A stretch of DNA of 64,000 bases from Aequorivita sp. CIP111184 (lineage in GTDB: Bacteria > Bacteroidota > Bacteroidia > Flavobacteriales > Flavobacteriaceae): contig NZ_UEFQ01000016.1 in the NCBI RefSeq assembly GCF_900489465.1, positions 1 to 64,000 of the forward strand. The letters run 5' to 3'. Of the stretch, positions 1 through 64,000 are shown piece after piece. Within the stretch, counting starts at the first letter, position 1; every line of letters begins with the position of its first letter. Below the pieces are notes generated by a model, which did not search any database, was not told where the DNA came from, and was given only the letters and a program-made list of their open reading frames with translations. A program made the translations under genes and the position numbers.

Positions 1-411
1 GTGTGCATCGATTGCCCCATAAGGAGCAGTTGTTTGGGCAAAAGCGCACAGGAAAAGAAGTTCAGCGTTACCTATTACCGTGCAGAATATCAGCGCAACG
101 TTGCTCGGGTTAACAGCCCACAGGGCAAGTATATGAAGGGCAAACGGCAGAGCACGGTGGAACCGGTATTCGGGACACTTACCCAGTTTATGGGGCTTGG
201 CAAGGTAAACACCCTGGGGCTGGCACAGGCAAACAAATGTATGCATCTCTCGGCAATGGCCTACAACCTCAAAAAATACCTAAAGTTTATCCAAAAGCGC
301 ACAAAGAGCGGGGCGGAATACCTTATTTTGTTTTTTTCGTCCAAAACGTTGCTCCAGAATGTAGCATGGCTTTTTTTAAAAGCTCCAAATTTGACACATT
401 TTCAAGCCTGA
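1..411 (+). CDS. IS1182-like transposase, C-terminal part (cut by window edge)
   Basis: This is the C-terminal part of a DDE transposase; the gene begins left of the window. The segment opens with a Cys cluster (CIDCPIRSSC), as seen in IS1182-family transposases. It then has 'STVEPVFGTL', whose Glu matches the last catalytic acid of the DDE triad, and 'LSAMAYNLKKYLK', typical of the C-terminus. The last 35 or so residues (after KFIQKR) look unlike the family and may be read-through into flanking DNA. A palindromic GTTGTGCAAC at 471-480 could be part of the right IS end, but the left end is not visible. Base composition is richer in G+C than the chromosome. Assignment to a DDE transposase is firm; the IS family is likely. 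Confidence 0.8.
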   Translation: MCIDCPIRSSCLGKSAQEKKFSVTYYRAEYQRNVARVNSPQGKYMKGKRQSTVEPVFGTLTQFMGLGKVNTLGLAQANKCMHLSAMAYNLKKYLKFIQKRTKSGAEYLILFFSSKTLLQNVAWLFLKAPNLTHFQA

Positions 412-507
412 TCAAAAAAACAAAGCTGCTTAAAGAGGCTTATATGGGTTGGGTTTTTATAAATTATGGGGTTGTGCAACGGTTACCATTGTTGGCTGCA
501 GTTTTTG

Positions 508-1020
508 TTATTTTTTATTGTTTTCATCTTCATACATTTTGTCAATTTTTTCAATTAAATCATATGACAAATTATATGAAGGTTTGAAAATGCTCAGAAA
601 TTTTTTATGAGAAACCCCAAAATACATATTTTCATATGGGTCATAGAAATATTTATGAATTATTTCATTTCTTAGAGAGTTTAGTGAATTTAGCGTATCA
701 TATTCTTTTTTAGAAATTAAATGAATTACAAATAAAACATTACTTAAGTTTCTAAAGTCTAATCTTTCGTTAATATCCCAAATATTACTTAATTCAGATT
801 TTTGGTTTATAGAACTAAAAGCTAATAGTAGATTTCGCAATTGAGATTCGATAAAACCGTGTAAAACTCCCACAGCTTCATAATAATATTCGTTTTTGAA
901 TGCGTCAAATGCATGGTCAGGAGGAAAGTCCTTAAACCGCTTTATATATTTTTCCCATTCATTTGATTTTTGTTTTTCCACTTTTTTTTTAATTGCAGCC
1001 AACATGTGTATAAACACCAT
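508..1020 (-). CDS. HEPN-motif protein, possible RNase or toxin-like
   Basis: I do not recognise a named family for this 170-residue protein. It is mostly helical and contains 'LRNEIIHKYF', an R-x4-H motif that marks HEPN-fold proteins, many of which are RNases in toxin-antitoxin or defence systems. An acidic, lysine-rich tail ends the protein. The gene is strongly AT-rich, unlike its G+C-richer neighbours, and sits between a transposase remnant and an HTH gene, so it looks like accessory cargo. An inverted repeat straddles the start codon. No nucleotidyltransferase (MNT) antitoxin partner lies beside it. The HEPN reading rests on one motif plus predicted helices and is an inference. Confidence 0.6.
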   Translation of the reverse strand: MVFIHMLAAIKKKVEKQKSNEWEKYIKRFKDFPPDHAFDAFKNEYYYEAVGVLHGFIESQLRNLLLAFSSINQKSELSNIWDINERLDFRNLSNVLFVIHLISKKEYDTLNSLNSLRNEIIHKYFYDPYENMYFGVSHKKFLSIFKPSYNLSYDLIEKIDKMYEDENNKK

Positions 1021-1029
1021 ATAGTGTTT
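1012..1029 (-). promoter_or_regulatory. Inverted repeat over the HEPN gene start
   Basis: AAACAC (1012-1017) and GTGTTT (1024-1029) form a 6-bp inverted repeat around a 6-bp AT-rich centre that contains the start codon of the HEPN-motif gene. Its position would suit an autoregulatory operator or an RNA hairpin that hides the start. Short AT-rich repeats also occur by chance, so confidence is low. Confidence 0.3.
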
Positions 1030-1079
1030 ATTCCCATTATATGTTTATGTTATTTACTTTCAAATATACCACAAACCAT

Positions 1080-1436
1080 CTATTTCCCCACCACCGCCAT
1101 CAGTGTTTCCACCTTGGCGTGCAGCAGTTTATTTTCTTCTTCCAAAGCTAAAATGCGCTCCTTCAAGGGCAGTGTGGGATCTGGGGCGTTGGTGGTAAAA
1201 GTGGGCGGTAGCTGGGCGGCGAGGTCTTGTAAAAAATTGTGCTTCATCGCTATGGAGAGCTCCCAAATAACGCTTAGCTGCAAGCTTTGGTGGCTAAGCC
1301 ATCTGTGAAGGTTCTGTGGGCTTACATTTGCATTGCGGGCAAGGGCAGCTTTAGATATCCTGCGGGCTTTTATCCTGTCGCGCACTAATTGCCCTATGTG
1401 TGGGCAGGTAGTGGCTGGGTTTTCTTCGTTTTTCAT
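1080..1436 (-). CDS. Small helix-turn-helix protein with C-terminal coiled coil
   Basis: The 118-residue protein has an N-terminal XRE/Cro-like helix-turn-helix (about residues 15-60, with 'ISKAALARNANVSPQNLHRW'). A Pro-rich linker and a short leucine-rich coiled coil (about residues 90-115, 'LKERILALEEENKLLHAKVE') follow, so it probably binds DNA as a dimer. Similar small HTH proteins of unknown role are common on accessory DNA in Bacteroidota. Its coding sequence is visibly richer in G+C than the host average, which suggests transfer. Immediately upstream (1470-1700) lies an array of 21-bp repeats, the obvious candidate binding region for this protein. The partner 164-residue gene upstream has the same base composition and strand. 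Confidence 0.7.
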   Translation of the reverse strand: MKNEENPATTCPHIGQLVRDRIKARRISKAALARNANVSPQNLHRWLSHQSLQLSVIWELSIAMKHNFLQDLAAQLPPTFTTNAPDPTLPLKERILALEEENKLLHAKVETLMAVVGK

Positions 1437-1469
1437 TTTTCAAAAAATATTAAGTGCTGCTTACCATCA

Positions 1470-1700
1470 AAAATGAGTATTGAATTAACTGAAACAGTTA
1501 TAATTATAAATACAATAGTTATTTATATACTCAATACTGTGATTTTAATCCACTGAAATGAAGATGATTATACTCATTAGTAATAGTATTCATCATTAAA
1601 ATAGGTATGATTATAAATGAAATAGTTATTTCTACTATCAAAACAGTGATTGGTATAAACAAGACGGTGATTATTATACTCATTTTTGATGATAATCACC
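1470..1700. repeat. Iteron-like array, about ten degenerate 21-bp tandem repeats
   Basis: The AT-rich gap between the HTH gene and the 164-residue gene is a tandem array. Units begin at 1470, 1491, 1512, 1533, 1555, 1576, 1598, 1619, 1640, 1661 and 1682. Eight of the ten complete units are 21 bp, the units at 1533 and 1576 are 22 bp, and the last is partial. The consensus is roughly RAAATAGTKATTATTATA followed by MTC. A 21-bp period equals two helical turns, so equivalent bases face the same side of the DNA. That pattern fits cooperative binding by a protein, as in plasmid iterons or multi-site operators. The neighbouring HTH protein is the natural candidate. Confidence 0.7.
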
Positions 1701-1713
1701 CATCCGTTGGGTT

Positions 1714-1747
1714 CGAAAAAAACGGCTAACGAGAGCCGTTTTCTTTT
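1714..1747 (-). terminator. Rho-independent terminator after the 164-residue gene
   Basis: AACGGCT (1721-1727) pairs with AGCCGTT (1734-1740). On the minus strand the stem is followed by a T-run, and T-rich sequence flanks the other side too, so it may work both ways. It closes the transcription unit of the upstream minus-strand gene and separates it from the repeat array. Confidence 0.75.
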
Positions 1748-1761
1748 TTTAGGCGTACTGC

Positions 1762-2256
1762 CTAAACCCCAGCATCACTGGAGTCTTCCGGTCTGCCAAC
1801 GCTTGGCCTGTTAAACCGTTCGCGCATCAGCTCATAACCTGGTCGGGCTGCTTCTGCGCCTGCCTTACTCATGGCCTCATACATTGTATAAATGGCCAGC
1901 GAATAGGTATAGGCTTCGTGCGCCGCAATACGGGAAAGATCGTCCAGCTTGCGCTGTAGCGCGGCGGTACGTTCGGTTACCATCTTTAACTGTTCAAACA
2001 ACTGATAGTCATTTTGAAGTGTAGCAAGATCAAAACTTGCGGGTAAAACGCTGGCACCGCTGCCACCCATTACATCTAGCACTGTTTCTACAAACACACG
2101 GTTGTCCACATCCATACTGGTGTAACGGCGGCGCTGGTCATCATTCAGGACACCTGCCGGCAGGCTTGCCATAAAATCATTTACTGCCGCGAGAACAGTG
2201 TTTAGTACTTCTGGTTCCAAGACTTCATTGAGTCTATTTTCTGATAAATTGGCCAT
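1762..2256 (-). CDS. Unrecognised 164-residue helical protein
   Basis: I do not recognise this protein. It has no signal peptide or membrane segment, is Ala- and Leu-rich, and is probably all-helical, with a coiled-coil-like stretch around residues 85-115 ('FEQLKMVTERTAALQRKLDDL'). Codon use and base composition are clearly G+C-richer than the surrounding chromosome and match the small HTH gene downstream, so the two probably arrived together. A minus-strand TAnnTTTG box (TATATTTG, 2286-2293) lies 30 bp upstream of the ATG, and a strong terminator follows. Its place next to the 21-bp repeat array makes a role with the HTH protein possible but unproven. Confidence 0.65.
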   Translation of the reverse strand: MANLSENRLNEVLEPEVLNTVLAAVNDFMASLPAGVLNDDQRRRYTSMDVDNRVFVETVLDVMGGSGASVLPASFDLATLQNDYQLFEQLKMVTERTAALQRKLDDLSRIAAHEAYTYSLAIYTMYEAMSKAGAEAARPGYELMRERFNRPSVGRPEDSSDAGV

Positions 2257-2364
2257 AATACATTTGTTTTAAAGGTTAATACCTTCAAATATAAGTGGTG
2301 TAATTCAGAGTTTTTTACGGTTTTCCGTAAAGGAGGAAATTTTTTTAGTAGTTGGAAAAGTGGG

Positions 2365-2850
2365 TTAGCCGGGAATGCTATAAAGTTTTATTGCTTGTTT
2401 TAAAGCTGTAGATTCCTGTAGTTCAAAAAAATAATCAAGCTGCCACTGCTGCGTTTTTTCAGCTTGTTTGCTGGTTGGGGTATCCCAAACAGGGTAAACG
2501 CGGAAACCTCTTTTGCCGTCCTTTTTTTGGGTGGAAACAATTCCTTTAGCTATTAAAATTGATTTTGGGAAAACAAATTGCCCCTGGCGGTTTTCCTTCT
2601 TTACGTTAATAGTGTAAAAATAAAAGTTGTCTGCTTCAGAAAATGGCTCTGTGATTCCTTGTGTGTTTCGTTTCCAAAAGGTGACGAACTGCCCCATTTT
2701 CTTTGGGGTTATTTTTGCAGTTCTGCTTATAGCAAGACGCCCATCAATGTTAAATTGACAGGCGTTGTATTCTTTGCTTTCGGGTTCGGTTATGAAGTTA
2801 GAAATGTTTAGGCCGCAGTTGCGGTACATTTCTGTATTGATTTCATTCAT
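2365..2850 (-). CDS. mepB: MepB family protein
   Basis: The 161-residue protein matches the MepB family (named from the staphylococcal mepRAB operon; biochemical function unknown). Family hallmarks visible here include 'ESKEYNACQFNIDGR', 'RTAKITPKKMGQFVTFWKR', 'FSEADNFYFY', 'GQFVFPKSIL' and the C-terminal 'KRGFRVYPVWD'. Length is close to the usual 150-170 residues and no signal peptide is seen. No MepR regulator or MepA efflux pump lies beside it, so it stands alone. A small hairpin (TTTACGG/CCGTAAA, 2314-2331) lies just beyond its stop but has no T-run on the right side for a clear terminator. Confidence 0.85.
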   Translation of the reverse strand: MNEINTEMYRNCGLNISNFITEPESKEYNACQFNIDGRLAISRTAKITPKKMGQFVTFWKRNTQGITEPFSEADNFYFYTINVKKENRQGQFVFPKSILIAKGIVSTQKKDGKRGFRVYPVWDTPTSKQAEKTQQWQLDYFFELQESTALKQAIKLYSIPG

Positions 2851-2887
2851 TACCTTAAAGTGACTGTTTTATATTTCACTATTACTA

Positions 2888-3280
2888 TTAAATTGGCTTA
2901 TTCACCTCAAACTTCAACCCACTTTCACTGTCGGTGAAAAAGATTTTATCGCCGCTTTTGGAAATTTTAAACGTCATTTTGGTACGGGTAGTGTTGATGG
3001 TTTGGGTGCTAGCGTTAAAGCTCCACGTTGCGTTTTTATTTGATGTGGTGTTGTAAACATAAGCGGTGCCATTTTCCTGTTTTTCTTTTACTTCAAAACT
3101 ATTGTCAGCATACAAATTAATAACAGCATTGGTCATTGCCGCTGCCATTTTCGGGTTGCTGTTACTATTTTCAACATTTACAACAAGCCATGTGCCGGTA
3201 ACATCTTTTTGTGTTAGCGATTGGCTTTGTGCTGTTGCTGCAATAATAACGAAGGCGAAGAGAGCGATTAAATTTTTCAT
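2888..3280 (-). CDS. Secreted lipocalin-like protein
   Basis: The 130-residue product has a clear signal peptide (MKNLIALFAFVIIAATAQSQ, cleavage after about residue 20). A small beta-rich domain follows with 'VTGTWLVVN' near its N-terminus and regularly spaced strands, the pattern of Bacteroidota lipocalin-like (DUF4923/DUF5004-type) proteins. It is probably periplasmic or outer-membrane associated; the ligand is unknown. It stands as a single gene with no obvious partner. The N-terminal GTW motif is the main evidence, so the fold is likely but the subfamily is not. Confidence 0.7.
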   Translation of the reverse strand: MKNLIALFAFVIIAATAQSQSLTQKDVTGTWLVVNVENSNSNPKMAAAMTNAVINLYADNSFEVKEKQENGTAYVYNTTSNKNATWSFNASTQTINTTRTKMTFKISKSGDKIFFTDSESGLKFEVNKPI

Positions 3281-3461
3281 CGGTATATTTATTAAGTAAT
3301 TGATTTATTGTTTTTAAACTTTTGTGAAAGATAGCAAATTTTATGCTTTTTTGAATCACGATGAAGTTTAAGAACAAAAGTTATTGACGATAAGAGAATA
3401 GCTACTTAGGAAAAGCGAAGAGGGAATAAAAAGCGATGCGGTTTATTTTTTGTATTCGAAA

Positions 3462-3492
3462 TAAAAAAATCTCCTTTTTACAGGAGGTTTTT
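3462..3492 (-). terminator. Terminator of the T9SS propeller gene
   Basis: CTCC (3471-3474) and GGAG (3483-3486), extended by A/T pairs on both sides, form a hairpin. On the minus strand it is followed by a T-run. It lies 27 bp beyond the stop of the 529-residue T9SS protein. Confidence 0.75.
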
Positions 3493-3518
3493 TAGGTGAC
3501 TATTTGAAAACATAAAAA

Positions 3519-5108
3519 TTACAGTTTCATTATTTTTAGAGTTGCTTGTTTTCCTTCGAGGGTTTTTACGTTTGCTAGATATATTCCAGCTGCACCGTTT
3601 ATTTCTACATTAATGGTTTGGAAGTTTTTGTAGTTTGAAGTAGAAACAGCTTGCCCTAGCATATTGAAAATGGTAACACTGGTTTCTGAAAAACTTTCAC
3701 CTAAATCTATAGTGAACGCACCATTTGTAGGGTTGGGAAATGCACTGAGGCTAGATTCGAAAGTATTTTGTGAAACTCCAAGAATTGCTGGAGTGGTTTT
3801 AAACATCCAATAATCATCCAGACCTCTATTGTTTTCGGCTTTATCACCAGAGATATTTGAGTCTGATGAACAGAATATAATAAAATTGCCATCAGCCGTT
3901 GGTAGGAGGTATGGACCACTTTCATCTGCGGAACCTCCTATTGAATTTTGGGAAATTATACTTCCCGAAGTATTCAGTTTTACCAACCAATAATCATAAC
4001 CGCCGTTGCTGTTTTCGGTCTTATCGCCAGAAATATTGCTATTGCTGTATCCCGAAATCATATAGGTATTATCTGCAAGTTGTTTCAAGTCTCGCAAATA
4101 ATCTATACCACTACCGCCAATGGTGTTTTGCCAAACCAAGTTGCCGCTGCCGTCCAATTTCAATATCCAGTAATCATAATCGCCTTGGGAGTTTTCTGTC
4201 TTTTCACCAGAAATGTTGGACTTTGAATAACCGCCCACTAGGTAGCCTCCATCTGTTGTTTGAATCATATTTCTGAAGGAGTCATTGTCATTTCCTCCAA
4301 TTGTGTTTTGCCATTGAATGGTGCCATCGGGATTCAGTTTAACTATCCAGTAATCGCTTCCTCCTTGATTTGCTTCGGTTTTATCACCAGAAATACCAGA
4401 AGTAGAAAAACCGCCAATTATAAATCCGCTGTCAGAAGTTTGGAAAGCCGCCTGAGGCCGATCAATTAAACTACCGCCAATTGCGTTTTGCCAAATGATG
4501 GCACCGTTGCTGTCCAATTTTAAAGCCCAATAATCGCGCTGGCCGTTGCTAGGTTCGGTTTTGTCGCCAGAAATGTCAGAATCAGAATAGCCGCCCACAA
4601 AGTAACCACCATCTGCAGTTTCAACCACATAAGTGTCAAATTCGGGTTGGGCGCCGCCGTAAGTTTTTTGCCAAACGATAGCTCCTGAACTATTTAATTT
4701 TATAATCCAGTAATCCAAACCACCGCGGGAATTCTCTGTTTTGTCTCCAGAAATATTCGAGTCCGAACCAGCGCCTAAAATATAACCGCCGTCTGAAGTT
4801 TGTTTTAATGAGATGAGAAAATCATCGCCACTTCCGCCAATTGTATTTTGCCACATAATGGTTCCAGAGCCGTCAGTCTTTACAATCCAGATGTCAGTTC
4901 CTCCGTTGCTGTTTTCGGTTTTTTCTCCTGAAATATTACTAGTGGAATAGCCTCCCATTATAAAACCTCCATCGGAAGTTGTTTCAAAAGCAGTTGAAAA
5001 ATCAGTACCGCTACCACCGATGGTTTTTTGCCAAATAATGGCTGGATCTTGTGAAAAGGCATTAAAAATGCCCAATATTAATACGAATAGGGTAATTGGT
5101 GTTTTCAT
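3519..5108 (-). CDS. T9SS-sorted protein with seven propeller-like repeats
   Basis: The 529-residue secreted protein has a signal peptide (MKTPITLFVLILGIFNAFSQ) and then seven tandem repeats of about 58 residues. Each carries the pattern W/I-Q-x-T-IGG...TSDGGY..GGYS.S.ISG.KTE..GG.DYW..K. Seven such repeats suggest one seven-bladed beta-propeller. The last 80 or so residues are a T9SS type A sorting domain (FPNPTNGAFTIDLGE ... GIYLANVKT ... LKIMKL), so the protein is exported across the outer membrane and probably surface-anchored. It has an ECF-like promoter shared with the neighbouring sigma factor and two further T9SS genes, and a leader motif shared with those T9SS genes. The ligand is unknown. 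Confidence 0.88.
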   Translation of the reverse strand: MKTPITLFVLILGIFNAFSQDPAIIWQKTIGGSGTDFSTAFETTSDGGFIMGGYSTSNISGEKTENSNGGTDIWIVKTDGSGTIMWQNTIGGSGDDFLISLKQTSDGGYILGAGSDSNISGDKTENSRGGLDYWIIKLNSSGAIVWQKTYGGAQPEFDTYVVETADGGYFVGGYSDSDISGDKTEPSNGQRDYWALKLDSNGAIIWQNAIGGSLIDRPQAAFQTSDSGFIIGGFSTSGISGDKTEANQGGSDYWIVKLNPDGTIQWQNTIGGNDNDSFRNMIQTTDGGYLVGGYSKSNISGEKTENSQGDYDYWILKLDGSGNLVWQNTIGGSGIDYLRDLKQLADNTYMISGYSNSNISGDKTENSNGGYDYWLVKLNTSGSIISQNSIGGSADESGPYLLPTADGNFIIFCSSDSNISGDKAENNRGLDDYWMFKTTPAILGVSQNTFESSLSAFPNPTNGAFTIDLGESFSETSVTIFNMLGQAVSTSNYKNFQTINVEINGAAGIYLANVKTLEGKQATLKIMKL

Positions 5109-5135
5109 AATATGGTTGTTTAAGGATTATATAAG

Positions 5136-5165
5136 TACATCGTGATGGATTGTGGAATGTCATCA
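5136..5165 (-). promoter_or_regulatory. ECF-type promoter P1 (T9SS propeller gene)
   Basis: On the minus strand TGATGAC (5165-5159) is separated by 16 bp from CGATGTA (5142-5136), 28 bp upstream of the ATG. The same elements with 15-16 bp spacing occur at 7752-7779, 12817-12844 and 15443-15471. The -35/-10 layout and the CG-T core resemble promoters used by ECF sigma factors rather than the usual TAnnTTTG promoter. Confidence 0.65.
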
Positions 5166-5211
5166 CTTTTTTTTGTGAAAAGTGAAAAGCTAAAAAGGAT
5201 TTGTTTTTTAT

Positions 5212-5244
5212 AAAAAAAAATGCCTCCATATTTCAGGAGGCATT
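5212..5244 (-). terminator. Terminator of T9SS beta-helix gene 1
   Basis: AATGCCTCC (5219-5227) pairs with GGAGGCATT (5236-5244), followed on the minus strand by a T-run. A near-copy of this hairpin ends the paralogous gene at 12922-12945, showing that the duplicated unit includes its terminator. Confidence 0.9.
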
Positions 5245-5279
5245 CCGGTTGTTGTTCAACCTCACAAGCTATTGAATGA

Positions 5280-7709
5280 TCATTGTTTTATAATCCTTAA
5301 AGTGTTTGATCCTTCTTTAGCAGTACTCACTTTCACAAAATAAATTCCCGCGGAAGCATTTATTTCCTTTTCAATAATTTTTGCCGAAGCGTATTTTTCC
5401 GAAGAGATAATTTGTCCCAGCATATTATAAATCTGTAGCGTTACATCATTATATTCCCTGCCCAAATCAATCGTGAATTGACCGTTTGATGGGTTTGGAT
5501 AAATTGAAAGATTGCTCAAGGTATTTTCTTCTGTTCCCAAAACGATGTTGCTTACTTTAAGGGTGACGTTATCAGGATTGCAGATTACATCAAACGTATA
5601 TCTGGTGCCATCATTATTAGCAGAAACCGTTGCGGGTAGGTTGCAACTGGTTATACTGTTTGCGGTAACTACTACAAATTCATCGTCCAAATTAATTTCG
5701 TTGTATACAGCTACCACTATATTACCATCCATAATTGCGTTGCCCTGTACGGCCAGCAGATCATACTCAGATCCTTGGGTAGTGCCATAAATTTCTATTT
5801 GAAGTTCGGAAGTTGAAGATGATTTAAAATCACTTATTACCGTAAGAGTTCCGGGATAACCGCCTGGAGAGAAAATACCGTTGTTGGTAAAGTTGGCTGC
5901 GGCAGGTACATCTATTGTTGCGGTACCCATAACCTTTCCGCCAGTCATATTTGTAAAGTTCCTTCCATCCATAAACTCCAATTCTCCAGACATAACATCA
6001 ATAATTCCCGAATTATTCGTATTCACGTTTATATAAGCAACACCCGTTCCGCTGGTTTTTTCGATAAGCCCCGCATTGTTTATGACTCCATTTTGGTCAG
6101 ACCCAATAGAGGCTTCTATTTGAAAATCAATGACGCCAGAGACCTTGTTGTAAAGGACTGAATCATTAGAAACAAACAAAGTAAATCCAGTGGTAATATT
6201 GATAGTGCCCTGATTTGCCAATGATGTAGTTCCTTCCATATATCTATTGGCATTTGAGGAAAAATTAAAAATACCATTGTTTGTTAGCACGCCGTTCCCT
6301 ACTAAATGTCCGTTATCCCAACTAAAACCATTGCCATTAAAATTCAATGTTGCCGCATCTGCTACGGTAATATAATTACCGTAACTTCCGCATTTCATTT
6401 CACCATCCAGTTGACCTGTTAGAGTGCCGCTCATATTAATATTGCCTGCAGAAACCCTCAATTCACTTCCAGAATTCACATTATATATTCCGCCATCCAA
6501 TGTTTTTTCCTGATAGCTAAGATCCAACATTCCGGTTTCCACACTTATAGTTCCAGTATTTATCATTGCAGCAGATATGGATGATATAGTTCCCACGGTT
6601 TTTTTAATCAGCCCGGCATTGTTGAAAATATGAGTACCACTACCTCCATAGTCAATAATAGCATCCGATTGAAAATCTATAACTCCTGAAGGAGCGTTGT
6701 AAAAGATGGAATTATCTTGAGTGCGCACATCGCAACCAACTACAAAATTGATAATCCCCAGATTATTCAATGTAGTAGCTCCGTCAATATATCTATTGGC
6801 ATTTGATGAAAAATTAAAAATACCATTGTTCGTTAGAACTCCGTCCCCTACCAAATGACCAGTATCCCATTTAAAACCACTTCCGCTAAAATCCACAGTC
6901 GCCGCATTAGTTACTGTAATATTACCACCATAACTTCCGCATTTCAATTCGCCATCTAGTTGTCCTGTAAGGGTGCCACTCATATTAATATTGCCTGCTG
7001 AAATACTCAATAAATTGCCAGAGGTCACATTATATATTCCTCCGTCCAATGTTTTCTGCTCTATGCCCAGGTTTAGCGTACCACTTTCTGCACTTATGGT
7101 ACCTGTATTTATCATTTTTATGTCTATGGTTGAGTAAGTTCCGCCAGTTTTTTTAATTAGTCCTGCATTGTTTAACATACGGCTCGCTGAGCCGCCTGCA
7201 ATTATATTGGCGTCCGATTGAAAATCGATAATACCAGAAACTGTATTATTAATAACAGCATCTTCCGTAAGCCACAAATAGAATCCATCTGGGAAATTTA
7301 TAGTTCCGGCATTTGTAAATATAAAAGACTCTTGCATATATTTATTTGAATTGCCTTGAACAGTAAAGCTTCCATTATTGTTCAAGATTCCCATGCCCTG
7401 TAAGTAGCCACCCGACCAAGTAAACGAGGAATTTGCCGCAATGGATGAGGCATTTGTAAAATATACTGTATTTGTCATGTTAACCTGGGAATTGCCCTGA
7501 ATGTCAAAGGATTTTACGTTCGCGCCATCCATATATAGATTACTTCCCGTTGGAATGATAACGTCATTACCTGATCCAGGAACTCCAGCAGGGTTCCAGT
7601 TAGCGGCAGTGCTAAAATAGCCACCCGACGGCCCAATCCAAGTTTTGGTCTGTGCTGAAATGGTTAAGCAAAAAATGCTTAAAATCGAAAAAAATAAAAA
7701 TCGTTTCAT
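5280..7709 (-). CDS. T9SS-sorted beta-helix-like surface protein (paralog 1)
   Basis: The 809-residue protein has a signal peptide ending near 'LTISAQ' and then 'TKTWIGPSGGYFSTAANWNPAG', a common opening of secreted flavobacterial repeat proteins. About three repeats of some 190 residues follow, rich in Asn/Gly/Thr and short turns ('NNGIFNFSSNANRY', 'NMSGTLTGQLDGE', 'NNAGLIKKT'). This is the style of right-handed beta-helix adhesins. The final 85 residues are a T9SS type A sorting domain ('IYPNPSNGQFTIDLG ... GIYFVKVSTAKEGSNTLRIIKQ'). It lies directly after the TPR-CHAT gene on the same strand and has the ECF-like promoter P2. An intact homologue-length copy, it shows what the broken gene at 12981-15416 should look like. 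Its ligand is unknown. Confidence 0.87.
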   Translation of the reverse strand: MKRFLFFSILSIFCLTISAQTKTWIGPSGGYFSTAANWNPAGVPGSGNDVIIPTGSNLYMDGANVKSFDIQGNSQVNMTNTVYFTNASSIAANSSFTWSGGYLQGMGILNNNGSFTVQGNSNKYMQESFIFTNAGTINFPDGFYLWLTEDAVINNTVSGIIDFQSDANIIAGGSASRMLNNAGLIKKTGGTYSTIDIKMINTGTISAESGTLNLGIEQKTLDGGIYNVTSGNLLSISAGNINMSGTLTGQLDGELKCGSYGGNITVTNAATVDFSGSGFKWDTGHLVGDGVLTNNGIFNFSSNANRYIDGATTLNNLGIINFVVGCDVRTQDNSIFYNAPSGVIDFQSDAIIDYGGSGTHIFNNAGLIKKTVGTISSISAAMINTGTISVETGMLDLSYQEKTLDGGIYNVNSGSELRVSAGNINMSGTLTGQLDGEMKCGSYGNYITVADAATLNFNGNGFSWDNGHLVGNGVLTNNGIFNFSSNANRYMEGTTSLANQGTINITTGFTLFVSNDSVLYNKVSGVIDFQIEASIGSDQNGVINNAGLIEKTSGTGVAYINVNTNNSGIIDVMSGELEFMDGRNFTNMTGGKVMGTATIDVPAAANFTNNGIFSPGGYPGTLTVISDFKSSSTSELQIEIYGTTQGSEYDLLAVQGNAIMDGNIVVAVYNEINLDDEFVVVTANSITSCNLPATVSANNDGTRYTFDVICNPDNVTLKVSNIVLGTEENTLSNLSIYPNPSNGQFTIDLGREYNDVTLQIYNMLGQIISSEKYASAKIIEKEINASAGIYFVKVSTAKEGSNTLRIIKQ
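5553..5744. repeat. Near-identical 192-bp segment, copy 1 (partner 13254-13445)
   Basis: This stretch, inside the C-terminal part of the T9SS gene, matches 13254-13445 with a single visible mismatch even at synonymous positions, whereas the rest of the two genes has diverged strongly. That contrast points to a recent gene conversion between the paralogs. Confidence 0.85.
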
Positions 7710-7751
7710 AATAGTTAGTTTTAGGATTATTGATAATTTGTTTATACTGGC

Positions 7752-7779
7752 TTAACGGCGTAATTGAAAAAGGTCATCA
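7752..7779 (-). promoter_or_regulatory. ECF-type promoter P2 (T9SS beta-helix gene 1)
   Basis: On the minus strand TGATGAC (7779-7773) is followed after 15 bp by CGTTAA (7757-7752). The sequence around it, including CATCTTTT upstream and CCTTTTTCAA in the spacer, closely matches the promoter region of the sigma gene at 12817-12844. The -10 element lies 43 bp from the ATG. Confidence 0.65.
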
Positions 7780-7929
7780 CTGTTTTTAGAGAAAAGATGA
7801 AAGAATAAAGAAAAAAGAGGAATGCTGAATGCTAGAACTTTGAAAATGAATATTATAAAATAAATGTAGAAAGCTAGTAGCTCCAGAATAGGCCGAAGAA
7901 TTTTGAAAACTAAAATAGAATGTTGGCTT

Positions 7930-10900
7930 TTATATCTTTTTGATTTTCTTTCTTTTAAGAAGAAAAATTACGAGAACCGTTATCAGAAGAAGACCTCCAA
8001 TCCACCACCAAAATGTATTCGAGCTGTGTTGTAATTGAATGGGAGCGGTATCGCCAATCAATACCAAACCTGCCCAATATTGTGGCGATGCAGCACGACC
8101 ATCAGCAGTGGATAGATATTTTAATTTAGCTTTTTTAAGAGCTTCATCCTTTGGGAGCCCTTCGGAAAGAAAATCATAAAAATAGCCAACTATCTGTGAG
8201 CTTGAGATTTCATCGATTGCCCAGAGGCTTGTCAAGATGCTTTCGCTACCTGCATAATTGAAGGCGTGCGCAAGGGAAATCATTCCTTCGCCAGGTTGAT
8301 AGGTAGGTTTTCCAGTTTCACAAGCCGTTAGAATGGCGAGGTTAGAGGAAAGGTCTGTATTGTAAATTTCATAACTATACAAGGAGTTTTCATCATAATC
8401 CTCTGGTCCATCCAGGGTCTTTGCGAAAATTAGCCGGGAAAATTCAGGACTTATATTGTTGCTTTCGCCATGGGTGCCAATGTGGATTATTTTGTGCTCC
8501 CCGGCCTTATTCTGAAAAACGGTTTTGGAAGCGTTTTCATTTAAAAAAGAAGTGCCATCAAAAATCTTGGAATATTTCTGGGCAAGTTTCACACTGCTGG
8601 GTTGCGATAAAAGGGTAAGGTAGGTGGCATCCTTGTTTAGGGAATCTGTGATACTGATTTTATATTCTGTCTTCATCTCTCTACTAAAACCCGGGGCGAA
8701 GGCTACAAAATTCTTTGAGAACATTTTGGGCTTTTCAGCTGCATTTAAAAGCAAAAGGCTAAAGTTGTACGAAATGGTATATCGCGCCAAAAGGCTGTTG
8801 GTGGCAAGCTCCTTATAATTTTTTATTTTAATAGGTGTTAGGGTCTCAAAGCTTAAATTGAAAAGCGCGCCATCTGGCACAATGATTATCTTTTTTGTAT
8901 GGATTAAGTTTTCCAAAGGTTTCCAAAGATTTCCATATAACTCGTAAAGCAGATCCGATTCTTCTTCCAAAGAAGGCTGTGGTTTATTTAGGTATTCAAT
9001 GTGGTTTTTGACTGGCTCGAAATCCAATTTTATGAGGTTGCGATTTTCCTTGTCCAAAACCATGACGTACAAAATTTCGTCAATGAAGAAATAGCGGATA
9101 ACCGTAGTATTTTCGGGAATGTATTTTTGAAGATTTTGGAGTGAAACGTCTAAAGTGGCAAACTTCATTTTATAATATTTTGGATATGCGGTTTTTAAAG
9201 AATCCAAAAAGGAGTTATAAATATCGTTCGCCCCAAGATAGCTTTGAAATGAGGGAGTGGAATCTTCAATGCTGGCTGCAATGCTCACAGCATCTTTTTT
9301 TAGTTTGCTTTCTCTTTTTACAATTCTTTCGGGTACATCTGCAAAGTTGATTTCGTCCTGTACCATCAATTTTGATCGAATGCTGTAATAGACACTATTT
9401 TCCTGGGTTTCTATAAGTTTGGTAAGATATTTTTTGTTTTTAGTTTGAATGTACAAGTCTGAATAAAGCTGCTTTGTGAAACCATACAGACCTAAAAAAT
9501 TAGAATACAATACATTAACATTATCATCTTTTGAAATTAAGGCTTTTTGGTCTTCAAGAATTTTAAAAGCATGCTCCATATTCTTCAATAACTCTTTTAA
9601 AAATACGGAGTCCTTAACGGTTTGTTGTTTATAGCTAGCTTTTGAATGTTCCAGAATTAAAAGCGGTTTTAGGTAAGTGAGCTTTACAGCATTAAGGCTC
9701 GTGGTCTTGTTTTGGGCCAGTTTGTCAATAAAAGAAATTCCCTTTTTACTCCACTCCAAGGATTTTGGATAATCGCTTACGGTGTAATAAACTTTAGCTA
9801 AATTCAGCATATGCGAAATTAGGTCGTTATTGTTCTCACCTCCGTTCTTTTTTAAGTAATTATACGCATTTAAAGCAGTGCTAATTGCAGCTTCCGGCTT
9901 ATTGTTTTTTGCTAGAAACATTGCTTTATCGATGGCAAAATCCAAATAGGTATCATCTAAGTTTTCGCCCAAGGCACTTTTGTATAATTTATCGGCTTCA
10001 TTATAGGTTTTTTCTGCTAGCGCTATTTCCCCTTTTTTTTCATAGCAAGTTGCAAGGCTTCCTGTGGCGATTGCCTGCCAGAAGATATCTTGGCCAGCAT
10101 CTGTCTCGTATATTTTTAACACCTTTTGGAAGGACGCAATGGCCTTATCAAATTCCTTTAAAGACATTTGGGTCTGTCCCAACAAAACAATGGAGTGCGA
10201 TTTTTCAGGATCACTATCTTGATACAATTGATCTCTTTTATGATAGATATAATTTACAAGTTCATAAGCGCGATTTACGTTGCCGATGTTATTGTAAAGT
10301 GTTGATAGGTTTGAAATACCTATCCATAGAAGGCGTTTGCTATCCTCAACCGTAGCATCATCCTTAGACTCCTTGATTACAAAAGAACAGTCCTTTATTA
10401 TTTTTTCGAGCGTTTGTTTCGCTTCGGAAATATTTCCCCGGGCTTCCATTATCTGTGAAATGTTCAACTGAATACCCGCTGCTGAATATATTTTGTACAC
10501 GGAATCCTTATCTGCTTTTTGAAGACTGCTAATTGATTTTTCAAAATAGTATTGTGCACTGTCCAATTTTTGGGAGCGCCACATCAAAACACCAAAAAAA
10601 TTATTTACATCCGATAATCTGTTATAGTCTTTTTCGTTTGATTTCAGGAAGTGATTTTGTGATTTTTTGCACTGACGGGTGGCGTCTACATATTTTCCCG
10701 AGAAATAATAACTACGCGTTAAGACGTAATATGCCTCACCAATTTCATTTTGTGTTGCATCGTTTACGGAAAGAATAGTTTGCAATGATTCTTGAGATGC
10801 CTCAAATGCTTTTTGAGTCTCACCTAAATCTTGATATAGGTAGGATAGATCATGCAAAGCTTTATATTGGGCACGTTTGCTGGCGCCAAGTTTTTTTAAA

Positions 10901-11190
10901 TTTTCTATAAATAGTACTGATTCTTTAAGCGCATTGTCTTTATCACTTTTTAAAAGTGAAATCTGACCTATATACTCTATATATTGGGCGAGGGAATCTA
11001 TTTCCGCTGCATTTTTAAAAGTTTCTATTTGGGATTGAAGTGCGGAATCGGCCTGCTTAACCTGATTTTTTAAAAGATAAGAGTCTATTATTGCTGTTCC
11101 TGTAATTGATTTTTCTTGAGCAATTAAATTTGTTGGGGAGAGCAAAACGAAAAAAGCCAGGAAAAAGCAAATTTTGAATTGTTGCCCCAT
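7930..11190 (-). CDS. Periplasmic TPR-CHAT caspase-like protein 1, membrane-anchored
   Basis: The 1086-residue protein has a signal peptide (ending about residue 25), a long series of tetratricopeptide repeats (roughly residues 40-520) and a C-terminal CHAT domain (about 760-1050). The caspase-like dyad is intact: His907 in 'IIHIGTHGES' and Cys957 in 'AILTACETGKP'. A single membrane segment near residues 1061-1079 is followed by a Lys/Arg-rich tail, which by the positive-inside rule places the TPR and CHAT parts in the periplasm. CHAT proteins are proteases or protease relatives. The gene lies downstream of a sigma factor and a membrane TPR protein and upstream of two T9SS genes. A role as a protease triggered by partner binding is my inference; the substrate is unknown. 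Confidence 0.9.
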   Translation of the reverse strand: MGQQFKICFFLAFFVLLSPTNLIAQEKSITGTAIIDSYLLKNQVKQADSALQSQIETFKNAAEIDSLAQYIEYIGQISLLKSDKDNALKESVLFIENLKKLGASKRAQYKALHDLSYLYQDLGETQKAFEASQESLQTILSVNDATQNEIGEAYYVLTRSYYFSGKYVDATRQCKKSQNHFLKSNEKDYNRLSDVNNFFGVLMWRSQKLDSAQYYFEKSISSLQKADKDSVYKIYSAAGIQLNISQIMEARGNISEAKQTLEKIIKDCSFVIKESKDDATVEDSKRLLWIGISNLSTLYNNIGNVNRAYELVNYIYHKRDQLYQDSDPEKSHSIVLLGQTQMSLKEFDKAIASFQKVLKIYETDAGQDIFWQAIATGSLATCYEKKGEIALAEKTYNEADKLYKSALGENLDDTYLDFAIDKAMFLAKNNKPEAAISTALNAYNYLKKNGGENNNDLISHMLNLAKVYYTVSDYPKSLEWSKKGISFIDKLAQNKTTSLNAVKLTYLKPLLILEHSKASYKQQTVKDSVFLKELLKNMEHAFKILEDQKALISKDDNVNVLYSNFLGLYGFTKQLYSDLYIQTKNKKYLTKLIETQENSVYYSIRSKLMVQDEINFADVPERIVKRESKLKKDAVSIAASIEDSTPSFQSYLGANDIYNSFLDSLKTAYPKYYKMKFATLDVSLQNLQKYIPENTTVIRYFFIDEILYVMVLDKENRNLIKLDFEPVKNHIEYLNKPQPSLEEESDLLYELYGNLWKPLENLIHTKKIIIVPDGALFNLSFETLTPIKIKNYKELATNSLLARYTISYNFSLLLLNAAEKPKMFSKNFVAFAPGFSREMKTEYKISITDSLNKDATYLTLLSQPSSVKLAQKYSKIFDGTSFLNENASKTVFQNKAGEHKIIHIGTHGESNNISPEFSRLIFAKTLDGPEDYDENSLYSYEIYNTDLSSNLAILTACETGKPTYQPGEGMISLAHAFNYAGSESILTSLWAIDEISSSQIVGYFYDFLSEGLPKDEALKKAKLKYLSTADGRAASPQYWAGLVLIGDTAPIQLQHSSNTFWWWIGGLLLITVLVIFLLKRKKIKKI

Positions 11191-11380
11191 ATTGGATTTT
11201 TTCTTAAATATAGAAATAAAATTTTATTCATTAACATTTCATTAAGAATAATAGCATTTTCTTTCCGCTAAAAGATTTATAGTTTAAGAATATCTATAGT
11301 AGAATTTTTTTTAAGAATGAAAAACGGTTAGCGACACTATGCAAACTGGAATCGCGTAAACTAATTTTCTAAAGCGGCAT

Positions 11381-12133
11381 TTATTCTTCTTGAAGTAATT
11401 TTAGGAGCTTGGTATTTCGATCTGAAGGGTATTTATTCAACAATATTTTGGCTTCCTCGAATTCCCCTTTCTTTATTTTTGCCAATCCGGTATAATAAGC
11501 AGCATCTTCTTTAAAGATACCTTGTTGGAAACGTGTTTCATTTTGAAGAAATTTTAATGATTTGTCCGCATTGCCCAATGCCAAATTTGCTACTCCCAAA
11601 AAGTAATTTACAGTGTCGTTTTCTGGGTTATCCTTTATTAAAACTTCCCATTTCGCAATGGCTTCATTGTAATTTTCTTGTTTATAATCCAGCATTCCTT
11701 CATAAAATTCTAAGTTGTTTGTAGCACCCATTTTTAGGGGCAAACCAATATCTGGCTTAAAGTTTTCAGCAAAGATTTTTTCTGAGGTGGAGTTGCTTTG
11801 CATCATCCAAAAAATACCTATTAATGCAACCATTACGGCGGCAATAGAATACCACAAAATCTTGGAATTTGAGTTGTGGGCAGGGAGCGTTCTTACATCC
11901 GTACCTCTTTCTGCAACTCGCACTTGACTGTGAAATTCTTTAATTTTTGATTGCCGAATGCTGTCCTCAATTTCTTCCTTTACTTTTTTAATGTGTTCTA
12001 TTTTTTTCTTTACGTCTGGGATTTGAGTAAGTTTTTCATTCCACATTGTTGCATTATCTGAAGCCTCGTTTTGGTTCAGATAAGTTTCAATTATATCCCA
12101 TTCTAATGGGTTTATGTCAATTTGGTATTTCAT
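11381..12133 (-). CDS. Membrane TPR protein, possible anti-sigma partner
   Basis: The 250-residue protein has a charged N-terminal region of about 90 residues with a coiled coil (residues 38-70) and no signal peptide. One membrane span follows (about 92-111, 'ILWYSIAAVMVALIGIFWMM'), then a C-terminal periplasmic part with two or more TPR units ('NYNEAIAKWEVLIKDNPEND'). It starts 20 bp after the sigma gene stop, so they are co-transcribed. Cytoplasmic N-terminus, single span and periplasmic sensor is the layout of anti-sigma factors, but the usual zinc or RskA-type signature is not visible. Its TPRs could contact the TPRs of the CHAT protein encoded next. The anti-sigma role is inferred from layout and position. 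Confidence 0.75.
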   Translation of the reverse strand: MKYQIDINPLEWDIIETYLNQNEASDNATMWNEKLTQIPDVKKKIEHIKKVKEEIEDSIRQSKIKEFHSQVRVAERGTDVRTLPAHNSNSKILWYSIAAVMVALIGIFWMMQSNSTSEKIFAENFKPDIGLPLKMGATNNLEFYEGMLDYKQENYNEAIAKWEVLIKDNPENDTVNYFLGVANLALGNADKSLKFLQNETRFQQGIFKEDAAYYTGLAKIKKGEFEEAKILLNKYPSDRNTKLLKLLQEE

Positions 12134-12153
12134 TCTTTAAGTTTACTTTTTTA

Positions 12154-12726
12154 CTAACTACTTTTTTCTAAAGCCAACTCCTTTAATTTTTGAATGCATC
12201 TATATTTTTTGTTCTTTGCTGAAGCTTCTTCAATATTCAGTTTTTGGGCGATCTCTCTTACGGACATTTTATGAAAATAAAATTCTGTCAACAGTTCTTT
12301 GCACGCTGGGCCCAAGTTTTCAAAAGCGGTTAATGTTATGTTTAATTGTTGTTCCTTTTCGTTACTTTCATGGTTTAAGGCTGTTTCATCTGCTTCCAAC
12401 TGATACAATCTTTCATCTATTGTTGTTGTTTTTCTTTTTCCAACAGCCCTTGTTTGATCTATCCATTTATTTTTTGCAGTTGTAAACAGATACGCTTCAA
12501 TTTCAGTTCTGTTATTTGGACAAAAATTACCCGAGCTCAGTTTTTTCCAGCAGGCAAAATAGGCTTCTTGAAAAACATCATTAGCATTGTCTATAGTCCC
12601 CCCGTTTTTAAGGATATAATATTTGGTTTTCGGATATTCGGCAATATAAAATTCTTTTACAGGCACTTCTTTATTGTTTAAAAAAGCATCTAGCAATTCA
12701 AAAGTTTGTAATGTGGTATTTCCCAT
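12154..12726 (-). CDS. ECF-type RNA polymerase sigma factor
   Basis: This sigma-70 family protein (190 residues from the ATG) carries a region 2 ('VFQEAYFACWKKL ... AYLFTTAKNKWIDQTRA') and a region 4 helix-turn-helix ('LTEFYFHKMSVREIAQKLNIEEASAKNKK'), without regions 1 or 3. An in-frame TTG lies upstream at 12747, but the ATG at 12726 fits better. It should direct RNA polymerase to a small set of promoters. Its own upstream region has the TGATGAC-N15-CGTTAA element (12817-12844), and three neighbouring T9SS genes have the same element, so autoregulation and control of those genes are likely. It is followed by a membrane TPR protein and a TPR-CHAT gene on the same strand. Confidence 0.88.
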   Translation of the reverse strand: MGNTTLQTFELLDAFLNNKEVPVKEFYIAEYPKTKYYILKNGGTIDNANDVFQEAYFACWKKLSSGNFCPNNRTEIEAYLFTTAKNKWIDQTRAVGKRKTTTIDERLYQLEADETALNHESNEKEQQLNITLTAFENLGPACKELLTEFYFHKMSVREIAQKLNIEEASAKNKKYRCIQKLKELALEKSS

Positions 12727-12816
12727 AAAAATAAAGGAAATATACAAATTTTAACTTTAAACAAATTTTCATTTTTGGGAAAAAAAGTAAAAATTATAAT
12801 GAGTTTCCACACTCTT

Positions 12817-12844
12817 TTAACGGCTGTTTTGAAAAAGGTCATCA
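12817..12844 (-). promoter_or_regulatory. ECF-type promoter P3 (sigma operon)
   Basis: On the minus strand TGATGAC (12844-12838) is followed after 15 bp by CGTTAA (12822-12817). This is nearly the same as P2 at 7752-7779, including the flanking bases, and shares the core of P1 and P4. Its position upstream of the sigma gene suggests positive autoregulation. Confidence 0.65.
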
Positions 12845-12915
12845 ACGTTCTAGAAAAAAGATGAATGAAAAAAGAAAAAAGACGGATGACTGATTTTAAC
12901 TTCACTTTGCTCACA

Positions 12916-12945
12916 ATAAAAAATGCCCCATATTTCAGGGGCATT
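12916..12945 (-). terminator. Terminator of the interrupted T9SS gene
   Basis: AATGCCCC (12922-12929) pairs with GGGGCATT (12938-12945), with A-rich sequence on the + strand giving a minus-strand T-run. It is a near-copy of the terminator at 5212-5244. Confidence 0.88.
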
Positions 12946-12980
12946 CTGGTTGGTGTCCAACCTCACAAGCTATTGAAAGA

Positions 12981-15416
12981 TCATTGTTTTATAATCCTTA
13001 ACGTGTTTGATCCTTCTTTAGCAGTACTAACTTTCACAAAATAGATTCCCGCGGAAGCATTTATTTCCTTTTCAATAATTTTTGCCGAAGCGTATTTTTC
13101 CGAAGATATTTGCTGCCCCAACATATTATAAACCTGTACGTTTACATCAGTGTATTCCCTGCCCAAATCTATAGTAAATTGACCGTTTGATGGATTTGGA
13201 TAGAGAACAAGATTGCTCAATGAATTTTCATCAGTACCCAGCAGAATATTGTTCACTTTAAGGGTGACGTTATCAGGATTGCAGATTACATCAAAAGTAT
13301 ATCTGGTGCCATCATTATTAGCAGAAACCGTTGCGGGTAGGTTGCAACTGGTTATACTGTTTGCGGTAACTACTACAAATTCATCGTCCAAATTAATTTC
13401 GTTGTATACAGCTACCACTATATTACCATCCATAATTGCGTTGCCTTGCACGGCAAAAACATCGTATTCCGTTCCAGCGGTTGGTCCATATATTTCACTC
13501 AACATAATTGTATTTGAAGAAGAGGTGTAATTGCCAATATAGGTTAACGTTCCGGGGAAACCACCTGGAGAAATAGTGCCATTAAAACTTGTATTACCTA
13601 CAAGTTGAATATTTCCATTTCCGGTAATTGTACCATCGCCAATAAACGTACCTGTAAGATTTAACAATCCGGTCTCGGCGATAATTTTTCCTGGACTGTT
13701 GTTGGTCATATTGCTAGCAATGCTGTAGTTGCCAGTATTTGTTACTTTTTTAATAATACCTGTGTTTACAATATTTCCATTTCCGCTAGCAGCTTGTATG
13801 GAACCATCTGAGGTTATATTTAAAATTCCGGAATCTGTATTTAAAAAGGTAGGTGTGCCATAAGCAATAAAGAGTACTCCTGAAGTATTGATGTTAAAAT
13901 CGCCTTCATTTCTAAAAATTGACTGTCCTCCAATTGCCACGGCACTTGCACTCTCCATATTTATTACTCCTGTATTAGTAAGTGTGCCATCACCATTAAA
14001 CCCTCCAGAAAGCCATTTTACTCCAGCTGGGCCATGAAAGGCCAATGTTGCATTTGTGCCTTGGGCAACGGTTAGGGTCCCAGTCCATTCTAAGGATCCG
14101 TCAATTTGCCCTGTTAAAGTACCTAAACATGTAAAGGTAGCGTTCCAATCTAGCGTGCTTCCCAAGGTTACATTATAGGTTCCATCTGTAAATTCAGTAA
14201 GTGTGTTTTGAATTTGTAGTGTTCCGCTTTCTACTGATATGGTTCCGTCATGGTTTTCCAATGGGATGTTTATGCCATAAATACCTGTGCCCTGTTTTCT
14301 CTTAATAATCCCTGTGTTAATAATTGTGCCCTGTCCACTTGCCGCTTGAATTGAACCACTACTTGCATTTAAGTTTATAATTCCCGAGGAAGTATTATTT
14401 ATAGTCGGGCTTCCATAGCCCACAAACTGAATTCCGGTTGAATTAATATTAATAATGCCTTCATTCATAAGTGTTGAAAGACCGCCAATGGCTTTAGATG
14501 TGTTGGTTTCATAATTCAATACTCCCATATTTTTAAGCGTCCCGTCACCAGAGAATCCACCAGAGGTCCAATTTATTCCTTGTGGTGTATCAAAATCTAA
14601 AATAGCTTGGGTACTTGGGGCTACACTAAGGGTTCCTGTCCAATTTAAATTTCCGTCTAGTTGTCCTGAAAGCGTTCCTGTGCAGGTAAAAGTTGAGTTC
14701 CATTCCATTAATTTACCAGAACTTACATTATAGGTTCCTCCATTAAATTGTGTAAGTGTATTTTGAATTTGCAGTGTTCCACTTTCTACAGAAATAGTTC
14801 CGTTATTATTAATAAGCGGAATGTTTATGCCGTAAATACCTGCGCCTTGGGCCCGTCTAATAAGACCGGTATTTATTATAGTGCCTTGTCCGCTTGCAGC
14901 CTGTATAGAACCACTAGGGGCATTAAGATTTATAACTCCCGATGCAGTATTGTTAAAAGTTGGACTGCCATACCCAATTAAGTGAATACCTTCAAAGTTT
15001 ATATTGTAAGTTCCATTATTTATAAGAGTTACCTAATTTGCAATTACAGTTCCCCCATCATTTAAATTCATCGTGCCATTGTTCGTTAATGTTCCAGAAC
15101 CGGAAAAAGTTCCAAATGTCCAATTAATTGTAGCATTTGTAGCTATACTGGAGGCATTGGTAAAAGTGAGATGGTTGGTCATTGTTGCCACTGAATTACC
15201 CTGTAATGCTATAGATTTAATGGATGGAGCACCATTAATAATCAAATTACTTTCTGAGGGAATAATAACATCATTAGTTGTTCCTGGAATTCCAGCTGGA
15301 TTCCAATTGGCAGCCACATTAAAACTACCACCCACTGGCCCAACCCAAGTTTTGGTCTGTGCTGAAATTGTTAAGCAAAAAATGCTCAGTACGGAGAAAA
15401 ATAATAATCGTTTCAT
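12981..15416 (-). pseudogene. T9SS-sorted beta-helix-like protein (paralog 2), broken by one TAG
   Basis: Two open segments in the same frame (15416-15036 and 15032-12981) are split only by a TAG at 15035-15033, codon 128. Reading through gives about 811 residues, matching the 809 of the intact paralog. The protein has a signal peptide, a 'TKTWVGPVGGSFNVAANWNP' opening, about three repeats of some 185 residues ('GTIINTGIIKR', 'SVESGTLQIQNTL', 'GTLTGQIDGSLEW') and a T9SS type A sorting domain. In the aligned repeat the stop sits where another copy has Gln ('IGGQSIF'), so a single CAG to TAG change explains it. The rest shows no decay. Possible readings are a fresh pseudogene, a phase of on/off variation, or a sequencing error. 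Promoter P4 is intact. Confidence 0.85.
13254..13445. repeat. Near-identical 192-bp segment, copy 2 (partner 5553-5744)
   Basis: Same orientation as the copy at 5553-5744 with one visible mismatch. It encodes the conserved linker just before the T9SS sorting domain. Flanking coding sequence is much more diverged, which suggests gene conversion rather than whole-gene recency. Confidence 0.85.
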
Positions 15417-15442
15417 AATATTTGGTTTTAGGATTACAACTC

Positions 15443-15471
15443 TACATCGAATCGTTTTCAGAATGTCATCA
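15443..15471 (-). promoter_or_regulatory. ECF-type promoter P4 (interrupted T9SS gene)
   Basis: On the minus strand TGATGAC (15471-15465) is followed after 15 bp by CGATGTA (15449-15443), 27 bp before the ATG. The -10 element is identical to that of P1. It lies back-to-back with the mvaD promoter. Confidence 0.65.
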
Positions 15472-15490
15472 CTTAAACCGAAAAGAATTT

Positions 15491-15498
15491 TACTTTTG
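15491..15498 (+). promoter_or_regulatory. TAnnTTTG box upstream of mvaD
   Basis: TACTTTTG matches the Bacteroidota -7 consensus TAnnTTTG and lies 18 bp before the mvaD ATG. No clear TTG is seen at the expected -33 position, so only the -7 half is supported. Confidence 0.5.
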
Positions 15499-15516
15499 TA
15501 ATACTATTATTAAGAT

Positions 15517-16593
15517 ATGCCTGAACATCGTTTTATTGTCTGTAACTATTCCCACAATTTATCTGCTGGAACTATTTCTTGGCAATCTCCCAGCAATATC
15601 GCTTTAGTAAAATACTGGGGGAAATACGGTGAGCAACTGCCAATGAATGCATCAGTAAGTTTTACCTTGAGCAACTGTCATACAAATACCAAGTTGTCTT
15701 TTGAAAAATCTTCTTCTCAGCAATTTAATTTTGAAGTATATCTCGACGGAAAAAGAGAAGAAAGCTTTGAACCGAAAATTCAGAAATTCTTTGAAAGAGT
15801 GGAAATGTATTTGCCTTTTCTTAAAGACTTCAGATTTAAGATTGAAACATCCAATAGTTTTCCGCACAGCAGTGGTATAGCTTCCTCAGCCAGTGGCATG
15901 AGTGCTTTGGCGCTTTGTTTAATGGATATGGAGCGGCAAATGCAACCTAATATTACCCAAGAATATTTTAATGAAAAAGCATCTTTTCTTGCTCGTTTGG
16001 GTTCTGGTAGTGCCTGTAGAAGTATAGAAGGTCCGTTAATTGTTTGGGGCGAACACCCAGAAATTGAAGGTAGCACCAATTGCTTTGGAACAAAATATCC
16101 ATTTGAGGTTCACAAGAATTTTGAAAACTATCAAGATATCATTTTGCTTGTTGATAAAGGAGAAAAACAAGTGAGCAGTACGGTAGGTCACGATTTAATG
16201 ATAGATCATGCTTTTGCTGAACAGCGCTTTCGGCAGGCAAAGGATAATCTTTCAAAGTTGATACCTGTTTTTAAAAATGGGGATCTCTCCGAGTTTATAA
16301 AAATAGTGGAAAGCGAAGCATTATCACTGCACGCCATGATGATGACCTCGATGCCCTATTTCATACTGATGAAACCAAACACCTTGGAAATAATTAACCA
16401 CATTTGGAGATTCAGAGAAGAAACAGGGAGTAACATCTGTTTTACGCTAGATGCGGGTGCCAATGTTCACGTGCTTTACCCAACAAGTGAAAAGGAAATA
16501 GTATTGCAATTTATAAAAAACAAGCTTTCACAGTTTTGTAAAAACGGGGAGTTTATTATTGATGAGGTAGGTTTAGGTGCAAAAAAGCTTTAA
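15517..16593 (+). CDS. mvaD: Diphosphomevalonate decarboxylase
   Basis: This 358-residue GHMP-superfamily enzyme performs the ATP-dependent decarboxylation of mevalonate diphosphate to isopentenyl diphosphate, the last step of the mevalonate pathway. It shows the N-terminal 'SPSNIALVKYWGKYG' signature, the phosphate-binding loop 'SSGIASSASGMSALAL' and 'GSGSACRSI'. The length is in the usual range. The ATG follows a TAnnTTTG box. Its stop overlaps the stop of the CHAT gene on the other strand by four bases. The mevalonate kinase gene lies 3.5 kb further on, with the CHAT gene between them. Confidence 0.95.
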   Translation: MPEHRFIVCNYSHNLSAGTISWQSPSNIALVKYWGKYGEQLPMNASVSFTLSNCHTNTKLSFEKSSSQQFNFEVYLDGKREESFEPKIQKFFERVEMYLPFLKDFRFKIETSNSFPHSSGIASSASGMSALALCLMDMERQMQPNITQEYFNEKASFLARLGSGSACRSIEGPLIVWGEHPEIEGSTNCFGTKYPFEVHKNFENYQDIILLVDKGEKQVSSTVGHDLMIDHAFAEQRFRQAKDNLSKLIPVFKNGDLSEFIKIVESEALSLHAMMMTSMPYFILMKPNTLEIINHIWRFREETGSNICFTLDAGANVHVLYPTSEKEIVLQFIKNKLSQFCKNGEFIIDEVGLGAKKL

Positions 16594-19500
16594 ACGCTTA
16601 CTTGCTCTTTATTTTTAAGAATTGTTATTATGAGTAAAACAGTAACAATTCCTGCCAGCAAATACCACCACCAAGCCACACCAGTATTTAAATCTATGGG
16701 AGTAATATCGCCAATTAAGACCAATCCAGCCCAATATTGTGGAGCAGCTGTTCTTCCTTCTGCATTGGCAATGTAGCTTATTTTCGCTTTACGCAAGGCT
16801 TCGTCTTTAGGCATGCCTTCGGAAAGGTTGTCATAAAAAAGCTTAACAATTTTTGCGCTAGATTCTTCGTCAATTTCCCAAAGACTGGTCAAAATGCTTT
16901 CGCTACCTGCATAATTAAAAGCGTGTGCCAAAGAAATCATTCCTTCCCCAGCTTGGTAGGTGGGCTTTCCAGTTTCGCAAGCGGTGAGAATGGCGAGATT
17001 GGAAGATAGGTCTATATTATAGATTTCATAGGAATACAATGAGTTTTCATCATAATTCTCTTTATTGTCAGTTTTTTTTGCAAAAATAAGTCGGCTCAAT
17101 TCAGGACTTATATTGTTGCTTTCAGCATGTGTCCCTATGTGAATTATTTTATGCTCCTTTGCCTTATTTATGAATAGATTCTTGTTGGCGTTTTCATTTA
17201 TAAAATAATCGCCATCAAAAGTTTTGGCGTATTGCTTCACCAAATCTTCGCTAAATGGCTGTGGCAAGAGTGTTAAATATGTTTTGTCCAATTTCACGGA
17301 ATCTTTGATAGTTAACTTGTATTCTTCCTTCATTTCCTTGTTGAAACCAGGTGCAAAAGCAATAAATTCAGAAGAATAATCTGCAACTTTGCCTTTGTCT
17401 TTATAAAGCAAAAGGCTGAAATTATAGGAAATGTCATAATTTGCCAACAAACTATTGGTCGCCATTTCCTGAAAAGAGCGCATCGGTTTTGGGGTAAGCG
17501 TTTCAAAACTGAGGTTGAAAAGTTCGCGATCAGGAACGATCACAACTTTTTGGGTGTGAATATATTTTTCCAACGGAAACCATAAGGCGCTGTAAAGTTC
17601 ATAGAGCAACGGACGCATTTTTTCGACTGAAAACTCATCGTTTTCCAGTTTTGGGATATGGTTTTTTACAGACGTATAGTTCAGCTTTATCAATTTTTTT
17701 AAGGATGCTGAAACTACAAAAGCGTGAAGCTCCTCTTCAATAAAAATGTAGCGTACAATCGTGGTGTTTTCAGGTATTTTTTTCTGAAGATCGTTTAGAG
17801 GTTCTTCTAAAGTAGCATATCGCATTTTGTAATATGTAGGGAAATTTTGTTTCAAGGAATCCAAAAAATCGTCCCAGTTTTGGGAAGCTTTAAAATAGGG
17901 CTGTATGCTACTGTTTTCTGAATCGTTTAATGAAGAAACCATCTTGGCTTTCAGCTGGTTTTCTCTTGCAACAACTTCTTTTGGAATATGTTTAAAATTC
18001 ACATTATCGCGAAGGTTTAGCCGCGAGCGAATACGGCTATAGATGCTAGATTCGTGTAGGGCGATCAGTTTATCAAGATATATTTCGTTCTTGGTCATTG
18101 TATAAAGCTCCAGTCTAATTTTTTCTGCAAAATTTAAAAGCTCCTCATTTTCGGAAATAAGTAAGGTAACGTCTTCGTGATTGTTTACTACCTTTTTCCG
18201 TTGATCCAAAATGGAAATGCCTTCTTCCACTTGCTGCAACAGTTGCTTCAATAGAAAAGGACTTCTGTTTTCCGTAGAATAGTATTTTGATTGGGCATTG
18301 ATGAGCAACGCCTGTGGTTTTCTGTATTGGCTTAAAATGGAATCTGTGGCGCTAATTTTTTCACCCTTTAAAACGTTGAACTTTAAAGCTTCACTACTAT
18401 ATTTTTCTGCTTCACTGTAATTTTTTAGCAAATAATGAACCTGCGCTAAATTGATGGTGTGATAAAATTCCTGAAGGGTGTTCTTGAAATCGCCGGTATG
18501 CGTAAACGCATATGTTTCTTTTGCTAATGCAATTGCTTTTTCCTTTTTTTCGTTTTTTGCTGAAAAGAGCGAATATTCTAAAATGTTGTCCAGAAAATCT
18601 TTGGTGTAGGTTCTTCCCATGGATTTTCGATATACAGTTTCAGCTTTTTCATAGAATTTGGCTGCATTTTCAACATCGTCCATAAATTCATAGATGGTGG
18701 CGCGAGTTGATAGGGCTGCGGCCTCCCAATATAAATCTGCTCCCGGACTTGTATCTAAAAGTTTTAAGGCTTGATCTGCATTTTTTGAAGCTCCTTCAAA
18801 ATCACGGCTTGCCGTTTTGGCTTCAGCAAGAATGATGTTTGAAATGATGATGTTAATGTCGTTCATTTCAAAGAGTTTCTTTTTCTGCTCAAAGGAATAT
18901 TCAATGAGTTCCTGAGATCTGGAATACTCGCCCAATGTGTTATAAAAGGTAGCCATATTATCTATAATTACACATTGGTGGTTTTTCGCTTTTAAAGTCC
19001 TTGCTTCATCCGTAGAGCGGTTTATATATTGTTGAAACCCAGAAAGTGCTTCTTCCGAAATAGCAATGGCTTCCTGATTTTTGCCGAGAGCGTTCCATAA
19101 AACTGCAAGGTTCATTTTAACTAATGAAGGACGGTAAAAACGGTTCATAATATCGGTTTCATCTGTTTTCTCCAAGACCTTTACTGCTTCCTGAAAGTAG
19201 AATTTTGCGCTGTCAAGTTTAGCTTCCTGCCACATCATACCGCCAAGGGCATTATACACTTGGTTGTAGAAAACATAATCCTCTTTTCCAGTTTTTATTA
19301 ATAAGCGCAATGACTTCTGGTAATGTTTATTTGCTAGAAGAAAATCGCCCATTTTTGAGGCGTAATAACCACGACGATATTCCAAGCCTGCAGTATCGGT
19401 ATTGTTTTTTTCTTTGTTGCGAAATGCAAAAGGAATGGCAGTTTCCAGTATGGCGTAGGCTTTTTGTTGTTGTCCAGCATCATCATAGATCCAGCCAAGT

Positions 19501-19838
19501 TCAGTAATAGCTTCTACAACAAAATGAGGGGAGGCTTTACTCGTTATCTCTTGGGTAAGTATTTCTGCTTTTTTTAGAGCCAGCTTTTTGTCGCCGTTGT
19601 TTAATTTAGAACTTCCTTCAAACTGGATGTAATTGTAAAGACTGTCGTATATTTTTTCGGCACGATAGAAAGTGAGATTTTTTGACACTTCAGTACGCGC
19701 TTTTGCAAGGGAATCTTGCTCAATCAAAGTTTGGATTTCTATAACGGAAGTAATTTTATGCTGGGCATAACCAGCAAAAATTGAAAATATAAAAAAGAAC
19801 GGGAAGACAAAAAAGAATCTCCGGATTTTAGATACCAT
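16590..19838 (-). CDS. Periplasmic TPR-CHAT caspase-like protein 2, membrane-anchored
   Basis: A 1082-residue paralog of the protein at 7930-11190 with the same layout: signal peptide to about residue 25, TPR-rich region, C-terminal CHAT domain, one membrane span (about 1056-1075) and a short tail. The dyad is His904 ('IIHIGTHAES') and Cys954 ('AILTACETGKP'). The CHAT core is highly similar to the first copy ('PTYQAGEGMISLAHAFNYAG'), while the TPR part has diverged, which suggests a changed binding partner. It sits between mvaD and mevalonate kinase on the opposite strand, apparently inserted into that cluster, and just beyond the interrupted T9SS gene. A poor match to the shared ECF element lies 80-110 bp upstream. 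Confidence 0.9.
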   Translation of the reverse strand: MVSKIRRFFFVFPFFFIFSIFAGYAQHKITSVIEIQTLIEQDSLAKARTEVSKNLTFYRAEKIYDSLYNYIQFEGSSKLNNGDKKLALKKAEILTQEITSKASPHFVVEAITELGWIYDDAGQQQKAYAILETAIPFAFRNKEKNNTDTAGLEYRRGYYASKMGDFLLANKHYQKSLRLLIKTGKEDYVFYNQVYNALGGMMWQEAKLDSAKFYFQEAVKVLEKTDETDIMNRFYRPSLVKMNLAVLWNALGKNQEAIAISEEALSGFQQYINRSTDEARTLKAKNHQCVIIDNMATFYNTLGEYSRSQELIEYSFEQKKKLFEMNDINIIISNIILAEAKTASRDFEGASKNADQALKLLDTSPGADLYWEAAALSTRATIYEFMDDVENAAKFYEKAETVYRKSMGRTYTKDFLDNILEYSLFSAKNEKKEKAIALAKETYAFTHTGDFKNTLQEFYHTINLAQVHYLLKNYSEAEKYSSEALKFNVLKGEKISATDSILSQYRKPQALLINAQSKYYSTENRSPFLLKQLLQQVEEGISILDQRKKVVNNHEDVTLLISENEELLNFAEKIRLELYTMTKNEIYLDKLIALHESSIYSRIRSRLNLRDNVNFKHIPKEVVARENQLKAKMVSSLNDSENSSIQPYFKASQNWDDFLDSLKQNFPTYYKMRYATLEEPLNDLQKKIPENTTIVRYIFIEEELHAFVVSASLKKLIKLNYTSVKNHIPKLENDEFSVEKMRPLLYELYSALWFPLEKYIHTQKVVIVPDRELFNLSFETLTPKPMRSFQEMATNSLLANYDISYNFSLLLYKDKGKVADYSSEFIAFAPGFNKEMKEEYKLTIKDSVKLDKTYLTLLPQPFSEDLVKQYAKTFDGDYFINENANKNLFINKAKEHKIIHIGTHAESNNISPELSRLIFAKKTDNKENYDENSLYSYEIYNIDLSSNLAILTACETGKPTYQAGEGMISLAHAFNYAGSESILTSLWEIDEESSAKIVKLFYDNLSEGMPKDEALRKAKISYIANAEGRTAAPQYWAGLVLIGDITPIDLNTGVAWWWYLLAGIVTVLLIITILKNKEQVSV

Positions 19839-19919
19839 AATAGTAACAACTATAAATTAAATTATTTCCCGGGGATAGTGTTAAGAAAGATACAAATTAT
19901 TTTTGTTCAACCTGTTTCC

Positions 19920-19948
19920 GTTTCGAAAAGTTGGTTAAGATGTCATCA
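19920..19948 (-). promoter_or_regulatory. Weak candidate ECF-type promoter before CHAT gene 2
   Basis: TGATGAC (19948-19942, minus strand) is followed after 16 bp by CGAAAC (19925-19920). The -35 part is identical to P1-P4, but the -10 part lacks the CG(A)T core, so this may be chance. Confidence 0.3.
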
Positions 19949-20039
19949 ATAAAGATTATAAAGCTTAAATACAGTTTATTAAAAGCTTTGAGAATAGATT
20001 TATTCACAAATCTTTCTGAAAATATCATTGTTAAAATGG

Positions 20040-20047
20040 TTATCTTT
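20040..20047 (+). promoter_or_regulatory. TAnnTTTG box upstream of mevalonate kinase
   Basis: TATCTTTG matches the -7 consensus. It lies about 60 bp before the ATG at 20109; no TTG at proper -33 spacing is seen. Confidence 0.45.
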
Positions 20048-20108
20048 GTGGCAGATTTCAGTTTTAAGAATTTAAATCTGTATTTTTATAGTTACAATAA
20101 CACAACCT

Positions 20109-21047
20109 ATGCGTGGCCCCCTCTTTTACTCAAAAATTTTACTTTTCGGCGAATATGGAATTATAAAAGATTCCAAAGGACTTTCCATTCCGTATAATTT
20201 TTATAATGGTGCGTTGAAAATTGATGTTCACCATACAATTTCCACTCACAAATCAAATGCAAGTCTTAAAAGATTTGCAGAATATTTAGAGACTATTCAA
20301 ACCGAAAACCCAAAATTGGTTTCTTTTGATATGGATGCCCTTAAAAAAGATGTGGAAAACGGACTTTATTTTGATAGCAGTATTCCACAGGGTTACGGTG
20401 TAGGAAGCAGCGGTGCTTTGGTGGCTGCTATTTATGATAAATATGCAAAAGATAAAATTACCGTTCTTGAAAATCTTACCCGTGAAAAATTACTTTCATT
20501 AAAGGCTATTTTTGCTGAAATGGAATCTTTTTTCCACGGAAAATCTTCAGGTTTAGATCCTTTGAATAGTTATTTAAGTCTTCCAATTTTAATCAATTCC
20601 AAAGACAATATTGAGCCTGCTGGAATCCCTTCCCAAACCGAAAATGGAAAAGGCGCTGTCTTTTTGTTGGACAGTGGTAGCACGGGTGAAACCGCACCAA
20701 TGGTTCAGATATTTATGGAAAGCATGAAGCAAGAGGGTTTCAGAAATATGCTGAAAGACCAATTCGTAAAACATACCGATGCCTGTGTTGATGATTTTTT
20801 AAAGGGAGATGTAAAATCACTTTTTGGAAATATCAAACAACTCTCTAAAGTAGTGCTGGATAATTTTAAACCTATGATTCCCGCACAGTTCCACAAACTT
20901 TGGAAGAACGGAATTGATAGTAATGCCTATTATCTAAAACTCTGTGGTTCCGGTGGTGGTGGCTATATGCTTGGCTTCACCGAAGACATTGACAAGGCTC
21001 GCACAGCTTTGAAAGACTATAAACTTGAAGTAGTTTACAGTTTTTAG
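20109..21047 (+). CDS. mvk: Mevalonate kinase (GHMP kinase)
   Basis: The 312-residue protein phosphorylates mevalonate to 5-phosphomevalonate. It has the GHMP opening 'SKILLFGEYGII', the ATP-binding loop 'PQGYGVGSSGALVAAI', the 'KSSGLDPLNSY' motif with the catalytic Asp, and the C-terminal 'LCGSGGGGYMLGF' loop. Length suits bacterial mevalonate kinases. A UbiA prenyltransferase follows 49 bp downstream on the same strand. Phosphomevalonate kinase could be a related GHMP protein elsewhere; substrate assignment here rests on the flavobacterial gene neighbourhood with mvaD. Confidence 0.85.
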   Translation: MRGPLFYSKILLFGEYGIIKDSKGLSIPYNFYNGALKIDVHHTISTHKSNASLKRFAEYLETIQTENPKLVSFDMDALKKDVENGLYFDSSIPQGYGVGSSGALVAAIYDKYAKDKITVLENLTREKLLSLKAIFAEMESFFHGKSSGLDPLNSYLSLPILINSKDNIEPAGIPSQTENGKGAVFLLDSGSTGETAPMVQIFMESMKQEGFRNMLKDQFVKHTDACVDDFLKGDVKSLFGNIKQLSKVVLDNFKPMIPAQFHKLWKNGIDSNAYYLKLCGSGGGGYMLGFTEDIDKARTALKDYKLEVVYSF

Positions 21048-21096
21048 GAATGAATTTTTCTGAAATTTCTTTCAGATTTTTCCAACTTTAAAATTT

Positions 21097-22008
21097 ATGT
21101 TGACGCGAAAACAAAAACTCTTCCTTCTAAAGTTTTTTAGCTTGTTTTCTGTGGTTCGCGGCTATAACATACTCATTATTGTAATTGCACAATATCTTAC
21201 CAGCATTTATATTTTAGCGCCAAACTTGCCGGTACGGCAGGTTTTGTTTGATGTGAATTTGCTTATGTTGGTGCTCGCATCATCTTCAGCAATTGCCAGT
21301 GGTTACATTATAAATAGTTTTTACGATAGTGAAAAGGATTTAATAAATAGACCTCGGAAAACAATGCTCGACAAACTTGTGAGTCAGCGCACCAAACTTT
21401 CCGCTTATTTTGTACTCAACTTTTTGTCTGTCATTTTTGCGAGCTATGTTTCATTTAGAGCGGTGCTATTTTTCTCTATTTATATTTTTTTCCTTTGGTT
21501 CTATTCTCACAAGCTCAAGAAATATCCTTTTATAGGAAACATCACCGCAGCAGTTCTTGCAGTAATACCATTCTTTGCGATTTTTGTGCATTACGGCAAC
21601 TTTGATGTTGTGATTTTCGTGCACGCTACTTTTCTGTTTTTGCTAATCTCCATGCGCGAGTTGGTGAAAGATCTCGAAAATATAAAGGGCGATTTAACCC
21701 ATGGTTATAAAACCATTCCCGTGGTTTATGGCGAAAAAACTTCAAAAAGAATGCTTACAGTTTTAAGTATTTTAACGCTTGTCCCAATCTTTCTGCTAAT
21801 TACAAAATTTAAGGAAGAGATAGGGTATATGGATTACTATTTTTATGCAAGTATCGTTGGCTTAGCTGTGTTTCTTGCGGTTTTATGGTATTCAAAAAAT
21901 AAAATACATTACATTATTCTACACAATATTCTAAAATTTGCCATAGTTCTCGGCGTGTTCAGTATTGTGCTAATTCATGTAAATTTATTGCTTCACCGCT
22001 TTTTTTAA
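21097..22008 (+). CDS. UbiA-family prenyltransferase
   Basis: This 303-residue integral membrane protein has about eight to nine hydrophobic spans and both Asp-rich motifs of the UbiA family: 'NSFYDSEKDLINRP' (NxxxDxxxD) in the first cytoplasmic loop and 'DLENIKGDLTHGYKTIPV' in the second. Such enzymes move a prenyl chain from an isoprenoid diphosphate to an acceptor. In flavobacteria this gene is often annotated as geranylgeranylglycerol-phosphate geranylgeranyltransferase, but the acceptor cannot be told from sequence alone. Location after mevalonate kinase fits isoprenoid use. It converges on the methylase gene with only 5 bp between stops. Confidence 0.85.
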   Translation: MLTRKQKLFLLKFFSLFSVVRGYNILIIVIAQYLTSIYILAPNLPVRQVLFDVNLLMLVLASSSAIASGYIINSFYDSEKDLINRPRKTMLDKLVSQRTKLSAYFVLNFLSVIFASYVSFRAVLFFSIYIFFLWFYSHKLKKYPFIGNITAAVLAVIPFFAIFVHYGNFDVVIFVHATFLFLLISMRELVKDLENIKGDLTHGYKTIPVVYGEKTSKRMLTVLSILTLVPIFLLITKFKEEIGYMDYYFYASIVGLAVFLAVLWYSKNKIHYIILHNILKFAIVLGVFSIVLIHVNLLLHRFF

Positions 22009-22013
22009 AGTGA

Positions 22014-22568
22014 TTATTCTTTTAAGTTTTTCAACTTCACAAAAAGATCCCAAATTACAACCCCAACGCTTACCGAAATATTTAACGAATGCTTGGTTCC
22101 AAACTGTGGAATTTCAATCACAGCATCACTCGCAGTAACAACTTTTTGCTGCACGCCTTTCACTTCGTTTCCAAAAATTACTGCATAGGTCAATTCTTTT
22201 TGAACTGAAAAATCATCGAGATTTATAGCAAGTTCGGCTTGCTCAATGGAAGCTACAAAAACACCTTCTTTTTGTAGTTTCGAAACTACGTCCATAACAT
22301 TTTCGGCATATTCCCATTCCACACTATCTGTCGCGCCCAAAGCGGTTTTTTGAATGTCCTTGTGCGGCGGCTGCGCGGTAATGCCACAGAGGTAAATTTT
22401 CTTCACCAAAAAAGCATCAGCCGTCCGAAACACGGAGCCAATATTGTTCAAACTTCTAATGTTGTCAAGAATAATTATCAAAGGCGTTTTTTCAGCAGCT
22501 TTGTACTCTTCGGCATTGATGCGATCCAGTTCGCTGTTTTTTAGCTTGCGGTTTTTCATAGACGGCAA
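22014..22568 (-). CDS. SpoU/TrmH-family RNA 2'-O-methyltransferase
   Basis: The 184-residue protein has the three SPOUT motifs: 'LNNIGSVFRTADAF' (motif 1), 'AVIFGNEVKGV' (motif 2) and 'IPQFGTKHSLNISVSVGV' (motif 3). It forms a knotted SAM-binding fold and methylates ribose in tRNA or rRNA. It lacks an N-terminal substrate-binding extension, as in TrmL/TrmH-like short forms, so the exact target is open. It lies divergent to mutS. Confidence 0.88.
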   Translation of the reverse strand: MPSMKNRKLKNSELDRINAEEYKAAEKTPLIIILDNIRSLNNIGSVFRTADAFLVKKIYLCGITAQPPHKDIQKTALGATDSVEWEYAENVMDVVSKLQKEGVFVASIEQAELAINLDDFSVQKELTYAVIFGNEVKGVQQKVVTASDAVIEIPQFGTKHSLNISVSVGVVIWDLFVKLKNLKE

Positions 22569-22689
22569 AGTTAATAGTTAGCGGGCTAAAATTGAAGCCA
22601 ATTGTTGATAAAACAGCATAATTCATAACCACTTCATTTTAAATAAAAGAGCATTTTCGTTACATTTATCGATTAAAGATTTTTGAATT

Positions 22690-25305
22690 ATGGCGACGAA
22701 GGAAACCCCATTGATGAAACAGTACAATACTATCAAAGCAAAGTATCCCGATGCTTTGCTGTTGTTTCGTGTGGGTGATTTTTACGAGACTTTTGGGGGA
22801 GATGCAGTGCGAGCCGCAGGAATTTTAAATATAACGCTTACAGCAAGGAATAACGGCGGTGATAATGTGGAGCTCGCTGGTTTTCCACATCATTCCTTAA
22901 ATACGTATTTGCCAAAACTGGTAATGGCTGGCTGCCGTGTTGCAATCTGCGACCAATTGGAAGATCCAAAAATGACCAAAACCATAGTAAAGCGCGGCGT
23001 TACTGAATTGGTTACACCAGGTGTGGCATTTAATGACGATATTCTACAATCAAAGTCTAACAATTTCTTGGCAGCCGTTCACTTCGGTTCAAAGAATTTG
23101 GGCGTTTCTTTTTTAGATGTTTCCACAGGTGAGTTTTTGGTTTCCGAAGGTTCTGCGGAATACATTGATAAACTGCTTCAGAATTTCAGTCCTTCGGAAG
23201 TACTTTTTTCAAAGCAGAAACGAAAGCTTTTCTCCGAAACGTTTGGCAGTCAATATCACGTATTTCATTTGGAAGATTGGATTTTTCAAACCGATTATTC
23301 TTTTGAAACACTCACGAAGCATTTCAACACAAAAAATCTGAAAGGTTTTGGCGTGGATCATTTGGAAGACGGAATTATCGCTGCCGGTGCGGCACTTCAT
23401 TATTTAAGTGAAACTAGACATACAAAACTCCAGCATATTTCCCGTTTGTCGCGAATTGCGGAAGACGAATACGTTTGGATGGACCGTTTTACCATTCGTA
23501 ATTTGGAGCTGTACCATTCCAATCAGCAGAATGCGGTTACGCTTATGGATGTGATTGATAAAACCATTTCGCCTATGGGCGGAAGGCTTTTAAAACGCTG
23601 GATGGCGCTCCCGCTTAAAAATGCTGAAAAGATAAATAGACGTCACGAAGTAGTCAGTTTTTTGCTCGACAATATAGTTACTTTGGAAAAAATACAGCAA
23701 TACACCAAACGCATCGGTGATTTGGAGCGATTGATTTCAAAAGTTGCAACCGGAAAAGTGAATCCACGCGAGGTTATTCAGCTTAAAAATTCATTGGAAG
23801 CCGTAGTTCCTATAAAAGCACTGGCATTGAATTCTAAGAATGAATCACTGAAAATTATTGGCGAACAATTACACGATTGTGAATTGCTTCGGAGCAAAAT
23901 AAAGGAAACACTTTTTGAGGAAGCTCCAGTAAACATCTTGAAAGGAAGCACAATAGCTGAAGGTTTTTCGGAAACCCTTGATGAGCTCCGTAATATTTCA
24001 GCAAACGGTAAAGAATATTTGGATGAAATGCTGGAACGCGAAACCAAACGCACGGGCATTTCTTCACTTAAGATTGCTTCCAACAACGTTTTCGGATATT
24101 ACATTGAAGTACGAAACACCCACAAAGACAAGGTTCCGCCAGAATGGATTCGCAAACAAACCCTTGTAAGCGCTGAACGATATATAACTGAAGAACTAAA
24201 AGAATACGAAACAAAAATTCTTGGTGCCGAAGAAAAGATACTCGCTTTAGAGCAGGAGATCTTTGCAAAACTAGTGGATTGGATGCTTCAATTTATTGGT
24301 TCGGTTCAGCAAAACGCAGCTTTGATTGCACAAATGGACTGTTTGTGTTCTTTTGCAACGCAGGCCAAAGAAGCAAATTACACACGTCCGCTTTTAGATG
24401 AAACTTTCGATTTGGATATAAAGGAAGGTCGCCATCCGGTTATTGAAAAACAACTTCCTCCAGATGCACCTTATATTGCAAACGATGTTTTTCTAGATCG
24501 AGAAAACCAGCAAATTATTATGATTACTGGGCCAAACATGAGTGGTAAATCGGCTATTCTTCGTCAGACTGCTTTGATTGTTTTGTTAGCACAGATGGGT
24601 AGTTTTGTTCCCGCTTCTGCTGTGCGAATGGGTTGTGTGGATAAAATTTTCACTAGGGTAGGTGCCAGCGATAATATTTCGATGGGTGAATCTACTTTTA
24701 TGGTTGAAATGAACGAAACGGCGAACATTCTGAACAACCTTTCAGAGCGGAGTTTGATTCTTTTGGATGAAATAGGTCGTGGAACCAGCACCTATGACGG
24801 AATTTCAATTGCTTGGGCAATTAGCGAATATTTGCATGAACATCCTTCGCGTGGTAAAACACTTTTTGCGACTCATTATCACGAATTGAATGAGATGACC
24901 GAAACTTTTCCGCGAGTAAAAAACTATAATGTTTCCGTGAAGGAATTGAAGGATAATGTTCTTTTCCTTCGGAAATTGGTTCCCGGTGGAAGTCACCACA
25001 GTTTTGGAATTCACGTTGCAAAAATGGCCGGAATGCCACAAGCTGTTCTTCAAAGAGCAAATAAAATTCTGAAAAGGCTTGAAAAAAGTCACGCTTCCGA
25101 AGAATTGACCGAAGAAATGAAGGCAGTTTCAAAAGAGGAGATGCAATTGAGCTTTTTTAAACTAGACGATCCGCTGCTGGAAGAACTGCGCGAAGAGATA
25201 TTAGATATTGATATTGATACACTTACGCCTGTTGAGGCTTTAATGAAGCTGAATGAGATTCGGCGTATGTTACAGCGAAACGCATCGGTTAAATTGAAAA
25301 AGTAA
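22690..25305 (+). CDS. mutS: DNA mismatch repair protein MutS
   Basis: This 871-residue MutS recognises mismatches and recruits MutL. The mismatch-binding Phe-x-Glu motif is present ('[13 protein letters not shown]', domain I). The ATPase has Walker A '[14 protein letters not shown]', the '[14 protein letters not shown]' segment, Walker B '[17 protein letters not shown]' and the His loop '[12 protein letters not shown]'. Length is standard for bacterial MutS1, including a C-terminal tail after residue 800. The ATG at 22690 gives the expected start ('[16 protein letters not shown]'). It is monocistronic, followed by tRNA genes. Confidence 0.97.
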
Positions 25306-25334
25306 AATTCGATAATAATTTATCGAAAAACACT

Positions 25335-25363
25335 TTGCGTTTGAAGTAAAATTTTTAAATTTG
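25335..25363 (+). promoter_or_regulatory. Promoter of tRNA-Gly
   Basis: TTG (25335-25337) and TAAATTTG (25356-25363) are 18 bp apart, a full match to the Bacteroidota -33/-7 promoter. The tRNA begins 40 bp further on. Confidence 0.7.
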
Positions 25364-25403
25364 CTCCCGCTTTGATAAGCAAGCAACGTTCATATAATAT
25401 TCT

Positions 25404-25476
25404 GCGAAAATAGCTCAGTTGGTAGAGCGCCACCTTGCCAAGGTGGAGGTCGCGGGTTCGAATCCCGTTTTTCGCT
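25404..25476 (+). tRNA. tRNA-Gly (GCC)
   Basis: A complete cloverleaf: acceptor GCGAAAA/TTTTCGC, D-arm 'GCTCAGTTGGTAGAGC', anticodon stem CCACC/GGTGG with loop TTGCCAA giving anticodon GCC, and T-arm GCGGG-TTCGAAT-CCCGT. The discriminator is T and CCA is not encoded. It is followed directly by two tRNA-derived repeats. Confidence 0.96.
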
Positions 25477-25597
25477 CAGATTGCGAGAACCTCTTTAGGT
25501 CGCGGGTTCCCCCGAAGCGTCGGGGCCGTTTTTCGCTCAGATTGCGAGAACCTTTTAGGTCGCGGGTTCCCCCGAAACGTCGGGGACGTTTTTCGCT
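25477..25597 (+). repeat. Two tandem tRNA-Gly-derived repeats with inserted palindrome
   Basis: Units 25477-25537 and 25538-25597 (61 and 60 bp) each repeat the 3' part of tRNA-Gly. They keep AGGTCGCGGGTTC and the end CGTTTTTCGCT, but the T-loop bases are replaced by a palindrome, CCCCGA-AGCG-TCGGGG (25510-25525) and CCCCGA-AACG-TCGGGG (25570-25585). Each unit also starts with GCGAGAA, which can pair fully (one G-U) with TTTTCGC. Each therefore looks like a tRNA acceptor stem holding a hairpin, without D- and anticodon arms. They would be co-transcribed with the tRNA up to the terminator at 25606-25630. Confidence 0.8.
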
Positions 25598-25605
25598 CAA
25601 TCCTG

Positions 25606-25630
25606 ATGCCGATAAAGTTCGGCATTTTTT
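25606..25630 (+). terminator. Terminator after tRNA-Gly and its repeats
   Basis: ATGCCGA (25606-25612) pairs with TCGGCAT (25619-25625), followed by a T-run. Confidence 0.88.
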
Positions 25631-25664
25631 GTAAAGTCCCGGTTGCAACTGGCAACCGAATTAA

Positions 25665-25748
25665 GCTGATGTGGTGGAATTGGTAGACACGCCGGACTTA
25701 AAATCCTGTGACCATTAGGTCGTGCGGGTTCAAGTCCCGCCATCAGTA
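25665..25748 (+). tRNA. tRNA-Leu (TAA)
   Basis: An 84-nt class II tRNA: acceptor GCTGATG/CATCAGT (terminal G-U pair), D-arm 'GTGGAATTGGTAGACAC', anticodon loop CTTAAAA giving TAA, a long variable arm, and T-arm GCGGG-TTCAAGT-CCCGC. CCA is not encoded. A 7-bp hairpin (CGGTTGC/GCAACCG, 25640-25658) lies just upstream. Confidence 0.95.
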
Positions 25749-25752
25749 CGTA

Positions 25753-25790
25753 AATGCCTCGTAATTATATAATTACGAGGCATTTTTTTT
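25753..25790 (+). terminator. Terminator after tRNA-Leu
   Basis: A perfect 14-bp stem, AATGCCTCGTAATT (25753-25766) with its complement at 25771-25784, is followed by a T-run. Confidence 0.92.
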
Positions 25791-25837
25791 ACTTCAACTA
25801 TTTCCTGAAATGTATATTAGTATAAAGTCTAGATATA

Positions 25838-25871
25838 AAAAAAGCCCTTTCATATTTGAAAGAGCTTTTTG
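25838..25871 (-). terminator. Terminator of the 83-residue lipoprotein gene
   Basis: The arms 25839-25851 and 25858-25870 pair with one mismatch, with T-runs on both strands. It follows the minus-strand gene stop by 21 bp. Confidence 0.8.
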
Positions 25872-25891
25872 TTTTTTAGCAAAAGAATTGC

Positions 25892-26143
25892 TTATTGACC
25901 GTCAGTAGCGTCTTTTACAGCGTCTTTAGTGTCGTCAGCAGCGTTCTCAACAGCATCGCCTGCATCTTCCATAGCATCTTCAGTAGCGTCAGCAGCGTTG
26001 TCAATTGCATCGCCAGCTTCGTCCATTGCGTTTTCGGTTTGCATTTCAGCAGACTCTTCCATTTTTTCTTCTTTAGTATCTCTGCAAGAGTAAACTGAAG
26101 CAACTAAAGCAAGAGCGGCAAGTGATAAAAATACTTTTTTCAT
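25892..26143 (-). CDS. Small acidic lipoprotein with 11-residue LEA-like repeats
   Basis: The 83-residue product has a lipoprotein signal (lipobox ending 'VYSC' at about residue 20) and the 'SCRD' start shared with the two small lipoproteins at 29172 and 29438. The rest is a low-complexity, acidic, alanine-rich helix with an 11-residue rhythm of the type A-x-D-A-x-x-D/N-A-x-x-D. This resembles LEA group 3 or YtxH/CsbD-like stress proteins. It would be a lipid-anchored amphipathic helix. A TTG-N18-TACTTTTG promoter precedes it. A stress role is only inferred from composition. Confidence 0.75.
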   Translation of the reverse strand: MKKVFLSLAALALVASVYSCRDTKEEKMEESAEMQTENAMDEAGDAIDNAADATEDAMEDAGDAVENAADDTKDAVKDATDGQ

Positions 26144-26172
26144 TGTTGAATATATTAGTGATTAATAGTGCG

Positions 26173-26201
26173 CAAAAGTAATTAAATTTTTGATTCAACA
26201 A
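26173..26201 (-). promoter_or_regulatory. Promoter of the 83-residue lipoprotein gene
   Basis: On the minus strand TTG (26201-26199) and TACTTTTG (26180-26173) are 18 bp apart, a full Bacteroidota promoter. The -7 box lies 29 bp before the ATG. It overlaps the 3' end of the TIGR03915-like gene. Confidence 0.65.
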
Positions 26202-26959
26202 TTTTTTTCCGATAAATATTTCCAGTACCTTTTTGGAATGTGCTTTACGTGTAATTCCATATTTTTTCGAGAGACTATATTGCTGCTTTTAAAGTAATTG
26301 CCCCACAGTTGTTGAAATTGTATCTCTTCTATTGTAAAGTATTGTGAAGCTTGCGATTTTTGATTAATAGTGGAAGAAATTTCCAAAGTAACCATTTCTA
26401 CATTTTCTAGGTTGTAATAAATGCCATATTTCCTTTTTAAGTCATAGATAATCCATTTTTGGTCTGCGTATCTTTTTTTGAAATGATCTGCATTTAGAGG
26501 CAAAACATTAAAATCTGGTTCAACTGTAGCAAAATAAATTCCATCCTGTGTAAGTCGAAACCGAACAAAAGCGTCCATTCTATGTTTTTCGCGACTTACT
26601 TTTTTTGCAATCTTATCAATTGTAAGCACATTATAATCGGTAAAATCGGTTTCAATATTTTTTTCAGATGATAAAGCGCGCTTAATGTACCCCAGCATTA
26701 TATTTTCAACTTCTATGACTTCGCTTAAAAAAGATTTGTAAAGTTTTTTCTTCCCCTCTGCTGATATTTTTTTTGAAATCCCTTTCCAAACTCTTTTGGC
26801 TTTTAGTGGATTTGTAATGATTTCTTCTTCGGTATCAAAAAAAGTTGAGGCTGAATAGACTTTTTTTAAGATGGAAGCATCATCTATTTTATTTTCATAA
26901 CAATGGAAAACTGCGGATAAAAACCCTTCAAAAGTGCCGTCGTATTTTAAAATTGTCAT
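26195..26959 (-). CDS. TIGR03915/DUF4130-type DNA metabolism protein
   Basis: The 254-residue protein matches the family that is nearly always paired with the radical SAM protein encoded upstream. Features include an N-terminal 'YDGTFEGFLSAVFHCYENK', 'VWKGISKKIS', the segment 'EKHRMDAFVRFRLTQDGIYFA' and a C-terminal 'LWGNYFKSSNIVSRKNMELHVKHIPKRYWKYL', which is the DUF4130 part related to uracil-DNA glycosylase-linked proteins. It is proposed to act in DNA repair or modification; no reaction is proven. Its ATG overlaps the radical SAM stop by one base (TAATG), indicating translational coupling. The operon faces a LexA-like regulator. Confidence 0.85.
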   Translation of the reverse strand: MTILKYDGTFEGFLSAVFHCYENKIDDASILKKVYSASTFFDTEEEIITNPLKAKRVWKGISKKISAEGKKKLYKSFLSEVIEVENIMLGYIKRALSSEKNIETDFTDYNVLTIDKIAKKVSREKHRMDAFVRFRLTQDGIYFATVEPDFNVLPLNADHFKKRYADQKWIIYDLKRKYGIYYNLENVEMVTLEISSTINQKSQASQYFTIEEIQFQQLWGNYFKSSNIVSRKNMELHVKHIPKRYWKYLSEKNC

Positions 26960-28242
26960 TACGCTGAATTTATAGTTTGCGACTCAAAAAGATTTAGCTG
27001 TGCGCTTAGTGTTGAAGAGAATTTACTAGTAGCGTTGTTCAGTATAAGTCCTTTTAGCTGCGCTGCCGTTCTATCTTTTGTTTCAAAAATTCTAGAGTCA
27101 CAAGTAATAAAGTACTTTGCTCTATTTAGTGAAGCGCCAATTGATTTAAGATTTTCCCAGTTTAAATTTCTGTATCGTCTTGCTTGGATTATTTTGTGTA
27201 CAGACTTAGTTCCCAAACCTGGGACGCGTAACAACATTCGGGTATCCGCCTTGTTTATATCAATTGGAAACTGATCCAAATTTCGAAGTGCCCAGCTCAA
27301 TTTTGGATCAATATCTGATTCTAAATTGGGAAAATCACTATTCAGCAATTCACGAATATCAAAACCATAAAAGCGAAGGAGCCAATCTGTTTGGTACAAT
27401 CTATTTTCGCGCAATAATGGTACAGCGGTGCCTATTGATGGTAAGCGATGGTCGTGGCTAATTGGAATATATCCCGAGTAATAAACCCTTTTCAAATTAA
27501 AGGATTTGTAGAAATAGGCAGAAGTATACATTATTTCGGCATCTGTTTCGCCACTGGCTCCCACTATCATTTGGGTACTTTGCCCGGCTGGTGCGTAAAT
27601 AGGGACTTTTTTTAAAAGTTTTCTTTCACTTTTATATTGAATTATTTCGTTCTTTACCTTTTCCATAGGCTTTATGAAATCTTTTCGGTCTTTATCTGGA
27701 GCTAGTAGTTTTAGCCCTTTTTCTGTTGGAATTTCTATATTCACTGAAAGCCTATCAGCATAAAGTCCAGCCTCGCGCATCAATTCATCGCTTGCTCCGG
27801 GAATTGATTTTAAATGAATATAACCATTAAAATTTTCCTCTTCGCGCAATTTTTTGGCTACCGCAACAAGGCGTTCCATTGTGTAATCTGCATTCTTAAA
27901 AATCCCACTACTCAGGAAAAGTCCTTCAATATAATTTCTTCTGTAGAAATTAATTGTAAGATCTACAACTTCCTGAATTTGAAAAGCCGCCCTTTTTATA
28001 TCGTTACTTTTTCGGGTGACGCAATAAGCGCAATCAAAAATGCAATGGTTGGTCAATAAAATTTTTAAGAGCGACACGCATCTTCCATCTTCTGTATAAC
28101 TGTGGCATATTCCCATTCCGCTGCTATTTCCCAAGCCTTTATTGTTGTTTTTCCTATTACTTCCGCTGGAAGAACAGGAAACATCATATTTAGCGGCATC
28201 TGCAAGAATGCTTAATTTTTCTTTTATTCTTTCAAAATCCAT
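26959..28242 (-). CDS. Putative DNA modification/repair radical SAM protein (TIGR03916 type)
   Basis: The 427-residue enzyme has the radical SAM cluster motif C67-x3-C71-x2-C74 ('NHCIFDCAYC') that binds a 4Fe-4S cluster, preceded by a conserved Cys/Gly segment ('SSGMGICHSYTEDGRC'). The C-terminal third contains a helix-hairpin-helix ('INKADTRMLLRVPGLGTKSVHKIIQARR'), a DNA-binding unit. It belongs to the group usually named rSAM-linked to UDG. An in-frame TTG at 28266 extends the frame, but the ATG at 28242 gives a normal start and leaves room for the promoter and operator. It heads an operon with the DUF4130-type gene and is divergent from an S24 regulator, so DNA-damage control is likely. 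Confidence 0.88.
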   Translation of the reverse strand: MDFERIKEKLSILADAAKYDVSCSSSGSNRKNNNKGLGNSSGMGICHSYTEDGRCVSLLKILLTNHCIFDCAYCVTRKSNDIKRAAFQIQEVVDLTINFYRRNYIEGLFLSSGIFKNADYTMERLVAVAKKLREEENFNGYIHLKSIPGASDELMREAGLYADRLSVNIEIPTEKGLKLLAPDKDRKDFIKPMEKVKNEIIQYKSERKLLKKVPIYAPAGQSTQMIVGASGETDAEIMYTSAYFYKSFNLKRVYYSGYIPISHDHRLPSIGTAVPLLRENRLYQTDWLLRFYGFDIRELLNSDFPNLESDIDPKLSWALRNLDQFPIDINKADTRMLLRVPGLGTKSVHKIIQARRYRNLNWENLKSIGASLNRAKYFITCDSRIFETKDRTAAQLKGLILNNATSKFSSTLSAQLNLFESQTINSA

Positions 28243-28250
28243 AGTCCTAA

Positions 28251-28328
28251 TTTGGAGTATCGCCAAAATTAAGGAAATATTCCTAATTCATTGGATATGC
28301 TCCACATTTAATTTGGATATTTTCCAAA
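28251..28328. promoter_or_regulatory. Four operator-like palindromes between the radical SAM operon and S24 regulator
   Basis: Four sites share the core GG-N7-CC, close to GGATATnnTCC: GGAGTATCGCC, GGAAATATTCC, GGATATGCTCC and GGATATTTTCC. Their centres lie at 28259, 28278, 28298 and 28320, that is 19, 20 and 22 bp apart, or about two helical turns. The outer two have perfect 5-bp arms (TTTGG/CCAAA). The first overlaps the minus-strand -7 box and the last overlaps the -33 element of the plus-strand promoter. One bound regulator array could therefore shut both promoters. The HTH of the S24 protein is the likely binder. Confidence 0.7.
28264..28271 (-). promoter_or_regulatory. TAnnTTTG box of the radical SAM operon
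   Basis: TAATTTTG on the minus strand matches the -7 consensus and lies 21 bp before the ATG at 28242. It is overlapped by the first operator palindrome. Confidence 0.5.
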
Positions 28329-28342
28329 ATATTCTATATTTG
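28313..28342 (+). promoter_or_regulatory. Promoter of the S24 regulator gene
   Basis: TTG (28313-28315) and TATATTTG (28335-28342) are 19 bp apart. The -7 box ends only 4 bp before the ATG at 28347, so the transcript is probably leaderless. The fourth operator palindrome covers the -33 element. Confidence 0.7.
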
Positions 28343-28346
28343 TTTT

Positions 28347-29114
28347 ATGGGAATACAAATATCTATTGAGGCACAACGGTTTAAAAAACTTCGGGAAGAG
28401 CTTAGACACACACAACAGTCTTTTGCAGAATTATTAGATATAGGTTTTACAACTGCAGATATTGAAAGGGGAAAAACCAAGATTACGGGTAAGATTGTAA
28501 TGGAACTTATGGCTCAATTTAATATAAACCCTTTGTGGCTTTATGGTAAAAGTTTTGAAAAGCACATTGATACTTCGCGGGGTGATGTTAGCCCAAAGGT
28601 TATAACAATAGATTCTTCGGGGGAGGATAGTATCTTATTGGTAAACCAAAAAGCGGCAGCGGGTTACCCTAACAATATTCACGACATGGGTTGGTATCAA
28701 ACCTTGCCAGCTTTTAATATTCCTTTGCCAGAATATCGTAATGCTTCCTATCGTGGCTTTCAGGTTGATGGCGATAGTATGTTGCCAAATATTAAACCAA
28801 ATGAGTGGGTATTGGGTCGAGCAGTGCCAAGTATAAATGAAGCGACTGATAGTAAGATTTACATAGTGGTTTTAAGAGATTCGGTTTTGGTTAAGAAACT
28901 TCAAAAAATTCCTAATAATCCGCAGAGCATAAGGCTTATTTCTCTTAATGTTGAATATTTGCCCATTGATGTAAAAGTGAAGGATATTCAAGAGCTATGG
29001 CTAGTGAACAGTAAATTGAGTTTTGGGGTAGATGAACCTTCTGAAAGTAATTTGCTTCGCCAACTTCAACAATCCATGGATGAGTTGAAAGGTCAGATAA
29101 GTGGTTTAAAATAA
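28347..29114 (+). CDS. LexA-like XRE/S24 self-cleaving repressor
   Basis: The 255-residue protein has an N-terminal XRE helix-turn-helix (about residues 10-65) and a C-terminal S24 peptidase domain. All autocleavage parts are visible: the Ala105-Gly106 bond in 'NQKAAAGYPN', the nucleophile Ser144 in 'VDGDSMLPNI' and the general base Lys183 in 'SVLVKKL'. Such proteins repress genes until RecA filaments formed after DNA damage trigger self-cleavage. A short coiled-coil tail (230-255) may aid dimerisation. It is divergent from the radical SAM/DUF4130 operon with four shared palindromes between, so it likely controls that operon and itself. It is not the classical winged-helix LexA. Confidence 0.88.
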   Translation: MGIQISIEAQRFKKLREELRHTQQSFAELLDIGFTTADIERGKTKITGKIVMELMAQFNINPLWLYGKSFEKHIDTSRGDVSPKVITIDSSGEDSILLVNQKAAAGYPNNIHDMGWYQTLPAFNIPLPEYRNASYRGFQVDGDSMLPNIKPNEWVLGRAVPSINEATDSKIYIVVLRDSVLVKKLQKIPNNPQSIRLISLNVEYLPIDVKVKDIQELWLVNSKLSFGVDEPSESNLLRQLQQSMDELKGQISGLK

Positions 29115-29116
29115 AA

Positions 29117-29148
29117 TAAAGGGATATTCCCTTATGGAACATCCCTTT
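29117..29148 (-). terminator. Terminator between S24 gene and small lipoproteins
   Basis: Arms 29118-29130 and 29136-29148 pair with one mismatch. The minus-strand side has a T-rich tail, so it mainly serves the lipoprotein genes and could also stop the convergent S24 transcript. Confidence 0.7.
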
Positions 29149-29171
29149 AGTATTGGAATAAAAGATAAAAA

Positions 29172-29408
29172 CTAGTCTTTATCTTTTTCTTTTATTTTAA
29201 CATTACCGTCATCGTCAGTTTTTATTTTAACCTTTTCGTCTTCGGTTTCCATTTTTATTTTGTCACCATCATCTTTTACTTGAATATCTGCGCCTTTGTC
29301 CTGCATTTCTTCAATTATTTCTTCTTTTTCGGTTTTTTGATCTCTACAAGAAGAAAGGGAAATTGTTAAAAACCCTGCAAATAAGGCAATCATTGTTAGC
29401 TTTTTCAT
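29172..29408 (-). CDS. Small charged lipoprotein (SCRD family)
   Basis: The 78-residue product has a lipoprotein signal with lipobox 'LSSC' near residue 20 and then 'RDQKTEKEEI'. The remainder is almost all Lys, Asp and Glu, with short alternating units ('KIKMETEDEKVKIKTDDDGNVKIKEK') that could form extended strands. It is 29 bp after the next lipoprotein gene on the same strand, so the two are probably co-transcribed. Function unknown. Confidence 0.7.
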   Translation of the reverse strand: MKKLTMIALFAGFLTISLSSCRDQKTEKEEIIEEMQDKGADIQVKDDGDKIKMETEDEKVKIKTDDDGNVKIKEKDKD

Positions 29409-29437
29409 GTTTTAAAGTTTAAGTTAGAGTTATTAAT

Positions 29438-29656
29438 TTATTTATCATTTCCGATTTCATCAATTTTTTTATCAATTTCTTGATTGACTTCCTTGTCCAC
29501 TTCTTTAGCCGTTCTTTCAAGAATACCTTCTTTATCTTTAGGTGTTTCTGCTTCAACCTGAACTTCTCTTATAACTTCTTTAGTTTCGGTTTTTTTTTCA
29601 CGACAAGACCCAAATGCCAATGTAGTAATTGAAATTAGTAAAAATAATTTCTTCAT
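29438..29656 (-). CDS. Small charged lipoprotein (SCRE family)
   Basis: The 72-residue product has a lipoprotein signal with lipobox 'FGSC' near residue 18, then 'REKKTETKEVIREV' and a Lys/Glu-rich helical tail ('VDKEVNQEIDKKIDEI'). The sequence just after the Cys matches those of the proteins at 29172 and 25892, so all three probably share an origin. A minus-strand TAnnTTTG box lies 26 bp upstream. Function unknown. Confidence 0.7.
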   Translation of the reverse strand: MKKLFLLISITTLAFGSCREKKTETKEVIREVQVEAETPKDKEGILERTAKEVDKEVNQEIDKKIDEIGNDK

Positions 29657-29681
29657 AATTAGATTGTTTTAATTGTTTGAA

Positions 29682-29689
29682 CAAATCTA
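29682..29689 (-). promoter_or_regulatory. TAnnTTTG box of the lipoprotein pair
   Basis: TAGATTTG on the minus strand matches the -7 consensus; no proper -33 TTG is seen. Confidence 0.45.
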
Positions 29690-29801
29690 CCTTTTTATAA
29701 ATGCGAATTTTATAATTAAATACTAAAAAATGTAAAAAGTTTACTAATTTATAATCAATATTTTAAAAATTTAATTATTTCATTGATATTTTAACTTCTT
29801 T

Positions 29802-31043
29802 TTAGTTGTAATTTTCTATAATGTAATTTATTATTTTTTTAGTTGCTCCAATATTTTTATTTACAAAGTGACCTGAAATCATCCCGGTTTTATTTCTGAA
29901 ATCGGCATTATTAATAAATTTAGATAAAATTTCACTGCATTCATCAGCGTTTTCTACGGAAAATAAACCTGCCAAATCACGAAGACGGAGAGCTTCGGGG
30001 AAATTTTCATAATTTTTTCCAATAATGATTGGTACTCCAAAAGTTGCAGGTTCCAAAATATTGTGTAGCCCAGTTTTGCCCATTGCCCCGCCAACATATG
30101 CAATATCAGCATAACTGTACAATTTGCTCAACAGGCCTATGCAATCAATTATCAACACGGCATATTCAGAAATATTTACTTCATCAATTTTAGAATGTAA
30201 AACAGTTTTCTTGAGAATATTTTTAGTAAAAGCTTCAATTTTATCCGGTTCAATTTTGTGAGGGGCAATAATGAATTTTACATTTTCAGGAGCCGAATTT
30301 ATATAATCCAGCAGTATTGCCTCATCCTCTTGCCAGATACTTCCGCAAACAATACATATGGAATTTCCTTTAAATTCATCAGCAAATTTTAAAGTGTTGT
30401 CCATTTGAATTTGATGCGAAACCCTGTCAAACCGAGTGTCGCCGCTAACTTTTATGTTTTTGAAACCGATACTTTGTAAAAGCCTTTCGGAATTTTCATC
30501 TTGTACAAAAAAGTGTTCAAAAGTAGCGAGAGCTTTTCTCATAAAGCCACCGAAAGGTTTAAAGAAAATTTGTTTTTCTCTAAAAACTCCTGAAACCAAA
30601 AGTGTGGGAATATTTTTTTTCTGAAGTTCAAAAAGATAGTTGGGCCAAAATTCATATTTTACAAATAGCGCCATTGAGGGGTGAATTGTCGCAATGAACT
30701 TTTTTGCATTTAATTGGGTGTCCATTGGCAAATAAACTACTGCGTCAGCTAAGGGAGTATTTTTCTTAATTTCGAAACCTGAAGGAGAAAAAAAGCTGAC
30801 CACAATTTTATGGTCGGGTTTTAGTTTTTTTAATGCCTCCATTATGGGCACACCCTGTTCAAACTCACCCAATGAAGCGCAATGGAACCAAATGGTTTTA
30901 TCTTCTGAGGAAATTTGTTGTTGAAGGATTTCAAAAACGTCTTTTCTACCATTGACAAAAAGTTTCATTTTCTTATTGAAACGCGCCACAATACTCAAAC
31001 CAAAGGATGCCAAATAAATTAATAAATTATAGACTGTGTGCAT
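29802..31043 (-). CDS. waaA: 3-deoxy-D-manno-octulosonic acid (KDO) transferase
   Basis: This GT-B glycosyltransferase adds KDO to lipid A at the inner membrane. The sequence shows an N-terminal membrane anchor ('LLIYLASFGLSIVA'), the acceptor-site segment 'IWFHCASLGEFEQGVPIMEAL' with its catalytic Glu, 'ILVVSFFSPSG'-like 'VVSFFSPSGFEI', and the sugar-nucleotide segment 'GGAMGKTGLHNILEPATFGVPI'. The frame is open further upstream to a GTG at 31187, but the ATG at 31043 gives 413 residues, the normal length, and starts right at the anchor. The upstream extension has no family match. Confidence 0.93.
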   Translation of the reverse strand: MHTVYNLLIYLASFGLSIVARFNKKMKLFVNGRKDVFEILQQQISSEDKTIWFHCASLGEFEQGVPIMEALKKLKPDHKIVVSFFSPSGFEIKKNTPLADAVVYLPMDTQLNAKKFIATIHPSMALFVKYEFWPNYLFELQKKNIPTLLVSGVFREKQIFFKPFGGFMRKALATFEHFFVQDENSERLLQSIGFKNIKVSGDTRFDRVSHQIQMDNTLKFADEFKGNSICIVCGSIWQEDEAILLDYINSAPENVKFIIAPHKIEPDKIEAFTKNILKKTVLHSKIDEVNISEYAVLIIDCIGLLSKLYSYADIAYVGGAMGKTGLHNILEPATFGVPIIIGKNYENFPEALRLRDLAGLFSVENADECSEILSKFINNADFRNKTGMISGHFVNKNIGATKKIINYIIENYN

Positions 31044-31210
31044 ACCGCTAAAATACCAAATTTCACGCACCAATTTCCAAATGTAAACCTCAATAACTAA
31101 ATAACCCATTAACTCATTAACTCTATCTGAAACAAATATCATTTTCGTAATTTTACCAAATTCAATATTTAGTTTAATTAAAGCCACTTCTGCCTGCGCA
31201 GGGGAATCAT

Positions 31211-32368
31211 ATGAAAAAAATACAAATGGTTGACCTTAAGGGTCAGTATGAAAATATAAAGGAACGCGTGGACAGTTCAATAATGAACGTGATTGAAACC
31301 ACGGCTTTTGTAAATGGCCCTGAAGTTCACGAATTTCAAAAGGAGCTTGAGCACTATTTAGATGTAAAACATGTAATTCCCTGTGCAAACGGAACCGATG
31401 CTTTGCAAATTGCAATGATGGGGCTCGGTTTAAAGCCAGGCGATGAGGTTATAACGGCAGACTTTACCTTTGCCGCTACTGTTGAAGTTATTGCCCTTTT
31501 GCAACTCACTCCTGTATTGGTAGATGTTGACCCGATCAACTTTAATATAGATGTTGAAGCCATTAAAAAAGCAATTACCCCGAAAACGAAAGCAATAGTT
31601 CCCGTACACCTTTTTGGCCTTGCAGCAAATATGGACGAGATTATGGCAATAGCGAAAGAACATAATCTTTATGTAATAGAAGATAACGCCCAAGGTATTG
31701 GAGCAAATTATACTTCAAAAGATGGTTCAAAGAAAAAAACAGGAACCATTGGCCATGTAGCTTCTACTTCGTTTTTCCCGTCAAAGAATTTAGGATGTTA
31801 CGGTGATGGTGGTGCCATTTTTACTAATGATGATGATTTGGCACACATTATTCGAGGCATTGTAAATCACGGAATGTACGTGCGTTACCATCACGATGTA
31901 GTGGGTGTGAACAGTAGATTAGATTCTATTCAAGCTGCAGTGCTCCGAGTAAAATTGCCGCATTTGGACGAATATAACGCTGCGCGTAGAAATGCCGCCC
32001 GAAAATACAGTAAGGCTTTTGCGGAAGTTGAAAACATAATAACCCCAACCGGATTTTGTGCTAATGGCAATACTATTTGTGATGTTTGTGACTGCCACGT
32101 CTTTCACCAATACACTTTAAAAATCGTAAATTCAGATCGCGATGCTTTGGTGAATCACTTAAATGAAAAAGGAATTCCTTGTGGGGTTTATTATCCTATT
32201 CCGTTACACCTTCAAAAAGCTTATAAAGACGAACGCTATAAAGAGGAAGATTTTGTGGTTACAAATCAATTGATAAAAGAAGTGATTTCGTTGCCGATGC
32301 ATACAGAGTTGGATGATGAGCAGATTAAATATATCACCGACACTATTATAAATTTCGTTACCAAATAA
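31211..32368 (+). CDS. DegT/DnrJ/EryC1-family aminotransferase
   Basis: This 385-residue PLP enzyme probably transfers an amino group to a keto-sugar nucleotide for surface polysaccharide. The PLP lysine is in 'FFPSKNLGCYGDGGAI', and 'NGTDALQIAMMGLGLKPGDEV' and 'VEDNAQ'-like 'VIEDNAQGIGA' are family marks. An unusual Cys-rich insert ('FCANGNTICDVCDCHVFHQ', about residues 280-300) precedes the conserved His-x-x-His-Gln-Tyr; the four cysteines could hold a metal. Its stop overlaps the galE start by one base (TAATG), so the two are coupled. Confidence 0.88.
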   Translation: MKKIQMVDLKGQYENIKERVDSSIMNVIETTAFVNGPEVHEFQKELEHYLDVKHVIPCANGTDALQIAMMGLGLKPGDEVITADFTFAATVEVIALLQLTPVLVDVDPINFNIDVEAIKKAITPKTKAIVPVHLFGLAANMDEIMAIAKEHNLYVIEDNAQGIGANYTSKDGSKKKTGTIGHVASTSFFPSKNLGCYGDGGAIFTNDDDLAHIIRGIVNHGMYVRYHHDVVGVNSRLDSIQAAVLRVKLPHLDEYNAARRNAARKYSKAFAEVENIITPTGFCANGNTICDVCDCHVFHQYTLKIVNSDRDALVNHLNEKGIPCGVYYPIPLHLQKAYKDERYKEEDFVVTNQLIKEVISLPMHTELDDEQIKYITDTIINFVTK

Positions 32369-33390
32369 TGAAAAAAATCCTTGTTACAGGCGGTTTGGGT
32401 TATATAGGTTCCCATACTGTCGTTGAACTTCAAAATTCAGGTTATAATGTTATCATTATTGATAACCTTTCAAATTCATCTTTGGATGTTTTGGAAGGAA
32501 TAACTAATATTTCTAAAACCCCACCAGCTTTTGAAAGGCTTGATCTTCGTATAAAAGCAGATGTTTCAGATTTTTTCAAAAGAAATCAAGATATCGAGGG
32601 AATCATTCATTTTGCTGCCAGCAAAGCTGTAGGTGAAAGCGTTGTAAATCCATTGCTTTATTACGAAAATAATCTAAACACATTAATTTATTTGCTACAG
32701 GAATGTAATGGGTACGGAATTGAAAACTTTATTTTCAGTTCCTCGTGCACGGTTTATGGGGAGCCTGATTCACTTCCGATTACTGAAGATGCGCCAGTTA
32801 AACCTGCAACTTCACCATACGGTAACACAAAACAGATAAGTGAAGAAATATTAAAAGATACGTGCTCCATTTCTACTTTAAAAGCTATTGCGCTGCGCTA
32901 TTTTAATCCAATTGGCGCGCACGAAACAGCTGAAATTGGAGAGCTTCCCGCAGGCGTACCGCAAAATCTTGTTCCTTTTATAACGCAGACTGCCGCTGGA
33001 TTAAGAAAAGAACTATCCGTTTTTGGAGATGATTACCCTACAGAAGATGGAAGTTGCGTCCGCGATTATATTCATGTCGTGGATTTGGCAAAAGCGCATG
33101 TTATTGCTTTGCAAAGATTGCTTTCAGCTAAAAATGAAACTCAGTTCGAGGTTTTTAATTTGGGTACAGGTAGGGGGAGTTCTGTTTTAGAAGTTGTGAA
33201 TTCATTCGAAAAAACAACTGGTGAAAAATTGAATTATAAAATAGTACCACGTCGCCCCGGTGATGTGATTTCTGTTTATGCAAATACCAAAAAAGCAAAT
33301 GATATTTTAGGCTGGAAATCGGAAAAAACAATGGAAGATGCTTTAGAATCGGCTTGGAAATGGGAGAAAAAAATCAGAAACATCTCATAA
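32368..33390 (+). CDS. galE: UDP-glucose 4-epimerase
   Basis: The 340-residue short-chain dehydrogenase-type enzyme interconverts UDP-glucose and UDP-galactose. The NAD-binding motif 'TGGLGYIGSHTVVEL' is at the N-terminus. The catalytic Ser and Tyr-x3-Lys are in 'FSSSCTVYGEP' and 'SPYGNTK', and 'RYFNPIGAH' plus 'EDGSCVRDYIHVVDLAKAH' are GalE-specific. Translationally coupled to the DegT aminotransferase, pointing to sugar-nucleotide supply for polysaccharide. Confidence 0.94.
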   Translation: MKKILVTGGLGYIGSHTVVELQNSGYNVIIIDNLSNSSLDVLEGITNISKTPPAFERLDLRIKADVSDFFKRNQDIEGIIHFAASKAVGESVVNPLLYYENNLNTLIYLLQECNGYGIENFIFSSSCTVYGEPDSLPITEDAPVKPATSPYGNTKQISEEILKDTCSISTLKAIALRYFNPIGAHETAEIGELPAGVPQNLVPFITQTAAGLRKELSVFGDDYPTEDGSCVRDYIHVVDLAKAHVIALQRLLSAKNETQFEVFNLGTGRGSSVLEVVNSFEKTTGEKLNYKIVPRRPGDVISVYANTKKANDILGWKSEKTMEDALESAWKWEKKIRNIS

Positions 33391-33527
33391 ACAGTATTTT
33401 AATTAAGGTTTAACGCTAATAATTTGGAATTGGAGCCTAGCATTTGTTTCTTTGCACTTCAATAGTACTCTGGACTTTTACTTTTTAGACAATGTCTTGT
33501 AGGTTAAAGGGGGTCAAAAAGATAAAA

Positions 33528-33719
33528 ATGAAGTTAGTTTCAGTGAAACGACAAACAAAATCAGAAAAACGATTTACCGAGAAAATGGGAATGTTCACCA
33601 CAAGTGTGGTTTACATCAAAAAAACATTTTTAAAAGTACCTTTTCGTACAGTCCACAAATATCGTGAAACCTATTATGGCAAAGTGAAAGATTGTGTAGA
33701 TTGTAAGATAAGTTCATAA
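33528..33719 (+). CDS. Small basic conserved-looking protein
   Basis: The 63-residue product from the ATG at 33528 is basic and has no signal peptide. It shows well-formed coding features ('KMGMFTTSVVYIKKTFLKVPF', 'HKYRETYYGKVKDCVDC') including a C-x2-C near the end. An ATG at 33492 would add 12 residues. A strong terminator follows at 33738. I do not recognise a family; the orderly sequence and the independent terminator are why I call it a gene. Confidence 0.55.
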   Translation: MKLVSVKRQTKSEKRFTEKMGMFTTSVVYIKKTFLKVPFRTVHKYRETYYGKVKDCVDCKISS

Positions 33720-33737
33720 GAATTTTTAATATAATTG

Positions 33738-33779
33738 AAAAAAACGCCAAAGGGTAATTTCTCTTTGGCGTTTTTTTAT
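33738..33779. terminator. Bidirectional terminator between the small gene and fabD
   Basis: AAACGCCAAAG (33742-33752) pairs with CTTTGGCGTTT (33763-33773) and T-runs follow on both strands. It serves the convergent genes on either side. Confidence 0.9.
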
Positions 33780-33802
33780 AATCTTGAACTCGAAATCTTC
33801 AA

Positions 33803-34684
33803 TTATATTTCAGCTTTTTCAGTTTCAGATGAAGCATCAATCTTTTTTACCAATCCTTGCAAAACATTTCCAGGTCCAACTTCTATAAATTTTGTGGCGC
33901 CATCTTTTATCATATTTTGAATACTCTGTGTCCATTTAACAGGAGCGGTAAGTTGGAAGATGAGGTTTTCTTTAATTTCTGAAGGGTCTGTAACCGCAAA
34001 CGTTGAAACGTTTTGATAGATTGGGCAAGCAGGTTCAGTAAATTGGGTAGCTTCAATTGCAGCTGCCAATTCTTCGCGAGCAGGTTCCATCAATGGACTG
34101 TGGAAGGCACCGCCAACAGGTAAAATTAAAGCTCTTCGCGCCCCCGCTTCTTTTAAACTCTCACAGGCTTTACCCACTGCATTCACATCGCCAGAAATTA
34201 CTAATTGACCGGGACAGTTGTAATTTGCGGCAACCACAATACCAGGTGTATTTGCACAGATTTCTTCAACTAAATGGTCTTCCAGTCCTAAAACTGCAGC
34301 CATTGTTGATGGTGTCAATTCGCAAGCGTGCTGCATTGCCAACGCGCGTTTGTAAACTAACTTCAAGCCGTCACTAAAAGCAAGCGTTCTATTTGCAACC
34401 AGCGCAGAAATTTCGCCTAAGGAATGTCCGGCAACCATATCGGGCTGAAATTTGCTTCCCATCACTTCCGCCAAAATTGTGGAATGAAGAAAAATTGCGG
34501 GTTGGGTAACCTTTGTTTCTTTCAGCTCATCAGCAGTGCCTTCAAACATTATTTTGGTGATATCGAAGCCCAAAATTTCATTGGCTTGTTGGAAAAGTTC
34601 TTTTGCTTTTGAAGAATTATCGTATAGGTCTTTGCCCATTCCGGTGAACTGGGCGCCTTGTCCGGGAAATATATATGCTTTCAT
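33803..34684 (-). CDS. fabD: Malonyl-CoA:ACP transacylase
   Basis: The 293-residue enzyme moves malonyl from CoA to acyl carrier protein for fatty acid synthesis. It has the opening 'AYIFPGQGAQFTGMGKDLYD', the nucleophile elbow 'VAGHSLGEISA' (Ser) and the catalytic His in 'GGAFHSPLMEPA'. Standard length. It is the last gene of a minus-strand run 2TM protein, folA, fructosamine kinase, fabD. Confidence 0.95.
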   Translation of the reverse strand: MKAYIFPGQGAQFTGMGKDLYDNSSKAKELFQQANEILGFDITKIMFEGTADELKETKVTQPAIFLHSTILAEVMGSKFQPDMVAGHSLGEISALVANRTLAFSDGLKLVYKRALAMQHACELTPSTMAAVLGLEDHLVEEICANTPGIVVAANYNCPGQLVISGDVNAVGKACESLKEAGARRALILPVGGAFHSPLMEPAREELAAAIEATQFTEPACPIYQNVSTFAVTDPSEIKENLIFQLTAPVKWTQSIQNMIKDGATKFIEVGPGNVLQGLVKKIDASSETEKAEI

Positions 34685-34720
34685 TTTCTAATTTTTGTAA
34701 AAACAAAAATAGGATTAATT

Positions 34721-35566
34721 CTATAAAAATCGCTTGATAATTCCTTTCACTTGCTGCAAGTAACCACTTCCAAATATATTGAGATGGACTAATAAATAAT
34801 ACAATTGCCAAAGTGGAACACGTTCTTTCCATCCATCAGTTAAAGGAAAAATAGCATTGTAATTTGAAAAAACCTCTTCTGAAAAGCCTCCAAATAATTT
34901 CATCATAGCTAAATCCATTTCGCGTGGGGCAAAAGCTACAGCTGGATCTATTAAAACAGGATTTCCATTTTCTGAAACCATATAATTGCCATTCCAAAGA
35001 TCTCCGTGTATTAACGATGGTGGTTCACTTGGGATTTCCCCCGAAATGTTTTTATAAAATTCCTCTAGATTTTTGAAATTGAAACCGTTTTCCGAAGCCA
35101 TTTTAAACTGTGGGTCTAAACGTTGTGATATGTAAAATTCCGATACTGCACTTCGGTATTCGTTTTTCTGAGGTAGACTACCTATATAGTTATTATGATT
35201 CAGGCCAAATTGTTCACTGGAGGTTTTATGGAGTTTTGCCAAGTTTTCAGCAAATGATTCCCAAAAAATATTCAATTTATTGCCTGGTGAAATATATTCC
35301 AATAGTAAGTAAGAAGATTTTTGAAATTCTCCTTCGGCAATAACATTTGGGATTTTAAAACTATGGGATTGTTTCAGCAATTGCAGCCCTTTAGCTTCAG
35401 CATCAAATATTCTGGGGAATTTTAAGGCATCATTTAATTTTATAACAAAAATTCCTTCGTGACATTTTAAATGATAAACATCATTAATATCTCCGCCCGT
35501 CAGTGATTTGTATTCAAGTAATTGAAGGTTATTTTGGGATGCTATTTGTGATAATAACTGTTTCAA
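34721..35566 (-). CDS. Fructosamine kinase family protein
   Basis: The 281-residue protein has the aminoglycoside-phosphotransferase-like fold of the FN3K family. It shows an ATP-binding N-lobe ('GGDINDVYHLKCHEGIFVIKLN'), 'YLLLEYI' at the hinge, the catalytic loop 'SLIHGDLWNGNYM' and 'VLIDPAVAFAPREMDLAMMKLFGG'. Family members phosphorylate fructosamines or ribulosamines on proteins or small molecules, aiding deglycation. It ends 36 bp before fabD on the same strand. Confidence 0.9.
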   Translation of the reverse strand: MKQLLSQIASQNNLQLLEYKSLTGGDINDVYHLKCHEGIFVIKLNDALKFPRIFDAEAKGLQLLKQSHSFKIPNVIAEGEFQKSSYLLLEYISPGNKLNIFWESFAENLAKLHKTSSEQFGLNHNNYIGSLPQKNEYRSAVSEFYISQRLDPQFKMASENGFNFKNLEEFYKNISGEIPSEPPSLIHGDLWNGNYMVSENGNPVLIDPAVAFAPREMDLAMMKLFGGFSEEVFSNYNAIFPLTDGWKERVPLWQLYYLLVHLNIFGSGYLQQVKGIIKRFL

Positions 35567-35614
35567 AATAAGAAGCAGATTTCAATGGTTTCAATAATAA
35601 ATTAAGTCTTACTA

Positions 35615-36100
35615 TTATTTGCGTACCCAAGTTTGATAATCAAACGAATATGTATGTCTTTCATCTTTTTGATGTTTCAAATCAGAAGTTAGTTGCCATT
35701 CATCAGCTGAAAATTCTGGAAAAAATGTATCGGCCTCTGTAAAACTTCCGTGTACGCGGGTCAGTTCAATTTTATCTGCAACGGGTAATCCCACTTTATA
35801 TATTTCACCTCCGCCAATTATAAAAGGCTGATCATCATCTTTGGCGATTTTTAAAGCTTCCTGCATGTCGTGAACTACTACGGCACCTTCTTTTTTGTAG
35901 CTTTTGTTTCTAGTAATTACAACGTGAATTCTATTTGGTAAAAGCTTTGGAAAAGTTTCAAAAGTCTTTCGTCCCATAATAATATGATGACCCGTGGTGA
36001 GTTGTTTAAAGCGCTTAAAATCATCGGGTAGATGCCAAAGAAGATCATTGTCTTTGCCCAATTCATTGTTTTCGCCAGCAGCGGCAATCATTGTAATCAT
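35615..36100 (-). CDS. folA: Dihydrofolate reductase
   Basis: The 161-residue enzyme reduces dihydrofolate with NADPH. Family marks are 'MIAAAGENNELGKDNDLLWHLPDDFKRFKQLT' (spread over residues 4-35, with Trp and the active-site Asp), 'IIMGRKTFETFPKLLPNRIHVV' and 'FIIGGGEIYKVGLP'. Its ATG overlaps the stop of the upstream 2TM gene by four bases. The partner thymidylate synthase gene lies at 41269-42093. Confidence 0.96.
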   Translation of the reverse strand: MITMIAAAGENNELGKDNDLLWHLPDDFKRFKQLTTGHHIIMGRKTFETFPKLLPNRIHVVITRNKSYKKEGAVVVHDMQEALKIAKDDDQPFIIGGGEIYKVGLPVADKIELTRVHGSFTEADTFFPEFSADEWQLTSDLKHQKDERHTYSFDYQTWVRK

Positions 36101-36534
36101 TCTACGTCTGGAGGTAAAGGGTTGTTCAGTTCGTTTTTTTTTATTTGTTCGGAAGTCTTTGTGGGCAGTTGCAGTTCGGTATCCACTTTATTCTGAAGTT
36201 CTGCCATACGCTCAGCTTGGCGGGCTTTCAGTTTTTCAAGTTGGCGGTCTTCCCACTCTGTGCCCATAAACTTATTCATCACAAAAACGTTGAAAAGATG
36301 TATTAAAAAGATAAATGTCCAAATTAAAATCGCCCAGATAAACCAATCTTTTATAAAGAAATTTTCACCGTAACCCAAAAGAGGATTTATAATAATCAAC
36401 AAAACGGAACCTACCAAAAAAACAATAAAATGGCGCATTAAATTTTTTTTCTGCTTGATGCGATGGCGCGCATACTCATATTGCTCGCGTTGTTCGGAAT
36501 CAATTCTTTCAGTTTTTTTAGTTTTTGAGAACAT
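36097..36534 (-). CDS. 2TM-domain membrane protein
   Basis: The 145-residue protein has a basic N-terminus, two membrane spans (about residues 36-55, 'FIVFLVGSVLLIIINPL', and 66-88, 'FIWAILIWTFIFLIHLFNVF') with a short loop, and a charged cytoplasmic tail ('WEDRQLEKLKARQAERM'). This is the 2TM domain found in Bacteroidota histidine kinases and stand-alone proteins. It overlaps folA by four bases, so they are translated together. Function unknown. Confidence 0.85.
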   Translation of the reverse strand: MFSKTKKTERIDSEQREQYEYARHRIKQKKNLMRHFIVFLVGSVLLIIINPLLGYGENFFIKDWFIWAILIWTFIFLIHLFNVFVMNKFMGTEWEDRQLEKLKARQAERMAELQNKVDTELQLPTKTSEQIKKNELNNPLPPDVE

Positions 36535-36616
36535 AGTTAAGTATTTTCGTTGAAAGTAAACTGAACATTTCAGTGATGTAAAAATACCCTTTTTTCGTCT
36601 TTTAGACTATTCAATT

Positions 36617-37693
36617 ATGGAAGAAATACGCAAACATTTCCCAGCTTTATCATCTTGTACTTACTTAAACACAGCTTCAAACGGAGTGATACCCAAGCCC
36701 GTAGTGGAATGGCGGAGAATACACGATATGGACTTGATGAATCACGCTAGTGTTTTTCGGGACCAGCATAAAAAGCACATTGAACAAATTCGAAAAACGG
36801 TTGCTGATTTTTTTAATGCTTCGAAAGAAGAAATAGCTTTGGTGCCCAATTTTTCGTTTGGAATAAATACCGTTTTAGAAGGACTTCCCAAGGAACAAAA
36901 AATCCTTCTTTTAAAAAACGATTATCCTTCAATACTTTGGCCAGTAGAAATACGCGATTTCAACATCTGCTATGCTGAAATTGATGAACATTTGGAACGA
37001 AATATCGCTGCGGCAGTAGAAAAACATAAACCAGATATATTTATGTTTAGCATTGTTCAATGGTTGAATGGCGTTCAAATTGACTTGGATTTCTTAAAGC
37101 AATTAAAAAGCAATCATCCCAATTTATTGCTTATTGCAGACGGTACCCAATATTTAGGAACCGAGATATTCGATTTTAAAGAAAACGCAATTGATGTTTT
37201 AGGAGCCAGTGCTTATAAATGGCTAACGGCCGGATACGGCAATGGGTTTGTAATGGTGAAAGAAACTGCCCGTGAACGTATTTTTCCAAAGACCTTAGGT
37301 TTTAATAGTGCAGAACGGTTTGAAAGCAAAGCAGAAGAAACAACATTTATGAAGCATTTTGAACCAGGTCATCAAGATACTTTGAATTATGGAAGTTTGG
37401 AGCAAGCATTACTTTTTGCAAAAGGACTGGGAAGGGAAAGATTGTATGATCATATTGTTTCGCTTTCGAGTAAGGCAAAGGAAGGCTTTTCTGAACTTGG
37501 TTTGTTGAATAGTACAACGCTATTGCGGAAGCGACATTCATCTATATTTAATTTGAAAGGAGATGCGGCGTTATTTGAAAAATTGAAAAATAATGGTATT
37601 ATTTGTTCGCCGCGCGGAGGCGGTATTCGGGTGAGTTTCCATTATTATAATACGGAAGAAGAGATTGAGAATTTATTGAAATTATTAAAATAA
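36617..37693 (+). CDS. Class V PLP-dependent aminotransferase
   Basis: The 358-residue enzyme belongs to the class V fold (cysteine desulfurase/kynureninase relatives). The PLP Asp and Lys are visible in 'LLIADGTQYLG' and 'LGASAYKWLTAGYGNGFV'; 'YLNTASNGVIP' opens the domain. It lacks an active-site Cys loop typical of desulfurases, so a different substrate is likely. It stands alone and converges with the DUF427 gene with adjacent stops. Confidence 0.85.
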   Translation: MEEIRKHFPALSSCTYLNTASNGVIPKPVVEWRRIHDMDLMNHASVFRDQHKKHIEQIRKTVADFFNASKEEIALVPNFSFGINTVLEGLPKEQKILLLKNDYPSILWPVEIRDFNICYAEIDEHLERNIAAAVEKHKPDIFMFSIVQWLNGVQIDLDFLKQLKSNHPNLLLIADGTQYLGTEIFDFKENAIDVLGASAYKWLTAGYGNGFVMVKETARERIFPKTLGFNSAERFESKAEETTFMKHFEPGHQDTLNYGSLEQALLFAKGLGRERLYDHIVSLSSKAKEGFSELGLLNSTTLLRKRHSSIFNLKGDAALFEKLKNNGIICSPRGGGIRVSFHYYNTEEEIENLLKLLK

Positions 37694-37975
37694 TTACTCT
37701 TTTACTTCCACACCTTTCCAAAAAGCCACGTGATTTTTAATCGCATCGGCCGCTGGTTTTGGATTAGGGTAATACCAAGCTGCGTCTTTGTTTTGTTTTC
37801 CATCAACTTCAATTGTAAAATAGGAAGCCTCCCCTTTCCACGGGCAGTGGGTGTGCGTATTGCTAGGTTTGAAAAATTCTTTTTTTATTGCATCGGAGGG
37901 AAAGTAATGATTGTTTTCAATTTTTACGGTTTCCTTTGTTTCTGCAATTGTTTTGTTGTTCCAAATAGCTTTCAT
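37694..37975 (-). CDS. DUF427 family protein
   Basis: The 93-residue protein matches DUF427: 'AIWNNKTIAETKETVKIENNHYFP', the 'THCPWKGEASYFTIEVDG' motif and 'AAWYYPNPKPAADAIKNHVAFWKGVEV'. Compact beta-rich fold with a putative ligand pocket; the reaction is unknown. Single gene. Confidence 0.92.
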   Translation of the reverse strand: MKAIWNNKTIAETKETVKIENNHYFPSDAIKKEFFKPSNTHTHCPWKGEASYFTIEVDGKQNKDAAWYYPNPKPAADAIKNHVAFWKGVEVKE

Positions 37976-38053
37976 GGTTGATTTTAAGTGTTTAAAAATA
38001 GGATGGTTAAGATAATTTGCTTGGGCATCCAGGATCCGTAAAAATAGCGCGTT

Positions 38054-39025
38054 TTAGGCTTTTCTGAAAACGTAATTTTTATAATATCCTTTATCGTCCG
38101 CGAAGAAGGTTTCAATTTCTAGACCAGCTTCTTCTGCTAGCCAACTAACAATTTTGTCGTCATATTTTTGTGAAATTTCTGTGTGTATTGTTTCCCACTG
38201 ATCAAAATTCAATTTAAGTTGAAGCTTTTCAATTGTCACTTTCATTTCTTTTGTAGCAACTAAAAAGCTTTTTGCCGTTCCGGTTTCTGGATCATAGACT
38301 TCCCAATGCTTGAAGTTTTCAATTTCAAAATTTCCGTCGAATTCTCTGTTAATTCGCGTTAGGATATTTTTGTTGAAAGCTTCGGTAATTCCACTTTCAT
38401 CATTATAAGCTTCAAGGATGGTTTGAGGATTTTTCTTTTGATCAAAGCCCATAAAGAGTAAATCATCGGGAAGCATTGTATCTTTCAGTTTTGTGAGAAA
38501 ATCAATAGCTTTTGGATGTGGAAGGTTGCCGATGTTACTTCCCAAAACCATAATTACTTTTTTCCGTTTGTTGAAACCTTTCAACCTTTCCAAAACTTCA
38601 AAATATTCGCCTACTTCAGCATCTACGTTTAGTGTGGGCATTTCTTGCGCTAAGTTATTGGAAAGCAACTCCACGGCATTTTCGCTGATATCAATAGGTT
38701 TATAGACAAAGTTGAAATCGTTCTCGTCCATATATTTTAAAAGCACCTTTGTTTTTTTACCATCGCCAGCTCCCAATTCTATAAGGTCTAAGCCATTTTT
38801 TCTATCTCGAATTAATTCCCCAATCACGGAAGTATTATTTAAAATTATTTCAAATTCACAGCCTGTCAGGTAATAGCTGGGCATATCCATAATATCCTGA
38901 AAAAGCTTATCGCCCTTTTTATCGTAAAAATATTTTGAGGAAAGATATTTTGGAAAGCTGGTAAGGCCTTCGGTTACTTCTTTTTTGAACATAGTGTTCT
39001 GCTGCGGTTTTATTTTTGTTGTCAT
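38054..39025 (-). CDS. egtD: L-histidine N-alpha-methyltransferase (ergothioneine)
   Basis: The 323-residue SAM enzyme trimethylates histidine to hercynine, the first step of ergothioneine synthesis. SAM-binding 'DLIELGAGDGKKTKVLLKYM' and the family segments 'YYLTGCEFEIILNN', 'VMVLGSNIGNLPHP' and 'DDLLFMGFDQKKNP' are present. It lies 16 bp after egtB on the same strand, giving a two-gene pathway cluster. Confidence 0.93.
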   Translation of the reverse strand: MTTKIKPQQNTMFKKEVTEGLTSFPKYLSSKYFYDKKGDKLFQDIMDMPSYYLTGCEFEIILNNTSVIGELIRDRKNGLDLIELGAGDGKKTKVLLKYMDENDFNFVYKPIDISENAVELLSNNLAQEMPTLNVDAEVGEYFEVLERLKGFNKRKKVIMVLGSNIGNLPHPKAIDFLTKLKDTMLPDDLLFMGFDQKKNPQTILEAYNDESGITEAFNKNILTRINREFDGNFEIENFKHWEVYDPETGTAKSFLVATKEMKVTIEKLQLKLNFDQWETIHTEISQKYDDKIVSWLAEEAGLEIETFFADDKGYYKNYVFRKA

Positions 39026-39041
39026 AGAAATATAGTCGTGT

Positions 39042-40205
39042 TTATTTTGCCAACCTTAAACCAGTAAACTGCCACCTTGAATTGGTTTGAAAAAAATTGC
39101 GATATGTTGCTCGTGTGTGTTTATTTGATGTTGCTACAGAACCGCCACGAAGCACTTTTTGGTTTACCATAAATTTGCCGTTGTACTCCCCAATTGCGCC
39201 AGGAGCTTTGGCATAGCCAGGGTACGGTAAATAAGCACTTTCGGTCCATTCCCATCGGCTGCCCCATTTAAAATTGTGCTGTGCTGCTTCCCATTCAAAC
39301 TCGGTGGGAAGACGGCAATTTTTCCATTGGGCAAAAGCAAAAGCTTCAAAATAGGAAATGTGTGAAACGGGCGCTTCCAAATTTATTTTTTGAAGTCCTT
39401 TCATTGTATATTGGTGCCAATCTCCATCAATATTGTGCCAATACATAGGTGAAGCAATATTGTTTTTCTGCACCCAGTCCCAACCTTCAGCGTGCCAAAG
39501 GTTAAAATCTTTGTAACCATTTGCATTTATAAATTCGAGGTATTCATTATTGGTAATGAGTTTGTTAGATATTTTATAATCTTGAAGATACACCTTGTGG
39601 CGACCCAGTTCATTATCGTAACAGAACTCTTCTTCATTATTATAACCTATTTCATAGATGCCTTCCTCCGTTTCAATCCAATCCTGTTGAAAATTTTGGA
39701 TTGGGTTTTCTGAAAATGAATCGCTGTATTTTGGGAGTAAGGGGTTATTGCCGAGAATGTATTTAATATCTGTAGTAAGAAGTTCTTGATGTTGTTTTTC
39801 GTGATGGATCCCTATTAAAAGCAGTTCCTCAATTTCCATTGAAATTTCTTCGGAAAGGAATTCCTTCATTTCGTGTGTAACATAATGGCGATAATCATAA
39901 ACCTTTGCTACACTTGGTCGGGAAAGGTTTCCTCTGTCATTTCTAATTACGCGCTTGCCCACATTTTCATAGTAACTATTAAAAACAAAAGCGAAGTCTT
40001 CGTGAAACAAACGGTAGTTGGGTTTATGAGGCTTTAATATAAATTCTTCAAAAAACCAAGTGGTGTGGCCAAGGTGCCATTTTGGAGGTGAAACATCTAC
40101 AATAGGCTGAACAACGTAGTCTTCAATTTCCAAAGGTTTGCAAATATTTTCGGTATGTTGGCGAGTTTCGAGAAAGAAGGAAGCTAGTGTATCGGTTGCA
40201 ATCAT
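39042..40205 (-). CDS. egtB: Ergothioneine sulfoxide synthase
   Basis: The enzyme (387 residues from the ATG at 40205) is a non-haem iron protein joining a thiol donor to hercynine with oxygen. It has an N-terminal DinB-like domain with the iron ligands in 'KWHLGHTTWFFEEF' and 'GIHHEKQHQELL', and a C-terminal FGE/sulfatase-modifying domain ('LPTEFEWEAAQHNFKWG', 'EWTESAYLPYPGY', 'VLRGGSVAT', 'RWQFTGLRLAK'). A GTG at 40232 adds nine residues and is less likely. The thiol donor (cysteine or gamma-glutamylcysteine) cannot be told by eye. No egtE lyase is nearby. Confidence 0.92.
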   Translation of the reverse strand: MIATDTLASFFLETRQHTENICKPLEIEDYVVQPIVDVSPPKWHLGHTTWFFEEFILKPHKPNYRLFHEDFAFVFNSYYENVGKRVIRNDRGNLSRPSVAKVYDYRHYVTHEMKEFLSEEISMEIEELLLIGIHHEKQHQELLTTDIKYILGNNPLLPKYSDSFSENPIQNFQQDWIETEEGIYEIGYNNEEEFCYDNELGRHKVYLQDYKISNKLITNNEYLEFINANGYKDFNLWHAEGWDWVQKNNIASPMYWHNIDGDWHQYTMKGLQKINLEAPVSHISYFEAFAFAQWKNCRLPTEFEWEAAQHNFKWGSRWEWTESAYLPYPGYAKAPGAIGEYNGKFMVNQKVLRGGSVATSNKHTRATYRNFFQTNSRWQFTGLRLAK

Positions 40206-40313
40206 AAAAAAAAGCGCCGCATTTTTTTTCACGACACTTTAAATATAAAAATTAAAATTGTTCAATACTATTTAACAGACGTTAAACAGTTGTTAAACTA
40301 GTTTCTATCAACG

Positions 40314-40829
40314 TTAGGATTTTCTTTTATTTTTTCTGACATTAATCTTTTTGGGAGGCTCTATTTTGAAAATAATTGGCAGCGAATATAAAACTCCAAC
40401 CGCCTCACCCCTTTGTTTCCCTGGTTTCATTTGAGGAAGATTGCTAACCACTCGGACTGCCTCTTTTTCAATTTCAGGATATTCTGCACGTGCGCGTACA
40501 CCTACAACTTTTCCTTGTTTGTCAATTTTAAATTGAACTGCCGTTCTATAGGTATTTGGAGGTAAATTCAGTGCTTCAATTTTTTTCATTCTAAAATTGC
40601 TGTTGATAAACTCAGAAATTTTTGTTGACATGCAGTCTCTAAGTTCTGTATTACTGTTTCCTTCACAACCAGGATAAACAGGGACATTCTCAATTACTGC
40701 GTAGGGTATATCTTCTTTTGCAATTTCAGATTCTGAAACTTCGGTCACACCTCCTTCCTGAGCAAAAGCTGAAAAAGAAAAAATGATGGCTGTGAATATT
40801 AAGAATTTATTCAGCATATTATTTCTCAT
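40314..40829 (-). CDS. Secreted protein with TonB C-terminal-like domain
   Basis: The 171-residue product has a signal peptide (ending 'SAFAQ'), then 'PVYPGCEGNSNTELRDCMSTKISEFI' and a TonB C-terminal-like domain ('VQFKIDKQGKVVGVRARA ... IEKEAVRVVSNLPQMKPGKQRGEAV'). It lacks the TonB N-terminal membrane anchor, so it is a free periplasmic form with two Cys near the start. It directly follows a paralog in tandem. Role unknown. Confidence 0.8.
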   Translation of the reverse strand: MRNNMLNKFLIFTAIIFSFSAFAQEGGVTEVSESEIAKEDIPYAVIENVPVYPGCEGNSNTELRDCMSTKISEFINSNFRMKKIEALNLPPNTYRTAVQFKIDKQGKVVGVRARAEYPEIEKEAVRVVSNLPQMKPGKQRGEAVGVLYSLPIIFKIEPPKKINVRKNKRKS

Positions 40830-41249
40830 TTAAAAACTAAATGGAACTGCCATTTTGATTGCTCTCGGTTTTCCGCCCATCATTCCGGGTTTTGCCATTT
40901 TTGGGATTGCCAGAATGTTTCTTTTTGCTTCATCCTGCAATTCCTTTGTTCCGCCTGAAACGCTATTTACTTCAACCAATCCTTTTTCATTGATGGTAAA
41001 ATTTACAATAACCTTTATTTTTTCTTTTTTCTGGTAACCTTCGGGAAATTTAAAGTTTTTTGAAATATGTGTAGCTAGTTTTTGATTGAAACAAGCGTCT
41101 CTTTTTGCAGCGTCACCAGATTCGCAGCCAGGCCAAATGGGAGCGATTTCTTTTAAGGTTACTGTATTTTTATTGACATTGCCCCATTCTTCTTGGGCAA
41201 AAATTGTAGTTGAAAAAAGAATGCAGATTACAAAAAGTAGGTTTTTCAT
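40830..41249 (-). CDS. Secreted protein with TonB C-terminal-like domain (paralog)
   Basis: From the ATG at 41249 the protein has 139 residues: signal peptide ('LLFVICILFSTTIFAQ'), 'PIWPGCESGDAAKRDACFNQKLATHI', and a TonB C-terminal-like domain ('VNFTINEKGLVEVNSVSGG ... MGGKPRAIKMAVPFSF'). A TTG-started upstream extension overlapping thyA has no signal-peptide logic and is rejected. The paired Cys pattern matches the tandem gene at 40314. Adjacent to thyA by 19 bp. Confidence 0.8.
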   Translation of the reverse strand: MKNLLFVICILFSTTIFAQEEWGNVNKNTVTLKEIAPIWPGCESGDAAKRDACFNQKLATHISKNFKFPEGYQKKEKIKVIVNFTINEKGLVEVNSVSGGTKELQDEAKRNILAIPKMAKPGMMGGKPRAIKMAVPFSF

Positions 41250-41268
41250 TGGGACATATAGGTTAAAA

Positions 41269-42093
41269 TTAAATAGCAACAGCACCTTTGATGTGTGCAT
41301 GTGGGTTATAGTCAACCAGTGTAAAATCATCAAAAGTGAAGCCAAATATATCTTTTACATCTGGATTGAGCAACATTTTTGGTAATGGACGCGGTTCACG
41401 TGAAAGCTGAAGTTCTACTTGTTCAAAATGATTACTGTAAATATGGGCATCGCCAAAGGTATGAACAAAATCGCCAGGCTGGTATCCACAAACCTGAGCA
41501 ACCATCATTGTCAATAATGCGTATGAAGCAATATTAAAAGGAACGCCCAAGAATATATCTGCACTTCTTTGATAGAGTTGGCAGGATAATTTTCCGTCCG
41601 CAACATAAAATTGAAAAAAAGCATGGCAGGGCGGAAGCGCCGCTTTTCCATTCGCCACATTTTCGGAAAATGGTTTTGAAGTATTTGGCATCACACTTGG
41701 GTTCCAAGCGCTAACAAGCATTCGGCGGCTGTCTGGATTTGTTTTAAGTGTTTGTATTATTTCTGAAATCTGATCAATTTCCTCACTGTTCCAATTTCTC
41801 CATTGATGCCCATATACGGGGCCAAGATCGCCATTCTCATCTGCCCATTCGTTCCAAATACGCACGCCGTTTTCCTGAAGGTATTTTATGTTTGTGTCCC
41901 CATTCAAAAACCATAAAAGTTCATAAATTATGGATTTTAAGTGAAGTTTTTTGGTAGTTACCATTGGGAAACCTTCGCTAAGATCAAAACGCATTTGGTA
42001 GCCAAAAACGCTTTTGGTGCCCGTGCCTGTTCGGTCCTTCTTTTCGGTGCCATGTTCAATAACGTGTTTTAGTAGGTCGTGGTATTGTTTCAT
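41269..42093 (-). CDS. thyA: Thymidylate synthase
   Basis: The 274-residue enzyme makes dTMP from dUMP with methylene-tetrahydrofolate. It shows '[19 protein letters not shown]', '[15 protein letters not shown]', '[11 protein letters not shown]', '[12 protein letters not shown]', the active-site '[12 protein letters not shown]' (Cys) and '[22 protein letters not shown]'. It complements folA in the same window. Confidence 0.97.
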
Positions 42094-42211
42094 TTTAAGG
42101 TAATCTAAATTGTTGGCTTAAAAATACTAATAGCGAAGTTGATGCTCAAATTATTTAAGAATTGCTTTTAAATAAGTTATTAACGATTTAACATTTATTT
42201 TAGAAATTGTT

Positions 42212-42219
42212 TATTTTTG
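42212..42219 (+). promoter_or_regulatory. TAnnTTTG box upstream of the 121-residue gene
   Basis: TATTTTTG matches the -7 consensus and ends 18 bp before the ATG. No clear -33 TTG. Confidence 0.45.
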
Positions 42220-42237
42220 TCAGATATTCGTTAAACA

Positions 42238-42603
42238 ATGAAAAAAACGTATAACACTCCACATGGTCCTATGGATTGCTATGAAAACTATTTGGTATTT
42301 CATTTGTCTTCTGATGGAATAACCGGGGAAGCAGCAAAAGAGATTCTTTCATTTGCTGGAGCTCATTATAAGAATAAAAAATATGTTTTTATTGCCAGTC
42401 GCAAATTCGCCTCGCCTATTTCACCAGCTGCTTATAGAGCCATAAATCCAAAATATATGGTTGGACTTGCCATTGTTTCCGGAAGTGATGTCGTTAAAGA
42501 AGAAGCGTACAATGAGCAGGGCCTCTTTAAAGGAGCCTTTAGTTATTTTAAAACAATAGCTGAAGCTGAAGATTGGGCAAATACTGTCGTTCGAAAATCT
42601 TAG
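42238..42603 (+). CDS. Small cytoplasmic protein, possible STAS/SpoIIAA-like fold
   Basis: The 121-residue protein has no signal or membrane segment. The alternation of strands and helices ('NYLVFHLSSDGITGEAAKEIL', 'KKYVFIASRKF', 'MVGLAIVSGSDVV', 'AFSYFKTIAEAEDWA') resembles SpoIIAA/STAS-like domains of Bacteroidota. The overall pattern is the only evidence. Its stop overlaps the stop of the transporter gene on the other strand. Confidence 0.65.
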   Translation: MKKTYNTPHGPMDCYENYLVFHLSSDGITGEAAKEILSFAGAHYKNKKYVFIASRKFASPISPAAYRAINPKYMVGLAIVSGSDVVKEEAYNEQGLFKGAFSYFKTIAEAEDWANTVVRKS

Positions 42604-44312
42604 CCAATTATCATTCCCGCAATTGTCGCTGAAATTAGCGATGCAATAGTACCCCCAATTAATGCCTTCATTCCAAATTTAGAAAGTGTTTTGCGCTGGC
42701 CTGGTGCTAATGAGCCTATTCCTCCAATTTGAATCCCAATGGATGCAAAATTCGCAAAACCGCAAAGCATATATGTTGCCATAATGATACTTTTCTCATA
42801 ATTGAGATGTAGTTCGTTTGACACGTTTTTAAGCTCCGCCAATTGTATATAACCTACAAATTCACTTGCAGCGAGTTTAATTCCCAGAAGTTGGCCCATC
42901 ATCATCATATCATCCGTGGCAACACCAATTAGCCACATTAAGGGAGCGAAAACGGTTCCTAAAACGGCTTCCAAAGAGAGGCTTTTATACGCAGAATTTG
43001 CAGCAACCCATTGGTTAATAGTGGTAACATCGCCAACCCAACCAAGAATTCCGTTAAGCATTGCAATAAATGCAACAAAAACCAAAAGCATAGCACCAAC
43101 ATTTACAGCAAGTCGCAAACCTTCAGTTGTTCCATTAGCAATGGCATCTAAAAAGTTCGAGCCAATTTTTTCGGACGAAACGTGTACGTCAGTATCTATA
43201 GGTTCAGTTTGTGGGTATAATATTTTTGATATAACGATTGCGCCCGGCGCAGCCATTACAGAAGCTGCCAAAAGGTGTTTTGCAAACGTCAATCGTAATT
43301 CCGGATCATCCCCGCCCAAAAAACCAATGTAGGCCGCAAGTACGTCACCGGCGACAGTAGCCATCCCGCCTATCATTACCAAAAGCATTTCGCTCTTGTT
43401 CATTTTTTCCAAATAAGCTTTTATAAGAAGCGGTGCTTCGGTCTGTCCCAAAAAGATGTTTCCTGCAACGCTTAAGCTTTCAGCTCCAGAAATGTGCAAT
43501 AATTTTGTAAGTAGCCAGCCCATTCCTTTAACAATAACTTGAATAATACCAAAGTAAAAAAGAACTGAGGTTAAAGCGGAGAAGAAGATAATGGTCGGCA
43601 AAACCTGAAAAGCAAAAATAAAACCAAAGGAATTTATATCCAGCATTCCACCAAAGAGGAATTCGCTTCCCGCTTTTGTATATTCCAAAACATTTACAAA
43701 AAGTTGGCCAACTGCTTCAAAACCACTTTTTATAAAACCCACTTTCAGCACACCAATAGCTATCAAAAGCTGAAATGCGAGGCCGATGCCAACCGTTTTC
43801 CAGTTTATAGCTTTTCTGTTTGCGCTGAAAAGAAATGCAATTAATAGTAGAGAAACCATTCCTAAGATTCCTCGCCAGAAACTCTGCATTGTAAAACCTT
43901 CACTTGGAATAATATCTGAAGAATTTGCAGCGGTGGCCAAGACAGACGCTACTTCTGTTTTGGGAGCCTTCAGTTGGTATTTATAATTATTTTCAGAAAG
44001 GGCAAGTGTGGTATCGGTTACATTCTCCACCCGAAATCTTCTAATACTATCATTGGGTTTATTGAAGAAAAGCACCAATAAATTATTTTGAAAAATATAA
44101 TCACCACTAGATATTAGACTGTCTTTGGGTGAAAGTTGGTATTCAAACGAACCGTTTTCAAGTATTAAATAATCATTTTCAGAATTAATTTTGAGGATTG
44201 AAAGACCATTTTCGTCTTTTACTTCAGAAAACTGCCAAGTTTTTTCAATACTTTGTCCAAAAACAGTTCCAAAGCATAAAATGGCGAGCGTTGCAATTAA
44301 AAATTTCTGCAT
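42600..44312 (-). CDS. CNT nucleoside transporter with N-terminal lipocalin-like ectodomain
   Basis: The 570-residue protein starts with a signal peptide (to about residue 19) and a beta-rich domain of about 100 residues ('EKTWQFSEVKDENG ... ENNYKYQL') of lipocalin-like style. From residue 140 on it is a concentrative nucleoside transporter: 'FQVLPTIIFFSALTSVLFYFGI', 'GQTEAPLLIKAYLEKMNKSEML', 'GGMATVAGDVLAAYIG', 'LCGFANFASIGIQIGG'. It takes up nucleosides by ion symport. Typical CNT proteins have about 400 residues, so the extra domain is the odd part. Co-directional with the bifunctional nuclease gene 20 bp upstream. Confidence 0.9.
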   Translation of the reverse strand: MQKFLIATLAILCFGTVFGQSIEKTWQFSEVKDENGLSILKINSENDYLILENGSFEYQLSPKDSLISSGDYIFQNNLLVLFFNKPNDSIRRFRVENVTDTTLALSENNYKYQLKAPKTEVASVLATAANSSDIIPSEGFTMQSFWRGILGMVSLLLIAFLFSANRKAINWKTVGIGLAFQLLIAIGVLKVGFIKSGFEAVGQLFVNVLEYTKAGSEFLFGGMLDINSFGFIFAFQVLPTIIFFSALTSVLFYFGIIQVIVKGMGWLLTKLLHISGAESLSVAGNIFLGQTEAPLLIKAYLEKMNKSEMLLVMIGGMATVAGDVLAAYIGFLGGDDPELRLTFAKHLLAASVMAAPGAIVISKILYPQTEPIDTDVHVSSEKIGSNFLDAIANGTTEGLRLAVNVGAMLLVFVAFIAMLNGILGWVGDVTTINQWVAANSAYKSLSLEAVLGTVFAPLMWLIGVATDDMMMMGQLLGIKLAASEFVGYIQLAELKNVSNELHLNYEKSIIMATYMLCGFANFASIGIQIGGIGSLAPGQRKTLSKFGMKALIGGTIASLISATIAGMIIG

Positions 44313-44332
44313 AAATTTTCTATAACTTCCGG

Positions 44333-44956
44333 TTATTGCCTTTTTGAAATTTCATCCCGGACTCTTGCTGCTTTTTCATAATTTTCATTATTAACAGCTT
44401 CATCTAGTATTTTGTTGAGTTCGCTAAGACTAAGTTTACTGTAATCTTCCCCGGTAGGCTTTATGGATTCTTTGTCTTCACCCAAAAGCAAATTTTCAAT
44501 AACAGTTTCTTCTTCCTTTGAGATTGTTTTTTTACTCGTTGGGGTTTTTAAAAATATACCTGCTTTGTCCAAGATGTTTTTATAGGTGAATATGGGAGCC
44601 TTAAAGCGAAGTGCTAAAGCAATAGCATCACTGGTTCGGGCATCTATTATCTCTTCAATTTTATCGCGCTCGCAAATAATACTGGAGTAGAAAACGCCGT
44701 CAACCAATTTGTGAATTATCACCTGTTTTACCACAATATCAAAACGGTCGGCAAAGTTTTTAAAAAGGTCGTGCGTAAGTGGTCTGGGTGGGGTAATATC
44801 TTTTTCTAAAGCAATGGCAATGGATTGGGCTTCAAACGCACCAATAACGATTGGCAATTTCCGCTCGCCATCAACTTCGTTTAGAATAAGGGCATAGGCG
44901 CCATTTTGGGTTTGGCTGTAAGATATTCCTTTTATATTAAGTTTTACTAAACTCAT
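44333..44956 (-). CDS. Bifunctional nuclease family protein with UvrB/UvrC motif
   Basis: The 207-residue protein has the DUF151/BFN domain (about residues 1-130: 'LILNEVDGERKLPIVIGAFEAQSIAIALE', 'RPLTHDLFKNF', 'IDARTSDAIALALRFKAPIF'). A C-terminal UVR motif follows ('LSELNKILDEAVNNENYEKAARVRDEI'). The founding plant member has RNase and DNase activity; the bacterial role is unclear. The UVR motif suggests protein contacts. Probably an operon with the nucleoside transporter downstream. Confidence 0.9.
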   Translation of the reverse strand: MSLVKLNIKGISYSQTQNGAYALILNEVDGERKLPIVIGAFEAQSIAIALEKDITPPRPLTHDLFKNFADRFDIVVKQVIIHKLVDGVFYSSIICERDKIEEIIDARTSDAIALALRFKAPIFTYKNILDKAGIFLKTPTSKKTISKEEETVIENLLLGEDKESIKPTGEDYSKLSLSELNKILDEAVNNENYEKAARVRDEISKRQ

Positions 44957-45032
44957 TCTTCAGTGGTCAGTATTAAGTACGCAGTGTTCAGTTCAACAAT
45001 GGATTATAAAAATAGCGAATAATAAAACAATA

Positions 45033-45082
45033 AAAAAAGGCTGTTTAAATTTGGATGTTTCCTTATTTAAACAGCCTTTTTT
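45033..45082. terminator. Terminator of the etf operon
   Basis: A perfect 18-bp stem (45033-45050 with 45065-45082) built around AAGGCTGTTTAAAT, with T-runs on both strands. It lies 23 bp beyond the etfA stop on the minus strand. Confidence 0.92.
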
Positions 45083-45104
45083 CGAGGCACAAATTAATAA
45101 AAAA

Positions 45105-46073
45105 TTATGCGTTCTGCGCTTTAAATTCTTTTAATTTTTCGGTGAGTTTTGGTACAATTTCAAAAGCATCCCCAACTATACCGTAGTCTGCAGCCTTAAA
45201 GAAAGGTGCTTCGGGATCATTATTTATTACTACTTTCACTTTTGAAGCGTTGATACCAGCCAAATGCTGAATAGCTCCAGAGATGCCAATTGCAATATAA
45301 AGGTTTGAAGCAACAGGTTTTCCTGTTTGTCCAACGTGCTCGCTGTGCGGTCTCCAGCCCATGTCACTAACAGGTTTAGAGCAAGCAGTGGCTGCGCCTA
45401 ATGTTTTTGCAAGGTCTTCAATCATTCCCCAGTTTTCAGGACCTTTAAGTCCGCGGCCTGCAGATACAACTATTTCTGCATCAGCTATAGTTACTTTATC
45501 TGTAGCTTTATCTACGGAAACAATTTCCATATCAAAATCGTGGGCGTCCAAGTTTGGCGAAAAAGCTTCGTTTGTAGCTGAAGTTTCTTTTTCCTTAAGT
45601 CCAAATGAGTTTTTGCCTAAACCAATAATTTTGATGTTGGTTGTAATTTCTGTAGTTGCAAAAGCTTTGTTAGTGAAAACGCTATGCTTCACTTTAAATG
45701 GTGAGGTGCTTTCAGGAAGTGAAATTACATTTGCTACGTAACCGGCTTCTAGATTAACAGCTAATGTTGGAGCTAAAAATTTGCTATTCGCACTAGATGT
45801 TAGCACAATTACTTCTGCTCCTTCATTTTTTAAGGCTTGACCTATTACATCAGCATAAGCTTCGCCATTAAATTTGTTCAATTTTTCATTGGAAACCTCT
45901 AAAACTTTTGAAGCCCCATATTTGCCCAATTCTGAAGTGTCATTAGCATTAATGCTAACCGCAGTAACGGAAGTTCCCATTTGGTCTGCAAGTGCTTTTG
46001 CATATGAAACTGCTTCCAATGCAATTTTTTTGATTTTTCCTTCTTCTGATTCTGTATATACTAAAACTGACAT
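45105..46073 (-). CDS. etfA: Electron transfer flavoprotein subunit alpha
   Basis: The 322-residue subunit holds FAD and passes electrons from acyl-CoA dehydrogenases to the quinone pool. It has an N-terminal Rossmann-like half and the C-terminal FAD site ('VVSAGRGLKGPENWGMIEDLA', 'VGQTGKPVASNLYIAIGISGAIQHLAG', 'VVINNDPEAPFFKAADYGIVGD'). It follows etfB by 19 bp and ends with a strong terminator. Confidence 0.96.
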   Translation of the reverse strand: MSVLVYTESEEGKIKKIALEAVSYAKALADQMGTSVTAVSINANDTSELGKYGASKVLEVSNEKLNKFNGEAYADVIGQALKNEGAEVIVLTSSANSKFLAPTLAVNLEAGYVANVISLPESTSPFKVKHSVFTNKAFATTEITTNIKIIGLGKNSFGLKEKETSATNEAFSPNLDAHDFDMEIVSVDKATDKVTIADAEIVVSAGRGLKGPENWGMIEDLAKTLGAATACSKPVSDMGWRPHSEHVGQTGKPVASNLYIAIGISGAIQHLAGINASKVKVVINNDPEAPFFKAADYGIVGDAFEIVPKLTEKLKEFKAQNA

Positions 46074-46092
46074 GTTTTCTTTTTTTTGATTC

Positions 46093-46833
46093 TTAAATTA
46101 CCTTCGCTTCGTTGTGCAAAAGATTTACCAACTCGTCCACGCTGTCCACTAATTTTACAGCTCCTTTTGGTGCTGGTTTTTCAAAAGAAATTGTATTAGT
46201 TTCCGCATTTGAAGCTATTGGTTCCTTTACGTTTAAAGGTTTTGTTCGGGCTTGCATAATGCCGCGCATGTTTGGAATACGAAGATCACTTTCCTGTACC
46301 AAACCCTTTTGACATCCAATTACCAATGGAAGTGAAGTTTTTAAGGTTTCTTTCCCCCCGTCTATCTCACGAATTGCTGTAGCTTTATCTCCTTCAATTT
46401 CAAGACCTATACAAGTGTTTACAAAATTTGCACCTATAAGTTTTGCAAGCATTCCAGGAACCATTCCGCCGTTATAATCTATTGATTCTCTTCCCCCGAT
46501 TACCAAATCGTAACCACCTTCTTTGGCAACGTTTGCGAGTTGTTTTGCTACTGAAAAACCGTCGGTTGCTGCTGTGTTTACGCGTATTGCTTCATCAGCG
46601 CCAATGGCCAAGGCTTTACGAAGGGTAGGTTCTGTTTCTGGACCGCCTACGTTCACAACGTGAACGGTAGCACTTTGTTTTTCCTTAAACCACATAGCGC
46701 GGGTAAGGCCAAATTCATCATTTGGGTTGATTACAAATTGTACTCCGTTGGTGTCAAATTTGGTATCACCGTCGGTAAAATTGATTTTTGAAGTAGTGTC
46801 CGGTACGTGACTTATACAGACTAATATTTTCAT
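46093..46833 (-). CDS. etfB: Electron transfer flavoprotein subunit beta
   Basis: The 246-residue partner of EtfA binds AMP structurally. 'CISHVPDTTSKINF', 'VINPNDEFGLTRAM' and the ETF-beta signature region 'VIGCQKGLVQESDLRIPNMRGIMQARTKPL' are present. First gene of the etfB-etfA pair, divergent from pdhB. Confidence 0.96.
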   Translation of the reverse strand: MKILVCISHVPDTTSKINFTDGDTKFDTNGVQFVINPNDEFGLTRAMWFKEKQSATVHVVNVGGPETEPTLRKALAIGADEAIRVNTAATDGFSVAKQLANVAKEGGYDLVIGGRESIDYNGGMVPGMLAKLIGANFVNTCIGLEIEGDKATAIREIDGGKETLKTSLPLVIGCQKGLVQESDLRIPNMRGIMQARTKPLNVKEPIASNAETNTISFEKPAPKGAVKLVDSVDELVNLLHNEAKVI

Positions 46834-46998
46834 TTTTGAAGTGTTTTTGGATTGTAAAATATTGGCAAATTTTACGTTGAATTACAAACAAATTTGCTCG
46901 TGTGCGAAGTTAAGAATATATTTCCTTTTTTTGTTATGCACGCATAATAAAATTTGGTTAAAAATGAGGAAATATTACTTAAACAGATTGGAATTATA

Positions 46999-47006
46999 GT
47001 ATTTTT
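46999..47006 (+). promoter_or_regulatory. TAnnTTTG box upstream of pdhB
   Basis: TATTTTTG matches the -7 consensus and lies 45 bp before the ATG. No TTG at proper spacing. Confidence 0.4.
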
Positions 47007-47051
47007 GCTATCCCTGAAAAATTTCAGTTATTTACATTTCAATTTTAGCAG

Positions 47052-48032
47052 ATGAAAACATTACAATTCAGAGAAGCCATACAGGAAGCGATGAGCGAAG
47101 AAATGCGTCGTGACGACACTATATATTTAATGGGCGAGGAAGTTGCCGAATACAACGGCGCCTACAAAGCCAGTAAAGGAATGTTGGATGAGTTTGGCGC
47201 AAAACGCGTTATTGACACTCCTATTTCAGAAAATGGTTTTACTGGAATAGCTATAGGTTCTTCAATGAACGGAAATAGACCAATAGTAGAGTATATGACT
47301 TTTAACTTTTCACTGGTTGCGATAGATCAAATAATAAACAATGCTGCCAAAATGCGCCAAATGAGCGGTGGGCAGTTTAATATTCCAATTGTTTTTCGTG
47401 GACCAACGGCTTCTGCGGGTCAACTTGCTGCAACACACAGTCAGGCTTTTGAGAGCTGGTATGCAAATTGTCCAGGTTTAAAAGTAGTAGTGCCGAGCAA
47501 TCCAGCTGATGCAAAAGGATTGTTGAAGAGTGCTATTCGCGATAATGATCCTGTGATTTTCATGGAGAGTGAGCAAATGTACGGTGACAAAGGGGAAGTG
47601 CCGGAAGGGGAATATTTAATTCCACTTGGAGTTGGCGATATCAAAAGAAAAGGGAAGGACGTAACTATAGTTTCCTTCGGAAAAATTATAAAGGAAGCTT
47701 ATAAAGCTGCTGAAGCACTTGCGGAAGAAGGAATTGAGTGTGAAATAATTGATTTACGCACCATACGACCAATGGATGAGGAAATGATACTTGAATCAGT
47801 AAAAAAAACAAACCGTTTGGTTATTCTTGAAGAAGCATGGCCTTTTGGGAATATAGCTACTGAAATAACTTATATGGTGCAAAATAAGGCTTTTGATTAT
47901 TTGGATGCGCCCATTGTAAAGATAAATACAGCTGATACACCTGCTCCATATTCGCCAGTTTTATTGGAAGAATGGTTGCCAAATAGTGAAGATGTAATTA
48001 AGGCTGTAAAGAAAGTTCTTTATAGAGACTAA
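47052..48032 (+). CDS. pdhB: Pyruvate dehydrogenase E1 component subunit beta
   Basis: The 326-residue protein is the beta half of an alpha2beta2 E1 that oxidatively decarboxylates pyruvate with thiamine diphosphate. Marks: 'REAIQEAMSEEMRRDDTIYLMGEEVAEYNGAYKASKG', 'DTPISENGFTGIAIGSSMNG', 'RGPTASAGQLAATHSQAFE' and 'VILEEAWPFGNIATEI'-like end. The alpha subunit is not beside it. Other 2-oxoacid E1-beta subunits are similar; PDH is favoured by the 'EYNGAYKAS' segment. Confidence 0.92.
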   Translation: MKTLQFREAIQEAMSEEMRRDDTIYLMGEEVAEYNGAYKASKGMLDEFGAKRVIDTPISENGFTGIAIGSSMNGNRPIVEYMTFNFSLVAIDQIINNAAKMRQMSGGQFNIPIVFRGPTASAGQLAATHSQAFESWYANCPGLKVVVPSNPADAKGLLKSAIRDNDPVIFMESEQMYGDKGEVPEGEYLIPLGVGDIKRKGKDVTIVSFGKIIKEAYKAAEALAEEGIECEIIDLRTIRPMDEEMILESVKKTNRLVILEEAWPFGNIATEITYMVQNKAFDYLDAPIVKINTADTPAPYSPVLLEEWLPNSEDVIKAVKKVLYRD

Positions 48033-48071
48033 GTTTAAATATTCTAAAGAAATATCAGTTCCCCTAAATTT

Positions 48072-50564
48072 ATGAAGTACCTTCTATTGTCATTTTTTAT
48101 TGTTTTTGGTGCTTCGGTATATGGCCAAACCAAAGTTAGTGGTGTTATTAAAGACGCTACAGATTATCCGGTTGCCTTTGCCAATGTAATTTTTAAAGAT
48201 TCGCAAGAGGGTACAATTTCAGATGAAAACGGACGGTTCTATTTGGAGAGTGACAAAACCTATAAAACGGTTATATTTTCATTTATTGGCTATACCACCA
48301 AAGAAGTGGAACTCACCTCACGGACCACCTACAATATGGAAGTGGTTATGGAAGAAAGCGCTGACGCATTGGATGAGGTAGTTGTGTATGCAGGAAAAAC
48401 TTCAAAAAAGAACAATCCCGCCCTTGATATTCTTAGAAAGATTTGGGAAAACCGAAGGGAAAATGGCGTAAAAAAATTCAAACAGTATCAGTACGACAAA
48501 TACGAAAAACTTGAATTTGATTTAAACACTATTGACAGTGCCCTTATTAAAAGCAAAGTTTTTAAGGGAATGGAATTTATCTTTGACCAGACCGATACTT
48601 CAAACATAACGGGCAATACCTATCTGCCAATTTTTATTAATGAAGCTTCTTCCAAGGTCTACGGGGATAATAATATAAAGGAAGAAAAAGAAGTTTTACA
48701 AGGAAACAAAAATTCAGGTTTTGACAATAACCAAACACTCATTGCCTTTGTAAAGGATCTTTACAGCGAATATGATGTATATGACAATTATTTAAAATTT
48801 TTCGACAAAGCTTTTACAAGTCCGCTCTCGCGAACAGGAATTGATGTTTATAACTATGTACTTCAAGACAGCGCCTATCGCGATAACAAATGGTGCTACA
48901 ATATTGTATATTATCCACGCCGTAAGAACGAATTAACCTTTAAAGGAGATTTTTGGGTAAACGATACCACTTGGGCCATTAAGGAAATTAACTTACAAGC
49001 ATCTAAAAGCGCCAATTTAAATTGGGTGCGTGATGTATATATAGAGCAGGAATTTGAAGTTTTAAATGATTCTACCTTCCTTATTACTCGTGATTATTTT
49101 ATGAGTGATTTTAGCTTTAGAAAAAAAGAAGAGGCAAAAGGAGTTTATGGAAAGCGAACAACCTTATATGACAACTATGTTTTCGATATCCCGAAAGACA
49201 AAAAGTTTTATGCCCAGCAAGTAGATCCATACAATTATGAGGTTTACAACCGACCCGATGAGTTTTGGGATAAAAACCGAATGGAAAAGTTGAGCAAGGA
49301 TGAAACTGGGGTTTATAAAATGCTTGACACGCTAAAAACTGTCCCGCGATTTAAAGCATTGTATAATGTTGGTGCTACATTAGCTAGCGGATATTATGAA
49401 GTAAAAAACTTTGATATTGGCCCCGTATTTTCAATTTTTGGATTTAATGAAGCCGAAGGAATGCGCATACGTTTGGGCGGAAGAACCTATTTCAGTCAAA
49501 ATGATCAGTGGCGCTTAGAAGGTTTTGGAGCTTATGGTTTTAAGGATGATCGATTTAAATATGGCATTAGCGCGAAGTGGCTTTTGGATAGAAAGTCGCG
49601 ATTAACCATTTTTGGCGGTAACCGTCGTGATGTAGAACAAACGGGTGCCAGTTTAACCAATAGCAATGACGTTTTAGGGCGTAGCCTTGCATCTTCTTCA
49701 TTGTTGTCAGTTGGAGCCAATGACAGGCTTTCAAGAATAAACCTTAGTACTATTGGATTTGATATTGAACCCTTAAAGAATTTTATATTCCGTATTACCG
49801 GATCTTATAGAACTTTGGAATCTGCAACCGAAACATTTAGTATTGATTACAATATTATGGAGGATGGTATTTTTACTGGCGAAGTGAAAAGCGAACTGAA
49901 ACAGGCCGAAATACAATTTGGCTTCTTATATACTCCCGGTAGAAAAACCTCTGGTTATGGTGTGGAGCGGACGGTTATAAATGAAGGGGATTTCCCTTCT
50001 TTCTACGCAGGCTATAGCTATGGTTTAAAAGACGTTTTAGGGGGTGATTTTGAATACAAAAAAATACAAGCGCTTTACACCCAGCCTTGGAATATAGGAG
50101 GAATTGGAAGACTGCTGTCTACAGTTGAAGTAGGTACAACCATTGGAGCGGTTCCGTTAAGTCTGTTGAATCCTATTCCTGGAAACCAAACATATTTTAG
50201 CCTTTATAATACTTTTACCCAATTGGATTACTACGAATTTGTAAGTGACACTTATGCTTCTTTGCACTTGCAGCATAATTTTGGTGGTCGCATTTTTTCA
50301 CGTATCCCTTTAATTCGAAAACTTGATTTGAGGGAAGTGGTTGGCTTTAGGGCTGTTTATGGTTCAATATCTCAAGAAAATAAGGATCTTAATGCCTCCA
50401 ATATTGTTTACCAAGCTCCAGAAGATATCTATTGGGAATGGAGTGTAGGTGTGGGTAATATTTTCCGTGTTTTTAGATTGGACTTCAATTTCCGTGGGAA
50501 TTATTTTGACAATCCTGATGCCCGTAGCTTTGGAGTGACTGGGGTCTTTGGGTTTACTTTCTAA
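48072..50564 (+). CDS. DUF5686 outer-membrane protein with carboxypeptidase-like regulatory domain
   Basis: The 830-residue protein has a signal peptide ('FGASVYGQ'), then a carboxypeptidase-regulatory-like domain (residues 20-105: 'VSGVIKDATDYPVAFANVIFKDSQEGTISDENGRF'). The DUF5686 region follows ('NRRENGVKKFKQYQYDKYEKLEFDL'), with many aromatic-ended beta strands and a terminal 'VTGVFGFTF' typical of outer-membrane barrels. Common and well kept in flavobacteria, where this gene often follows pdhB. Function unknown; it may be a TonB-independent barrel. Confidence 0.9.
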   Translation: MKYLLLSFFIVFGASVYGQTKVSGVIKDATDYPVAFANVIFKDSQEGTISDENGRFYLESDKTYKTVIFSFIGYTTKEVELTSRTTYNMEVVMEESADALDEVVVYAGKTSKKNNPALDILRKIWENRRENGVKKFKQYQYDKYEKLEFDLNTIDSALIKSKVFKGMEFIFDQTDTSNITGNTYLPIFINEASSKVYGDNNIKEEKEVLQGNKNSGFDNNQTLIAFVKDLYSEYDVYDNYLKFFDKAFTSPLSRTGIDVYNYVLQDSAYRDNKWCYNIVYYPRRKNELTFKGDFWVNDTTWAIKEINLQASKSANLNWVRDVYIEQEFEVLNDSTFLITRDYFMSDFSFRKKEEAKGVYGKRTTLYDNYVFDIPKDKKFYAQQVDPYNYEVYNRPDEFWDKNRMEKLSKDETGVYKMLDTLKTVPRFKALYNVGATLASGYYEVKNFDIGPVFSIFGFNEAEGMRIRLGGRTYFSQNDQWRLEGFGAYGFKDDRFKYGISAKWLLDRKSRLTIFGGNRRDVEQTGASLTNSNDVLGRSLASSSLLSVGANDRLSRINLSTIGFDIEPLKNFIFRITGSYRTLESATETFSIDYNIMEDGIFTGEVKSELKQAEIQFGFLYTPGRKTSGYGVERTVINEGDFPSFYAGYSYGLKDVLGGDFEYKKIQALYTQPWNIGGIGRLLSTVEVGTTIGAVPLSLLNPIPGNQTYFSLYNTFTQLDYYEFVSDTYASLHLQHNFGGRIFSRIPLIRKLDLREVVGFRAVYGSISQENKDLNASNIVYQAPEDIYWEWSVGVGNIFRVFRLDFNFRGNYFDNPDARSFGVTGVFGFTF

Positions 50565-50975
50565 TTATTTTTTATATGAATTGTAAACTTCTCCTTTTTT
50601 AAAGTATAATAACTATTTCTCTTTTCTAAAAACTTTATTGGTTTTGGTTAGCATTAATTTTCCATCCCTTAGACCTACTTTTTAGTATTGTTTGTGACCT
50701 ATATACGCAGCCAAAGAGATTACTTTGTACTAACTATAAAGCTTTAATTCTTAAATAACAAAAAATCCCTTACGGAACCCCGTAAGGGACTGATTTTAGC
50801 CACTTTTTTCTCCCCAGAAATAAGTTGCGGCTAAATCGATACCAAAATAGGGATCCTTAATACCATTTCGTTGCGGTTTTCCGTAATTGAGGCTTTTTTT
50901 TTCTGGTTTACTAAAAATAAAACTATTTAGTTAGGAAAAGATAGCATTTACAAGGAGTTCTAGCTGTATGATAGG
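50565..50975. other. Gene-free 411-bp gap with one terminator
   Basis: This AT-rich gap between convergent genes holds the hairpin at 50760-50790. I see no ORF with coding character, no tRNA and no repeat array. A short TGCGG/CCGTAA-type stretch near 50872 is not distinctive. Confidence 0.6.
50760..50790 (-). terminator. Terminator of the two-component operon
   Basis: TCCCTTACGG (50766-50775) pairs perfectly with CCGTAAGGGA (50780-50789); on the minus strand a T-run follows. It lies about 190 bp beyond the response regulator stop. Confidence 0.8.
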
Positions 50976-51641
50976 TTAAATTAGCCCTAAATCTTTTGCG
51001 ATAGATATAAGCTGTGTAGCATTTTTTGCATTAAAATTCGCGCGAAGTTTTACAATTCGTTTTTCAATGGCGCTCAAGCTACTTGGGATGATATCCCGAC
51101 TCTTGAAGTTTTGGCTTATTTCATCTTGAGATAATCCGTTAGCGAGGAGTTTCATCAATTCAATATCAAAATCGTCAATTTCAGATGTTGATGTTTTCCG
51201 TAACGCATTGCTAATTTGTGGTGAAAGGTAGGTTTGACCTTTGTATACTTTAAAGATCGCCTCTTCTAATTGTTTTAGGCCGTTTCTGCCTTTACAGACA
51301 TAGGCATCCGCCTTACTGTCCAGCATTACGGATCGCACTTTTTGTGCACGATCTTCTACTGAATAGGTTATTATTTTAATAGTGGGATGTTCCTGTTTAA
51401 GCGCTTTTATAAGAATTTCTCCTGAAGCGTATTTTTGCTTACGATGATCTGCTATGAAGGAAAGATCTGTAATCAACAAATCGAAGGGTTGTTCACTTTG
51501 GGCTGCCTTTTTGATTTTTAAAAAAGCATCATCGCAATATTGTACTTGATGAAAATTGTCTATATGAAGGGCCTCTAAAATGGAAACAATACCATTGCTT
51601 ATGCTGCCTAGATCTTCCGAAATTAAAACTTTCTTGAACAT
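50976..51641 (-). CDS. Response regulator with LuxR-like HTH
   Basis: The 221-residue protein has a receiver domain (residues 1-125) with the phospho-acceptor Asp in 'FDLLITDLSFIAD', Thr/Ser switch in 'IKIITYSVED' and Lys in 'ADAYVCKGRNGL'. A C-terminal HTH ('DIELMKLLANGLSQDEISQNF ... SLSAIEKRIVKLRANFNAKNATQL') is of the NarL/LuxR type, with an insertion between helices. It is 3 bp from the upstream histidine kinase, so they form a two-component pair. Confidence 0.85.
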   Translation of the reverse strand: MFKKVLISEDLGSISNGIVSILEALHIDNFHQVQYCDDAFLKIKKAAQSEQPFDLLITDLSFIADHRKQKYASGEILIKALKQEHPTIKIITYSVEDRAQKVRSVMLDSKADAYVCKGRNGLKQLEEAIFKVYKGQTYLSPQISNALRKTSTSEIDDFDIELMKLLANGLSQDEISQNFKSRDIIPSSLSAIEKRIVKLRANFNAKNATQLISIAKDLGLI

Positions 51642-51644
51642 AAC

Positions 51645-53300
51645 TTACAAAGTGATTTTTGCCTTAAACCCCTCATTGGGTTTTGATTCAAAAATAATAG
51701 TTCCGTTTAAGGTTTGAATACGGTTTTCCGCATTCAGCAGACCATTTTTATTTTTTATTTGGCAACCAACCCCATTATCTGAATAGGTAATATTTATTTT
51801 ACTGTTAGTTTGGCTGAAGGATAAAGCTACCAACGAAGCTTGACTGTGTTTTGACATATTGGTCATTAGCTCTTTCAGAATTCTATAAACCGTAATTTTT
51901 TTTATATCGGAAACCGCTTTCCAATTCATTTTGGAAATGTTTTGGGTAATTACTGTAGTTTGTTGATTTTTATAACTCAGGAGGAGGTCTGATAATTGCT
52001 CGGTAAAATCTTCGCTAAGTTCTACTGCGCTGTTTTCTTTTGAAATGTCGCGGGTTTTGTTATATATATTTTCGATGTCATCTAGTACTTCATCATTGGC
52101 TGAGGTGTTGCCCTGTATTTTAACCATTACGTGATATAAGTCGTTCGCAACCTCATCATGTACTTTTTTTGAAATGCGCGCCTCGGTATTATACACTTGA
52201 CGGATTTTTTCTTTTTTGTGCTTTGTTCTTAAAAGTAAAATAATAAAAATAGCCATAATCAATGTGAATATTCCGAGTATCATATATAATACTTTTTGCC
52301 CTTTTTCCTTTTCTTGAAGAAGTTGTGCTGCCATTGTATTTTTTCGCTCATTCTCCACATTATATTTTATAAAGGCATTTTTGTTTTCCGCCAATTGTTT
52401 TGCTTTTGCAATGCTGTCGGTAATTTTTTTGAATTGAACAATTTTAGGATCTGCATTCATGCTGACAAAAAGGGATAGCGCATCTTGTAGGTATGTAATG
52501 CTATTTAGCTTTGTGGCTGCTTGGTATGCCTTATTGGCAAATAGCTGTGCTTGCTTCTCATTATTAATATCAAAAAAATAAAGCGCAAGGTTTTTATAGC
52601 TGGAATAGGTTTTTGAAAGATCGTTTTTGCTTTCACGAATTTGAAGGGCTCTGTTTAAATTAGAAAGCGCATTGGGGTTTCCCAATTTGGATTGGACAAT
52701 ACCCAAGTTATCAAGCACCATCGCAAGTTTTAAGGAATCGGCGCTGACCTCTATCTTCTTATATGCTAAGGCAAGGTTTTCTGCCGCCTTTTCATAGTTG
52801 CCTAAATCCTTATATACATTAGCTTTGTTGTTGATAATTGTAATACTATCAGATAAACTTCTAGAGTACTCAAGTGAAAGGTTGTAGGTTTCCAGGGCTT
52901 TATCATAATTATTAGATTCCCTGTAGATTTGTCCCAATTGGTTATAAAGCGCTTTTCTGCCCTCTATTACGGTGTCTTTTTGAGGATAACTTTCTATTAG
53001 GCTCAGGGCCTCCACCACTGCATTTTCACTGTCATATATATTGCCGATTTTAAACTGCCCCATTGCTATAAGCCGTAAATCCATGACGGCAGCTAAGGTA
53101 TCTTTCCGTTTTAGATCCACATCCTTTTTTAGGGTATAGAAATTTATTCCTTGGGGAATGTTGGAAGTACTATTCGGACTTACAATTGCCTGGTAAAGCC
53201 GATGGATGGAATCTTTTGATTTTTGGGAATATGCCGAAGAGGGAAATAAAAATACCGCCAAAATGAAAAAAAAGAGGAATGAAAGCTGGTTGTTTTTCAT
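51645..53300 (-). CDS. TPR-containing sensor histidine kinase
   Basis: The 551-residue protein has a signal peptide ('FPSSAYSQ'), a periplasmic TPR domain (about residues 70-280, e.g. 'NYDKALETYNLSLEYSRSL'), one membrane span (about 337-357, 'LYMILGIFTLIMAIFIILLL') and a cytoplasmic kinase. The H-box is in 'SKKVHDEVANDLYHVM' and the ATP site has 'ILKELMTNMSKHSQ' and 'SDNGVGC'. It is a NarX/DesK-like kinase that would phosphorylate the adjacent LuxR-type regulator. The signal is unknown; a tiny lipoprotein lies just upstream. Confidence 0.9.
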   Translation of the reverse strand: MKNNQLSFLFFFILAVFLFPSSAYSQKSKDSIHRLYQAIVSPNSTSNIPQGINFYTLKKDVDLKRKDTLAAVMDLRLIAMGQFKIGNIYDSENAVVEALSLIESYPQKDTVIEGRKALYNQLGQIYRESNNYDKALETYNLSLEYSRSLSDSITIINNKANVYKDLGNYEKAAENLALAYKKIEVSADSLKLAMVLDNLGIVQSKLGNPNALSNLNRALQIRESKNDLSKTYSSYKNLALYFFDINNEKQAQLFANKAYQAATKLNSITYLQDALSLFVSMNADPKIVQFKKITDSIAKAKQLAENKNAFIKYNVENERKNTMAAQLLQEKEKGQKVLYMILGIFTLIMAIFIILLLRTKHKKEKIRQVYNTEARISKKVHDEVANDLYHVMVKIQGNTSANDEVLDDIENIYNKTRDISKENSAVELSEDFTEQLSDLLLSYKNQQTTVITQNISKMNWKAVSDIKKITVYRILKELMTNMSKHSQASLVALSFSQTNSKINITYSDNGVGCQIKNKNGLLNAENRIQTLNGTIIFESKPNEGFKAKITL

Positions 53301-53331
53301 TCCTCTAAAGTACTAACAAATTGGCAGATAT

Positions 53332-53499
53332 TTATCCGCCGCCAGTACCACCAATAGGAGGTGGGGGTGGAGGAAAATCACCGTCATCGCCACAACAGGC
53401 TTGTGCACTTTTCACTTCCTCTGACATTGTTTGTGGGGTACAGGAAGAAAGACCCATATTGAGGAAAACCGTAAATAAAATTAAAGCTATTTTCTTCAT
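53332..53499 (-). CDS. Tiny Cys/Pro/Gly-rich lipoprotein
   Basis: This 55-residue ORF is below usual length limits. It starts with a clear lipoprotein signal, 'MKKIALILFTVFLNMGLSSC', with the lipobox Cys at residue 20. A short linker follows, then 'ACCGDDGDF', a run of six prolines and a 'GGTGGG' end. It lies 31 bp upstream of the histidine kinase on the same strand and is probably the first gene of that operon. A role as a ligand or accessory for the TPR sensor is possible but speculative. Confidence 0.65.
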   Translation of the reverse strand: MKKIALILFTVFLNMGLSSCTPQTMSEEVKSAQACCGDDGDFPPPPPPIGGTGGG

Positions 53500-53866
53500 T
53501 TTGTATAGTTTAAAAATTGATATTGGTGATGCCTTCCGGGTTTTTCCCAGTAGTTTTTTATGACAACACGTGAAATTGGAAGGGGGAACCCTTCTGATTT
53601 TGAGAAGTGTGGAGCGCAGAAGTAAGGCAAGGGGTTACTTCTCAACATGGCCAATCACTTTACGCTGCGGCTCCATTAGTAGTATTGAAATGTTTCGGAA
53701 ACCTTATTACACCTAAGGCGGCATTGCAATACTGAAGCAAATGAAGAAAGAAAGGATTGGAAAGTGTGGAAAGGAAATGGAAAGGAAATGGAAACGTTAT
53801 GGAGAAGAATTTCCAAGTATTTTCCATCTGGTTTTTGTAGTTTTAAATCATTGAAAAATAGGGTAT
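53500..53866. other. Gene-free 367-bp gap, purine-rich
   Basis: No coding frame of note is present. The stretch 53757-53793 is a run of G/A with a twice-repeated GGAAAGGAAATGG-like unit. The gap probably carries divergent promoters for the lipoprotein/kinase operon and the 249-residue gene, but I see no full consensus promoter. Confidence 0.5.
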
Positions 53867-54616
53867 ATGCATAAAGAATTACTTTTGAAAGCTTTTACGA
53901 AAGTGCGTGAGGAACTAGTTAGTGAGGGGATAAACTCACCATCAAATAACCAATGCGCAAAAGAACTTTCATCTATTATTTCTAAAAGTTTTAGTTATGG
54001 TGACCGTAGGCTGAGAGATTATTATAAGAAAGCAAAAAGTAGAACCGATGGAGATATTGATATTCCACAACAACAAGTTATTTTAGCTTTAGCTCAATAT
54101 TTAGGGTATAAGGATTATGTTGATTTTCAAAATCAAAGTTGTTTAAAAAAAGATACTAAAGAAATAACTGCTGAGACAGACTTCAATAATAGACAGGAAA
54201 AGGAAGTTATGACGGATGGTGGTAGCAATAATCAAAGGCGAAATAACAGGTATTTTTGGATTACTATTTCAATATCTTTTTTATTGATTATTTCTTTTTT
54301 CGGATACGCTTTTTTTACCAAGCAAAAATGGATGGAATGGGAGGAAACTCATTATGTTGAGGCTTCCTATGACTCAGAAAAGCTTAGGGAGGGAAACCTT
54401 AAAGTTTATAAAGAGGAACGAATAGCGGGTTTTAAAAAGGTGACACCTAATTGTGATTCCAAATTTTTTAATGATGATGGCTCTGTTCGCATTTGGTATG
54501 GAAAAAACAAGGATGGGGATCTTGAGTATTTTACTAGTTATGAGCTGCATCCATTGACTGGGAAGACATTGAAGCCTATTACGCGGTATATGATAGGGAA
54601 GTATATATGTAAATAG
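53867..54616 (+). CDS. Unrecognised single-span membrane protein
   Basis: The 249-residue protein has a cytoplasmic N-terminal domain of about 95 residues ('NNQCAKELSSIISKSFSYGDRRLRDYYKKA ... IPQQQVILALAQYLGYKDYVDF'), a pattern I know from several flavobacterial proteins of unknown role. A polar linker, one membrane span (about 130-152, 'ITISISFLLIISFFGYAFF') and a periplasmic domain with two Cys ('TPNCDSKFFNDDGSVRIWYG', final 'IGKYICK') follow. A signal-transduction role would fit the layout, but no family is named. Confidence 0.7.
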   Translation: MHKELLLKAFTKVREELVSEGINSPSNNQCAKELSSIISKSFSYGDRRLRDYYKKAKSRTDGDIDIPQQQVILALAQYLGYKDYVDFQNQSCLKKDTKEITAETDFNNRQEKEVMTDGGSNNQRRNNRYFWITISISFLLIISFFGYAFFTKQKWMEWEETHYVEASYDSEKLREGNLKVYKEERIAGFKKVTPNCDSKFFNDDGSVRIWYGKNKDGDLEYFTSYELHPLTGKTLKPITRYMIGKYICK

Positions 54617-54654
54617 TGGCCCTTCAAATTTTAAATGTGATTTTCTGCCAAATA

Positions 54655-54682
54655 AAAAGACCGCTATTAAGCGGTCATTTTT
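54655..54682. terminator. Bidirectional terminator
   Basis: GACCGC (54659-54664) pairs with GCGGTC (54671-54676), with A/T runs on both sides. It sits between convergent genes. Confidence 0.85.
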
Positions 54683-54711
54683 AGGTTAAGCGAATAATGT
54701 ATTGTGGGGAT

Positions 54712-57700
54712 TTATTGTTTAATTATCTGTTTAGTAACAGAACCCTTATCGGTACTTATTTTTACAAAATAAATAGCGCTTTGAAGGTTGTTCATATCAA
54801 CTTCATAATGTGTTGCAGTAGAAAGATCCATATTTTTTAGTCTTCTTCCGCTTACGTCAAAAATCTCTAAGGTGGAAATTTTTGCTTCTGGTGAAACCAC
54901 GTTGAGTATGCTAGTTGTTGGGTTGGGGTAAACGCTTACTTTTTCAAGAGCAGTGGCAGTATCTCCCAAAACTTCATTGCTTCTAAATTGTAAGGTAAAG
55001 CGACTATTGTAAGTTCCTTTTTCTGCTTTGAAGGTGTAGCTTTCCTGAGATAAATTGGTGCTTATATTTAATTCATTATCTATAAGAAAAACGGTGGCAT
55101 TATCGAAACCTGGGCCTTGTATGTCTTTTATTGAAATGTTGTATTCAAGGTTTTCGTCCAACAAACTTGAAAAGCCCATAAGTACTTTAGCGCCATCTTC
55201 AAAGATTTCACGGCTTTGTATCCCAAACTCTTCACTTCCATTCTCCAAATGTGTATATAGGGAAAGTACATTTGCCAATCTTCGGCTATCATATCCTTGA
55301 TCAATACCAGAAGTTGTTAAATTAGAGAAGCCAATTAGTGTATTATTTTGCATTTGGAACTGCTCGTTTTTAACCTGTATCCATATACGGTCATTGCCAT
55401 CTGCTAATGGTCGGGGAGCAACGTTATTATTTCCTGTAACTCGCATAGCGTTTGTGAAAGTAGCAACACCTGCTGCTGTTGCTTTAATGCCGAAGCCTTG
55501 TCCAGTAGAAATATAACCACTTGGATCGGTTTGTGTTGGGTCTGATGGAGCTGGTGTACCTCCCATAAGATTATACATTGAAATATCTTCCATGTTAAAA
55601 TTCATAGTATATGCACCAGGCAATAATGGACTTGGTGGCGTATTTGGATTCCAGAAATAGACTTCGTTAATCATAGAATTGGCGTTTATAAAATCTATGG
55701 CACTTATCGCCGATGGATATGGATTGGCCAATACATTGGGGCTACTGTTACTGTCTCCGTTATAAATTACATTGAAATCAATATGCCCACTATTTAGGGT
55801 GCCTTGTTCAAAGGTGATATCATAGGTTTTATTACCATCAGTTCCATTTAATTGTGGAAATGCTAAATAGCCTTCCCCCGGATTTATTGCACCAGAATAA
55901 TTCACCCAATCATCTCTATTATCGTCGGCAAAGTTTTCTGCGCCTGGAAACTGTAAAGCAACCTCTGGATTTGGCACAAAATTTTCGGTTAAATGGTTTT
56001 TAACCTGATAAGAACTGGCAAAGGCTCCTTCGCGGGTTTCTAGCGTCATCGGACTTCCTGTTGCTAAAAAGGTTTTGGGAAGCATAAAAGGAGTTGTGTA
56101 TTCAACATTTATTAAGCCGTTGTTAGCAACTGTAGCATCATCTTCAAATTGAACTACGCTACCTTGATGTTGTACAATAAGATTGCCATTAACAGTTATA
56201 TCTTTTGTTACATTCAGATAATCATACGCTGCAACGGTAAGGGTTTTATTTGCATCTATCTCACAGGTACAGGCATCAACACTGCCTTTTATTGAAGTGT
56301 CATAATTGCTGCTAATTTTTGCGTTGGAACCGGGACCTGGGGTGCCGTTATTCCAAGAATTTCCAGAATAGGTTGTTGTTGGGGCCACTACGGTAACTGT
56401 GGCAGTACATGTTGATTTATTGCCATAGTCGTCTTCTACTGTAAAATCAACAAGGTTGGGACCTAGGTCTTTGCAAGTAAAAGTGTTTTTGCTGATGGTC
56501 TTTTTTACAATCGCTTTATTATCAGTAGAACCCCCATCAAGCATATTTGCGTTAATAGTAACCGAACCCGAATTTGTTAGCGTAGCATTAATATTTTGAC
56601 ATACTGCATTTGGATCAGTATTATCGTAATTTGGGTCTTTCAGAAGAAAAAATCCGCGGGTGTAGTCGCTTACTAATAGGTTTCCACTGTTGAAATAGGG
56701 ATAAATGTTCCAGACACCGTGAAAGTTTGCACTGTTTGCTTCAGGGTAAGTGTCAAATGAGTTTATCTCTGTCATAACGCCATTAGCTATATCTGAAATT
56801 TTTATTATACGGACGCCGGCTTCGTAATTCGCAAGATAAAATCTGTTTTTACGTACATAACCATTATGGTCTATAGCAGCTGTTGGGCCATAATAGGTAA
56901 ATTTTAAAGTTGGGGCGTCTAAATCGTTGAAATCGAAAATAAGCGTGCGCGTATTAAAGCCCTCATGAACTTCATCCTCTTCATCTCCAAGAATAAAATA
57001 ACGCTCATCTTCGGTGAACCACCCTTGGTGTGTATAATTATAATTACTATAGGAAAGAGATGAAATTTTTATCGGATTGGCTTTATCTGTAATATCCACA
57101 ATAACCACTTTTGATTCATTGCTTCCTATAAGTATTTCCCTTCCTTGATAGTCAGGGTCTGGACCATGGTAAACAATAACTTGAGCATCGTGTGTATAGC
57201 TATCTCCTGAATATCCCCCAGCATTTATGGGATTGGTTGGATTTTGAATATTAATGAAGTGAGGACCTCCGCCGTATAGTCCGGAACCCACTATATATGC
57301 ATAACCTGATTCTTCATTAATCACGATGTTGTGAGATTTACCGAAAGCGCCGTAATGGGCATCTTCTGTGAACGTACGTCCGGAATTGGCAGTTAATCCT
57401 CTTAAGCGTGTTAAGTCAAAAACCTGCATACCGTGTCCGCTTGCTTCACTTACTATGAAGGCGTGGTTGTTGTAGGTTTTGATGTCGCGCCATAAACTGT
57501 TGACGTTATTATGCGATTTTAATTTACCTAGATTTTGTGGACTTGTTGGGTTTGTGATGTCTATAAAAACTGTACCATTATTCACTCCCATTAATGCGTA
57601 TTCTTTGCCTGTTTGTGGGTCGGTCCAGCCCCAGGAATCGTTTCCGCTGGTGGCGCCCATGGATGCAAGGGAAATAAAAGATTGTAATGTAAGTCCATTG

Positions 57701-57795
57701 CATGGATATCCACCTGCATTACCGCCAGAACAAGGCGTTTGAGCTATTGTGAAGGTAAAGTTCATTAAAACAGCTAAGAGTAATATTTTTTTCAT
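54712..57795 (-). CDS. Choice-of-anchor B T9SS protein with LVIVD-type repeats
   Basis: The protein (1027 residues from the ATG at 57795, right at a signal peptide ending 'FTIAQ') has LVIVD-like beta-propeller repeats ('VFIDITNPTSPQNLGKLKSHNNVNSLWRDI', 'MQVFDLTRLRGL', 'VVIVDITDKANPIKI'). These fit the 'choice-of-anchor B' family, with metal-type His-Asp sites. A middle beta region and a T9SS type A sorting domain ('VYPNPTTSILNVVSP ... AIYFVKISTDKGSVTKQIIKQ') follow. The longer frame to 57867 adds a stretch with no signal logic. It is the last of four same-strand secreted genes. Confidence 0.88.
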   Translation of the reverse strand: MKKILLLAVLMNFTFTIAQTPCSGGNAGGYPCNGLTLQSFISLASMGATSGNDSWGWTDPQTGKEYALMGVNNGTVFIDITNPTSPQNLGKLKSHNNVNSLWRDIKTYNNHAFIVSEASGHGMQVFDLTRLRGLTANSGRTFTEDAHYGAFGKSHNIVINEESGYAYIVGSGLYGGGPHFINIQNPTNPINAGGYSGDSYTHDAQVIVYHGPDPDYQGREILIGSNESKVVIVDITDKANPIKISSLSYSNYNYTHQGWFTEDERYFILGDEEDEVHEGFNTRTLIFDFNDLDAPTLKFTYYGPTAAIDHNGYVRKNRFYLANYEAGVRIIKISDIANGVMTEINSFDTYPEANSANFHGVWNIYPYFNSGNLLVSDYTRGFFLLKDPNYDNTDPNAVCQNINATLTNSGSVTINANMLDGGSTDNKAIVKKTISKNTFTCKDLGPNLVDFTVEDDYGNKSTCTATVTVVAPTTTYSGNSWNNGTPGPGSNAKISSNYDTSIKGSVDACTCEIDANKTLTVAAYDYLNVTKDITVNGNLIVQHQGSVVQFEDDATVANNGLINVEYTTPFMLPKTFLATGSPMTLETREGAFASSYQVKNHLTENFVPNPEVALQFPGAENFADDNRDDWVNYSGAINPGEGYLAFPQLNGTDGNKTYDITFEQGTLNSGHIDFNVIYNGDSNSSPNVLANPYPSAISAIDFINANSMINEVYFWNPNTPPSPLLPGAYTMNFNMEDISMYNLMGGTPAPSDPTQTDPSGYISTGQGFGIKATAAGVATFTNAMRVTGNNNVAPRPLADGNDRIWIQVKNEQFQMQNNTLIGFSNLTTSGIDQGYDSRRLANVLSLYTHLENGSEEFGIQSREIFEDGAKVLMGFSSLLDENLEYNISIKDIQGPGFDNATVFLIDNELNISTNLSQESYTFKAEKGTYNSRFTLQFRSNEVLGDTATALEKVSVYPNPTTSILNVVSPEAKISTLEIFDVSGRRLKNMDLSTATHYEVDMNNLQSAIYFVKISTDKGSVTKQIIKQ

Positions 57796-57836
57796 AATTG
57801 GAGTTATTATTGATTTAATGGAAATTGGTGTCAAGT

Positions 57837-58667
57837 TTATTCTAAAAAAGTGAATTCTACTGAGCAAGGTTTGTCAACGCCTATATAACCACGTCCTGGC
57901 CCTGTTTCAGGATCGTCAAATTCATCCCCAACCACCATGTCAAATTCCATTGTGAAAGGATAGGGAACGCCGGCTGTAAGACTTAGATATAATGTTAGTT
58001 GTGTATCGTGTGGAAATTGTTCGGTGTAAGTACCTCCGTTTATAGCGGCGTTGTACATTGAGTAAGAATGACTATAAGTTAAATAATTAGTGCCATTAAA
58101 GTTGAATCTAAACAACCCTTCTTGAGTAGCCATCATAATTTTATTGGGAGCAACAGGAAGCTTTACCTTACCAGCCCCCAATTGTTGGTTTACTTTTACT
58201 TTATACATGCCCGTATAAATTGGAGTAAAAGAATTAACTCCAGGTTCAAAATTATTAATATATACCCAATTTGAAGTAGGTTTATTATAGTCTTTACTAC
58301 CCAAAGTTACTCTTTGTTGCAATGGGGTTTGTTCATAAATTTTATAATCTTCCCGCATATATTGCGGAATCCATCGGGTTCCATCCCAAACATATATGCC
58401 TGGGGACACATCATTTACTGTATTAGTATTAAAAATGGCTGTCCCAGCTACCAATGGTCCGCCATTGGGGTTAATTACTGGAGTTCCGAGGCTTGTAGCG
58501 GTAAGTGCTGCCTTGGGAAAAACTAAGCCGGTGGAATTGCTATTCTGCAAATCTAACATTCCTTTTGGAGTCAATGTGCCAATGCCCACTTGTGAACTAG
58601 CCCAGCACCAAGCTAATAAAAACACTAAGTATATTCCTAATTTATAAATTCGTTCCATGGTTTGCAT
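57837..58667 (-). CDS. Secreted 'VGIGTxTPKG' protein (tandem paralog 3)
   Basis: The 276-residue product has a signal peptide, then 'QVGIGTLTPKGMLDLQNSNS', an opening typical of secreted flavobacterial proteins with a repeat-like tail-fibre style. A distinct C-terminal beta domain ends with 'GRGYIGVDKPCSVEFTFLE'. A second in-frame ATG three residues downstream (58658) is also possible. It lacks a T9SS sorting domain. The next two genes encode related proteins with the same start and end motifs. Function unknown. Confidence 0.75.
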   Translation of the reverse strand: MQTMERIYKLGIYLVFLLAWCWASSQVGIGTLTPKGMLDLQNSNSTGLVFPKAALTATSLGTPVINPNGGPLVAGTAIFNTNTVNDVSPGIYVWDGTRWIPQYMREDYKIYEQTPLQQRVTLGSKDYNKPTSNWVYINNFEPGVNSFTPIYTGMYKVKVNQQLGAGKVKLPVAPNKIMMATQEGLFRFNFNGTNYLTYSHSYSMYNAAINGGTYTEQFPHDTQLTLYLSLTAGVPYPFTMEFDMVVGDEFDDPETGPGRGYIGVDKPCSVEFTFLE

Positions 58668-58675
58668 TTTTTGGA

Positions 58676-59518
58676 TTATTCTTTTAAATAGGTAAATTCA
58701 ATAATACAAGGGATATCCTTACCTACATAGCCACGACCATCAATAACTCCGCTATTATTTCCATTATTCAGAAAGCCAATATTTAGAGCTGGGTCTGGGT
58801 CTGCAAACTGATCAAATTCTAATGAAAATGTATAGATTGTGCTAGCAACCAAATTAACGTAGATAGTCTTGAACACTTGGGAAGAAATATTGCTAAATTG
58901 AGTACCCGGAGCAGTACCTATATATTTATTGAATGTAGAGTAAGATTTTGCACGAATGAGATAGGGGGTTCCTTCAAAAGTAAACCTAAAATCACCCTCA
59001 AATAATGCCACATTTACATCGGCATTATCAATAATAGCTCCCCCACCATAGTCCAGTTTTAATTCAATTTTATATTGACCGGTATATTTAGAAAAAAAAG
59101 TTTTGGGAGAGGTTATTGGGAAACCTGTCACAACTTCCCAGCCTCCATTTGAGCTGCTGCGAAGAACAGCAGTTTGTTTAAACCCTTCAACCTGTCTTTT
59201 ATAATAATGACGCACCCATAAGCTACCATTCCAAGAGTAAATACCAGGTTCCACATCAAAGGAGCCGTTACTTGTTGTATTAGTGTTATAGACGGTAGTG
59301 CCTACTTCTAATGGGTCGGTAGTTGGGTTTAATACGGGTAATTCTGCATTTGTTGCTGTAAGCGCTACACTTGGGTAAACAACACCGTATTGTGTGCTTT
59401 CAATATCCAATGCACCTTTCGGGGTGGTGGTACCAATGCCAACCTGGGCAACTGCCGGACTGGTGGTTAGTAAAAGTAAGAGACATATTTTAAAAAATAT
59501 TAAGTAGTTTTTTTCCAT
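58676..59518 (-). CDS. Secreted 'VGIGTxTPKG' protein (tandem paralog 2)
   Basis: The 280-residue product has a signal peptide ('LLLTTSPAVAQ'), 'VGIGTTTPKGALDIESTQYGVVYP', a middle part with 'GTTVYNTNT' and 'GIYSWNGSLWV', and the shared end 'GRGYIGKDIPCIIEFTYLKE'-like sequence. It lies 8 bp before the next gene, in an operon with its two paralogs. No sorting domain is seen; function unknown. Confidence 0.75.
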   Translation of the reverse strand: MEKNYLIFFKICLLLLLTTSPAVAQVGIGTTTPKGALDIESTQYGVVYPSVALTATNAELPVLNPTTDPLEVGTTVYNTNTTSNGSFDVEPGIYSWNGSLWVRHYYKRQVEGFKQTAVLRSSSNGGWEVVTGFPITSPKTFFSKYTGQYKIELKLDYGGGAIIDNADVNVALFEGDFRFTFEGTPYLIRAKSYSTFNKYIGTAPGTQFSNISSQVFKTIYVNLVASTIYTFSLEFDQFADPDPALNIGFLNNGNNSGVIDGRGYVGKDIPCIIEFTYLKE

Positions 59519-59529
59519 CTTCTATTCTT

Positions 59530-60321
59530 TTAGTTTCCTATATAAGTAAATTCAACTGAACATGGCACGTGATCTGGGACACCAATATAACCAAGACCAT
59601 TTCCTGAATTTCCACTGTTTTCAAAACCTGGAGCTGGATCCATATCAAATGTTAAATTAAATGGATAGGCCGTATTTGCATTGAGATTAAGGTATTCAAT
59701 GATGAAAGTTTGTTGCCAAATTGCGTAATATCGTGTGCCGAAAAGCGTACAATTTGTTTTTGCGGGAACGCTGTAAGGAGTGCCATTAATTGTAAAAACA
59801 AAAATTCCCGTTTGTGGAACTATATCCATTTGAGGAGAAGCATCAGCAACATAGCCTCCGCCGAAATTGACACTAACCTCCATTTTATATGGACCACTAT
59901 ATTTTGGTGTAAATGTTTGACCCATGCCAGGAACATTTTGAACTCCGCCATTTGACGCAGGCTGAAGTAAAGTGGTTTGTTTATAAATTTTCGTTTCTTT
60001 TTTTGTGAACTTGTTCTGCCATTCTGTACCTGTCCAAACATAAATACCTGGAAACACAGCATTAATTCCAGAAGTTATTGCGGTATTGTAAACCACAGTG
60101 CCAGGTACAATATTTCCCCCTTGCGGGTTTAGAACAGGAGCTTGTATTGTTTTGGATGTTAGGGCTATTCTTGGAAGAACAATCCCTTGATTGTTTCCAT
60201 TTACCTCAAGAATACCATGTGGTGTTGTCGTATTTATCCCTACTTGAGCGTAGGAAATACTATTAGTCAAGAAAAGAATGGTCGCAAAAGCTGACCACAG
60301 TGTAGGTAGTTTTATCTTCAT
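59530..60321 (-). CDS. Secreted 'VGINTxTPHG' protein (tandem paralog 1)
   Basis: The 263-residue product has a signal peptide ('LTNSISYAQ'), 'VGINTTTPHGILEVNGNNQGIVLP', 'GTVVYNTAI', 'GIYVWTGTEWQ' and the shared C-terminal 'LGYIGVPDHVPCSVEFTYIG'. It is the first of three tandem paralogs followed by the choice-of-anchor-B T9SS gene. The conserved single Cys near the end ('PCSVEF') is shared by all three. Function unknown. Confidence 0.75.
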   Translation of the reverse strand: MKIKLPTLWSAFATILFLTNSISYAQVGINTTTPHGILEVNGNNQGIVLPRIALTSKTIQAPVLNPQGGNIVPGTVVYNTAITSGINAVFPGIYVWTGTEWQNKFTKKETKIYKQTTLLQPASNGGVQNVPGMGQTFTPKYSGPYKMEVSVNFGGGYVADASPQMDIVPQTGIFVFTINGTPYSVPAKTNCTLFGTRYYAIWQQTFIIEYLNLNANTAYPFNLTFDMDPAPGFENSGNSGNGLGYIGVPDHVPCSVEFTYIGN

Positions 60322-60529
60322 AATTTGGGGTTATGTTGAAAATATTAGTACAATAGTATAATATTAATTCGATAAAGTGCAAATTTTTGGGTTAAAAGTT
60401 AAAGAAATTATGAAATAACCTATTAATTATCAGCTATTTCCTACATAATTCATTTTTTTGTTATTTATATGTAGGATTTTTTGTAAGAGTAATAAGGTTG
60501 TCTTTTTTATAAATCGAGATTTCAATATG

Positions 60530-60537
60530 TATCTTTG
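60530..60537 (+). promoter_or_regulatory. TAnnTTTG box 5 bp before an ATG
   Basis: TATCTTTG matches the -7 consensus and ends only 5 bp before the start codon at 60543, so the transcript is probably leaderless, as for the S24 gene. The -33 TTG at correct spacing is missing. Confidence 0.5.
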
Positions 60538-60542
60538 CATTT

Positions 60543-61466
60543 ATGGAACACTTTTCTATTTATAATAACTCACCTATTGCCAAAATAGATCTTTCCGTTT
60601 TTAATATTTTGGGTAATTCTTTGTCTATTAAAAGGGAAGATATGTTGCATCCCTTCGTTTCAGGCAATAAATTTCGAAAACTCAAATACAATATTCAAGC
60701 TGCCCAAGAACAAGGGCAAAAAACGTTACTCACATTTGGCGGGGCCTTCTCAAATCATATTGCAGCAGTGGCTGCTGCGGGAAAAGAATTTGGTTTTGAA
60801 ACCATAGGAGTGATTCGGGGTGAAGAGCTGGAAGTGAAAATTTCGGAAAACGCAACCCTTTCTTTTGCAAAGAGCTGTGGTATGCGGCTTTATTTTATTT
60901 CGCGGGAAGCATATAGGGATAAAGACAATCCTGAATTCATAATTAACTTGAAAAATCAATTTGGCGATTTCTATTTGTTACCAGAAGGGGGTTCCAATGC
61001 ATTGGCTGTTAAAGGATGTGAGGAAATTTTATCTAATGAAACAGCTTCCTTTAACTATATATGTGTGCCTGTAGGAACTGGGGGCACTATGGCGGGATTG
61101 GTGAAAGCATCAAATAAAGAACAACAAATTTTAGGTTTTTCTGCTTTAAAAGGAACATTCCAAGCTGCAGAAATAGCAAAATATACTCCCAAAACAAACT
61201 TTGAAATCACCGACGATTATTGTTTTGGTGGTTATGGTAAAATAGATATTGATTTAATTCGTTTTATAAATGAGTTTAGAGAAAAGACCAAAATCTCTTT
61301 AGATCCTGTTTACACTGGAAAAATGATTTACGGCATTATGGATCTTTTAAAAAAGGGACATTTCAAAGAAAATAGCCGTATTTTTGCAGTCCATACGGGC
61401 GGCCTACAAGGTATTGCAGGTATGAACCAAAAATTGAAAAATAAAAACCTTCCTATAATTGAATAA
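60543..61466 (+). CDS. PLP-dependent deaminase/D-cysteine desulfhydrase family
   Basis: The 307-residue enzyme belongs to the tryptophan synthase beta-like fold (ACC deaminase/D-cysteine desulfhydrase group). The PLP lysine is in 'FVSGNKFRKLKYNIQ', the substrate Ser/Asn loop in 'LLTFGGAFSNHIAAVAAAG', and phosphate binding in 'VPVGTGGTMAGLVKA'. Which reaction it performs cannot be told by eye. It is followed with 1 bp spacing by the glucosaminidase gene. Confidence 0.88.
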   Translation: MEHFSIYNNSPIAKIDLSVFNILGNSLSIKREDMLHPFVSGNKFRKLKYNIQAAQEQGQKTLLTFGGAFSNHIAAVAAAGKEFGFETIGVIRGEELEVKISENATLSFAKSCGMRLYFISREAYRDKDNPEFIINLKNQFGDFYLLPEGGSNALAVKGCEEILSNETASFNYICVPVGTGGTMAGLVKASNKEQQILGFSALKGTFQAAEIAKYTPKTNFEITDDYCFGGYGKIDIDLIRFINEFREKTKISLDPVYTGKMIYGIMDLLKKGHFKENSRIFAVHTGGLQGIAGMNQKLKNKNLPIIE

Positions 61467-61467
61467 A

Positions 61468-62304
61468 ATGATTGGCAGAATAATTACCCTTCTTCTTATA
61501 TGTAGTATTTGTTTTAGCAGTTGTAAATCGAAAAAAGTCGCTGTAAATCACAGAAAAAAGCATACAACTGAAAGAGTAGTGCGGGTGAAGCAGCCTATTA
61601 AAGAAAAGGAAACAAAAGCCGAAGAACCTAAGGTTGTTAAAATTCCTGTAAATGTTCCATACAGCGAACGAGTGGCCAATTATATAAATGAATTTAGCGG
61701 GATTGCTAAAGAAGAAATGCTTCAGTATGGAATTCCAGCGAGTATTACCCTTGCACAAGGTATATTGGAAAGTGGTGCTGGTGCGGGAGAACTTACTTTA
61801 AAAGCGAACAATCACTTCGGCATAAAATGCCACACCGGTTGGGAAGGCGATAGTGTATATCACGATGATGATGAACGCGGGGAATGCTTCCGAAAGTATA
61901 ATGATCCAAAGTATTCTTATAGAGATCATTCGCTTTTTTTAACACAGCGTAGTCGCTATCAAGATTTATTCAAGCTTAGGAAAGACGATTACAAAGGTTG
62001 GGCAAAAGGCCTACGGAAGGCTGGGTATGCAACAGATCCAAAATATCCTGATAAGCTAATTGGTATTATTGAAAGGTATAACCTTGAAGCTTATGACAAC
62101 GAAGTACTGGGTAGAAAAGTTAGCAACATAGATCCCGACGATTCTAAAATAGGCACCTATTCCGTGCAGGCTGGCGATACACTCTACAGCATTTCAAAGC
62201 GTTTTAACGTTACCGTGGAAACATTAAAAGGATACAACGGACTTCGAAATAATGACATTTCCATTGGTCAGGTTTTATACCTTCATCCAGTGAAAAACCA
62301 ATAG
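61468..62304 (+). CDS. Lipoprotein glucosaminidase with LysM domain
   Basis: From the ATG at 61468 the protein has 278 residues. A lipoprotein signal ('ICSICFSSC') is followed by a charged linker, a Mannosyl-glycoprotein endo-beta-N-acetylglucosaminidase-like domain (about 60-205: 'YGIPASITLAQGILESGAGAG', 'NNHFGIKCHTGWEGD', 'WAKGLRKAGYATDPKYPDKLI') and a C-terminal LysM ('YSVQAGDTLYSISKRFNVTVETLKGYNGL'). It would cut peptidoglycan at the outer membrane. The catalytic Glu is in 'GILESG'. A TTG-started frame three codons up (61459) is unlikely. Confidence 0.92.
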   Translation: MIGRIITLLLICSICFSSCKSKKVAVNHRKKHTTERVVRVKQPIKEKETKAEEPKVVKIPVNVPYSERVANYINEFSGIAKEEMLQYGIPASITLAQGILESGAGAGELTLKANNHFGIKCHTGWEGDSVYHDDDERGECFRKYNDPKYSYRDHSLFLTQRSRYQDLFKLRKDDYKGWAKGLRKAGYATDPKYPDKLIGIIERYNLEAYDNEVLGRKVSNIDPDDSKIGTYSVQAGDTLYSISKRFNVTVETLKGYNGLRNNDISIGQVLYLHPVKNQ

Positions 62305-62469
62305 TTATTGAAAAAAATTCGAACGACGTGCGAAGAATAAAATGTACAGAGCCAAGAATAAAGAGATAAGTAACGTGAAAGTTTTCCTTAGCATTGGTTA
62401 TTTTTAAAATTTTCCTTCAAAAGCAATTAAAGTAAAAATAGCATCATTACAAACCCCTCAAACATTAGC

Positions 62470-63759
62470 ATGAATTACAAAAGAAGCAGCGCACTATTTA
62501 CTGAAGCGCAAAAAGTTATTCCAGGCGGCGTAAATTCTCCAGTTCGAGCATTTAAAGCAGTTGGCGGCACCCCTATTTTTGTTGAAAAAGCCGAAGGTGC
62601 TTATTTGTATGATGTTGATGGTAACAAAATGATTGACTATATAAATTCTTGGGGACCCATGATTCTTGGTCATGCGTATGAGCCTGTAGTAAATGCGGTA
62701 ATTGATAAAGCAAAAAAAGGAACTTCTTTCGGGATGCCCACAGAAATTGAAACGGAAATTGCTGCACTTGCAGTTTCAATGGTTCCGAATATTGATAAAA
62801 TTCGTTTTGTGAATAGTGGTACCGAAGCTTGCATGAGTGCAGTACGGTTGGCACGTGGTTTTAGTGGGAAAGATAAAATTATAAAATTTGCAGGCTGTTA
62901 TCACGGGCATAGCGATTCCTTTCTCATCCAAGCCGGAAGTGGCGCTATTACTTTCGGCACTCCTAATAGTCCGGGTGTTACCGAAGGAACTGCAAAAGAT
63001 ACATTGCTGGCAAACTATAATGATTTAAAAAATGTAGAAGATGTAATTGCAGCCAATAAAGACGAAATTGCCTGTATTATTATTGAACCTGTGGCAGGAA
63101 ATATGGGGTGTATTCCTCCTGCAAAAGGATTTTTGGAGGGCTTGCGAAATCTTTGTGACCAAAACAATATTCTTTTAATTTTTGATGAAGTAATGACTGG
63201 TTTTAGGCTTGCCGCTGGAGGTGTACAGGAGCTGTTTGGTGTGAAAGCTGATATTGTGACTTTTGGAAAAGTGATTGGTGGCGGACTGCCTGTAGGCGCC
63301 TTTGCCGCTAGAGAAGAAATAATGAACTATTTGGCGCCAATTGGCCCAGTTTATCAGGCGGGAACCTTAAGTGGGAATCCGCTGGCAATGGCGGCTGGCT
63401 TGGCGATGTTGAAAGAATTAAATGAGAACAGGGAAGTTTTCAAGTCAATAAATGAAAAGACAGCATATTTACATAAAGGAATTGACGAAGCGCTCGCTTC
63501 AGAAAATATAAAATTTACAATTAATCGCGTTGGTTCTATGATTTCGGTTCATTTTTCCGAAAAGCCCGTGATAGATTTTGCATCTGCAGCAGAAGCTAAT
63601 AATGAAAATTTCAAAAAGTTTTTCCACGGCTTGCTGAATGAAGGAGTCTATATTGCACCCAGTGCTTTTGAAACTTGGTTTATATGTGATGCTTTAAGCT
63701 ATGAAGATTTAGATGCAACCATTGCAGCGTGTAAAAAAGTTGCTAAGCAGCTTAAATAA
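62470..63759 (+). CDS. hemL: Glutamate-1-semialdehyde 2,1-aminomutase
   Basis: The 429-residue PLP enzyme makes 5-aminolevulinate for haem. It has '[16 protein letters not shown]', '[13 protein letters not shown]', '[17 protein letters not shown]', '[12 protein letters not shown]' and the PLP lysine in '[15 protein letters not shown]'. Standard length for HemL. Strong terminator follows. Confidence 0.97.
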
Positions 63760-63795
63760 AAAAACCCTTTCTAAAAATTAGAAAGGGTTTTGGTT
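63759..63795. terminator. Bidirectional terminator after hemL
   Basis: A 14-bp stem, AAAACCCTTTCTAA (63761-63774) with its complement at 63778-63791. It lies between the convergent hemL and the gene at the right edge. Confidence 0.88.
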
Positions 63796-63812
63796 AAATA
63801 TAATTATAATCA

Positions 63813-64000
63813 CTAATTATTCACTTTCAGCCATTTGGTATATTGATCTGCAGTTAAGGTTTTCTTCATTGCCTCCTTTAACTGATCGTCCAATTTTTTC
63901 TTTTCAGCAACAACAGAAGAATTTTTTAGGTCTTTACCATCAACATTTTTTTGGTATCCTACCTCTTTGGCTACAAGTGCTCTAAAAATAGTTCGGCCTT
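63813..64000 (-). CDS. 3' end of an unknown gene (cut by window edge)
   Basis: The last 61 codons of a minus-strand gene, ending with TAG at 63815-63813. The sequence is Lys-rich and helical ('AEKKKLDDQLKEAMKKTL') and ends 'LTADQYTKWLKVNN'. The 'LTxxQYxKW' ending resembles small periplasmic helical proteins of flavobacteria (Spy-like style), but the family cannot be set from this part. Confidence 0.7.
   Translation of the reverse strand, partial: GRTIFRALVAKEVGYQKNVDGKDLKNSSVVAEKKKLDDQLKEAMKKTLTADQYTKWLKVNN

What the first reader, a model, noticed from the sequence alone, without database searches (positions are those of the whole stretch)
3519..19838. Candidate undescribed system: ECF sigma, membrane TPR protein, periplasmic CHAT caspase and T9SS surface repeats
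Seen: on one strand and in order lie sigma factor, single-span TPR protein, signal-peptide-bearing TPR-CHAT protein with an intact His/Cys dyad, then two T9SS repeat proteins. A second T9SS gene plus TPR-CHAT protein of the same design sit alongside. Known: CHAT domains are caspase-like proteases, often switched by TPR partners (for example Craspase). Inference: the TPR-CHAT protein acts in the periplasm beside an anti-sigma-like TPR sensor, and may process or police T9SS cargo, with the sigma factor adjusting supply. I know of no described system of this exact form.
Basis: partly seen in the sequence, partly recalled or inferred. Interest (0 to 1): 0.8.

Follow-up and report, generated by a model that had tools for sequence, protein, structure and literature searches.

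The report
Putative caspase-driven sigma factor switch
A group of Bacteroidota carries a three-gene switch in which a caspase-like protease outside the inner membrane probably cuts a membrane-spanning brake and so frees a sigma factor that turns on genes for exported surface proteins.

Summary
Sigma factor, single-span TPR protein and membrane-tethered periplasmic TPR-CHAT protein form a dedicated module: the order recurs in 59 of 78 named loci and elsewhere in this genome. Full-length TPR partners occur in 18 of 18 CHAT-bearing but 1 of 130 CHAT-lacking genomes of the order. The partner looks like an anti-sigma factor. Just outside its span lies a conserved residue: R in most clades, M in the window's, K in one, mostly followed by G or S. 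Of 18 CHAT columns conserved in R-type proteins, exactly three change in both the M and K clades, as expected of a protease pocket. A promoter-like TGATGAC-N-CGWT occurs four times in the window (0.12 expected), upstream of the sigma gene and the three T9SS genes; its strict form tracks the module across the family (17 of 25 against 4 of 124 genomes). Best reading: CHAT makes the first cut in the anti-sigma factor, and sigma then drives T9SS cargo and lipoproteins. Cleavage itself is inferred. Nothing supports CHAT acting on T9SS cargo. Craspase and DdvA are the nearest precedents.

The parts
12154..12747 (-). ECF sigma factor (197 aa from TTG; an ATG at 12726 would give 190 aa)
   Evidence: TIGR02937 E 3.8e-21; PF08281, PF07638 and PF04542 above cut-off
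11381..12133 (-). membrane-spanning TPR protein, 250 aa, candidate anti-sigma factor: cytoplasmic three-helix N-domain (H9-20, H28-36, H41-70), span about 91-112, periplasmic linker, C-terminal TPRs
11717..11758 (-). juxtamembrane motif KPDIGLPLKMGATN, residues 126-139; M135 (codon 11729-11731) is the candidate P1 cleavage residue
   Evidence: M135 invariant in all 54 aligned sequences; M 68, R 61, K 3 of 144 at the aligned column; coil in the model, pLDDT 93 then 65
7930..11190 (-). TPR-CHAT protein, 1086 aa, N-terminal signal peptide, periplasmic TPR and CHAT, C-terminal transmembrane tether (predicted)
8050..8952 (-). CHAT domain, residues 747-1047, with H907 and C957; candidate S1-pocket positions L869, T955, E994
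5280..7709 (-). T9SS cargo protein, 809 aa
   Evidence: Por_Secre_tail E 2.8e-11, TIGR04183; promoter-like site about 45 bp upstream
3519..5108 (-). T9SS cargo protein, 529 aa, repeat or beta-propeller-like
   Evidence: Por_Secre_tail E 6.5e-11; SBBP and delta-60 matches below cut-off
12981..15416 (-). third T9SS cargo gene, interrupted by an in-frame stop after residue 127
   Evidence: Por_Secre_tail E 2.5e-11 on the downstream ORF
12819..12844 (-). promoter-like site TGATGAC-N-CGTT upstream of the sigma gene
7754..7779 (-). promoter-like site TGATGAC-N-CGTT upstream of the T9SS gene 5280-7709
5139..5165 (-). promoter-like site TGATGACATT-N-CGAT(G) upstream of the T9SS gene 3519-5108
15446..15471 (-). 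promoter-like site TGATGACATT-N-CGAT(G) upstream of the T9SS gene 12981-15416
16590..19838 (-). second TPR-CHAT protein, 1082 aa, same design, no sigma gene beside it; may serve the unlinked sigma/anti-sigma pair on contig C35 (inference)
   Evidence: PF12770 E 8.9e-42; N- and C-terminal hydrophobic segments; pair in L163 8124-9432

Best explanation
The core is a three-part signalling module: ECF sigma factor, membrane-spanning TPR anti-sigma factor, and a caspase-like TPR-CHAT protease tethered in the periplasm. At rest the anti-sigma factor holds sigma at the inner membrane (inferred). An unknown envelope signal, sensed by the TPR arrays, activates CHAT (inferred). CHAT cuts the anti-sigma factor in the conserved stretch just outside the membrane, after M in the window's clade or after R in most other clades, before a small G or S (inferred from covariation). 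A site-2 protease, probably RseP, and cytoplasmic proteases then free sigma (inferred; an rseP-like gene is adjacent to a second such pair in this genus). In the M clade sigma transcribes its own operon, T9SS surface cargo and lipoproteins from TGATGAC-N-CGWT type promoters (computational support; RNA not measured).
For: Linkage: SIG>ANTI>CHAT in 59 of 78 named loci; 46 of 55 CHATs with a C-terminal span have a family member within 6 kb against 13 of 53 without. Co-occurrence: strong partner hits in 18 of 18 CHAT genomes and 1 of 130 others. Substrate site: aligned juxtamembrane residue M 68, R 61, K 3 of 144, followed by G or S in 54 of 64 R/K cases outside the M clade and 67 of 68 M cases; R is the third most conserved of 231 columns in the 77 non-M-clade members; R/K/M kept in 2 of 7 members from CHAT-less genomes and 130 of the other 137, p 3e-5. 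Protease side: E869 in 54 of 54 R-type CHATs, 0 of 67 M-type and 0 of 3 K-type, K-type having D955 instead; of 18 columns at least 90% conserved in R-type CHATs, exactly 869, 955 and 994 change in both the M and K clades; three changes of residue type on the tree. Catalysis: dyad in 109 of 109. Output: four promoter-like sites in the window, 0.12 expected; strict site in 17 of 25 M-type genomes against 4 of 124 others, p 5e-13. Step 2: rseP-like gene 0.3-0.9 kb upstream of an M-type partner, same strand, in 23 of 28 genomes of the genus. Precedent: the TPR-CHAT protease Csx29 cuts the sigma inhibitor Csx30 (PMC10028731, passages).
Against: No cleavage was observed. R/M/K switches amount to three changes, and L090 is a long branch whose M is followed by R and whose 994 stays D. 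That 869, 955 and 994 line one pocket rests on analogy, because the CHAT model is poor there (pLDDT under 50 at 849-862, 908-945 and 956-992). The N-domain found no solved anti-sigma domain among the rows returned. 9 of 55 C-tethered CHATs have no partner in the fetched stretch, and 6 of 130 partners with a CHAT within 8 kb lack R, K and M. CHAT-less G406 and G346 keep R (L167, L168), though sigma was not recognised in one and is fused in the other. Even the relaxed promoter form is upstream of only 23 of 67 module sigma genes; 8 of 25 M-type genomes lack the strict site; no shared promoter was found for R-type modules. Many sequences are related, so p-values overstate independence.
Confidence: 0.62

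Rival explanations
1. CHAT is a non-proteolytic sensor that binds the juxtamembrane motif and the TPRs and changes anti-sigma conformation; R or M is a docking residue, not a scissile one.
For: Protein-protein coevolution would look similar; a transmembrane anti-sigma factor with its own CHAT domain (DdvA, PDB names and titles) shows CHAT and anti-sigma functions joined in one chain.
Against: His/Cys dyad kept in 109 of 109 CHATs; the changed columns include the position two before the catalytic Cys; small G/S follows the residue.
Confidence: 0.2
2. CHAT processes or polices T9SS cargo, with the sigma factor adjusting cargo supply.
For: T9SS genes are enriched as 3' neighbours, 26 of 66 against 97 of 2127; CHAT and cargo would share the periplasm.
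Against: T9SS proteins at or near the module are diverse (subtilase, endonuclease I, HYR/Ig and repeat proteins); 40 of 66 modules have no recognised T9SS gene as 3' neighbour; in the window they carry the same promoter-like site as the sigma gene, which explains them as regulon.
Confidence: 0.06
3. CHAT acts downstream as an effector that is only regulated by the sigma/anti-sigma pair (for example a death or defence protease).
For: CHAT proteases are known effectors; DdvS controls an antiphage island (PMC12288465, one passage).
Against: The promoter motif was found upstream of 0 of 62 module CHAT genes with the exact patterns and 1 of 62 with one mismatch; no PADLOC match in the four window proteins scanned; the anti-sigma motif tracks CHAT.
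Confidence: 0.08

Closest known systems
Craspase (type III-E CRISPR: Cas7-11/gRAMP, TPR-CHAT Csx29, Csx30, CASP-sigma)
   Different: Craspase is activated by target RNA within a CRISPR locus; here no cas gene was seen among the 12 window ORFs scanned, the inhibitor spans the membrane and CHAT is predicted periplasmic
DdvS/DdvA of Myxococcus xanthus
   Same: ECF sigma with a transmembrane anti-sigma factor that contains a CHAT domain (PDB 8rot/8rw5); H and C retained in the alignment; DdvS becomes active when DdvA is inactivated, signal unknown (PMC4374960, passages)
   Different: In DdvA anti-sigma and CHAT are one protein; here they are two proteins with a covarying linker site
RseA/DegS/RseP sigma-E pathway (regulated intramembrane proteolysis)
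   Same: membrane-spanning anti-sigma factor, first cut by DegS, further cut by RseP (as described in PMC10028731, passages)
   Different: first protease would be of the caspase clan instead of DegS
CalpL/CalpT/CalpS
   Same: protease cuts an anti-sigma factor of an ECF sigma (PMC11417357, passages)
   Different: Lon-type protease switched by cA4 in a CRISPR system
ECF regulation of T9SS in Bacteroidota (F. psychrophilum SM6 promoters; PorXY-SigP)
   Same: ECF-type promoters with a CGT -10 box upstream of T9SS components (PMC9723704, passages); SigP (PMC7712824, search listing only)
   Different: different motif and, as far as the passages show, different genes; the word CHAT does not occur in the main text of PMC9723704

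Membership tests
CHAT peptidases (PF12770) | profile match above cut-off | tested here: met
   132.4 and 143.9 bits against cut-off 24
CHAT peptidases (PF12770) | catalytic His/Cys dyad | tested here: met
   109 of 109 aligned CHATs
CHAT peptidases (PF12770) | proteolytic activity | not testable with these tools
   needs biochemistry
Craspase | encoded with Cas7-11/gRAMP | tested here: not met
   no cas gene among the 12 window ORFs scanned; no PADLOC match for four window proteins; the rest of the genome was not searched for it
Craspase | soluble TPR-CHAT without signal peptide or span | tested here: not met
   signal peptide-like N-terminus and C-terminal span; prediction only
ECF sigma factors | sigma2 and sigma4 regions without sigma3 | tested here: met
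class I anti-sigma factors (ASDI) | co-encoded with the ECF sigma and membrane-spanning | tested here: met
   54 of 58 sigma genes have a same-strand gene within 120 bp downstream, 47 of these of 195-338 aa with exactly one predicted span; helix 90-112 in the model
class I anti-sigma factors (ASDI) | N-terminal four-helix ASD fold | tested here: inconclusive
   helices 9-20, 28-36, 41-70 in the model; no solved ASD among the Foldseek/VIA rows, which cover mainly 134-250
RIP sigma pathway (RseA type) | site-2 protease of the M50 family in the genome | tested here: met
   single PF02163 hit, next to the C35 sigma/anti-sigma pair
RIP sigma pathway (RseA type) | stepwise cleavage of the anti-sigma factor | not testable with these tools
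   needs biochemistry
DdvA-type anti-sigma | anti-sigma domain, span and CHAT in one chain | tested here: not met
   separate genes 11381-12133 and 7930-11190
T9SS cargo | C-terminal sorting domain | tested here: met
   SprA_N family present in the genome

The most novel reading that the evidence does not exclude
A family of envelope signalling systems, spread over several families of Bacteroidota, in which a caspase-clan protease, tethered in the periplasm, is the dedicated first-cut protease of a membrane anti-sigma factor. Protease pocket and cleavage residue have co-switched specificity (R, M, K) at least twice, and in the M clade the system governs part of the T9SS and lipoprotein surface proteome.
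Probability: 0.5. Interest if true: 0.82.

Novelty: new variant of a known kind. Interest (0 to 1): 0.74.

Why it matters
Caspase-like CHAT genes are common in Bacteroidota (148 of 296 sampled genomes); the CHAT proteases described in the papers opened here belong to CRISPR systems. This work gives the membrane-tethered ones a partner, a predicted cut site and, for one clade, a predicted promoter and regulon, all testable in an environmental flavobacterium. It also bears on a stated gap: class I anti-sigma domains were found beside only 6% of Bacteroidetes ECF sigma factors, against 32% on average (PMC7406223, passages); this family may be one that was missed. Co-switching of protease pocket and substrate residue would be a natural series for studying protease specificity.

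Tried and rejected
Rejected: (a) PorP/SprF and OmpA as neighbours of the Flavobacterium-type CHATs, guessed from gene lengths; in L182 the 650-aa gene is PKD+DUF7619+DUF7849 and the 323-aa gene has no match above cut-off. (b) A common promoter for R-type modules: no dyad stood out clearly from shuffles. (c) Craspase or defence-system membership: no PADLOC family matched the four window proteins; the C13 CHAT matched only a TPR model (2.9e-5). (d) Fold evidence for the N-terminal anti-sigma domain: no solved ASD appeared, but the rows cover mainly the TPR part. (e) Reading the S1 pocket off the CHAT model: confidence too low there and coordinates were not returned. (f) The two looser promoter hits in the own genome (L266, L268) lie inside or across the end of listed reading frames and were not counted as promoters.

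Literature: ten library searches. Pairing CHAT domain or CHAT protease with ECF or anti-sigma returned only PMC10028731 and PMC11417357. I found no description of the present module in those searches; subscription papers are mostly not held. PMC7159879 was opened and held none of the terms CHAT, ECF, sigma factor or anti-sigma. The papers were not held. That position -2 to the Cys lines S1 in caspases and that caspases favour small P1' residues are recalled, not from a call.

Selection notes: the 100 neighbourhoods were picked by hand from E-value-ordered lists (28 regions from the order search, 72 from the phylum search, whose list was cut off), so weak CHAT matches are under-represented. With the window's first 30 kb, L005 and L006 they make 103 stretches; a CHAT was found in 102. 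L006 was dropped from the counts. A1 was built from CHAT-adjacent partners, so presence in those genomes is partly by construction; absence in 129 of 130 CHAT-lacking genomes is the informative part. The 7 CHAT-less genomes (L166-L172) and the 44 of 50 were tallied by hand. The 25 M-type genomes are those with A5 hits at E 1e-60 or better, counted by hand, as were the 23 of 28. The promoter patterns were chosen after looking at dyad counts in the named loci; the genome tests came afterwards but partly overlap the same species and include the window.

Full report
OBSERVATION. The window lies on contig C38 of a 3.5-Mb genome whose closest named CHAT matches are from Aequorivita and Gelidibacter, Flavobacteriaceae. 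The ECF sigma factor is at 12154-12747, the 250-aa TPR protein with one span at 11381-12133, the TPR-CHAT protein at 7930-11190, and T9SS cargo proteins at 5280-7709 and 3519-5108. A second TPR-CHAT protein is at 16590-19838 and a third T9SS gene at 12981-15416, the latter broken by an in-frame stop.

THE MODULE IS REAL. The genome holds four CHAT genes. One on C13 repeats the order sigma, span-TPR, SP-TPR-CHAT-span with diverged sequences, again flanked by T9SS genes. One on C16 is a different design with an alpha/beta-hydrolase-like part and no sigma gene nearby (by eye). In 103 stretches with 109 CHAT proteins, 54 of 58 sigma genes have a same-strand gene within 120 bp downstream, and 47 of these 54 encode 195-338 aa with exactly one predicted span. 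CHATs with a C-terminal span have a member of this partner family within 6 kb in 46 of 55 cases, CHATs without one in 13 of 53 (L006 left out). Orientation varies between co-directional, convergent and divergent, so linkage is kept although the operon is not, which argues for a functional tie. Among 78 named loci, 59 have sigma, partner and CHAT in direct succession (ORFs under 100 aa ignored) and 62 have the partner within 6 kb; the exceptions are mostly loci that look like orthologues of the window's second CHAT in Aequorivita, or contig ends.

CO-OCCURRENCE. A profile of 34 partners (A1) searched in 148 genomes of the order gave 30 hits below 1e-40, then a gap to 3e-19. They fall in 19 genomes. 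These include all 18 genomes with a CHAT gene and one of 130 without. In the phylum sample, 50 of 296 genomes match at 1e-15, of which 44 have a CHAT gene, against 148 of 296 overall.

THE TPR PARTNER AS ANTI-SIGMA FACTOR. AlphaFold gives a three-helix N-domain (9-20, 28-36, 41-70), a span (90-112), a short helix (116-124), a coil (125-140) and TPRs. Position after the sigma gene and topology fit an anti-sigma factor. Class I anti-sigma domains are described as four helices, the first three a bundle (PMC7406223, passages), but no solved anti-sigma domain was matched, so this assignment is an inference.

A CANDIDATE CLEAVAGE SITE. The coil just outside the membrane holds one of the most conserved stretches of the partner. 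In the window's clade it reads PDPGLPTTM(S/G), and M135 is invariant in all 54 aligned sequences. In other clades it reads roughly PYPNxxxPxxR(G/S). At the aligned column 144 family members have M 68, R 61, K 3 and others or gaps 12. The next residue is G or S in 54 of 64 R/K cases outside the M clade and 67 of 68 M cases. In the 77 members outside the M clade, R is the third most conserved of 231 columns (0.79), behind two alanine columns. Where a CHAT lies within 8 kb, 124 of 130 keep R, K or M; without one in the locus, 8 of 14, p 2e-4. In genomes with no CHAT, 2 of 7 keep it against 130 of the other 137, p 3e-5. Those two are L167, where no sigma gene was recognised, and L168, where sigma and partner are fused.

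THE PROTEASE SIDE. Of 18 CHAT columns that are at least 90% one residue among R-type CHATs, exactly three change in both the M and the K clade: E869, S955 and D994 in window numbering. E869 is present in 54 of 54 R-type CHATs, 0 of 67 M-type (L, V, I, A or T) and 0 of 3 K-type. K-type CHATs carry D at 955, two residues before the catalytic Cys, where caspases have an S1 residue (recalled). All 52 CHATs without a paired partner outside the M clade keep E869. The tree needs three changes of residue type: M clade with L148, K clade nested among R types, and L090, a long branch with an ambiguous motif and an unchanged 994. An acid lost where the substrate residue is no longer R, and placed elsewhere where it is K, is what a P1/S1 pair would do. 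The number of events is small, and the pocket geometry could not be checked.

OUTPUT. Upstream regions of module sigma genes and T9SS genes in the named loci share TGATGACATT-N10-13-CGATG. Strict counts: 12 of 67 sigma genes, 9 of 78 T9SS genes, 26 of 982 other genes, 0 of 84 CHAT genes. With the relaxed form TGATGA-N14-18-CG(A/T)T: 23 of 67, 23 of 78, 60 of 982 and 0 of 84. Among the 38 other-gene hits listed for the middle form, many look like lipoproteins beside the module by eye. So most module sigma genes lack a recognisable site. In the window TGATGAC-N13-16-CGWT occurs four times where 0.12 is expected, upstream of the sigma gene and each of the three T9SS genes, on their strand. In the whole genome the strict form occurs five times. 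Besides the two in the window, these sites precede the sigma gene of an unlinked pair on C35, a lipoprotein-like gene and a protein with a T9SS-type C-terminus (both by eye). In 149 genomes of the family, 17 of 25 with an M-type partner have the strict site (40 sites) and 4 of 124 others do (4 sites), p 5e-13. Of 36 sites read in M-type genomes other than the window's, 10 precede T9SS cargo, 9 lipoprotein-like genes, 11 other genes with a signal-like N-terminus, 4 the sigma gene, and 2 were not readable, one of them a repeat. Signal calls are crude: two of four control sites also passed. The T9SS neighbours of the module (26 of 66 against 97 of 2127 background genes; not corrected for relatedness) are thus best read as regulon.

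SECOND CUT. The only M50 site-2 protease hit in this genome lies next to the C35 sigma/anti-sigma pair, upstream on the same strand. In 23 of 28 genomes of the genus the best M50 hit sits 0.3-0.9 kb upstream of an M-type partner on the same strand; G562, G567, G575, G581 and G584 are exceptions. Within one genus this is a single synteny, so it is supportive only. The C35 pair has no CHAT in the fetched 17 kb and the window's second CHAT has no pair: they may belong together (inference).

VERDICT. Module and anti-sigma-like partner: well supported by computation. Regulon: supported for the M clade. CHAT as first-cut protease of the partner: the most likely mechanism, not shown. CHAT acting on T9SS cargo: no support.

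Noticed in passing
window 15033-15035: In-frame stop codon in the T9SS cargo gene 12981-15416, which still carries the promoter-like site; pseudogene or assembly error not decided.
   Followed up: partly
window 16590-19838: Second membrane-tethered CHAT gene lies between two GHMP-type genes (15517-16593, diphosphomevalonate decarboxylase family, and 20109-21047); similar CHAT genes without a sigma gene were seen in a number of Aequorivita loci.
   Followed up: partly
L163 8124-11009: Unlinked sigma/anti-sigma pair of the same genome downstream of the only rseP-like gene, with the promoter-like site between them at 9586-9612.
   Followed up: yes
L168 8005-8976 and L167 8807-9538: Genomes in which no CHAT was found carry a fused sigma/anti-sigma ORF, or an anti-sigma gene with no recognised sigma gene: possible decay after loss of the protease.
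   Followed up: no
L182 10957-12909: 650-aa gene with PKD, DUF7619 and DUF7849 directly upstream of the tethered CHAT; genes of similar length sit there in several loci of one genus.
   Followed up: no
upstream of the module in loci such as L210, L236, L240, L257: A set of about 380-aa lipoprotein-like genes with a similar C-terminus, near the module and preceded by the promoter-like site (by eye); perhaps a further component.
   Followed up: no
window 1-411: ORF resembling the C-terminal end of a transposase (recalled, no family search run).
   Followed up: no
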